From a virus: 27,217 nucleotides of DNA. A model generated the notes under the pieces. It saw only the letters and a program-made list of their open reading frames with translations. It was not told the DNA's origin and searched no databases. The position numbers and the translations under genes are program-made. Of the stretch, positions 1 to 27,217 are shown piece after piece; the stretch's first letter is position 1; every line of letters begins with the position of its first letter. Location of the stretch: positions 1-27,217 of IMG/VR virus record IMGVR_UViG_3300023229_000843; one strand, given 5' to 3'.

Positions 1-38
1 GAGTCTTTATCAAAATTTGTAAGTATATCGTCTTGCAT
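1..38 (-). CDS. Possible start of a hypothetical gene, cut by the window edge
   Basis: An ATG on the minus strand lies one base after the TAA stop of the oxygenase gene upstream. It opens a frame (MQDDILTNFDKD) that runs off the window. The close stop/start spacing matches the chained gene style of this region. Only 12 codons are visible, so no function can be given and the gene may not be real. Confidence 0.35.
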   Translation of the reverse strand, partial: MQDDILTNFDKD

Positions 39-39
39 C

Positions 40-591
40 TTATTTAAAAGTTGGTCCTGTAACCCAACCTACCACACTTTGTCTTGCACCTTCTTCAACA
101 GGTTCAACTCCGTGCATGATGAATGGCGGAAACACCAACACAGTTCCTTTGGAAACTTCAACTGTGTGTTTTGTTCCTTGATCAGTTTGAAAATAAAATC
201 CACCACCCTTGTAATCATCATTAAGGTATCCCATCACTGTGAGTTTACGACTGAATCCGTTGTCGTATTCCACAGTGTCCACATGTCCGTCATAGTGATC
301 ACCTTGCTTGTCGTAGTGTAACATTTCAAATTGACAAGGGCCTCCTAATTCATATCTAAACAATGCTTGATTGGCTTTGACTGCCAACCCGAACATGAAA
401 ACTCCGATAGGATCAAACTCATCTAAAGGAGTTCGTTCCACACTGCGAATATTTTTATCAATTGAGCCGTCCAACACTTTGCCATCTTCTCTTTGTTTAC
501 TGTCTGCCAACTTGATTGTGTCTTCTATCAATATGTCTGGAATAGTGCCTGCTGGATATTGCCAAAAATATGGTTTCTCTATGGGTTTCAT
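40..591 (-). CDS. 2-oxoglutarate/Fe(II)-dependent oxygenase (prolyl-hydroxylase/PiuC-like)
   Basis: This 183-aa protein is a probable 2OG-Fe(II) dioxygenase. Visible motifs are an HxD pair (GHVD, about residue 102-105), a distal histidine in FPPFIMHGVEP and a following arginine in RQSVVGW, which would give the two-His-one-Asp iron site and the 2OG-binding Arg on a cupin core. Many T4-like marine phages carry such enzymes; their substrates are mostly unknown. It is the last complete gene of a minus-strand chain (SGNH-like, hemE, oxygenase, this gene). Its ATG overlaps the stop of the preceding oxygenase as ATGA, which fixes the start and suggests coupled translation. It is clearly different from that neighbour in sequence, so this is not a simple tandem duplication. 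Confidence 0.85.
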   Translation of the reverse strand: MKPIEKPYFWQYPAGTIPDILIEDTIKLADSKQREDGKVLDGSIDKNIRSVERTPLDEFDPIGVFMFGLAVKANQALFRYELGGPCQFEMLHYDKQGDHYDGHVDTVEYDNGFSRKLTVMGYLNDDYKGGGFYFQTDQGTKHTVEVSKGTVLVFPPFIMHGVEPVEEGARQSVVGWVTGPTFK

Positions 592-1136
592 TTGTCGTCT
601 ATTGTTGTGTAGTTAAAAGTTAATGTAATTCTTTTCTCGTGTTGAGTAGGAGCAGAACTGGAATGATAATGAGCTCCATCAAACTGATGCCAAGTGTTTG
701 CTTTGGGTGTTAATCTTTCTTTGATTGTGTATTCTTTTGACTCTTCGGTTTCATTGTAAACCACAGTGTCGCCGTCTGTTTCGTTCAGGTAATATAATCC
801 TGTGTGATGAGGTTCTGAGTGATCTTTGTGCGGAGCATGAACCACTTGGTATGGTGCTCTGGTTACCAATCCCATTCTGATTCTAATTAATTCTTTCAAT
901 GTCTTTTGTTGTTGATCCAACGCCGCCAATAGAATTGGAAATGCACATTCAAACAATTCACTAATGGGTCCTGTATCTTTTTTAAACATAAGATGACTGA
1001 AACTGCTGTTGTAAGGTAATTTTTTATCGAAGTAATTGGCAGTTGTTTCAGCATGGTACCAAGCCACTCCAGGAGTGTCCAATTTGTTCAACACATAACC
1101 GTATTGATTTGATCCTAATAAATTTTCTATTCTCAT
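588..1136 (-). CDS. 2-oxoglutarate/Fe(II)-dependent oxygenase
   Basis: This 182-aa protein has the dioxygenase signature in its C-terminal half. It shows HKD (first His and Asp ligands, about residue 102), the strand LYYLNETDGDTVVY, then a distal His in GAHYHSS and an Arg in KRITLTFNY. The phrase YLN-x-DGDTV recurs in the oxygenase at 21306-21884, so the two look like distant paralogues in one genome. The N-terminal 80 residues show no recognised domain. The gene starts 9 bases after the hemE stop and ends in an ATGA overlap with the next oxygenase, so it belongs to the same transcript as hemE. The substrate is unknown; by analogy it could be a protein residue, a nucleotide or a small metabolite. 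Confidence 0.82.
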   Translation of the reverse strand: MRIENLLGSNQYGYVLNKLDTPGVAWYHAETTANYFDKKLPYNSSFSHLMFKKDTGPISELFECAFPILLAALDQQQKTLKELIRIRMGLVTRAPYQVVHAPHKDHSEPHHTGLYYLNETDGDTVVYNETEESKEYTIKERLTPKANTWHQFDGAHYHSSSAPTQHEKRITLTFNYTTIDDK

Positions 1137-1145
1137 ATACTATAC

Positions 1146-2156
1146 TTAATTCCTTGACTGTTTTCTAAAACGTTTTATGACTTCTACCAAAAATGCCACA
1201 CTGTCAACGGGTGTTTCTTTGATCACACCATGCGACAGGTTCACCACATATGCCATGTCTTGCATTTGTCTCAGTATGGGCAAGGTGGCATTCATTATGG
1301 CTTCTCTGTCATAACCAAGCAGTGCTTCGGGATCTATACCCCCTTGCAGTGCCACAGTGCCTAGATGCTTGTACAAGAATTTTACAGGCACATCACCACT
1401 TAGACTCACACAATCAAGATAAGGATCACACCATGCTGAAAAGTTTTTGACTTCTCTTCCTATCAGTCTAGGAAAGCCAATGATACCTACATCTGGGTGT
1501 CTTGTTTTTATTTCTGATACAATTTGTGCTGTGGGATCAAAACAATAATCAATAATAAAGTCTTCTCCAAGATCGCCTGCCCATGAGTCAAACACTTGCA
1601 CACAATCGCAACCTGCTTCGATCTGTTTGCTGAGATGTTCCACACAAAATTTAACAAGACTTTGAATATGCTCTCGCGATGTGAAAGGATCCATGCTGGC
1701 GACATCGTTGTTGCCTTTCATATATCTATACAGTGTCCAAGGTGCTCCTACAAAGCCTATAAGACTCTTGCTGGGATCCAGTTGTTGTCTGGTTTTTCTT
1801 ATGGCTTCATACACAGGTTCACACTTCTTAAAAAACGTTTCTAAATCAGTGTCAAATATTTTAGGATCAAACAGATCCAGTTTAGGTGCTGGTGTGTAAT
1901 CTAAACCTTGTCCTAGTGCGTAAGGTATTATCAATATGTCAGAGAATATTATAGCGGCATCCATGTCAAATGCATTGATGGGTTGCATGGTGATGTCACT
2001 GGCTTTGACAGGATCCAGTGCCATGTCTAAAAATCCTTTGCTGGCTTTTTTAATTGCCATGTACTCAGGCATGTATCTTCCTGCTTGACGCATTAACCAA
2101 ATGGGATATAGATTGGGTTCTTTGTCTATGATAGTTCTTTGTAGAAGTGTTCTCAT
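1146..2156 (-). CDS. hemE: Uroporphyrinogen decarboxylase (HemE)
   Basis: This 336-aa protein is a full-length HemE, the cytosolic enzyme that removes four carboxylates from uroporphyrinogen III to give coproporphyrinogen III. Expected active-site motifs are present: MRQAGRY (Arg23, Arg27), FSDIL (Asp73), PWTLYRYM (the substrate Tyr) and NLSHGV (His309). A longer frame upstream exists (to 2189), but the start at 2156 is preferred because it aligns with the usual HemE N-terminus and forms an exact ATGA overlap with the stop of the upstream SGNH-like gene. The enzyme looks intact and of alphaproteobacterial type. A heme gene coupled between phage-type genes is unusual and suggests auxiliary metabolic cargo. 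hemA lies 17 kb away in the same window. Confidence 0.95.
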   Translation of the reverse strand: MRTLLQRTIIDKEPNLYPIWLMRQAGRYMPEYMAIKKASKGFLDMALDPVKASDITMQPINAFDMDAAIIFSDILIIPYALGQGLDYTPAPKLDLFDPKIFDTDLETFFKKCEPVYEAIRKTRQQLDPSKSLIGFVGAPWTLYRYMKGNNDVASMDPFTSREHIQSLVKFCVEHLSKQIEAGCDCVQVFDSWAGDLGEDFIIDYCFDPTAQIVSEIKTRHPDVGIIGFPRLIGREVKNFSAWCDPYLDCVSLSGDVPVKFLYKHLGTVALQGGIDPEALLGYDREAIMNATLPILRQMQDMAYVVNLSHGVIKETPVDSVAFLVEVIKRFRKQSRN

Positions 2157-2962
2157 ATGCCTTTTATCCTGTACTGATTGTTCTGCCAATTTAAATTTTC
2201 ATTGAATTCTTTGGATCCTGCATCAATGATGTCGTCTGGCATCTGTTTGATCTTTTCAATAAACTCATTTGTTTCATTGAAGTTGAAATTTTGTTGCAAC
2301 CATTTGAGATGCATTTTAGAGGTTGGGTGCATGTCAACTGTTGTTTTGGTTATTAACTTTTTAATTGTAGAATCCCATATTCTTTGTTTGTGAGCAATGC
2401 CTTGATATTTTTCTTGAGCACAAAAACCTAAGAAGTCTTGTTTCCAATTAATCTCGTCATTGAACATCTTCATGTAGCCAGGGTGGAACTGTTTAATGTC
2501 ATCACGCAGATCAACCATGCTGGTGATGTGAAATTTACAAGGCAACGATTTCAATAATGCAAGTGCCATAGTGATAAAGTTGCAAGTGTGGTACACATAA
2601 CTGGACTCACTCCAGAAGTCTTTGACCCACTCCATTTCAATTTCTTTAACCCAGATGTTGCCACCCAGTCTCCAATTAGAAATGTTGTTTGGTTCAATAC
2701 CTTGTTGATGAATGTCGTGACGATGAAAGTCTGTGAACTGCACAATAATGGTATCGTCTTTGGTTAAGTTGTTGTGAGTAACACATTCACTCAGTCGTTC
2801 CACAATGGCTCTATTGCCGTATCCACTACATGCCCAGTTCTCATAGTGATCATAAGTTGATCCCAAGATGTCTGCCCAAGTGGGCCAAAAGAAATGTGTG
2901 AATGAGCAACCAAATGTGTACAATCTTTTTGGAGCAAAATGTTCGGGTGTGTAACTTGTCAT
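2153..2962 (-). CDS. SGNH/GDSL-hydrolase-like protein
   Basis: This 269-aa protein has the layout of an SGNH hydrolase. Near the N-terminus the block FGCSFTHFFWPTWADIL carries the block I Ser, GYGNRAI supplies a Gly/Asn block, and DMHPT near residue 235 matches the C-terminal DxxH dyad. Related proteins are common and unannotated in T4-like marine phages, where esterase or carbohydrate-modifying roles are only guesses. The frame is open up to 3028, but that extension would run into the tRNA-Arg gene, so the ATG at 2960-2962 is chosen. Its stop overlaps the hemE start as ATGA, which implies co-translation with a heme enzyme. Enzymatic activity is not certain. Confidence 0.7.
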   Translation of the reverse strand: MTSYTPEHFAPKRLYTFGCSFTHFFWPTWADILGSTYDHYENWACSGYGNRAIVERLSECVTHNNLTKDDTIIVQFTDFHRHDIHQQGIEPNNISNWRLGGNIWVKEIEMEWVKDFWSESSYVYHTCNFITMALALLKSLPCKFHITSMVDLRDDIKQFHPGYMKMFNDEINWKQDFLGFCAQEKYQGIAHKQRIWDSTIKKLITKTTVDMHPTSKMHLKWLQQNFNFNETNEFIEKIKQMPDDIIDAGSKEFNENLNWQNNQYRIKGI

Positions 2963-2983
2963 ATCTATACTTACTTTAAATTT

Positions 2984-3060
2984 TGGTGCACCTACCAGGA
3001 TTCGAACCTGGGACCTCAACTTCCGCAAAGTTGCGTGGTATCCAACTCCACCATAGGTGC
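2984..3060 (-). tRNA. tRNA-Arg (anticodon GCG), CCA encoded
   Basis: The minus strand folds into a complete cloverleaf. The acceptor GCACCTA pairs with TAGGTGC, the D-stem is GTGG/CCAC, the anticodon stem CAACT/AGTTG encloses the loop TTGCGGA, and the T-arm is CCAGG-TTCGAAT-CCTGG. The discriminator is A and the CCA is encoded. The anticodon is GCG, reading CGC and CGU. Bacteria usually decode these with an A34 (inosine) tRNA-Arg, so G34 is uncommon. The gene sits inside a minus-strand gene run, between a small hypothetical gene and the SGNH-like gene. Confidence 0.93.
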
Positions 3061-3069
3061 ATAATGTTA

Positions 3070-3300
3070 TTATATGTCCTTTTTGTAATCAAATTCTTCA
3101 GCAAACTCTTCCAACAAACGAGTAAACTCCATAGCCGCTTCTTTCTTTTGTGCTTGAGTTAATTTTTTGGATTCAACTGCTTTTAACAATTTTGGGTACT
3201 CGACATTTAAATCTTTTTTAATCTCTGCCAACGATCTCTTAAACATATCAGAGTTGGGAATATTGTCGGCAAGTGCATCAGTCCAGTGTTTCTTAGTCAA
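3070..3300 (-). CDS. Hypothetical protein, TTG start
   Basis: This 76-aa soluble protein is rich in charged residues (Lys, Glu) and predicted helical, with a C-terminal acidic/aromatic stretch (EEFAEEFDYKKDI). No family is recognised. The start is TTG. It overlaps the end of the upstream tiny lipoprotein gene (TTGACTAA contains both signals), and a GGAG sequence about seven bases upstream supports it. It ends the small-gene run that begins with the VOC protein; the tRNA-Arg follows directly. Confidence 0.65.
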   Translation of the reverse strand: MTKKHWTDALADNIPNSDMFKRSLAEIKKDLNVEYPKLLKAVESKKLTQAQKKEAAMEFTRLLEEFAEEFDYKKDI

Positions 3301-3448
3301 TTGATGCTCCGTTGGATATGATTGATCTTAACAGTTTGAATGTTTTCTTTTTGTCATGTACTTTTTCACAAACGTCATCTGTGGTACACCGCATTGATGT
3401 ACAGTTGGTCAACGTCAGTAATAGAATTGCACAGAATATTATTTTCAT
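3293..3448 (-). CDS. Tiny lipoprotein (51 aa)
   Basis: The 51-aa product starts MKIIFCAILLLTLTNC, a short basic and hydrophobic signal with a plausible lipobox (LTNC), followed by a Cys-containing polar tail (SMRCTTDDVCEK). It would be lipidated and exported if the host lipoprotein pathway handles it. The ATG overlaps the stop of the SufE-like gene as TAATG, and its own stop overlaps the TTG start of the next gene. Small lipoproteins of this kind recur in the window (5357, 10146, 17868) and could act at the host envelope, for example in lysis or superinfection exclusion. That role is inference. Confidence 0.65.
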   Translation of the reverse strand: MKIIFCAILLLTLTNCTSMRCTTDDVCEKVHDKKKTFKLLRSIISNGASID

Positions 3449-3855
3449 TAAGATATTTTGTTAATCATCAAGTTGATCATTTCATAAAATCCTGTTTTTC
3501 TACTCATGGTCAACATTTCGTCCAGTTTAATTTCTTTAAAATGATCCTCAGTGATTTGTTTAGATTGTTCCAATGGTAAAGAGTTAAACACATCCAACAA
3601 GATATAGGCATACCCAGCCGCAATCATGCCATTGCTCCATGCTTTGAACTTGTTGTCCTGCACATCAACAAACAGATCAAACTGGCACTGTTTAATTTTG
3701 TTTTCAACTGTTCGTTTATCTTCTGATAAAGCATCATCATTTAACTTTGCTCCTAGAGACATCATCCAATTGTAAACTTCAAGCTCGTCTATACTTTTTA
3801 ATGTTTCGATGTGTTCTTTGTATTCTGTTAGTTTTGTTTGGATTGTATTTTCCAT
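3448..3855 (-). CDS. SufE-like Fe-S cluster assembly (sulfur acceptor) protein
   Basis: This 135-aa protein resembles SufE/CsdE, which takes persulfide sulfur from a cysteine desulfurase (SufS) for Fe-S cluster assembly. Supporting features are the family size, the pattern IDELEVYNWMMSLGAKL near residues 22-38, and the catalytic-loop-like block RTVENKIKQCQ with Cys57 where SufE has its acceptor cysteine. A helical C-terminus follows (MIAAGYAYILLDVFNSLP, matching the usual GLIALLLDVYSG region). It overlaps the VOC gene upstream by 28 bases. A phage-borne SufE-like protein would let the virus influence host Fe-S supply, in line with the heme genes and Fe(II) oxygenases here. The family call is by eye; identity to SufE looks moderate. 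Confidence 0.72.
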   Translation of the reverse strand: MENTIQTKLTEYKEHIETLKSIDELEVYNWMMSLGAKLNDDALSEDKRTVENKIKQCQFDLFVDVQDNKFKAWSNGMIAAGYAYILLDVFNSLPLEQSKQITEDHFKEIKLDEMLTMSRKTGFYEMINLMINKIS

Positions 3856-4271
3856 AACTCCTCGGGGTTCTTCATTGTTTTAATTTCCATTGCGTTGCCG
3901 TGCGGGTCTGCAAAAAACATTGTTTCTTGTTCCACTGCTTCTCCTTTAAATCTCACATAAGGTTCGTCTATGAATTTTACATTGTGTTCGATGCATCTAC
4001 GTTTAACTTCATCAAATGCTTCTTGAGTTAGATGCACACCAAAGTGCGGCACAGTGACATTGCCCATGTCCACGTTGTGTCTCTCTCCTTGTTTCTTTTG
4101 TGTGGGATCTGATCCATGTAGAGTGAGTTCATTGCCCCAAAAATTTATGTCAACCCATGCATCTGGATATTTGAATTCGCTGTTGTGTTTGGTACAACCT
4201 AAAACATTAACATAAAAGTCTACTGCTGTTTTAAGATCACCTGCTTCTATTGCCAAATGGAATCTATTCAT
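3828..4271 (-). CDS. VOC superfamily (glyoxalase/bleomycin-resistance-like) protein
   Basis: This 147-aa protein fits a single-chain VOC domain with two beta-alpha-beta-beta-beta modules. The first begins FHLAIEAGDLKTAVDFYVNVLGC and the second VPHFGVHLTQEAFDEVKRRC, ending MFFADPHGNAMEIKT. Likely metal ligands are the His in FHLA, His residues in PHFGVHL and the Glu in NAMEIK. Such proteins include glyoxalase I, dioxygenases and antibiotic-binding proteins, so the substrate cannot be named. Its ATG overlaps the stop of the small membrane protein upstream (TAATG), and its 3' end overlaps the SufE-like gene. Confidence 0.8.
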   Translation of the reverse strand: MNRFHLAIEAGDLKTAVDFYVNVLGCTKHNSEFKYPDAWVDINFWGNELTLHGSDPTQKKQGERHNVDMGNVTVPHFGVHLTQEAFDEVKRRCIEHNVKFIDEPYVRFKGEAVEQETMFFADPHGNAMEIKTMKNPEELWKIQSKQN

Positions 4272-4441
4272 TACACTAACTCCTCAACTATTCCGATGAG
4301 TTCTGCTACTGCCAACGACACAGCCAACAATATCACAGAGCCAGTGTATGCCGCCACAGCACAACCTATTATTCTAACTGCACTCTTAACAAGGCTGACA
4401 TAAAAATGTCCTTTGCCAGGATCTTTATTTGTTACTTCCAT
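4271..4441 (-). CDS. Small membrane protein (56 aa)
   Basis: The 56-aa product MEVTNKDPGKGHFYVSLVK... contains one long or two short hydrophobic segments (about residues 18-52) and ends in acidic residues. The ATG at 4439-4441 is preferred over an upstream in-frame start at 4555. It has a good AAGGAG ribosome site, while the upstream extension would run through the tRNA-like RNA. It is the first protein gene of the minus-strand transcript that starts near 4600. No family is recognised; an inner-membrane location is likely. Confidence 0.65.
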   Translation of the reverse strand: MEVTNKDPGKGHFYVSLVKSAVRIIGCAVAAYTGSVILLAVSLAVAELIGIVEELV

Positions 4442-4464
4442 TACTTGTGCTCTCCTTTTTATTT

Positions 4465-4507
4465 TTAGTTTAGTGGGGGTGCCTAGTACACCCCCTACCA
4501 GGATCGA
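4465..4507 (-). other. Two hairpins in the leader between the tRNA-like RNA and the first gene
   Basis: After the CCA end of the tRNA-like segment, the minus-strand transcript can form TACCA/TGGTA (5 bp; it uses the CCA itself) and then GGGGGTG/CACCCCC (7 bp, loop TACTAGG). The second is strong but is followed by an A-rich stretch and a ribosome site, not by a U-run. It is therefore not a classic terminator and could be a processing or translation-control element. Confidence 0.5.
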
Positions 4508-4599
4508 TGGTACGGATGGTGAGATTGGGTACTCACAAAGCCAGTCTCCCGGCACTCTACCTTTTGGAGTAGAGATGTGTTTAGTTCCACCACATTCGC
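4508..4599 (-). tRNA. Class II tRNA-like RNA (tRNA-Leu-derived), degenerate or specialised
   Basis: The 92 nt on the minus strand fold like a class II tRNA. The 5' end GCGAATGTGGTGGAACT is nearly a tRNA-Leu 5' end. The acceptor GCGAATG pairs with CATCCGT (one mismatch, one G-U), followed by A and an encoded CCA. There is an anticodon-like stem CTCTAC/GTAGAG, a short variable-arm stem GCC/GGC and a T-stem-like GTGAG/CTCAC. Oddities: the D-loop lacks the GG pair, the T-loop is TACCCAAT instead of TTCRANY, and the anticodon loop is over-long (TCCAAAAG between six pairs), so the anticodon is ambiguous (CCA or CAA). A sigma70-type promoter places its transcription start at about its first base. 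It could be a decaying tRNA-Leu or a tRNA mimic. Confidence 0.45.
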
Positions 4600-4606
4600 A
4601 TTTATT

Positions 4607-4635
4607 AATATATTACATTTTGTCATGTTTGTCAA
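4607..4635 (-). promoter_or_regulatory. Sigma70-type promoter for the tRNA-like RNA and minus-strand operon
   Basis: On the minus strand TTGACA (4635-4630) is followed after 17 bases by TATATT (4612-4607). The predicted start near 4600 coincides with the first base of the tRNA-like segment. It lies back to back with the tRNA-Gln promoter. Confidence 0.75.
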
Positions 4636-4638
4636 GTG

Positions 4639-4667
4639 TTGACATTGATACTTTTTCAGTGTATACT
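4639..4667 (+). promoter_or_regulatory. Sigma70-type promoter for tRNA-Gln
   Basis: TTGACA (4639-4644), a 17-base spacer and TATACT (4662-4667) form a near-consensus host-type promoter. The start would be about 12 bases before the tRNA-Gln. The small genes from 4807 on probably share this transcript. Confidence 0.8.
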
Positions 4668-4685
4668 GAAAACAATGTTAATTAT

Positions 4686-4759
4686 TGGCCCATGGTGAAG
4701 TGGTATCACATCTGTTTTTGGTACAGAGATCCGAGGTTCGAATCCCTGTGGGCCAGCCA
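4686..4759 (+). tRNA. tRNA-Gln (anticodon TTG), CCA encoded
   Basis: A full cloverleaf is visible. The acceptor TGGCCCA/TGGGCCA has seven pairs, the D-stem is GTGA/TCAC, the anticodon stem TCTGT/ACAGA encloses the loop TTTTGGT (anticodon TTG, reading CAA and CAG), and the T-loop is TTCGAAT. The discriminator is G, with an encoded CCA. The T-stem has one mismatch (A-C). It lies just downstream of a near-consensus sigma70-type promoter, so it is probably expressed early with host polymerase. It may serve CAA-rich phage mRNAs. Confidence 0.93.
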
Positions 4760-4806
4760 ACAAGCCAACAAACCAACTAACAAAATAAGCAAAGGTAAAT
4801 AAAAAT

Positions 4807-4950
4807 ATGTTTAATTGGATTAAAAAAATATTTAAAAACAACCACGCACTTGTTCTAAGACAAGAATGGATTGTGGGCAATCATGAGTTCCAACAACCGC
4901 ACAAGAACATAAAAAAGAAAACTAATAAGAAAACTAAAAAGGAAAGATAA
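4807..4950 (+). CDS. Small basic protein, MFNWIK paralogue 1 (47 aa)
   Basis: The 47-aa product begins MFNWIKKIFKNNHALVL and ends in a lysine-rich tail (KKKTNKKTKKER). The next gene repeats both the MFNWIK start and the KKTKKER end with an unrelated middle, so the two arose by tandem duplication or are under shared selection at both ends. The amphipathic N-terminus plus polybasic tail suggests membrane- or nucleic-acid-association. No family is recognised. An AAGGAAAG near the stop serves as ribosome site for the next gene. Confidence 0.65.
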   Translation: MFNWIKKIFKNNHALVLRQEWIVGNHEFQQPHKNIKKKTNKKTKKER

Positions 4951-4953
4951 AAT

Positions 4954-5163
4954 ATGTTTAACTGGATAAAAAACTTAATAAAAACAAACACTACTCTACT
5001 ATTAAAATCAGAATGGGAAGTAAAACCTAAACGTGCTAGATCAAAAGGCAAATACAAAGCAGACAATAAATCTACAAAAAACTACAACGAAGCATGGGTA
5101 GGTGGTAAAGCACCAAAGAAGAAGAAAAAGAAAACTAAGAAGAAAACTAAAAAAGAAAGATAA
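4954..5163 (+). CDS. Small basic protein, MFNWIK paralogue 2 (69 aa)
   Basis: The 69-aa product shares its first six residues and its last dozen (KKKTKKKTKKER-type tail) with the gene directly upstream, but has a longer, basic middle (KPKRARSKGKYKADNKS). It is strongly basic throughout, which would suit nucleic-acid binding or internal virion packing; this is inference. The start is three bases after the previous stop, within the repeated junction AAAGATAAAATATG, and the same junction precedes the next gene. Confidence 0.7.
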   Translation: MFNWIKNLIKTNTTLLLKSEWEVKPKRARSKGKYKADNKSTKNYNEAWVGGKAPKKKKKKTKKKTKKER

Positions 5164-5166
5164 AAT

Positions 5167-5346
5167 ATGCCAAAACACATGGGAATTAATAGAGCCTACG
5201 TTGCAGGAGACATTGAAAAATCACCTGCAGAAAAACAAGTAGAACTGGATGCCAAAATGAAAGAATTTTTAGCAAAAGGTGGTAAAGTAGAAAAAGTTAA
5301 GGCACACAAACCTACCAAACAACAACAGAAAGATTGGACAATATAA
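5167..5346 (+). CDS. Small protein with MKEFLAKGGKVEKV motif (59 aa)
   Basis: The 59-aa product MPKHMGINRAYVAG... carries MKEFLAKGGKVEKV at residues 31-44. The same 14-residue block occurs in the 95-aa protein encoded on the other strand at 15373-15660. Short F-L-x-K-G-G-K-x-x-K blocks are, from memory, common in small phage proteins, but their function is unknown. The gene follows the two MFNWIK genes with the same short junction and so belongs to the same transcript. Confidence 0.65.
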   Translation: MPKHMGINRAYVAGDIEKSPAEKQVELDAKMKEFLAKGGKVEKVKAHKPTKQQQKDWTI

Positions 5347-5356
5347 AAAGTATAAA

Positions 5357-5569
5357 ATGAAGATGATTATTCTTGTATCCATTTTAATTTTGTTGGCAGG
5401 CTGTGCTGTAAGGGATTGCAAACTAGAGCCGCAAATAACTGTTCAAACAAAATCCAAAGAAGCTCGATCCAATTCAGACAGCGAGAGCAAAGACAACGAT
5501 CCCAAATCCATTTTACAATCAGTAAAGGACAACGCACAACCTAGCGGACAACTGGCGTGTAAATTTTAA
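5357..5569 (+). CDS. Small lipoprotein (70 aa)
   Basis: The 70-aa product begins MKMIILVSILILLAGC, a signal peptide with a clear lipobox (LLAGC), followed by a polar, Ser/Asp/Lys-rich tail with two more cysteines. It should be lipidated and anchored in the envelope. The last base of its stop codon is the first base of the next ATG (TAATG), so it is coupled to the DUF3307-like membrane protein gene. Function is unknown; a role at the host envelope is likely. Confidence 0.7.
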   Translation: MKMIILVSILILLAGCAVRDCKLEPQITVQTKSKEARSNSDSESKDNDPKSILQSVKDNAQPSGQLACKF

Positions 5570-5931
5570 TGAGTGAAACAGTTTTAATATTTTTCCTACT
5601 AGCCATCAAGCATGGTGTTTGTGATTTGGCACTGCAGGCTTTGTACTGTCGTCCCAGCCATAAACACATTTACCTAGCACCCAAAGCCATGCTACATTCA
5701 TTACATCATGGATTGGGCACTTGGGTTGTGTTGATGATGTTTACCAACTATCTCACAGCAATCAGTTTAGCCATACTGGATCTGTTGTTGCACCACCACA
5801 TTGATTTTGTAAAAAGTTCTATTGTGAAAAAGAATGATTGGACTTTGGCAGGCAAGTGGTATTGGGTAGCAACCACTGTGGATCAAAATTTACATTTCTC
5901 GGGCTACTTGTTGATTATTTCTTTATTGTAA
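5569..5931 (+). CDS. DUF3307-like integral membrane protein
   Basis: This 120-aa protein has about four hydrophobic segments and the histidine pattern of DUF3307-type membrane proteins. Visible blocks are KHGVCDLALQ in the first helix, MLHSLHHGLGTW in the second, LHHHIDFVKS after the third and TVDQNLHFSGYL in the last. Proteins of this family occur in bacteria and in phages and have no established function. The conserved His/Asp residues inside membrane helices hint at metal or ligand binding. It is the last gene of the plus-strand run and is followed by a strong bidirectional terminator. Confidence 0.65.
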   Translation: MSETVLIFFLLAIKHGVCDLALQALYCRPSHKHIYLAPKAMLHSLHHGLGTWVVLMMFTNYLTAISLAILDLLLHHHIDFVKSSIVKKNDWTLAGKWYWVATTVDQNLHFSGYLLIISLL

Positions 5932-5948
5932 TTTCTTAATTTATCGTG

Positions 5949-5990
5949 AAAATAGGTCCAATGCGATTAGCAGTGAACCTATTTTATTTT
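5949..5990. terminator. Bidirectional rho-independent terminator
   Basis: AAAATAGGT (5949-5957) and ACCTATTTT (5977-5985) form a perfect 9-bp stem with a 19-base loop, with T-rich sequence on the plus side and an A-run at the stem base serving the minus side. It lies between the convergent DUF3307-like gene and the cold-shock gene and would end both transcripts. Confidence 0.75.
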
Positions 5991-5992
5991 TA

Positions 5993-6193
5993 CTATTGAA
6001 CTGAAATGTTTACAGCACTCGGACCTTTCGGACCTTCTTCTGTTTCAAACATCACAGTTTCGCCTTCATTCAACTGTCTCAAGCCTGCGGCTTCAACTGC
6101 TGAAATGTGTACAAAGACATCTTTGTCTTCACAAGCGATAAATCCAAAGCCTTTAGTGGCATTGAACCATTTTACTGTTCCTTGTTTACTCAT
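5993..6193 (-). CDS. Cold-shock domain protein (CspA family)
   Basis: This 66-aa protein is a complete cold-shock domain, a five-stranded OB-fold that binds single-stranded RNA/DNA. The family start [15 protein letters not shown] contains RNP1 (KGFGFI), and VFVHISAV contains RNP2. Length equals that of typical CspA proteins. As an RNA chaperone it could melt mRNA structure or act in transcription antitermination during infection. A TAAATA-type element lies about 115 bases upstream, giving a long leader as in many csp genes. No strong ribosome site is seen; GAAAGAG lies 11 bases before the ATG. Confidence 0.93.
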
Positions 6194-6306
6194 GTGTTTT
6201 TACTCTTTCGTTTTTGTTAATAATATTGAGGAAGTTTATATCTAAAATTAGGGCGGGAGGTTTGTTAATTCTTCTGCGTGTTATCTTATTATTCTTGTCT
6301 CGTATG

Positions 6307-6314
6307 TATTTAGT
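6307..6314 (-). promoter_or_regulatory. Possible TAAATA late promoter for the cold-shock gene
   Basis: On the minus strand the sequence reads ACTAAATA, the same form as the element before hemA. It is about 115 bases upstream of the csp ATG, so the leader would be long. The distance makes this weaker than the other cases. Confidence 0.35.
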
Positions 6315-6392
6315 CGGCGTACAATGCTGAATCGTTTATTTGGGTGTTTTATATAGGTGTGCTACTATTCGTAGACATCAGCAGGTGTAAAT

Positions 6393-6569
6393 TTAATTGT
6401 TGCCACAACTGCTGTTGGATAGAGCACCTGTAATACCTTGATCTATCCAACCCACAGTTGCACCAGCAACCAATAAGGCATAAAATACATATGTTTTCCA
6501 GTTCCAAACATAATAAAACCAACCATGTTCTTCTTTTGTTGGGCCAAAATCGAATTTAGGTTTCTTCAT
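6393..6569 (-). CDS. Small membrane protein (58 aa)
   Basis: The 58-aa product starts MKKPKFDFGPTKEEHGWFYY and has one transmembrane segment (about residues 24-42: WKTYVFYALLVAGATVGWI) followed by a short tail with one cysteine. The start is supported by a late promoter-like AATAAATA whose last base is eight bases before the ATG. There is no ribosome site of note, in keeping with a very short or absent leader. No family is recognised; small single-span proteins are common in this genome. Confidence 0.7.
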   Translation of the reverse strand: MKKPKFDFGPTKEEHGWFYYVWNWKTYVFYALLVAGATVGWIDQGITGALSNSSCGNN

Positions 6570-6577
6570 AATAGTAG

Positions 6578-6585
6578 TATTTATT
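6578..6585 (-). promoter_or_regulatory. T4-like late promoter for the 58-aa membrane protein
   Basis: AATAAATA on the minus strand ends eight bases before the ATG at 6569. It is divergent from TATAAATA at 6599-6606, only 13 bases away. Confidence 0.65.
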
Positions 6586-6598
6586 GAATAGATTAAAT

Positions 6599-6606
6599 TA
6601 TAAATA
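6599..6606 (+). promoter_or_regulatory. T4-like late promoter, exact TATAAATA
   Basis: This is an exact match to the T4 late consensus. Eight bases downstream an ATG opens only an 8-codon frame (MEYLRMVI, stop). The transcript would then run through a short palindrome (ACCTAG/CTAGGT, near 6651-6664) into the 6707 gene. It may give a leader or a short RNA. Confidence 0.6.
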
Positions 6607-6690
6607 TTGTTATTATGGAGTACCTGAGGATGGTTATTTGACTGTGGCTCACCTAGAACTAGGTTGCACTAACAGTTATGATTAATTTGA

Positions 6691-6698
6691 GATAAATA
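6691..6698 (+). promoter_or_regulatory. T4-like late promoter for the gene at 6707
   Basis: GATAAATA ends eight bases before the ATG at 6707. No ribosome-binding site lies in the gap. Confidence 0.7.
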
Positions 6699-6706
6699 TT
6701 TTTGTT

Positions 6707-7165
6707 ATGCCTTTTAGAAAATTGAAATATAAAAATGTAAACGATAGTCGTGTTCTACATACAGGTAGACCAGGAGATGTATTACTAGACGAAGTTACCA
6801 ATGCTATCTATGTTGCCGACGGAGCAACAGTAGGAGGAAACCCAGTAAAATCATTAGACAGTACAAAAGATTATACCACTGGACAAGCAATTGATTTGAC
6901 TAAAGATGTACATTTTATTGTGCCTGGACAAACTTTTACTCTAGCAGATGGAACTTATGTTGGACAAAGACTTACATTCATAAGAAAAATTGGCACAGGA
7001 GCAACAGAAGTCACGGTTGCGAAAGCAGTATACAACTCCAGTGCTAATCCAGTAGAAGAACTAAATCATGATTGGCAAATGGGTACGTCATCAGGTCCAA
7101 CAAACACTAAAAATATCAGAGAGTGTATCTGGAGCGGAACACATTGGCATCTAGATTACGAATAA
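6707..7165 (+). CDS. Putative virion/tail-fibre-associated protein
   Basis: This 152-aa protein has near its N-terminus the pattern VLHTGRPGDVLLDEVTNAIYVADGATVGG. That resembles the short beta modules in phage fibre and receptor-binding proteins (text such as 'G-E-l-x-x-D-x-x-t-x-x-l-y-i-G-D-G-x-t-x-G-G'). The rest is Gly/Thr-rich and beta-like (PGQTFTLADGTYVGQRLTF). It is read from a late promoter and is followed four bases later by another late gene, which fits a structural or virion-attached role. The exact role cannot be told from sequence. Confidence 0.6.
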   Translation: MPFRKLKYKNVNDSRVLHTGRPGDVLLDEVTNAIYVADGATVGGNPVKSLDSTKDYTTGQAIDLTKDVHFIVPGQTFTLADGTYVGQRLTFIRKIGTGATEVTVAKAVYNSSANPVEELNHDWQMGTSSGPTNTKNIRECIWSGTHWHLDYE

Positions 7166-7169
7166 TATT

Positions 7170-8657
7170 ATGAAAGCAAAAGACTTCTTATCCGAATCAC
7201 AACATCATCAGTATCGTATGCTGTTTGAAATGGATCCTAGCAGAAGAGACTTCCTTAAAAAAGTAGGAAAAGGTGCGGCAGGCGTGGAGACTCCTTGGTT
7301 CTTGAGAGAGTCTGGTTCTAGACCATTTTTAACAGGATATGAACTTTTAAAGTATAAAGATAAGCCTAAAGATAGAATTCCAACTTTTATAAATGACATA
7401 GCCTCAGGGGCACCTTTCATAGGTAGTAATGGTAAGCAAGTAATTATTAATAAAAACGAAGTAGAAAAATTCAAAAACTGGGCGGCAACAAACGATGAGG
7501 GAAACCCTGAACTTTTAACCTTACAATCAGATAAAGGTGTAGTCAAGATCACAAAAACACAGAGTCCTTTGGCAAAAACTCCAAAATATGGAGGAACAAA
7601 AACTCCTTCTATATCTGGAAAAGAGAGAGGAAAAGAATCTTATAAGGTCAAACCCAGTGACGTAGGCATTGTGGATAAAGAAATCCCTGCAGGTCAACTA
7701 GGACAAACCATTATAAAAGCATTAACCCCTATTGCTACTTCTGATCCTGTGGCAAAAGAAGCTCTTGAATTGGCACAAAGAATATTGAAGGGTGATTCAA
7801 GAATCAATATGAAATACTTGAGTCAACATAATCAGAGTGTAGAAGCCCTGAGGGATTATGCTGGAGAATATTTGGGTGTTTTAATGGTTGTACAAGGACT
7901 TGCAAAGTTTGAAAATAGCGAACCATTCTACAAACACTTGGACGTAGCAGGATTTAATGAACTAAACATATTCTTTCCTTCTAAATCAAATAATCCATTA
8001 GCCGATTCTATTGGAACTGTTGCAGGATTTAAAAATCCCAAGACTGGCTTCAAAATAATGATATCATCAAAAGGTGGAGCAAGTGGTAAAGGAGCCGCGA
8101 CTGCGATGGGCGGATTTAAAATACCAGACGAGTTCAAAAAAAATACGCAATACAAGGAAGAGATAGAGTTTATGCAGGCAAATGAACAAGCCACACAATA
8201 CACTTTCCCGTTTGCATTAATGGATGTTATTTTTAAACATGCACCTGATTCTATTTCAGATAAAAAATTACTTAAATTCTTACCTTTCGGTGTCGTTCCA
8301 GTTGAAAATGCTAAAGAAGATAAAAAAATGATTTCCCTTTTCAAACACGTAGAACAACAAAACTTCTATTCAAAAAGAGGGTCAAAGGCTAAAACATTTT
8401 TCAGTAGAATACACTGGGCACTAAACAACATGATCAGAATGAGTCTCGCCAATGGCGCACTGCCAGATCTTGAATCTATGTTTCGTGAAATGTTGCAACA
8501 GAACTTTATTAAAGTAGGGAGTCAAATTAGCAAAGACGGTACGTTTGCAACAAGCGTACTTTGGCCAAACAAAGAACTAGCAACTGGAAAAATTAGTTAC
8601 TACAATAAAAATGAGCCTGGCAAGATAGCACAGAAGGCATCAATCGCAATACAATAA
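7170..8657 (+). CDS. Putative internal virion protein with capsid-targeting-like N-terminus (495 aa)
   Basis: This 495-aa protein is not assigned to a known family. Its start MKAKDFLSES resembles the T4 capsid-targeting peptide (MKTYQEFIAEA-type), which is cut by the gp21 protease after a (Leu/Ile)-x-Glu; here L-S-E would be the site, at residue 9. Residues 22-33 read MDPSRRDFLKKV, which looks like a twin-arginine motif but lacks a hydrophobic region after it. The body is mixed alpha/beta, with a Gly/Ser-rich stretch (SSKGGASGKGAATAMGG) near residue 305. The late promoter before 6707 probably drives it. It could be an ejected or capsid-interior enzyme; that is inference. Confidence 0.6.
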   Translation: MKAKDFLSESQHHQYRMLFEMDPSRRDFLKKVGKGAAGVETPWFLRESGSRPFLTGYELLKYKDKPKDRIPTFINDIASGAPFIGSNGKQVIINKNEVEKFKNWAATNDEGNPELLTLQSDKGVVKITKTQSPLAKTPKYGGTKTPSISGKERGKESYKVKPSDVGIVDKEIPAGQLGQTIIKALTPIATSDPVAKEALELAQRILKGDSRINMKYLSQHNQSVEALRDYAGEYLGVLMVVQGLAKFENSEPFYKHLDVAGFNELNIFFPSKSNNPLADSIGTVAGFKNPKTGFKIMISSKGGASGKGAATAMGGFKIPDEFKKNTQYKEEIEFMQANEQATQYTFPFALMDVIFKHAPDSISDKKLLKFLPFGVVPVENAKEDKKMISLFKHVEQQNFYSKRGSKAKTFFSRIHWALNNMIRMSLANGALPDLESMFREMLQQNFIKVGSQISKDGTFATSVLWPNKELATGKISYYNKNEPGKIAQKASIAIQ

Positions 8658-8754
8658 TCAATACACACAATTCACAGCCCAGATCACAATAAGTATTTGT
8701 ATGATCGACACACAGGGCAAGTTGCTGATAGCACCACCAAACATGCCGGATCCC

Positions 8755-8797
8755 AGGTTCGCCAAGACGGTTGCTCTACCAAATGAGCTAAAGGGGC
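8755..8797 (-). pseudogene. 5' half of a tRNA (fragment)
   Basis: On the minus strand GCCCCTT-TA-GCTC-ATTTGGTA-GAGC is a perfect acceptor 5' strand and D-arm, followed by ACCGT and a 7-base loop CTTGGCG (anticodon TGG if real, Pro). The 3' strand of the anticodon stem does not pair, and no AAGGGGC partner or T-arm follows within 100 bases. It is a truncated or rearranged tRNA, lying in the 3' region of the oxygenase transcript. The rest of 8658-8820 holds nothing else recognisable. Confidence 0.6.
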
Positions 8798-8820
8798 AGA
8801 TTGTTTTATACTTTTAAGCA

Positions 8821-9429
8821 TTAAACTATGTTACCTGACACTGTGATTCTGTGTTTGTCCGATGTGTAAAAAGGTGTAACAGAATGATTCATGTTTCCAG
8901 GAAACAATACTAATTTACCTTCAAAAGTTTTATCCACAGGCAATATTTGGTTTCTAATTGTGCCCATGGCATCTGTGTAATGAAAGTTAAATGCAGGCAG
9001 TCGTTCAATGTTTCTGCCTGTGTAATTCACATGAGCTTTTTCTTGCTCCATGGTGTAAGGCACCTTGACCCACAAGGCAAAACTGAACTCACCATTATGA
9101 GTGTGTGTTCCAAAATATTCGTGTTTGGATTGATAATTGACCCAAGCGTCTTTGAGTGAGTAGGTATTTTTTGATTTGTCTCCATAAGCAGAGTGTTCAC
9201 AATATTTTTGACACAATGGTGCTATCAAATTTTCTAAATGTTTAACACAATCTTGTAGAAAGAATTCGTTTTGTAAATTGCTGGCATGACCTAAATCATT
9301 AATCGTTGCTGAATCAAAGTCTTTTTGAATTTTGTCTATTTCTAATTGAACAGGTGCAAGTTCTTCAGGTTGCAGTGTGGCTTGCACATAGCCTTGATTT
9401 GGAAAAGTTCCGTAGAAAGTGTCGATCAT
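8821..9429 (-). CDS. 2-oxoglutarate/Fe(II)-dependent oxygenase, phage HxH-type family
   Basis: This 202-aa protein resembles the uncharacterised 2OG-Fe(II) oxygenase family common in marine phages. A Trp-Val-Asn block (DAWVNYQSKHEYFGTHTHNGEFSF, around residues 93-116) bears the proximal histidines, and the end LVLFPGNMNHSVTPFY with KHRITVSGNIV has the distal His and the 2OG-binding Arg. It differs in family from the oxygenases at 40, 588 and 21306. Its leader (9430-9590) can fold into a large structure, and GATAAATT just before the start is a near-miss to the late element. The substrate is unknown. Confidence 0.8.
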   Translation of the reverse strand: MIDTFYGTFPNQGYVQATLQPEELAPVQLEIDKIQKDFDSATINDLGHASNLQNEFFLQDCVKHLENLIAPLCQKYCEHSAYGDKSKNTYSLKDAWVNYQSKHEYFGTHTHNGEFSFALWVKVPYTMEQEKAHVNYTGRNIERLPAFNFHYTDAMGTIRNQILPVDKTFEGKLVLFPGNMNHSVTPFYTSDKHRITVSGNIV

Positions 9430-9447
9430 ATGTTAATTTATCATTAG

Positions 9448-9578
9448 TCGGAAACACACTTACTGGAAAAAGGTTTGGAAAAGCCTTAAGTGGGTTAAAG
9501 ACTCACGTACTCTAACCCCTCCTATTAAGAAACTAGGGCTTTTTACCAATGCCACCTTCATTCAGTGGAGTTTCCGAC
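9448..9578 (-). ncRNA. Structured RNA candidate / structured leader of the oxygenase gene
   Basis: GTCGGAAAC (9448-9456) and GTTTCCGAC (9570-9578) are perfect 9-base inverted repeats enclosing about 113 bases. Inside, CACT/AGTG continues the closing helix, and further hairpins can form: GGGTTA/TAACCC (6 bp), AAGG/CCTT and CCTA/TAGG. This suggests a closed multi-branch fold. There is no long frame here. On the minus strand it would be the leader of the oxygenase at 9429; a TATAAT box lies nearby (minus strand, about 9593-9598). The strand is not certain and no known RNA family is recognised. Confidence 0.45.
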
Positions 9579-9604
9579 CCTCTATGAGGAATTATATAAA
9601 ATAA

Positions 9605-9647
9605 GGCCTAGGTCGGCGCTTCATGTTTTTGTATTAATTGACCTAGT
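9605..9647. repeat. Inverted repeat CTAGGTC/GACCTAG
   Basis: A perfect 7-base inverted repeat with about a 26-base spacer flanks the 3' end of the 53-aa membrane protein gene. It could terminate or stabilise that minus-strand transcript, but no U-run follows. Confidence 0.35.
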
Positions 9648-9782
9648 TACCTTGCTACTGATTTCCATCAACATATCTAATATTGTGTAAATCAACATTA
9701 AGCAAAGAAATACCATCGTCATCGAACCTATCAAGATCCAATAAACAATATTCCCTATAAACTCTTTTAGCCTGCCAACCAT
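9621..9782 (-). CDS. Small membrane protein (53 aa)
   Basis: The 53-aa product begins MVGRLKEFIGNIVYW and has a long hydrophobic region (about residues 10-40) that could form one or two spans, then a basic end. The ATG at 9780-9782 is chosen because an AGGA lies about nine bases upstream and because it overlaps the preceding small gene by 16 bases. A longer frame to 9848 would use a start inside that gene. No family is recognised. Confidence 0.6.
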   Translation of the reverse strand: MVGRLKEFIGNIVYWILIGSMTMVFLCLMLIYTILDMLMEISSKVTRSINTKT

Positions 9783-9901
9783 GATAATCCTGTAATTGTT
9801 AAGATTACCACAAAGAATGTGATCATAACGGCTCCTAAACAACTCCAAGTAATTCGTTCCATTCTGTTTTTTGGTTTGCGAATTTTAAGTGTTTTTACCA
9901 T
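9767..9901 (-). CDS. Small single-span membrane protein (44 aa)
   Basis: The 44-aa product starts with a strongly basic cytoplasmic stretch (MVKTLKIRKPKNRMERITW), followed by one transmembrane helix (SCLGAVMITFFVVILTI). A TAGGAG ribosome site lies eight bases before the ATG. It overlaps the next small membrane gene by 16 bases. The positive-inside layout predicts the N-terminus in the cytoplasm. Function is unknown. Confidence 0.65.
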   Translation of the reverse strand: MVKTLKIRKPKNRMERITWSCLGAVMITFFVVILTITGLSWLAG

Positions 9902-9938
9902 AGTGTTACTCCTAGTATAATATCAACTGCTACCAAAG

Positions 9939-10121
9939 TCAAGAGATTATTTTGGTTATTATATTTCTTAGACTTTTTGGTAGATAATCCAATTCCATGT
10001 GTTCTAAAACTGCATTGGATTGGGCATAAGGACCTTTGTATACTATTTGGCATCTATCATAGAATTCTTTGTTCTCTGATGCTCTTTGAAAGTCTTGATA
10101 TATTTTTTTAATTAAGGTCAT
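9939..10121 (-). CDS. Hypothetical protein (60 aa)
   Basis: This 60-aa soluble protein (MTLIKKIYQDFQRASENKEF...) has a helical N-terminus and a basic C-terminus. No family is recognised. A late promoter-like ATTAAATA ends six bases before its ATG and overlaps the promoter of the divergent gene at 10146, so the two are expressed as a divergent pair. Confidence 0.6.
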   Translation of the reverse strand: MTLIKKIYQDFQRASENKEFYDRCQIVYKGPYAQSNAVLEHMELDYLPKSLRNIITKIIS

Positions 10122-10127
10122 TAATAG

Positions 10128-10140
10128 TATTTAATAAATA
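10128..10140. promoter_or_regulatory. Overlapping divergent T4-like late promoters
   Basis: The sequence TATTTAATAAATA contains ATTAAATA on the minus strand (10128-10135) and AATAAATA on the plus strand (10133-10140), sharing three base pairs. The minus ATG is six bases and the plus ATG five bases from its element. The two transcription starts would be only about 25 bases apart. Confidence 0.7.
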
Positions 10141-10145
10141 TTAGC

Positions 10146-10448
10146 ATGAATAAAAGACAAGAAAGAGCAGTGGTCTTAATTTTGCTATTGATATTGATAG
10201 GTATTGGCTTGAGTAATTGTGCCAAACCCAACACAGAACGTAAAACAAACCCCACAAGCAACATATTGATATACGGTGGATCAATTGGAAAAGTGTTGGG
10301 TTGTATGTTTGCTCTATCAGACTGTGAAGACGTTAAGAAAAACAAAGCACACACCCCTAGCGATGTTGCAGAAACTTCAAAAGAACTGGAAGACAACATG
10401 ACCAAAGAGTTTGAAGCAGTGGACAAACAACAAGAAAACTCCAAGTAA
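10146..10448 (+). CDS. Putative lipoprotein / membrane-anchored protein (100 aa)
   Basis: The 100-aa product has a basic start (MNKRQERA), a hydrophobic stretch (VVLILLLILIGIGLSNC) with a plausible lipobox (LSNC), then a soluble, charged tail rich in Lys/Glu that is likely helical. Two further cysteines lie mid-protein (GCMFALSDCED). The ATG is five bases after AATAAATA, so the mRNA would be leaderless under T4 late geometry. Function is unknown; an envelope location is likely. Confidence 0.68.
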   Translation: MNKRQERAVVLILLLILIGIGLSNCAKPNTERKTNPTSNILIYGGSIGKVLGCMFALSDCEDVKKNKAHTPSDVAETSKELEDNMTKEFEAVDKQQENSK

Positions 10449-10508
10449 ACTCAATCTTTACGCATAAGTCCTATACTAAAAACATATAGTTAATGGATGT
10501 GTATTATA

Positions 10509-10516
10509 GTTAAATA
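10509..10516 (+). promoter_or_regulatory. T4-like late promoter for the gene at 10522
   Basis: GTTAAATA ends exactly five bases before the ATG at 10522, with no ribosome site between. Confidence 0.65.
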
Positions 10517-10521
10517 CAGTT

Positions 10522-10758
10522 ATGAAATGGTTTATAATAGTTTTAATAATGGGTGCGTATGCAGATGGCAGTAAAGATTCGTTCTGGTTCAAAAATCCTC
10601 AGTTTGATTCAGTTGAAGAATGTCAACTCTATGTAACTTTTAATGCTGACAGTATCAAAATGAGTATGGCGGGTGAATTTGGACCCAAACCTATTGATTC
10701 AGTGTGGTGCGTTCAGGAAGACAATTTGTCTAAGTTTGGCGTTCCTGATCCAGTATAA
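10522..10758 (+). CDS. Small exported protein (78 aa)
   Basis: The 78-aa product begins MKWFIIVLIMGAYADGSKD, a short signal-peptide-like stretch with a possible cleavage after AYA. The remainder has paired cysteines (EECQLYV, VWCVQED) that could form a disulfide in the periplasm. It follows a late promoter with a five-base gap. Its 3' end overlaps that of the convergent gene at 10713-10985 by 46 bases, so both C-termini are encoded in the same stretch. No family is recognised. Confidence 0.65.
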   Translation: MKWFIIVLIMGAYADGSKDSFWFKNPQFDSVEECQLYVTFNADSIKMSMAGEFGPKPIDSVWCVQEDNLSKFGVPDPV

Positions 10759-10985
10759 TCATTTATCCCATTACTTTTAATAACTTTTTCACTCATCACA
10801 GTTACTTGAGTGGGTTGTAAATGTTCAGAATCTGAACTCATCATTTGATGAAAATCTTCAGACACATTAGTTGAAAATTCGTCCAGTATTTGTTGTTGTG
10901 TGAATGGTTGATTGTGATCAACTGTGATTCTTACAGTTGCTTCTATCTCTGTTTTGAATTGTGAAGTTTTCCTTTTGCCTATCAT
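10713..10985 (-). CDS. Hypothetical protein (90 aa), leaderless
   Basis: The 90-aa product starts MIGKRKTSQFKTEIEATVRI and is soluble, acidic in the middle and rich in Gln/Ser. No family is recognised. The ATG at 10985 is chosen over an earlier one at 11003, which lies inside the promoter. From the -10 box (10997-10992) the predicted transcription start falls on the ATG itself. The last 46 bases overlap the convergent exported-protein gene. Confidence 0.6.
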   Translation of the reverse strand: MIGKRKTSQFKTEIEATVRITVDHNQPFTQQQILDEFSTNVSEDFHQMMSSDSEHLQPTQVTVMSEKVIKSNGINDYTGSGTPNLDKLSS

Positions 10986-10991
10986 ATTACT

Positions 10992-11020
10992 ATAATACAA
11001 CAAAAGGAAACTTCTGTCAA
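10992..11020 (-). promoter_or_regulatory. Sigma70-type promoter for the 90-aa gene
   Basis: TTGACA (11020-11015), a 17-base spacer and TATTAT (10997-10992) on the minus strand. It lies four bases after the dnaK stop. Confidence 0.75.
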
Positions 11021-11023
11021 TTG

Positions 11024-12928
11024 TTATTTCTTATCTTCTTCTTTGGGATCAACTTCTTTAAAGTCGGCATCCACAATATTTTCTTCTGTGCTTTCGCCTT
11101 GCTGTTCCGACTGTGCTTGTTCTTCTTGTGCTTGTTTGTACACTGCTTCGCCCAACTTCATACTGGCTTCTGTGAGTGTTTTGATTGCTTCTTGAATCTT
11201 ACTCACATCATCTGTTTTGGATGCGTCGATTAAAGTTGCTTTGGCATCTTCAATTGCTTTCTTTTCCTCTTCAGATATCTTGTCGCCATGCTCTTTGAGT
11301 TGCTTGTCGATTTGATGTGTCAGTGTTTCAGATTGGTTCTTTGTTTCTACCAACTCTCTTTTCTTCTTGTCTTCTTCTTTGTTGGCTTCTGCATCTTTGA
11401 CCATCTTGTCAATGTCTTCATCTGACAATCCACCCGATGCTTGAATAGTGATCTTCTGTTCTTTGCCAGTGCCTTTGTCTTTGGCACTCACACTCAAGAT
11501 ACCGTTTGCATCTATATCAAATGTAACTTCGATCTGTGGTAAACCTCTTGGAGCAGGTGCAATACCTTCAAGGTTAAAGTTACCCAGCAATTTGTTGTCC
11601 ACTGCCATATCTCTTTCACCCTGTGTAACTCTGATAGTCACTGCCGCTTGATTGTCTTCTGCTGTGGAGAACACTTGACTTTTCTTTGTGGGAATAGTTG
11701 TGTTCTTTTCTATTACTTTGGTTGTGACTCCGCCCAATGTTTCAATACCCAGTGATAAAGGTGTAACATCTAACAACAATACATCTTTAACATCACCTTG
11801 CAGTACACCACCTTGTATAGCGGCACCCAATGCCACCACTTCATCTGGATTAACTCCTTTGTGAGGTTCTTTACCAAAAAACTCTTTGACTGTGTCGAAC
11901 ACTTTGGGCATTCTGGTCATACCACCAACCAACACCACTTCGCTGATGTCCTTGGTCGACAGTCCGGCATCTTTTAATGCCTGTTTGCAAGGAGAAAGTG
12001 TTCGTGCTATAAGATCACCAACCAAACTTTCCAATGTTGCTCTGGTCATCTTTATGTTGATGTGTTTGGGTCCTGTTTTATCTGCTGTGATAAAAGGTAG
12101 ATTGATATCTGTTTGAGTTGTGCTTGACAATTCTATTTTGGCTTTCTCAGCCGCCTCTCTCACACGTTGTACAGCCAACTTGTCGTTGCCCAAGTCTATA
12201 CCTTGATCTTTTTTAAATTCACTGATGATGTAATTTGTGATTGTGGCATCAAAGTCTTCACCACCCAGTGTTGTGTCACCGTTTGTGGATTTAACTTCAA
12301 ACACTCCGTCACCCAGTTCTAATATAGAAACATCAAATGTACCTCCACCTAGATCGTACACAGCAATCGTGCCTGACTTTTTCTTGTCCAGACCATATGC
12401 CAACGCCGCCGCAGTTGGTTCATTAATAATTCTTTCCACTTCCAGTCCGGCAATCTTACCAGCGTCTTTGGTAGCCTTACGTTGACTGTCATTGAAATAT
12501 GCAGGCACAGTGATCACTGCCTTGGTTACTTCTTCGCCTAGATATTTCTCTGCTGTCTCTTTCATCTTACGAAGCACTGATGCAGAAATCTCTGATGGTG
12601 CATAGTTTTTGCCATTGGCTTTCACCCAAGCATCACCGTTGTCTGCTTTCACAATTTCGTAAGGAAGTGTTTTGATATCTTTTTGCACAGCATCTCCTTC
12701 GAATGTTCTACCAATCAAACGTTTTGCCGCAAATATTGTGTTGCTTGAATTGGACACTGCTTGTCTTTTTGCAGGCATACCAACCAATGTTTCGGAGTCT
12801 GTGAATGCTACCACACTTGGAGTGGTTCTTGCTCCTTCTGTATTTTCAATAACTTTTGCGTCCTTGCCTTCCATTAAAGCAACACAAGAGTTTGTTGTAC
12901 CCAAGTCTATTCCTATTATTTTACTCAT
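11024..12928 (-). CDS. dnaK: Molecular chaperone DnaK (Hsp70)
   Basis: This 634-aa protein is a full-length Hsp70. The ATPase domain starts [14 protein letters not shown] and contains [16 protein letters not shown] and [11 protein letters not shown]. The linker [19 protein letters not shown] leads into the substrate-binding domain, and the C-terminal lid ends in an acidic tail ([15 protein letters not shown]). It binds exposed hydrophobic segments in an ATP cycle with DnaJ and GrpE, neither of which is present in the window, so host co-chaperones would be needed. The sequence looks alphaproteobacterial and intact. The gene has its own sigma70-type promoter and a strong AAGGAG site. A complete dnaK among phage-type genes is unusual. 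Confidence 0.97.
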
Positions 12929-12970
12929 TTTAATTCTCCTTGTTAAGCGAGTTTTTTATTATGTAAATTA

Positions 12971-12998
12971 TATATAAGCACTCTTTGTCAAATGTCAA
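12971..12998 (-). promoter_or_regulatory. Sigma70-type promoter of dnaK
   Basis: On the minus strand TTGACA (12998-12993) is followed after 12 bases by TGCTTATATA (12980-12971), giving a 16-base spacer to TATATA. A second TTGACA copy lies seven bases further down. The same TTGACA-N12-TGCTTATATA arrangement precedes groEL. No CIRCE-like operator is seen. Confidence 0.8.
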
Positions 12999-13012
12999 GA
13001 GTTTTTGGTAAA

Positions 13013-14668
13013 CTAATCGTAGAAATCCCCAGATTTCATGTTAGTATTTTCCACAGGATCCCAATCTTTCTTAACAGGCTCGGGTTCATCAAACACTGAT
13101 GCTCCTGTTGTGATTAATAATCCAGCAATACTTGAAGCATTTATCAGTGCTGTTTTTGTCACTTTGGTAGGATCGATAATACCCAATTCAATCATGTCAC
13201 CAAAATTACCTGTTCCAGCATCATAACCAAAGTTACCTTTACCTTTCAGTATTTCATTTATAATCACATCTGGCGATCCGCCTGCGTTGGCAATAATCTG
13301 TCTCACAGGGGATTCAATTGCTTTCAACACAATCTGTATGCCTGCTGTTTGATCTTCGTTGTCTCCTTGCAGATTTTCAATCTTTTGTTTGGCTCTTAAG
13401 AAAGCAACTCCACCTCCTGGCACAATACCATCTTCAACTGCGGCTTTGGTAGCATTTAAGGCATCTTCAATTCTGTCTTTTTTCTCCTGCACTTCAACTT
13501 CGGTTGCGGCACCCACTCTAATCACTGCGACGCCGCCTGTAAGTTTGGCTAATCTTTCTTCTAATTTTCTTTTGTCATCGCCGCCCTCACTCATTTCAAT
13601 CTGTTTTTTGAGCTCTGCAACTCTGCTGTCTATTTTAGATTTAAATCCCTTGCCACCTATGATTGTGGTTGTGTTTTTGTCTACAACTACTCTTGATGCT
13701 TGTCCAAGGTCTTCCAGTTTGGCTTTTTCTAAAGTTAATCCTGTGTCGTCTGATATCACTTCACCGCCGGTCAGTGTTGCCATATCTTGCAACATTGCTT
13801 TTCTGCTGTTGCCATACCCTGGAGAGTGAACTGCCGCACATCTAATTGTGCCTTTGGCATTGTTCATCACTAATGTGGCTAGTGCTTCTCCTTCAGCATC
13901 TTCGCACACAAATAAAAACGGTTTGTTCTTTTTGGCAAGTTCTTCTAATAGAGGAACAATTTCTTGAACAGTTCTAACGTGCTTACCTGTTAATATAATG
14001 TAGACATCTTCCAGTTCCACAAGTTGTTTTGCTGGATCGTTGATGAAGTACGGACTCATATAGCCTCTATCAAATTGCAATCCTTCTACAACTTCCAGTT
14101 CATTCTTCATGGTCTTGCCTTTTTCAACAGTGATAACACCTTCTTTACCAACTTTTTCCATAGCCTCAGCAATCATAGATCCTATGTCTTTGTCTGAGTT
14201 GGCAGATATAGTTCCAACTTGTTCTATTTCGTTTTGTGTTTTACATTGTTTTGATATTTTAGAGAGTTGTTCAACCACTGCATCAGTGGCTTTGTCCATT
14301 CCTCTTTTTAAATCCATTGGGTTCATTCCGGCAGTGATATACTTAATACCTTCATTAACAATTGCTTGAGCTAACACTGTGGCAGTGGTTGTGCCATCGC
14401 CTGCTTCTTCGTTGGTTCTGCTGGCAACTTCCTTAACCATCTGAGCACCCATGTTGGCTAGATCATCTTTTAATAAAATTTCTTTTGCTACTGTGACACC
14501 ATCTTTGGTTATTGCTGGAGCACCCCATGTTCTTTGTAGAACAACATTTCTACCTTTGGGTCCTAGAGTTATTCTCACAGCATTTGCTAGAATATCTACT
14601 CCCTGAATTAGTTTGTTTCTGCTACGAGATCCGAATTCTACTTTTTTTGTTTTACCATTAATTGCCAT
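13013..14668 (-). CDS. groL: Chaperonin GroEL (Hsp60) with atypical acidic C-terminus
   Basis: This 551-aa protein is a complete GroEL. ATPase residues are present: [12 protein letters not shown] (Asp near 52), [13 protein letters not shown] (Asp near 87) and [16 protein letters not shown] (the catalytic Asp). The apical domain keeps the substrate/GroES-binding blocks [11 protein letters not shown] and [10 protein letters not shown]. The hinge and the C-terminal equatorial domain are intact. Oddity: the usual disordered Gly-Gly-Met tail is replaced by an acidic end with proline and aromatic residues ([18 protein letters not shown]...). No groES gene adjoins it, unlike the bacterial groESL operon, so it must use host GroES or one encoded elsewhere. 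A sigma70-type promoter and an AAAGGAG site precede it. Confidence 0.97.
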
Positions 14669-14701
14669 GTGTATAATACTCCTTTGTTAATACTATGCTA
14701 G

Positions 14702-14729
14702 TATATAAGCATTTGTGTGTGTTTGTCAA
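14702..14729 (-). promoter_or_regulatory. Sigma70-type promoter of groEL
   Basis: TTGACA (14729-14724), 12 bases, then TGCTTATATA (14711-14702) on the minus strand. The spacing and the TGCTTATATA block match the dnaK promoter exactly, so the two chaperone genes are probably co-expressed. Confidence 0.8.
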
Positions 14730-14747
14730 GTGGATAATGAATATATT

Positions 14748-14939
14748 TTAATGTATGGCTTCGGTAACACCGGCACACTTGTGTTCCTCAACAAATTGGA
14801 CATCATCCAGTTTGATTGTTGGTTCATTTTCCAACAGTGTTTCGTAAGCATCTTGAAGATCCATGGCATACACTTTGAAACAACTGTCGTCATCAGTGTG
14901 CATTAGATAAATTTTGACAGGGTATTCGATAGTTCTCAT
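14748..14939 (-). CDS. Hypothetical protein (63 aa)
   Basis: The 63-aa product MRTIEYPVKIYLMHTDDDSC... alternates short beta-like and acidic stretches (DLQDAYETLLENEPTIKLDDV) and ends in EAIH. It is probably a small soluble protein; no family is recognised. It follows the exported-protein gene by 14 bases and likely shares its late promoter at 15334. It is the last gene of the long minus-strand microprotein region. Confidence 0.6.
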   Translation of the reverse strand: MRTIEYPVKIYLMHTDDDSCFKVYAMDLQDAYETLLENEPTIKLDDVQFVEEHKCAGVTEAIH

Positions 14940-14953
14940 ACCAACTGTTTATG

Positions 14954-15325
14954 CTATTGTGGTTCAGATAATACTAAATCGTGAGTAAGAAACAGCAGAC
15001 AAGTGTCTTCACTGACTGGGATATTCATTGTTGCCGCAGTGCTGGATAAATTTTGACCAACAAAATATGTGATCAGAAACACAGGTTCGCCTTCTGGGTC
15101 AGCACCTTTTCTGCCCAAACTCATGTTTACAGGCACAAATCCTTTTTCTGTCAAATCGTTAATAATTTTTTTCCCTTCAGCACAAATCATAGGCAACCTC
15201 TCCCAATGGTAACCTGGAGACAATGTGGGCAAAGTGATATTTGGAGTTTCGGGTGTTTCTTCCGCAGTTATGCTAAAATTTAATAAAAATACAGCAATTA
15301 ATATTCCCCAAATAAGGTTTTTCAT
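14954..15325 (-). CDS. Exported small protein (123 aa)
   Basis: The 123-aa product has a Sec-type signal peptide (MKNLIWGILIAVFLLNFSITAEE, likely cut after ITA). The mature part has the pattern SPGYHWERLPMICAEGKKIINDL...GFVPVNMSLGRKG..GEPVFLITYFVG...DTCLLF. I have an impression of related texts in T4-like marine phages, without known function. Two cysteines (PMICAE, EDTCLLF) could form a disulfide in the periplasm. It has its own late promoter eight bases before the ATG, so it can be expressed apart from the upstream microprotein run. Confidence 0.68.
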   Translation of the reverse strand: MKNLIWGILIAVFLLNFSITAEETPETPNITLPTLSPGYHWERLPMICAEGKKIINDLTEKGFVPVNMSLGRKGADPEGEPVFLITYFVGQNLSSTAATMNIPVSEDTCLLFLTHDLVLSEPQ

Positions 15326-15333
15326 GATAACAG

Positions 15334-15341
15334 TATTTACC
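15334..15341 (-). promoter_or_regulatory. T4-like late promoter for the exported protein
   Basis: GGTAAATA on the minus strand ends eight bases before the ATG at 15325. Confidence 0.65.
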
Positions 15342-15372
15342 TATGAACAGTGATAACAGTAGTGTATATGTT

Positions 15373-15660
15373 TTAGTTACTAGATTTTTTAGATTTGTTT
15401 GAGGCTTTAGTTTTTTTACTACGCCAAGTTTTTGGAGTAATTGTTTTAGGAGGAATCCAACCTGCATTCTGATTAGATATACCCATTTCTTGATTAGTAA
15501 CTCCGTAAGGAACTTTTTCAACTTTGCCACCTTTGGCAAGAAACTCTTTCATAAGTTTTTCTCTTTCCTTTGCTTTCCCTTCCAAACTTAATTCTGGCAA
15601 ATCAAGTCGTTGCAGTTTGACAACTTTTTTGAATTTTGGAGCATTTTTAGGTCTCATCAT
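15373..15660 (-). CDS. Basic protein with MKEFLAKGGKVEKV motif (95 aa)
   Basis: The 95-aa product is highly basic, with Lys/Pro-rich ends (KFKKVVKLQRLDLPELSLEGK; tail KTWRSKKTKASNKSKKSSN). Residues 37-50 contain the same MKEFLAKGGKVEKV block as the 59-aa protein at 5167-5346. In both, the block follows a charged helical stretch, so it may be a helix plus a small beta hairpin recognised by a common partner. Its ATG overlaps the stop of the gene upstream as ATGA. Nucleic-acid binding is plausible but unproved. Confidence 0.65.
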   Translation of the reverse strand: MMRPKNAPKFKKVVKLQRLDLPELSLEGKAKEREKLMKEFLAKGGKVEKVPYGVTNQEMGISNQNAGWIPPKTITPKTWRSKKTKASNKSKKSSN

Positions 15661-15860
15661 TTCACACTCCTTCTGTGTGAGTCTTGGTTATTGCAGAAAA
15701 CCCTTATCAGCCTGGACACATCAACTTCCTCTGTCTTCAAGGACTTTGGGTGTGTGAATCTGACTATACAGTCGTTGACTTTAAGAGTTGCCGAGTTGGT
15801 GTCTACAACAACAGCATCGTCGGTGTTCTTTCTCCAATCGTGTGATGAGTATTGTGTCAT
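15657..15860 (-). CDS. Hypothetical protein (67 aa)
   Basis: The 67-aa product MTQYSSHDWRKNTDDAVVVD... is probably a small beta-rich soluble protein: VVVDTNSATLKVNDCIVRFTHP, then DVSRLIRVFCNNQDSHRRSVK with a basic end. No family is recognised. It ends in an ATGA overlap with the MKEFLAKGG-motif gene and follows the 43-aa membrane protein gene by 37 bases. Confidence 0.6.
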   Translation of the reverse strand: MTQYSSHDWRKNTDDAVVVDTNSATLKVNDCIVRFTHPKSLKTEEVDVSRLIRVFCNNQDSHRRSVK

Positions 15861-15897
15861 TAATGTCTCTTTCTATAATAAAACAAACAATTAGAAG

Positions 15898-16029
15898 TTA
15901 TTTGTTTTGTGCTGTTTCAATTATTGAATTATACAGATTGTTTGCATATTCAGTAATAGTTGAGGCCCACTCTGGTTGTACAAGATATATGTACATTCCG
16001 ATTGCACCAATTATTATGCCTTTGATCAT
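15898..16029 (-). CDS. Small membrane protein (43 aa)
   Basis: The 43-aa product begins MIKGIIIGAIGMYIYLVQPEW, an N-terminal membrane helix, followed by a short amphipathic tail (STITEYANNLYNSIIETAQNK). GGAAAGG lies just before the ATG as ribosome site. The layout is like that of phage small membrane proteins of unknown function. Confidence 0.65.
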   Translation of the reverse strand: MIKGIIIGAIGMYIYLVQPEWASTITEYANNLYNSIIETAQNK

Positions 16030-16074
16030 ATTGCCTTTCCTTTTTGCCTTTTTGTTAATAATATATCCATTGTG

Positions 16075-16266
16075 TTAATAAGTCAAGTATTTTGTTTTGT
16101 ACCATTTGTAAAAATCTTTGTTTGAAAAGAACTTCGCTACATCGCTGGCAGGCACTTGATCACTTCTGATACAGTCTGCTATGTTTTGATATGCTTCTAC
16201 CACAGCGTCTTTGTTCGAGCCTTTCAAGATGTCTATCAATTTCTTTTTGCTCACTTTTCTAACCAT
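16075..16266 (-). CDS. Hypothetical protein (63 aa)
   Basis: The 63-aa product MVRKVSKKKLIDILKGSNKD... is basic at both ends and helical in the middle, ending in an aromatic, Lys-rich stretch (DFYKWYKTKYLTY). No family is recognised. Its ATG overlaps the stop of the gene upstream as TAATG, so it is part of the coupled chain. Confidence 0.62.
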   Translation of the reverse strand: MVRKVSKKKLIDILKGSNKDAVVEAYQNIADCIRSDQVPASDVAKFFSNKDFYKWYKTKYLTY

Positions 16267-16523
16267 TAATGTACAACCTCTTTCTTATCTTTTTGAAAAG
16301 GTTCAATGTCTACTGCTGATGAACAAACATCATCCAGTAATCTTTGAAAGTCTTCTTTGGGTAAACACGAACGATAAAGTTTCAAACCCAACGCCAAATA
16401 CACACTGGCTACCATTTGATGATCATTGTCTACTGCTTGGTTAACTAATTGTTCAAATGTTTCTGAGTATAATTCTTCGTGATGCTCTGCAATTTGAATT
16501 TTCTTTTTGATATCGTCTGACAT
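16266..16523 (-). CDS. Hypothetical helical protein (85 aa)
   Basis: The 85-aa product starts MSDDIKKKIQIAEHHEELYS and appears fully alpha-helical and acidic (VASVYLALGLKLYRSCLPKEDF in the core). Its start abuts the upstream stop (TAAATG), and its stop overlaps the next start (TAATG). No family is recognised. The tight chaining suggests stoichiometric expression with the neighbouring membrane proteins. Confidence 0.62.
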   Translation of the reverse strand: MSDDIKKKIQIAEHHEELYSETFEQLVNQAVDNDHQMVASVYLALGLKLYRSCLPKEDFQRLLDDVCSSAVDIEPFQKDKKEVVH

Positions 16524-16835
16524 TTATGCTCCTACCCAATAATTTAATAGTCCCAAACCAAGCAATGCAACACCAATACTGTTCAACACAATCAATGCTC
16601 TGTCGTGCCAAAGTATTCCTACCCACAACCAACCAGCAACACCGATCATCTGAACTGCCACGTTGATTGGATACAGGTTGACTGCGTGTAGCATCCATCC
16701 TACTATAACAAAAACCACAGACACCCATTTGACATACCAACTTAAATCGTGCATTGGTGTAACTTTTTTGTAAACTCTTGTGGAGTTCAAGGCTTTAATC
16801 TTGTCGTTTAATTTAATATGTTTTTTATTAGTCAT
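16524..16835 (-). CDS. Membrane protein with MHDLSWYVKW motif (DUF6552-like)
   Basis: This 103-aa protein has a basic N-terminal tail, then MHDLSWYVKWVSVVFVIVGWM and two or three transmembrane helices (ending LNSIGVALLGLGLLNYW). The MHD-(L/A)-x-WYVKW start of the membrane part and the WHDRALIVLN segment resemble DUF6552-type proteins that I associate with T4-like marine phages. Function is unknown; it should be an inner-membrane protein. It overlaps the upstream 50-aa gene by eight bases. Confidence 0.68.
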   Translation of the reverse strand: MTNKKHIKLNDKIKALNSTRVYKKVTPMHDLSWYVKWVSVVFVIVGWMLHAVNLYPINVAVQMIGVAGWLWVGILWHDRALIVLNSIGVALLGLGLLNYWVGA

Positions 16836-16980
16836 GTCTTTTGTAAACTGTTAGTAGATGATTTAAAACTCTTTCCCAATATGATTTAAACCAAGGATCG
16901 TGTGCTGTAAGCATAGAGTTTCTAGCATTACGAATCAGTCTTTCTTTACTGGGTTCGAACATTTTTGCTAATCTATTCAT
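16828..16980 (-). CDS. Small protein, phage FEPSKERL...DPWFKSYWERV type (50 aa)
   Basis: The 50-aa product MNRLAKMFEPSKERLIRNAR... is basic and amphipathic, with an aromatic C-terminal half (DPWFKSYWERVLNHLL). I have an impression of similar short proteins in marine T4-like phages, with no known role. Its ATG overlaps the stop of the upstream gene (TAATG), and its stop lies inside the start of the downstream gene (ATGACTAA). Confidence 0.65.
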   Translation of the reverse strand: MNRLAKMFEPSKERLIRNARNSMLTAHDPWFKSYWERVLNHLLTVYKRHD

Positions 16981-17180
16981 TATTTGACCTCTTGTAATTT
17001 CTGAATCAAAAGATTTTTGATTGCATCTCTGAAAGCATCGTCAGTCACTGACGAACTCAACGGTATCATTACTTTAGGATCTGGAAATACTTTGTCTTGA
17101 AGTGTTTTTACAGATACTGCAAGGTAAATCAACAGAGCCAAAATACTTAGATTGATCACCAAGTTTATTTTATTTGTCAT
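16980..17180 (-). CDS. Small membrane-anchored protein (66 aa)
   Basis: The 66-aa product has an N-terminal membrane helix (NLVINLSILALLIYLAVSV), then a soluble tail predicted to be helical (DDAFRDAIKNLLIQKLQEVK). The tail could face either side of the membrane. It overlaps the upstream gene by 11 bases and the downstream one by TAATG. No family is recognised. Confidence 0.65.
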   Translation of the reverse strand: MTNKINLVINLSILALLIYLAVSVKTLQDKVFPDPKVMIPLSSSVTDDAFRDAIKNLLIQKLQEVK

Positions 17181-17349
17181 TTTCCACCTTTTCTATTTCA
17201 CCTTTGTCGGTTTCTTTTAGATAACCCATTGAAATCATCATGTCCACTGCTCTTGCACTGGCTAACATTGTGCCTTGTTCTTTGCCTAGTTTAAAACTGA
17301 TATAGATTATTGCACCAATACTCAATCCAAATATTAAAATTTCATTCAT
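17170..17349 (-). CDS. Small membrane protein (59 aa)
   Basis: The 59-aa product starts MNEILIFGLSIGAIIYISFKLGKEQG: one membrane helix, then a short helical, acidic tail (YLKETDKGEIEKVENDK). The frame is open upstream to 17415, but the ATG at 17347-17349 makes an exact ATGA overlap with the stop of the upstream 46-aa gene, so it is preferred. Confidence 0.65.
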   Translation of the reverse strand: MNEILIFGLSIGAIIYISFKLGKEQGTMLASARAVDMMISMGYLKETDKGEIEKVENDK

Positions 17350-17486
17350 GACATTATCCATGGTCCGAACAGGATCAGTATCAACATAATGGGCACCACA
17401 ATGGTCATGGGCCAAAAGTTTAACAACTCAATCCAATCCTTTTTGGTTAATTTGTATTCTTTTTGTATTCTTTTCTTTTTCATCAT
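17346..17486 (-). CDS. Small membrane protein (46 aa)
   Basis: The 46-aa product MMKKKRIQKEYKLTKKDWIE... has a strongly basic N-terminus and a C-terminal hydrophobic helix (MTIVVPIMLILILFGPWIM), a tail-anchored layout. Its first ATG overlaps the stop of the upstream 43-aa gene as ATGA, and its own stop overlaps the next start in the same way. Confidence 0.65.
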   Translation of the reverse strand: MMKKKRIQKEYKLTKKDWIELLNFWPMTIVVPIMLILILFGPWIMS

Positions 17487-17614
17487 ATAAGTTTCACCAA
17501 TATAACTACCTGAAGACATAGTATCGCAACGGGAATGATAGTTCTAATCAACTCCATTGTGTGGTTGTATTCGTCTAGTTTTCTTTCTAACTTGTTTCTT
17601 TTTTTCTTAATCAT
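17483..17614 (-). CDS. Small membrane protein (43 aa)
   Basis: The 43-aa product MIKKKRNKLERKLDEYNHTM... is also basic at the start, with a C-terminal hydrophobic helix (IIPVAILCLQVVILVKLI), the same tail-anchored design as its downstream neighbour. The two may be diverged relatives or a paired complex. It overlaps both neighbours by ATGA. Confidence 0.65.
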   Translation of the reverse strand: MIKKKRNKLERKLDEYNHTMELIRTIIPVAILCLQVVILVKLI

Positions 17615-17784
17615 ACTATTCTAGTACCTTGAGTTAATTTTTTGATAGTATCTTCTATTTCATACAGTTGTTCGTCCAATTCAATAATCTTTTTTGTATT
17701 GGTTTCAAACTCTAATTGGTCTTTTACTGTTATTTTTTGACGTTCTAAATCAGCAACTTGTTCTTTGTTTGATTCTGTAAACAT
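17611..17784 (-). CDS. Small coiled-coil protein (57 aa)
   Basis: The 57-aa product MFTESNKEQVADLERQKITV... is almost entirely charged helix with heptad-like spacing (LEFETNTKKIIELDEQLYEIEDTIKKL), so a coiled coil is likely. It is the first gene of the microprotein chain. It has a perfect AAGGAG ribosome site and a near-perfect sigma70-type promoter, so it should be strongly expressed. Confidence 0.7.
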   Translation of the reverse strand: MFTESNKEQVADLERQKITVKDQLEFETNTKKIIELDEQLYEIEDTIKKLTQGTRIV

Positions 17785-17805
17785 TTTTTCTCCTTAAGTT
17801 ATCTT

Positions 17806-17835
17806 ATTATAACACATTTTGGTACCACCTGTCAA
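17806..17835 (-). promoter_or_regulatory. Sigma70-type promoter of the microprotein operon
   Basis: TTGACA (17835-17830), an 18-base spacer and TATAAT (17811-17806) on the minus strand: both boxes are exact consensus. The start is about 15 bases before the ribosome site of the 57-aa gene. Confidence 0.85.
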
Positions 17836-17867
17836 CTGCACAGAAACCGCAGTTTCATTGACTTTTT

Positions 17868-18098
17868 CTACCAAGGCAGTTTCACAGTGTCCGAGTTGTT
17901 GTAATAATCAGTTTCTTCTACAAATTTTGACCAACTGTATGGTTCGTTTTGAAAAAATTTGATCTGTTCTCCACACACAAAACAAACATCGTGTGCTCTG
18001 TAACCAGGAGCCTTGGCACCTTTTTGCCATTCTCCCATTGTGGCTGAACAGCCTTGAAGCAACGTCAGTAAAATAATTGTTGACAATATTCTATTCAT
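17868..18098 (-). CDS. Small lipoprotein (76 aa)
   Basis: The 76-aa product starts MNRILSTIILLTLLQGCSAT with a clear lipobox (LLQGC). The tail contains a CxxC (VCFVCGEQ) and aromatic residues, perhaps a small metal or disulfide site, and ends DTVKLPW. It should sit in the envelope. The predicted transcription start from its own promoter falls at or next to the ATG, so the mRNA may be leaderless. Confidence 0.7.
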   Translation of the reverse strand: MNRILSTIILLTLLQGCSATMGEWQKGAKAPGYRAHDVCFVCGEQIKFFQNEPYSWSKFVEETDYYNNSDTVKLPW

Positions 18099-18103
18099 AC
18101 TTT

Positions 18104-18132
18104 ATATTACAATAAAATAACCGAAATGTCAA
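18104..18132 (-). promoter_or_regulatory. Sigma70-type promoter of the 76-aa lipoprotein
   Basis: TTGACA (18132-18127), a 17-base spacer and TAATAT (18109-18104) on the minus strand. The expected start is about base 18097, next to the ATG at 18098. Confidence 0.7.
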
Positions 18133-18163
18133 TGGTTATAAAGTGCTAGTTTTATTGGCTTTT

Positions 18164-18171
18164 CATAAATA
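18164..18171 (+). promoter_or_regulatory. T4-like late promoter for speD
   Basis: CATAAATA ends ten bases before the speD ATG at 18182. No ribosome site lies between. Confidence 0.65.
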
Positions 18172-18181
18172 TAGATTGAAT

Positions 18182-18640
18182 ATGACAAAACTATTAGAAC
18201 ACAAACACATTATAATAAGAGCAGAAGCAAACAATCCTCCTAAGGATGAAACATTTGCTATCAATTCACTTGCTAATTTAATCGAACGCATTGATATGAA
18301 ACTGTTGATGGGTCCGTTTGCCAAGTATGTTGAAATGGAAGGCAACCGAGGATTAACTGTTGCCGCAATTATAGAAACCAGTCACATTGTATTACATAGT
18401 TGGGACGAAACAACGCCTGCTATCATACAACTTGATGTGTACACTTGTGGAGCATTTGATCCCAACACAGTGTTTGAATGGTTACAACAGTTTGATATAG
18501 GTAAAGTAGATTGGAAATACATCGATAGAGAACACGGTTTACAAGAACTAGATTACACCCCTCCAGCAAGACCCTTGCCAACACACAATTACACAACCAC
18601 AGAAATTGTTGAAGCAATGGACAGCATACTTTCTAGATAA
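18182..18640 (+). CDS. speD: S-adenosylmethionine decarboxylase proenzyme (SpeD), phage type
   Basis: This 152-aa protein matches the short, self-cleaving SpeD found in T4-like marine phages. Characteristic blocks are KHIIIRAEANNPP, LMGPFAKYVEMEGNRGLT and IIETSHIVLHSWDE with the pyruvoyl-forming Ser67 (after Thr, where bacterial enzymes often have Glu) and proton-donor His72. Then comes LDVYTCGAFDP with the catalytic Cys89, and later DREHGLQELDY. The enzyme makes decarboxylated SAM for spermidine synthesis; polyamines help compact DNA. An earlier in-frame ATG (18143) exists, but it lies upstream of the late promoter, so the start at 18182 is chosen. Confidence 0.93.
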   Translation: MTKLLEHKHIIIRAEANNPPKDETFAINSLANLIERIDMKLLMGPFAKYVEMEGNRGLTVAAIIETSHIVLHSWDETTPAIIQLDVYTCGAFDPNTVFEWLQQFDIGKVDWKYIDREHGLQELDYTPPARPLPTHNYTTTEIVEAMDSILSR

Positions 18641-18643
18641 ATA
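18636..18643 (+). promoter_or_regulatory. T4-like late promoter overlapping the speD stop
   Basis: GATAAATA includes the TAA stop of speD. The next ATG (18674) has a perfect GGAGGTGA ribosome site, so this transcript has a leader of about 25 bases, unlike most late genes here. Confidence 0.6.
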
Positions 18644-18673
18644 TGTTTATCACACAACCTAATGGAGGTGAGC

Positions 18674-18883
18674 ATGAAGTTACGATCCATTCAGATAAAT
18701 CTAGCACTAGGTCAACAGATTCTAGTTGGTCACAAGGAAGAAAAAGCAACCATCACAAAAATAGAACATTTTGAAAAGTCTGGAGATGTGGTTATAAAGA
18801 CCACTAGAGGCACTAGGAAGGCACTCACTTTTAAGATGTTACCAGAGGTTCAGGCGGGCAATTCAGCAGACAAATATCGCTAA
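18674..18883 (+). CDS. Hypothetical protein (69 aa)
   Basis: The 69-aa product MKLRSIQINLALGQQILVGH... is likely a small beta-barrel-like protein: ITKIEHFEKSGDVVIKTTRGTRKALTF, basic overall. A perfect GGAGGTGA ribosome site five bases before the ATG decides this start over an in-frame ATG at 18662. Nucleic-acid binding is possible but not shown. No family is recognised. Confidence 0.62.
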   Translation: MKLRSIQINLALGQQILVGHKEEKATITKIEHFEKSGDVVIKTTRGTRKALTFKMLPEVQAGNSADKYR

Positions 18884-18886
18884 ATA
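18879..18886 (+). promoter_or_regulatory. T4-like late promoter for the gene at 18892
   Basis: GCTAAATA overlaps the stop of the 69-aa gene and ends exactly five bases before the ATG. Confidence 0.7.
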
Positions 18887-18891
18887 TTTTT

Positions 18892-19128
18892 ATGAAAGTA
18901 CAAGAAGTAATAATATCCGAAGCAGGGCCTGCCAGTAAAGCATTGTGTAGAAGCAAAAAACCTGATCATGCACTGGGTGCCAGTCAGTTGGCAAGTTGTA
19001 AAAGTCAAGGTTACAGAAAACGTTCAGGAAAAAAATCTTACAAGATTGGCAAGAAGAGAGTTTATGTTTCTGGAAAGAAGATTAAAGGCGAGCCATACGG
19101 CGGACCATTACCATTGTATAGTAAATGA
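18892..19128 (+). CDS. Small basic putative internal capsid protein (78 aa)
   Basis: The 78-aa product starts MKVQEVIISEA, which fits a T4-type capsid-targeting peptide with a predicted cut after I-S-E (residue 10). The rest is strongly basic (CKSQGYRKRSGKKSYKIGKKRVYVSGKKIKG), ending GGPLPLYSK, as expected for a DNA-packing internal protein like T4 IPI-III. It is read from a late promoter with a five-base gap. Its stop overlaps the yqgE start as ATGA. Confidence 0.65.
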   Translation: MKVQEVIISEAGPASKALCRSKKPDHALGASQLASCKSQGYRKRSGKKSYKIGKKRVYVSGKKIKGEPYGGPLPLYSK

Positions 19129-19679
19129 GAACATCGATAACAGGATCTAAATGGCAAAATAAGATACTAATCTCTACTCCCAAAATGGGGCAGGATAGTA
19201 CATTTGCAAGAAGTGTAGTATTTGTATATGAAGAGTCTCCGCAACATGTGGCAGGGCTTGTTATTAATAAACCCACAAGAACAAAATTAAAAAAGATATT
19301 AGAATCTAAAGGATTTGCAACAGTTGACATGAAGGACCTAGTTTACCAAGGTGGACCAGTAAACCAAGAAAGTATTTTATTACTACACACAGACGAATGG
19401 AGTTGTAAGAACACTCTTAAATTAGGTAACGGATTCAGTTTAACAAGTGATGCTCAGATGTTAAAAAAATTACATGAAGAAGATTCACCAGACGAATGGA
19501 GATGTTTTAGTGGATTAAGTGTGTGGTCACCAGGACAATTAGAAGGAGAAATCAACAGCAAGTGTTGGTTGACTGCAGAACCATCAGAAGAATTGCTTTT
19601 AAACACTCCTATTGAACAGATTTATGAAAAAGCAATTAAAATCTGCTCACAACAAACATTCAACAAATACATAGATTAA
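19125..19679 (+). CDS. yqgE: YqgE/AlgH family protein
   Basis: This 184-aa protein matches the YqgE/AlgH (UPF0301) family in length and order of blocks. It starts KILISTPKMGQDSTFARSVVFVYEES (family text: L-I-A-x-P-x-M-x-D-p-x-F-x-x-s-V-v-y-i-c-e-H). Then come GLVINKPT, VYQGGPVNQESILLLH, FSGLSVWSPGQLEGEI and the terminal WLTAEPSEELLLNTPIEQIYEKA. The bacterial family has no settled function. Its coupling (ATGA) to a predicted capsid-interior gene, 25 bases before hemA, is unusual. Confidence 0.85.
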   Translation: MRTSITGSKWQNKILISTPKMGQDSTFARSVVFVYEESPQHVAGLVINKPTRTKLKKILESKGFATVDMKDLVYQGGPVNQESILLLHTDEWSCKNTLKLGNGFSLTSDAQMLKKLHEEDSPDEWRCFSGLSVWSPGQLEGEINSKCWLTAEPSEELLLNTPIEQIYEKAIKICSQQTFNKYID

Positions 19680-19691
19680 ACTGAGTAGTTA

Positions 19692-19699
19692 ACTAAATA
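19692..19699 (+). promoter_or_regulatory. T4-like late promoter for hemA
   Basis: ACTAAATA ends exactly five bases before the hemA ATG at 19705. There is no ribosome site, so a leaderless mRNA is predicted. Confidence 0.7.
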
Positions 19700-19704
19700 C
19701 TGAT

Positions 19705-20883
19705 ATGCTTTCAGTTAATCCTTTTCAGGACATCATCAACAATCTCAAAGAGTCTGGAAATTACAGAGTTTTCAATGACATTCTTCGTGAGAGAGGTGAA
19801 TACCCAAATGCTATATGGTATGGCAAATACAATATTAAAAATATTGTGAATTGGTGTTCAAATGATTACCTAGGTATGGGTCAACATAAGGTGGTTCTAG
19901 ATGCTATGCATACTGCATTGGATCAAACAGGTGCAGGCTCTGGTGGGACTAGGAACATAGGTGGAACCAGCCACTACCATGTAGCACTTGAAATTGAATT
20001 GGCTAAACTGCACAGCACTGAGTCGGCATTACTTTACAGTTCTGCCTACGTTGCAAACGAATGGAGTCTAATTGCATTAAAACGCATCATTCCTGATATT
20101 GTGTTTATTAGTGACAGCAAGAATCATGCTTCATTAATACAAGGTATCAGACATAGTGGTGCTGAGAAACATATTTTCAAACACAATGATCTCGAGCAAT
20201 TGGAATCTATACTCAAAACCTGTAAAGGCACACCGTGTATTGTCTTTGAATCTGTGTATAGCATGGATGGGTTCATGAGTAAAATTACAGAAATCTGTGA
20301 CCTAGCAGAAAAGTATGGTGCTATCACATATCTTGATGAGGTTCACGCAGTCGGCTTGTATGGAAATAAAGGCGGAGGTGTTACTCAAAAATTAGATCTA
20401 CAAGATCGAATAGATATTTTGAATGGTACACTTGGTAAAGCCTTTGGCACACAGGGAGGTTACATCGTTGGTAAGTCTATTGTTTTAGACGCAATACGTT
20501 CTGTTGCCTCGGGCTTTATCTTTACCACGTCAATGAGTCCTGTGATTTGTGCAGGTGCATTGGCAAGTGTCAAATACGTTTCAGACAACAACGACTTAAG
20601 AACAAAACATCAAGAAAGAGCAAACAGACTTAAAGAAATTTTTCGACAGAAAAACATTCCAATGATTGAAAACGAAACTCACATAGTTCCGGTTCATGTT
20701 GGAGAGGCTAAGAAGTGTAAAGCAATCAGCGATACACTGATAAATGAATATGGAATATATTGTCAAGCAATAAATTATCCAACAGTTGAAGTAGGCACAG
20801 AGCGACTACGTTTTGCACCGACACCGTTCCATACAGATGCAATGATGCATAATTTAAGAGACGCTCTAGAAAAGGTACTATAA
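19705..20883 (+). CDS. hemA: 5-aminolevulinate synthase (ALAS, C4 pathway)
   Basis: This 392-aa protein is a complete PLP-dependent ALAS, which condenses glycine and succinyl-CoA to 5-aminolevulinate, the first step of heme synthesis in Alphaproteobacteria. Motifs: [12 protein letters not shown] at 50-61, [17 protein letters not shown] at 77-92 (substrate site), [12 protein letters not shown] at 209-220 (Asp211 pairs with the PLP nitrogen), [16 protein letters not shown] with the PLP lysine Lys245, and FIFTTSMSP. The TLGKAFG and DEVHAVG forms favour ALAS over its relatives KBL and BioF. No Cys-Pro heme-regulatory motif is obvious, so feedback by heme may be absent. It has a late promoter and an overlapping DUF454 gene (TAATG). 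Confidence 0.95.
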
Positions 20884-21302
20884 TGAATAAGATAAAAAAA
20901 TATTTGTATCAAGCATTGGGATTTCTATGTGTGGGTATTGCCTACATAGGTTTTGTTACTCCAGGAATACCATTCTCGATATTTTTAGTGGTTGCCGCTT
21001 GGGCATTTGCAAAGAGTTCACCTAAGATGGAGGCTTGGTTGTATAACCATCCATGGTTTGGTAAATTCTTAACCAACTGGACAAAGAAAAGAGTATTTCC
21101 TATAAAAGGAAAATACGCAATGATATTAGTAATGAGTTCCACTTTAGCATTTACTTGGTATTTCACAGGTAATATGAAAGCAGTATTATGGTCAGGCATA
21201 TCCATGGCACTAGTGGCTGTTTGGGCATGGCGTTATCCTTCCACTGTAGAAGAACACAATGCCAGAGTGAAAGCAGGCAAGAAGATTGGTTGGCTAAAAT
21301 AA
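20883..21302 (+). CDS. DUF454 (YbaN-like) inner-membrane protein
   Basis: This 139-aa protein resembles YbaN/DUF454. The first helix GFLCVGIAYIGFVTPGIPFSIFLVVAAWAFAKSSPKMEAWL and the block NHPWFGKFLTNWTKKRVFPIKGK (family text: hpwfG-x-x-i-x-x-w-x-x-x-r-x-i-x-x-k-x-K) are clear, followed by two more membrane helices. The function of the family is not established. Its ATG overlaps the hemA stop (TAATG), so ALAS and this membrane protein are made together. That makes a role connected with heme or its precursors worth considering. Confidence 0.82.
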   Translation: MNKIKKYLYQALGFLCVGIAYIGFVTPGIPFSIFLVVAAWAFAKSSPKMEAWLYNHPWFGKFLTNWTKKRVFPIKGKYAMILVMSSTLAFTWYFTGNMKAVLWSGISMALVAVWAWRYPSTVEEHNARVKAGKKIGWLK

Positions 21303-21305
21303 TAT

Positions 21306-21884
21306 GTGTTTAAAAGAATAGAAAACGTATTATCAGAAGCAGACTACAATCAATTGCACGATACATTATCATCGTTCCAATTTGACTGGCACTACTTGCC
21401 ATCATCTGTGCCACCAGATGTAATAGATGTTGTAAGTAAATCAAACTCATTTAACTTATACGAGCTTGGACAATTTGTTCACATGTTCTACGATCAAAAA
21501 CCGTTGAGTCCTTATTGGAAGTTGGTCGAACCTATTTTGAAATCACTAGATAAACCTGTGGTAGAGATGGGCAGAATCAAAGCCAATTTATTGATGCAGA
21601 ATAACAGCGATAATCGTGCTGTGAATTGTCCACACGTGGATAGAGATCGTGGGGGTTGGCACAGTTTAATATATTATCTTAACGACTCCGATGGTGACAC
21701 TGTGTTGTTCGATAAAAAAGGCAACAGCGGATGGGACAATTTACAAGTTCAAGACACAGCAACACCTAAGAAAAATACTGCTGTGTTGTTTGAAAGCGAT
21801 CAGTATCATGCCGGAACGAATCCTGTTGACAACACCAGACGAATTGTGTTAAACTTTATTTTAAAATTTAAAAATGTCATTTAA
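21306..21884 (+). CDS. 2-oxoglutarate/Fe(II)-dependent oxygenase, GTG start
   Basis: This 192-aa protein is a dioxygenase with NCPHVDRDRGGWHSLIYYLND (HxD pair near residue 110), SDGDTVLFDKKG, then SDQYHAGTNPVDNTRRIVLNF with the distal His and the 2OG-binding Arg. It resembles the oxygenase at 588-1136 in the YLN-x-DGDTV strand. The start is GTG, four bases after the DUF454 stop. The overlapping ATG at 21304 is out of frame and meets a stop after five codons. There is no ribosome site, so reinitiation after the upstream gene is likely. The substrate is unknown; it belongs to the hemA transcript. Confidence 0.82.
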   Translation: MFKRIENVLSEADYNQLHDTLSSFQFDWHYLPSSVPPDVIDVVSKSNSFNLYELGQFVHMFYDQKPLSPYWKLVEPILKSLDKPVVEMGRIKANLLMQNNSDNRAVNCPHVDRDRGGWHSLIYYLNDSDGDTVLFDKKGNSGWDNLQVQDTATPKKNTAVLFESDQYHAGTNPVDNTRRIVLNFILKFKNVI

Positions 21885-21893
21885 AAAATGACT

Positions 21894-21901
21894 GATAAAT
21901 A
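21894..21901 (+). promoter_or_regulatory. T4-like late promoter for the gene at 21907
   Basis: GATAAATA ends exactly five bases before the ATG. Confidence 0.7.
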
Positions 21902-21906
21902 TTAGT

Positions 21907-22137
21907 ATGGATGATGATCGTATGCACATGGAAGAAATTAACCTAGTCGATTTATACCAAGAAGAAATTGATTTTCTTAATCAACAAAACAACTCGTTAG
22001 AAAAATCTACAGATCCTATAGACCAAAGACAGTGCTGGAAAAACGAAATTGTGATTCAATATTTCAAAAGAAGAATTGATGAAGAATTAGATATACAAGG
22101 TCAATTCAGAGCTCAATTGCCTAAAACTTTACATTAA
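21907..22137 (+). CDS. Hypothetical acidic protein (76 aa)
   Basis: The 76-aa product MDDDRMHMEEINLVDLYQEE... is acidic, helical and rich in Gln/Asn (EIDFLNQQNNSLEK), perhaps forming a coiled coil. No family is recognised. It has its own late promoter with a five-base gap. Its stop overlaps by four bases the stop of the convergent peptidase-like gene. Confidence 0.65.
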   Translation: MDDDRMHMEEINLVDLYQEEIDFLNQQNNSLEKSTDPIDQRQCWKNEIVIQYFKRRIDEELDIQGQFRAQLPKTLH

Positions 22138-22661
22138 TTGCAACTGCTGATAACTTTAAGATACATGGAATCGTATTCCCAGTTAACACCGTGAACGTCC
22201 AATAGATATTTTTTTTGAAGTGGATATATTTCTGCTTCAGATTGTGCCATACAATCAAACTTGGTGCCCACAGCATCATTCAAGTCGTGTACATAATGCA
22301 TTAACTCATGCATCAATACACCTTTGTCAAACACATTGAACATATTAAAAGTGTCTTTAAGATATATGGTGTCTGTGCTAGGATCATACAAAGCATGGAT
22401 CTCACCGTCTGCTCTAGCCACCCTGTCTGTGTCTATTGGCAATCCTAGTTGTTCGGAAACTTCTTGGTCTATTTTAAGTATGTCGTTGTTCATGGTCTTC
22501 ACCCTGTTGTCCAGTTGTGAGATCACACTCTCGATGAACTTGATGGAGTTTACTATGCCATTCAGGATGTATTTTATAATGAACAGTATGAACACACCCA
22601 TTCCCACCGTGGCGGCAATTGGTAATCCTAGCTCTGCTACTAATTTAAAGAACTGTGTCAT
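22134..22661 (-). CDS. Membrane-anchored zinc-metallopeptidase-like protein
   Basis: This 175-aa protein has an N-terminal membrane helix (LGLPIAATVGMGVFILFIIKYIL), a short coiled-coil-like region (FIESVISQLDNRVKTMNND) and a C-terminal zincin-like domain. The HExxH motif is VLMHELMHYVHD (His118, Glu119, His122), and a glutamate in SEAEIY about 20 residues on could be the third zinc ligand. The start at 22661 is chosen because an exact TATAAATA lies eight bases upstream; the longer frame to 22805 passes through that promoter. It could cut host or viral proteins at the membrane. Function is unknown. Confidence 0.72.
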   Translation of the reverse strand: MTQFFKLVAELGLPIAATVGMGVFILFIIKYILNGIVNSIKFIESVISQLDNRVKTMNNDILKIDQEVSEQLGLPIDTDRVARADGEIHALYDPSTDTIYLKDTFNMFNVFDKGVLMHELMHYVHDLNDAVGTKFDCMAQSEAEIYPLQKKYLLDVHGVNWEYDSMYLKVISSCN

Positions 22662-22669
22662 TATGTGTG

Positions 22670-22677
22670 TATTTATA
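22670..22677 (-). promoter_or_regulatory. T4-like late promoter, exact TATAAATA
   Basis: The minus strand reads TATAAATA and ends eight bases before the ATG of the peptidase-like gene. Confidence 0.75.
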
Positions 22678-22704
22678 GGCAATTGTACACTAGGAATTAA
22701 AAGA

Positions 22705-22733
22705 TTGACAACCAAAAATACACCTGCTATACT
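22705..22733 (+). promoter_or_regulatory. Sigma70-type promoter upstream of the gene at 22794
   Basis: TTGACA (22705-22710), a 17-base spacer and TATACT (22728-22733). With the TAAATA element at 22766 this gives the downstream operon both an early-type and a late-type promoter. Confidence 0.6.
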
Positions 22734-22765
22734 GTGACTGCACAGTTTAATATCAGGATTTAATC

Positions 22766-22773
22766 GGTAAATA
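22766..22773 (+). promoter_or_regulatory. T4-like late promoter for the 22794 operon
   Basis: GGTAAATA ends 20 bases before the ATG at 22794, so the transcript has a short leader. Confidence 0.55.
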
Positions 22774-22793
22774 CTAAAAAGCAGGCTAGAACT

Positions 22794-23060
22794 ATGAAAA
22801 AACATACCAGAAGCATATTAGACGAATTAAGAAACATTGGCAGAATTAACAATGTTGAAGCCTTTATTGAGACCACAGGCTCAAACATCATTGAAAGTGC
22901 TGTCAATCTGCTCAATACTATAAAAGAAAATTATCCAGAGGACACAGCACAAGAACTGGAGAGAAGATTTTTAAACAGTATTCGTAACAAAGAAGCCAAA
23001 AAGTTTCAAGTGGGTGTGAAGAAGATAATTGAAAGCAAAAAATTAGATGACAATTCTTAA
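22794..23060 (+). CDS. Hypothetical helical protein (88 aa)
   Basis: The 88-aa product MKKHTRSILDELRNIGRINN... is helical and charged (ENYPEDTAQELERRFLNSIRNKEAKKFQVGVKKII). My impression is that similar MKKHT-x-SIL-x-EL proteins occur just before the nucleotidyltransferase-like gene in T4-like cyanophages; no function is known. It overlaps the next gene by 14 bases, so the two are translated together. Confidence 0.66.
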   Translation: MKKHTRSILDELRNIGRINNVEAFIETTGSNIIESAVNLLNTIKENYPEDTAQELERRFLNSIRNKEAKKFQVGVKKIIESKKLDDNS

Positions 23061-23799
23061 AGAAGGCGGTAATGTGTTCAAAGATCCTAATGGACAATTA
23101 GCCACTCAACGAATTAATCAAGCAGATGTGGCTCCCACACTTGCCTGGTTGGAAAAAATCACAGGATTAGACCTACAAAGTAATATGTTGGGCACCACAG
23201 GCAAAGCACCCACATCAGGTGACTTAGATGTAGCAGTGGATCAAAGCAAAATTTCAAAAGATCAGTTGGCAGACACATTAACACAATGGGCTATAAAGAA
23301 CAAACAAGATCCTAAACTGTGGGTAAAGAAGAGTGGCATCAGTGTTCATTTTAAAACTCCTATCAGAGGCAGTGCGAAGAATGGATATGTTCAATCAGAT
23401 TTAATGTTTGGAGATCCAGACTGGATGCGTTGGAGTCTTCAAGGTGGACAACCTGGCTCACCATACAAGGGTGCAGACAGACACGTGATGATGGCATCAA
23501 TTGCCAAACCACTTGGATTCAAATGGAGTCACAAAGCAGGATTATTAAACAGAGACACAAATGAACCCATCACTAAAGATCCCAGCAAGATTGCTGAACT
23601 GTTGTTAGGCAAAGGTGCAACTGCAAATGATTTAAACACAGTGGAATCTATTCATGCAAAAATAAAAAATAGATCAGATTATGATACGTTGGTTGCTGAT
23701 GTAAAAGATTCATTTGCTAAAATGGGTAAGACATTGCCAGAAAGTATCAAAGACCCAATTGGTTGGTACAGAACATTATTAAACAAAATTAAAATATGA
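23047..23799 (+). CDS. Nucleotidyltransferase-fold protein (Pol-beta-like minimal site)
   Basis: This 250-aa protein shows a nucleotidyltransferase-like active site. GKAPTSGDLDVAVD at 52-65 gives the Asp59/Asp61 pair after a Gly/Ser loop, and GYVQSDLMFG gives a third acidic residue, Asp118. Between them lies a basic strand (WVKKSGISVHFKTPI). The substrate could be a tRNA-like RNA, a DNA end or a small molecule. Its first codons MTILKEGG include L-K-E, weakly like a capsid-targeting cut site. It overlaps both the upstream gene (14 bases) and the ligase-like gene (ATGA), an arrangement that suggests a joint function. Confidence 0.7.
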   Translation: MTILKEGGNVFKDPNGQLATQRINQADVAPTLAWLEKITGLDLQSNMLGTTGKAPTSGDLDVAVDQSKISKDQLADTLTQWAIKNKQDPKLWVKKSGISVHFKTPIRGSAKNGYVQSDLMFGDPDWMRWSLQGGQPGSPYKGADRHVMMASIAKPLGFKWSHKAGLLNRDTNEPITKDPSKIAELLLGKGATANDLNTVESIHAKIKNRSDYDTLVADVKDSFAKMGKTLPESIKDPIGWYRTLLNKIKI

Positions 23800-24929
23800 G
23801 ACTAGTAGAATTTAAAGAAGTTGACAAAAAGAATGTCGCTCTCAAAGAATCAAGAATTCAACATGCAGAAGATTTAATTTTCTGGGAAGGTTCTAGAGGA
23901 GCCATAAGAGCAATTGAACAATTACAATCATTAAGCAAAAGCACACAGTCACTCACAATTAAATGGGACGGTTCACCTGCTGTGGTGTTTGGCAGAAATC
24001 CTAATGGCGAATTTATTTTTACAGACAAGTCAGGCTTTGTGGCAAAAGGTTATGACGGTAGAGCAACTAACTCAGCAGACTTAAAAAGTGCTATTGTGGG
24101 AAGAGGAAAAGATCCTACAAAAAAGAAAGCACAGGCACAGTATGCTTCTAAAATGGCATCAGTGTTTGATACTGTGCAACAAGCAGTGCCTGAAAACATT
24201 CAAGGATATTTTGTTGGAGACATGTTGTATTTTCAAACTCCTAAAAAAGCAGGCGACAAATTTATGTTCAAACCCAATGTGGTTCAGTATGCAGTGGATG
24301 TTAACAGCGAGATAGGACAACAGATTGCCAACAGCAGTGTGGGTGTTGTTGTGCACCACAAAATGACTGAAGACGGTAAAGTATTACCTATTAATGATTT
24401 AGATATGATTCAAGGCAGTGTGTTGGCAATACCACCTACCACACTCAATAAGAAAGATCCAATACAAGTAAAAGGGTTGGATCAATTAAAATCGCTACTC
24501 TCCAACAGTGGAGCAGAAATAGACAAACTGTTGAACAAGAACAAGATAGCAGAAATGAAACTGACTGATCTACCCAACATTTTGTACACCTACACCAACA
24601 GCAAAGTGGACACAGGATTAAACAGATTGGGTGAAGACTTTTTGAGATGGTTGGCGGCAAGTGCTGTGAGCCAACCCAAAAGAATTAAAATTAAAGAATA
24701 TGTAACAGCAAACATACAAGCATTCAGCAAACTGTGGATTTTGGTTGGCGGAATAATGAAAGTCAAAGATTCAATCATCAATCAGTTGGATCAAGCACAA
24801 GGCGATATAACAGCAACAATCAACAACAAACCAGGTGGCGAAGGCTATGTTTTAGGCTCTCCAGAGGGTAATATTAAATTAGTGAAACGTTCTGGCTTCA
24901 CGAAAGCCAACAGAGCGATAAATAGATAG
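23796..24929 (+). CDS. DNA/RNA ligase-superfamily-like protein (covalent nucleotidyltransferase fold)
   Basis: This 377-aa protein carries blocks in the order of nucleotidyl-transferring ligases. Motif I is IKWDGSPAVVFG with Lys56, followed by GEFIFTDKSGF. A motif III-like block is YFVGDMLYF (about 138-146), with FKPNVVQYAVD after it. A motif IV-like block is GGEGYVLGS near 348 and motif V is IKLVKR at 360-365. Between 190 and 340 there is a long helical insertion. It therefore probably binds ATP and forms a lysine-AMP intermediate, but whether it seals DNA, RNA or something else is unknown. From memory, similar proteins in T4-like marine phages are annotated only as a DUF. The start MRLVEFKE is also mildly capsid-targeting-like. 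Confidence 0.7.
   Translation: MRLVEFKEVDKKNVALKESRIQHAEDLIFWEGSRGAIRAIEQLQSLSKSTQSLTIKWDGSPAVVFGRNPNGEFIFTDKSGFVAKGYDGRATNSADLKSAIVGRGKDPTKKKAQAQYASKMASVFDTVQQAVPENIQGYFVGDMLYFQTPKKAGDKFMFKPNVVQYAVDVNSEIGQQIANSSVGVVVHHKMTEDGKVLPINDLDMIQGSVLAIPPTTLNKKDPIQVKGLDQLKSLLSNSGAEIDKLLNKNKIAEMKLTDLPNILYTYTNSKVDTGLNRLGEDFLRWLAASAVSQPKRIKIKEYVTANIQAFSKLWILVGGIMKVKDSIINQLDQAQGDITATINNKPGGEGYVLGSPEGNIKLVKRSGFTKANRAINR
24917..24924 (+). promoter_or_regulatory. T4-like late promoter for the gene at 24940
   Basis: GATAAATA lies in the last codons of the ligase-like gene. An AGGGAG ribosome site follows before the ATG. Confidence 0.6.
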
Positions 24930-24939
24930 GGAGAACAAA

Positions 24940-25329
24940 ATGAAAGCAAAAGAATTTATTAGAGAATTTAGAGACATAGATCCAGCAGATGATCCAAATG
25001 CAGGTATGGATCAAGAGTTCAAACAGGATCCTATATTTCATCAATTGGGTAAAATATTAGACAGTAGAGGCAATCCAAATCCGTTAGACACAGTGATAAC
25101 AGATGATGGTAAAAAATTTAAAGTAACATTTAAACAAGCCACAGTGTTGAGAAGATTGTTAACTACACCTAGTGTTAAACCTAATATTAAAGCAAATTTT
25201 ACAAAAGATCTTCAACAAAGTCAAACACTTGAAAAGTATTTACAAGCAGATGACATGGTAGAGTTGTTTCTTTCTACGTATAATCCAGAAAAAACAGAAC
25301 CTAGTCCATACACCAAATACGAAAACTAA
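24940..25329 (+). CDS. Putative capsid-targeted protein (129 aa)
   Basis: The 129-aa product starts MKAKEFIREF, the best match in the window to the T4 capsid-targeting pattern together with the 495-aa protein (MKAKDFLSES); the cut would follow I-R-E at residue 9. The remaining protein is acidic at first (DIDPADDPNAGMDQEF), then helical and Lys-rich. No family is recognised. It has both a late promoter and a ribosome site and lies between the ligase-like gene and the 300-aa gene. Confidence 0.65.
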   Translation: MKAKEFIREFRDIDPADDPNAGMDQEFKQDPIFHQLGKILDSRGNPNPLDTVITDDGKKFKVTFKQATVLRRLLTTPSVKPNIKANFTKDLQQSQTLEKYLQADDMVELFLSTYNPEKTEPSPYTKYEN

Positions 25330-25354
25330 GACAGAGGATTTGTCCGTTTCAATT

Positions 25355-26257
25355 ATGACGACAAAACTATCAACACAAACTGACACTTCACTGGACTTTC
25401 TAAGTTCACTGTTTGAAGCACGAATGACTCGTGACTCAAAAGATCATAAAGTTCTTACCTACACAGATTGTGCTGAAAGATTGTATATCACACTGTTGAT
25501 ACTGCAACTGTTGAATCAATATCCCACATACAGACAGTTGGCTTCCAAGTATTCCGGAGACACAAAACATTCAAACTACGATAGATTCAGAATGTATTCC
25601 ACAGACCTATACAACTTTGTGTATTTTGTCACAGGTGACGAAGAAGCAATGAACAAATTAAAAAATCCAGACAGTGCCAAAGCAATGAGAAAGAAAACCA
25701 GATTCCCCACAATGGCATTCAATAGATATTTGTCAGCATTACAACAGGGATTGATAGCACCCAGTATCATGCAGGTGTTTTTAAATATTGAATCAGGACT
25801 CAACATACAAAACACAGACTACAAGTCAATCAGAAGAAGTCTATTTCAATTCAGCACACTGTCTACACGTGACAAACAAAATCTAGTCACAAGACTGCTT
25901 CATGCCGCCAGAGCCAAATTGAGAAGTTCAGACAGCATAGAGCATTTGGAAAAATTAGCCTCAGACAGAAATCTTGAAACAGGCAGAGTGAATGATGCTG
26001 AACCAAAAGTGAGTGTGCCAGATGTGAGTACTCAAGGCAAAGACCTTGCACTGTACAGATACATCATGGGTGGCAAAAATCTTGTGGCAGTGAAACGTTT
26101 TATAGATTCAGCACTGTCAGGCAAATCAATACCTTCTGCGATTGTGCAGGCATATCTACCAGCAATTCAACTGATAGATGATATTGTGAAAGCCGGACCA
26201 GCATACGTGAGTGTGCTAAAAGCACTGCAATCTAGAGCCAAAAAGAGCCGTAAATAA
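25355..26257 (+). CDS. Putative virion-associated helical protein (300 aa)
   Basis: The 300-aa product is mostly alpha-helical and basic (KALQSRAKKSRK at the end). Its N-terminus includes SLDFLSSLFEARM, where L-F-E could be a prohead-protease site. No domain is recognised. The start is uncertain. The ATG at 25355 is chosen, but an in-frame TTG at 25340 lies two bases after an AGAGGA, too close to be a good ribosome site for TTG and 16-17 bases from the ATG. It is the last gene before a new promoter. Confidence 0.58.
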   Translation: MTTKLSTQTDTSLDFLSSLFEARMTRDSKDHKVLTYTDCAERLYITLLILQLLNQYPTYRQLASKYSGDTKHSNYDRFRMYSTDLYNFVYFVTGDEEAMNKLKNPDSAKAMRKKTRFPTMAFNRYLSALQQGLIAPSIMQVFLNIESGLNIQNTDYKSIRRSLFQFSTLSTRDKQNLVTRLLHAARAKLRSSDSIEHLEKLASDRNLETGRVNDAEPKVSVPDVSTQGKDLALYRYIMGGKNLVAVKRFIDSALSGKSIPSAIVQAYLPAIQLIDDIVKAGPAYVSVLKALQSRAKKSRK

Positions 26258-26287
26258 TATAGTATCACACAATTATTACCAAAACCT

Positions 26288-26295
26288 TATAAATA
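26288..26295 (+). promoter_or_regulatory. T4-like late promoter, exact TATAAATA
   Basis: Exact consensus, followed by a 5' hairpin and a strong ribosome site before the gene at 26353. The leader is about 52 bases, the longest clear late leader here. Confidence 0.8.
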
Positions 26296-26304
26296 CTTGC
26301 ATAT

Positions 26305-26323
26305 ACACTTCGGAGCGAAGTGT
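26305..26323 (+). promoter_or_regulatory. 5'-UTR hairpin of the 26353 mRNA
   Basis: ACACTTCG and CGAAGTGT form a perfect 8-bp stem with a GAG loop, beginning within about five bases of the predicted transcription start. A stem at the very 5' end commonly protects mRNA from decay and would suit a highly expressed structural gene. Confidence 0.65.
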
Positions 26324-26352
26324 GTCATTAACAAGAAAACAGGAGAAAAATA

Positions 26353-26802
26353 ATGGCATCAGTAACAAGAGTAAACCCTACTAAAGCGAACACAGTAGAC
26401 CACGTCAACGGTAAAACAGTAACGGCTATCACAGTTGACTTCGCAGTTGACGGTACAGACTTCTCTGACGTAGAGATGGGACCAAACGGTGCAGTTCAAC
26501 AAGTGATCAACACACTGTCTAACCAAGCGACACCAATCATCATCACAAAATTAAGAACTGGTGGTGGTGGAGACGGTCAATTATTTGACGTGATCTATGA
26601 AGGTGAGTTCGGAACTGACAAGTACGATGGTTCAACCTCTGAGACTTTCGCGGCATACCTACAAACTGAGTTAAGACTTTTAACTACAGCAGGTATTCGT
26701 ACTGCGGCTCAGATTGCTGACTCAGGTGAGTCTGCGAACGCGGCTGGTTTAGACCTTTCAAGTGCTACAGTTGTGGCAGGAACAGCAGTAAACTTCAGTT
26801 AA
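26353..26802 (+). CDS. Highly expressed putative structural protein (149 aa)
   Basis: The 149-aa product MASVTRVNPTKANTVDHVNG... is beta-rich, with a Gly run (LRTGGGGDGQLFDVIYEGEFG) and an Ala/Ser-rich C-terminus. Several signs point to abundant production: an exact late promoter, a 5' hairpin, an AGGAG ribosome site, codon use richer in C and G at third positions than its neighbours (for example GAC, TTC, GCG) and a strong terminator. This fits a decoration, sheath-related or other major virion protein, but no family is recognised. Confidence 0.68.
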   Translation: MASVTRVNPTKANTVDHVNGKTVTAITVDFAVDGTDFSDVEMGPNGAVQQVINTLSNQATPIIITKLRTGGGGDGQLFDVIYEGEFGTDKYDGSTSETFAAYLQTELRLLTTAGIRTAAQIADSGESANAAGLDLSSATVVAGTAVNFS

Positions 26803-26826
26803 TATCGACTGATTAGTATATCAAGG

Positions 26827-26860
26827 AAAGGGTGGACATTAATTTGTTCACCCTTTTTTT
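26827..26860 (+). terminator. Rho-independent terminator
   Basis: The stem AAAGGGTG/CACCCTTT with a 12-to-14-base loop is followed by a run of T. It ends the 26353 transcript. Confidence 0.88.
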
Positions 26861-26864
26861 ACGA

Positions 26865-26872
26865 TGTAAATA
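26865..26872 (+). promoter_or_regulatory. T4-like late promoter for the gene at 26878
   Basis: TGTAAATA ends exactly five bases before the ATG. No ribosome site is present. Confidence 0.7.
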
Positions 26873-26877
26873 TCACT

Positions 26878-27129
26878 ATGCACGAGTACAGGATTCACAC
26901 CTTGGTGGACATCACCAAAGCAGAGATGACTACTATGAGTACAGCATTAACTCAAGCAGGTCACACTATTGCAGGCGTGAATGGTATGTTACAAGACGAC
27001 ACAGCAGATAACGTACAAGTTATCCTACAAGGCGGCGTAACATATGTTGCAGACGGAACAAACGCCTTAGGCGTAACAGGCGCGGCAACTACTATCCTTG
27101 CTGGTCCTTTCGATCAGAACCCTGCATAA
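26878..27129 (+). CDS. Small putative virion protein (83 aa)
   Basis: The 83-aa product MHEYRIHTLVDITKAEMTTM... starts with a strand-helix pattern (HTLVDITKAEMTTMSTALTQAG), then becomes Gly/Ala/Val-rich (QVILQGGVTYVADGTNALGVTGAATTI). It shares the C/G-ending codon style of the 26353 gene. It lies between two terminators as a single-gene, leaderless late transcript, suggesting separate high-level production. No family is recognised. Confidence 0.65.
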   Translation: MHEYRIHTLVDITKAEMTTMSTALTQAGHTIAGVNGMLQDDTADNVQVILQGGVTYVADGTNALGVTGAATTILAGPFDQNPA

Positions 27130-27150
27130 TAATTGCTAGGAAAATACTTA

Positions 27151-27184
27151 AAAGAGCGTTCAGGAAACTGGACGCTCTTTTTTT
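27151..27184 (+). terminator. Rho-independent terminator with GAAA tetraloop
   Basis: GAGCGTTCAG-GAAA-CTGGACGCTC forms a 10-bp stem with a stable GAAA tetraloop, followed by a long T-run (27178-27184). It ends the 26878 transcript. Confidence 0.92.
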
Positions 27185-27190
27185 GTGACT

Positions 27191-27198
27191 TATAAGTA
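27191..27198 (+). promoter_or_regulatory. T4-like late promoter variant at the window edge
   Basis: TATAAGTA (one change from TATAAATA) is followed three bases later by an ATG at 27202 whose frame (MLGTT) runs off the window. It is probably the start of another late gene. Confidence 0.5.
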
Positions 27199-27201
27199 CG
27201 T

Positions 27202-27217
27202 ATGCTAGGAACAACAG
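27202..27217 (+). CDS. Possible start of a further late gene, cut by the window edge
   Basis: ATG follows a late-type element by three bases and the frame is open to the end (MLGTT). Five codons are too few for any call. Confidence 0.35.

Follow-up and report, generated by a model that had tools for sequence, protein, structure and literature searches.

Genes for uroporphyrinogen decarboxylase and 5-aminolevulinate synthase on a fragment of a probable T4-like phage, and several heme-synthesis steps on related viral contigs

Among the closest described systems is valaS, a viral 5-ALA synthase that has been published and proven active for another phage and that is reported either alone or with the heme breakdown genes hemO and pcyA/X (Wegner et al., 2024; PMC11480375). 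The 5-aminolevulinate synthase (ALAS) described here is of the same kind, being a TIGR01821 family member that keeps the PLP lysine, lies in a phage context and falls in a clade apart from bacterial sequences. Unlike valaS as presented in the main text of that report, however, it is found on the same contig as a gene for heme synthesis, hemE; the words "decarboxylase," "coproporphyrinogen," "ferrochelatase" and "hydroxymethylbilane" are absent from that main text, and "porphobilinogen" occurs in a reference only (PMC11480375). In 2020, one sentence on a "deep ecotype" pelagimyophage mentioned porphobilinogen deaminase and coproporphyrinogen oxidase among its genes, in a report whose main text contains neither "uroporphyrinogen" nor "aminolevulin" (PMC7029224); this too is heme-pathway cargo of T4-like phages, and the same enzyme pair recurs in the contigs related to ours. 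Moreover, ahbD (PMC9301287, PMC13390420) and alaS (PMC11549919, PMC13390420) have been assigned to viruses, and a "heme biosynthesis" gene category, without an enzyme name, is given for lagoon viruses (PMC13184970). These reports likewise place heme-synthesis genes in viruses but, in their accessible text, name no HemE. In the searchable literature, we found no phage hemE (by enzyme names, as text search merges hemE with heme) and, beyond the pelagimyophage pair, no multi-enzyme heme-synthesis set on one phage contig. An earlier note on this DNA stated that known phage heme cargo is mostly heme oxygenase and bilin genes of cyanophages, not ALAS or HemE; the part on ALAS is contradicted by the published, active valaS (PMC11480375), while the part on HemE holds for the literature that can be searched.

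We have analyzed the virus fragment IMGVR_UViG_3300023229_000843, a stretch of 27,217 nt (the window; Table 1) that carries an intact hemE and an intact ALAS gene. The ALAS scores 571.6 bits against TIGR01821 (cut-off 338.55), versus 312 and 307 bits against the bioF and kbl-type models, and its PLP lysine, residue 245 in GTLGKAFG, is conserved across all 37 aligned rows; the gene is indeed, as had been claimed, a complete ALAS-type hemA with an intact active site. The column of the heme-regulatory His (His342 in R. capsulatus) is occupied by Lys in the window, and the His is also absent in five of five bacterial ALAS, so that this column gives no demonstration that the phage enzyme has lost heme feedback. 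The claim that a TAAATA late promoter precedes the gene has positional support, because 6 of the 43 listed gene starts have the motif beginning at exactly −11, whereas 2000 circular shifts gave at most 2 TAAATA at any one offset. A general enrichment of the motif was rejected (24 observed, 26.8 expected), so that the position alone is special. From this candidate promoter, judging by the spacing, the ALAS transcript would be nearly leaderless. The DUF454 gene that follows adjoins ALAS in several relatives as well.

Table 1. Features of the window, with the matches or observations behind each assignment
Feature	Coordinates	Strand	Basis or remark
2OG-Fe(II) oxygenase	40..591	-	PF13640, PHROG 61
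2OG-Fe(II) oxygenase-like, downstream of hemE	588..1136	-	PHROG 274, E 1.4e-33
hemE, uroporphyrinogen decarboxylase, 336 aa	1146..2156	-	PF01208, catalytic residues, predicted fold
Upstream gene, ATGA-coupled to hemE	2153..3028	-	SGNH-like by eye only
tRNA-Arg	2984..3060	-	
SufE-like Fe-S assembly protein	3448..3855	-	PF02657
tRNA-Gln	4686..4759	+	
DnaK, full-length	11024..12928	-	NF001413 1035.8 bits, cut-off 648
GroEL, full-length	13013..14668	-	TIGR02348 755.4 bits, cut-off 582.1
S-adenosylmethionine decarboxylase	18143..18640	+	PF02675
AlgH/YqgE-like protein, upstream of ALAS	19125..19679	+	PF02622
TAAATA, candidate T4-type late promoter of ALAS	19694..19699	+	begins 11 bases before ATG
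5-aminolevulinate synthase (hemA/alaS), 392 aa	19705..20883	+	TIGR01821; phage clade 100/100
DUF454 membrane protein, one-base overlap with ALAS end	20883..21302	+	PF04304
2OG-Fe(II) oxygenase	21306..21884	+	PF13640, PHROG 274
Protein of P-TIM40 gp182 family, common to T4-like cyanophages	23796..24929	+	PHROG 455

The hemE open reading frame (1146-2189, minus strand; 347 residues from a TTG at 2189) matches PF01208 with 247 bits against a cut-off of 23.9 (E 3.7e-73). An ATG at 2156 is to be preferred as its start, since the same methionine starts the protein in four relatives (L083, L086, L087 and L088) and since this ATG overlaps, in an ATGA, the stop codon (TGA) of the gene before it; the proposed coupling of the two genes is thus real. 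The description of the upstream gene as SGNH-like fared less well: neither Pfam nor PHROG gave a match, and the label therefore reflects the look of its own sequence and of open reading frames in related contigs. TAAATA is absent from the 40 bases before hemE. The window HemE has residues matching R37, R41, D86, Y164, S219 and H339 of human UroD (human numbering), in keeping with a complete enzyme with an intact active site. An AlphaFold model of the protein (pLDDT 91.5) has UroD as all of its 24 best PDB matches, the top one being human UroD (TM-score 0.88, E 3e-24). It is very unlikely that hemE encodes a UroD-fold enzyme of other function, for example a methyltransferase. The window HemE reaches 266.5 bits against the NCBIfam HemE equivalog TIGR01464, below the cut-off of 302.95, and is for this reason filed under PF01208 only; two other phage HemE proteins tested also fall below that cut-off, and there are weak matches to MtbA-type methyltransferases. 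However, the six pocket residues are kept across 30 phage HemE proteins, the sole exception being one His, in contig G105, the best methyltransferase structure has an E of 6e-13 as against 3e-24 for UroD, and HemC or HemF is found beside HemE in relatives. We infer that the product of the window hemE acts as a uroporphyrinogen decarboxylase. It resembles cellular HemE/UROD in predicted fold, pocket residues and length, but differs in sequence and in placement: alignments along most of the protein show no more than about 35% identity with the cellular proteins found, a short piece reaching up to 42%, and it lies within a long-branched phage clade.

Several lines of evidence tie the window to T4-like phages. 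A close relative, G002, with aligned blocks mostly 90–99% identical to the window, has T4-type nrdA and nrdB (ribonucleotide reductase), and its NrdA shows 72–73% identity with cyanophage and pelagiphage NrdA. A 156 kb T4-like contig, G085, carries gp13 to gp23 and nrdAB together with ALAS, HemC and HemE. On the window itself, the S-adenosylmethionine decarboxylase is closest, in the phage collection, to pelagiphage proteins (12 records match, 11 of them from Pelagibacter phages), and the gp182-family protein matches 53 phage records, of which 51 have Synechococcus, Prochlorococcus or cyanophage in their names. The search for terminase and capsid genes that the earlier note had proposed was negative, no gp17, gp20 or gp23 (terminase, portal and capsid) being found with P-TIM40 queries on the window or its close contigs G001, G016 and G002, all of which are fragments. 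This result, and the presence of DnaK, GroEL, SufE and two tRNAs, would suit a bacterial or chimeric contig, or genes that are chance passengers. We regard this as most improbable, because two overlapping contigs together span the entire window and agree with it (99.98% identity), because in relatives hemE shares a contig with gp16 to gp23, and because of the phage clades and the purifying selection among homologs described below. The ordinary bacterial chromosome that would have spoken against phage cargo was looked for and was not found.

In the ALAS tree, a 100/100 branch sets 32 phage rows apart from the bacterial ones, of which there are five, none of SAR11. The trees lack SAR11 and most Alphaproteobacteria because a genome-contig scan returned distant HemE only. 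Within this thin bacterial sampling, both proteins belong to phage clades and neither tree places them inside a single bacterial species, the placement named beforehand as evidence against phage cargo. Purifying selection acts on the ALAS and HemE homologs: dN/dS is 0.04–0.10 in four ALAS pairs, three of which include the window, and 0.07–0.17 in seven HemE pairs, all among relatives, the sole pair with the window's own HemE being saturated (dS 3.0). It is thus probable that the window belongs to the genome of a T4-like tailed phage in which hemE and ALAS are maintained auxiliary metabolic genes that supplement the host protoheme route; an alphaproteobacterium is our guess at the host.

The larger result is that several heme-synthesis steps occur together on single phage contigs. 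Among 161 viral records or loci selected for ALAS or HemE, 43 have at least two heme steps and 21 at least three; ALAS and HemE occur together in 13, and ALAS is the sole heme step in 76, so that most ALAS-bearing records show no second one. The 43 kb G105, which is partly syntenic with the window and has the order HemE-2OG-2OG in common with it, carries ALAS, HemC, HemE, HemF and a HemH homolog; HemB is likewise present among related viral records. HemC and HemF (porphobilinogen deaminase and coproporphyrinogen oxidase), the pair named for the pelagimyophage in a report presumably by Zaragoza-Solas et al. 2020, co-occur in G040, G056, G097, G101, G105 and G106. HemD was found in none of 50 records and HemJ in none of 45, and thus no phage here has the full heme pathway; the protoheme steps missing from the collective set are HemD and protoporphyrinogen oxidase, the latter examined in its HemJ form alone. 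On balance, we lean toward a scenario in which T4-like aquatic phages jointly own ALAS, HemB, HemC, HemE, HemF and HemH, with up to five steps per contig and HemE acquired probably more than once, and in which the heme of an infected cell is made largely via viral enzymes. One scan returned 478 viral stretches with ALAS relatives, of which 80 were kept (at least 70% identity); the others may include paralogs. Single-sequence scans with HemF, HemC and HemH matched their own contig only. Cultured phages were rejected as carriers of HemE, ALAS, HemC, HemF or clade-II HemE: the matches listed are all below 40% identity and, by their names and labels, read as host DNA, bioF/kbl paralogs or transduced loci, many of the underlying phage-collection records being unannotated.

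How might these genes act? ALAS, at step 1, would supply 5-aminolevulinate from a gene that the host does not regulate, and HemE, at step 5, would decarboxylate uroporphyrinogen III, committing it to protoheme and away from siroheme and B12. In this way heme supply could be kept or raised during infection while host gene expression falls, with respiratory cytochromes and other heme enzymes as the likely users. Heme supply is the most likely shared purpose because related phages hold overlapping subsets of ALAS, HemB, HemC, HemE, HemF and HemH. That heme serves instead as a precursor, feeding heme oxygenase and bilin reductases for pigments or iron release, has precedent in the published three-gene valaS-hemO-pcyA/X cassettes (PMC11480375), and may apply to some records, since heme oxygenase is found in 4 of 45 (G006, G009, G013 and G099), all ALAS-bearing. 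As a general explanation it is unlikely, as heme oxygenase was not found on the window, G002, G085, G105 or G106 (most records being fragments) and, among the 45, occurs together with HemE in G099 only. Even more doubtful is the idea that the genes weaken the host, by overloading the pathway or by using up glycine and succinyl-CoA, with no usable heme made; ALAS without a phage HemD or HemJ could overfill intermediates, but HemE, HemF and HemH move intermediates toward heme, and a poison would have no use for them. Heme supply, then, remains the preferred reading. What the analysis shows is gene content, catalytic residues, the predicted HemE fold, purifying selection among homologs, phage clades and co-occurrence; from these we infer that this HemE is active, that the genes are expressed and alter flux, and that the phage benefits. 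The earlier suggestion that the pair could raise heme is strengthened by the further pathway steps in relatives, and stays a suggestion.

Phage tetrapyrrole genes have so far been interpreted chiefly in terms of heme breakdown and pigments, with a lone ALAS in addition. With several synthesis steps per phage contig, the question is no longer how a single enzyme is boosted, but how viruses control a cofactor pathway. The phage HemE enzymes, with only about one-third identity to the cellular ones found here, are also a resource. Our findings suggest that heme-gene-bearing phages help run heme production in infected cells, and predict that phage production would be heme-limited in some hosts.

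The window, an IMG/VR virus record of 27,217 bases, carries complete, open reading frames for HemE on the minus strand and ALAS on the plus strand; the earlier note had described both genes as complete. The most likely HemE start is the ATG at 2156, which overlaps the stop codon of the upstream gene as ATGA, in agreement with the coupling proposed there; an alternative boundary at 2189 is a TTG. Directly 3' of the ALAS gene, and overlapping it by one base, lies a DUF454 gene. The PLP lysine is kept in ALAS, and the six pocket residues of human UroD are kept in HemE. These six residues are retained in 30 of 30 phage HemE proteins, bar one histidine in that of the related viral contig G105, where LGSG replaces LGHG; this protein, the only one of the 30 to lack the conserved histidine, may be altered or failing. 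Against TIGR01821 (cut-off 338.55) the window ALAS reaches 571.6 bits. HemE reaches 247 bits with PF01208, and its 266.5 bits with TIGR01464 lie below that model's cut-off of 302.95. An AlphaFold model of HemE (pLDDT 91.5) has UroD structures as its 24 best PDB matches (E 3e-24 to 3e-19), the next match being a methyltransferase (E 6e-13). Values of dN/dS are 0.07 to 0.17 for HemE (seven pairs of relatives), the single pair involving the window's own HemE being saturated (dS 3.0), and 0.04 to 0.10 for ALAS (four pairs).

Features on the window and on related viral contigs
Feature	Record	Positions	Strand	Remark
2OG-oxygenase-like protein	window	588-1136		PHROG 274
hemE	window	1146-2156	minus
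SufE	window	3448-3855
DnaK	window	11024-12928		full length; adjoins GroEL
GroEL	window	13013-14668		full length; adjoins DnaK
SpeD	window	18143-18640
ALAS	window	19705-20883	plus
2OG-oxygenase-like protein	window	21306-21884		PHROG 274
TAAATA at -11 of gene start	window	10135, 10511, 18881, 19694, 21896, 26867	plus
HemE	G105 (L218)	9968-11092		LGSG for LGHG
HemE	G097 (L287)	4728-5756		nested among Rhodobacterales
TonB-dependent receptor	G057 (L164)	6181-7959		close to ferrochelatase
NifU-domain protein	G040 (L166)	15440-15811		immediately upstream of HemE

Queries from the T4-like cyanophage P-TIM40 found no capsid, portal or terminase gene on the window. One window protein has matches in 53 phage records, and the names of 51 of these refer to Synechococcus, Prochlorococcus or cyanophage. 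The 2OG oxygenases belong to PHROG families 61, 81 and 274; the name of the last, DNA endonuclease V, looks wrong. Two contigs whose names bear different dataset numbers cover the window, G016 from 1 to 19494 (99.985% identity) and G001 from 6431 to 27217 (99.976%). Because G016 encodes HemE, G001 encodes ALAS and the two share a 13 kb overlap, the linkage of the genes does not depend on any one assembly. A third contig, G002, aligns with the window in eight blocks between 8818 and 27217, six of them longer than 300 bases at 89.6-98.9% identity, and does not reach the hemE end; it carries T4-type nrdA and nrdB, a 730-residue piece of its NrdA being 72-73% identical to NrdA of cyanophages and of pelagiphages HTVC008M and Mosig, and weak matches to a tape measure (E 1.5e-4) and a tail spike (E 2.7e-7). 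In the phage collection the window SpeD comes closest to pelagiphage SpeD (45-50% among the eight matches listed), a weak hint of a SAR11-like host. Among 13 contigs compared, relatives of DnaK (71-79%) occur on G004, G006, G094 and G105, and GroEL had no match on any.

Several related contigs carry more of the pathway. The 156,383-base G085 combines ALAS (559 bits), HemC (232 bits against a cut-off of 164) and HemE (240 bits, below cut-off) with T4-type gp13 to gp23, nrdAB, gp44, gp45 and others; it is one of seven HemE contigs with gp16 to gp23 (also G021, G022, G024, G026, G083 and G088). On G105 (43,627 bases), which matched no P-TIM40 marker, the order HemE-2OG-2OG and that of the DnaK, SpeD, AlgH-like and ALAS genes are those of the window, and the contig also has HemC, HemF (332.5 bits against a cut-off of 297) and a homolog of ferrochelatase that tblastn aligns at 32% over 327 aa. 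Within 12 kb, G106 has nrdAB, ALAS, HemE, HemF and HemC. In G101, HemF, HemC, HemE and HemB are consecutive, with T4-type nrdAB elsewhere; in G040, HemC, HemF and HemE adjoin a NifU-domain protein, and ALAS and nrdAB are also present. G057 encodes ALAS, HemE and a ferrochelatase that scores 208 bits against a cut-off of 124.6. HemB of G004 and G101 exceeds the Pfam cut-off and falls below that of NCBIfam. Fe-S assembly genes lie near heme genes on the window and G040, and ferredoxin-like ORFs were seen by eye in G105 and G085.

Single-sequence scans found ALAS relatives on 478 viral stretches (best 80 kept) and 12 viral HemE loci; a search with seven aligned phage HemE sequences yielded 153 viral relatives of HemE (best 80 kept). 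Pfam detected HemE in 0/15 and 2/50 ALAS records of two sets, 15 of the 80 kept ALAS stretches lying outside these checks. In Pfam searches over differing record sets, HemC exceeded the cut-off in 7/50, HemF in 10/50, HemB in 3/50, HemH in 1/50 and heme oxygenase in 4/45 records, HemD in 0/50 and HemJ in 0/45. The 47 fetched contigs, and then all kept loci, were compared by tblastn with phage ALAS, HemB, HemC, HemE, HemF and HemH. Among 161 records or loci, window included, all chosen for encoding ALAS or HemE and only partly checked for phage genes, 76 had ALAS alone, 42 HemE alone, 13 both, 43 two or more steps and 22 three or more (21 in the tblastn tally plus G004, whose HemF, which overlaps HemB, was shown by the Pfam search); these counts are neither complete nor independent, since many records are fragments or have at most 10 kb of flank and some are near copies.

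In a tree of 30 phage and 21 cellular HemE sequences, the window HemE is one of 18 sequences in a phage clade (99/100), and this clade is joined to alphaproteobacterial HemE (91/100). Another 11 phage sequences make up a second clade, on long branches. HemE of G097, a contig with gp43, gp46, gp47, gp55, uvsWY, HemF and HemC, pairs with that of Sulfitobacter (100/97) and, judging by this placement, is probably a separate, younger acquisition. By the starred branches, the phage label must have been gained or lost at least twice. The best tree calls for three such changes, which could also be a single gain plus two losses; any count of acquisitions is provisional because the tree includes no SAR11 HemE and long branches were flagged. 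In the ALAS tree, a 100/100 branch splits 32 phage rows from five alphaproteobacterial sequences.

The earlier note did not count ALAS among the heme cargo known from phages, but PMC11480375 already reports it there and shows that it complements an E. coli ALA auxotroph. A single sentence of PMC7029224 lists coproporphyrinogen oxidase and porphobilinogen deaminase for a pelagimyophage group; this was the only paper in the literature searched to give the deaminase as a phage auxiliary metabolic gene. Elsewhere, alaS or ahbD is assigned to viruses, or viral genes are grouped under "heme biosynthesis" with no enzyme named in the accessible passage; the heme terms sought are absent from PMC7674155 and PMC7892664. 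Phage heme-pathway cargo in general is already known. The literature searched, with subscription papers, preprints, figures and supplements outside it, gave no report of a phage uroporphyrinogen decarboxylase, the papers that matched this enzyme together with phage and viral genomes being listed on other subjects, nor any of coproporphyrinogen with viral heme biosynthesis. Within that literature, HemE on phages and combinations of three to five steps therefore look new.

The late promoter proposed for ALAS gained positional support. TAAATA stands exactly 11 bases 5' of the ALAS start, a spacing seen at six of the 43 listed gene starts, ALAS included, and in 2000 shifts no offset exceeded two; two further window genes have it at -14, and G094 has it at -11 seven times among 73 ORFs. 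Late expression is suggested by this exact spacing, and the six sites are candidate late promoters that would yield almost leaderless transcripts.

In the established pathway, the alphaproteobacterial route is entered through ALAS, a controlled step, and HemE is the enzyme that commits uroporphyrinogen III to protoheme. A phage with both would push at the start of the pathway and pull at the branch point, leaving the steps between to host enzymes; relatives carry further steps, but neither HemD nor HemJ. The heme may serve respiration of the infected cell, and in some relatives may instead feed heme oxygenase.
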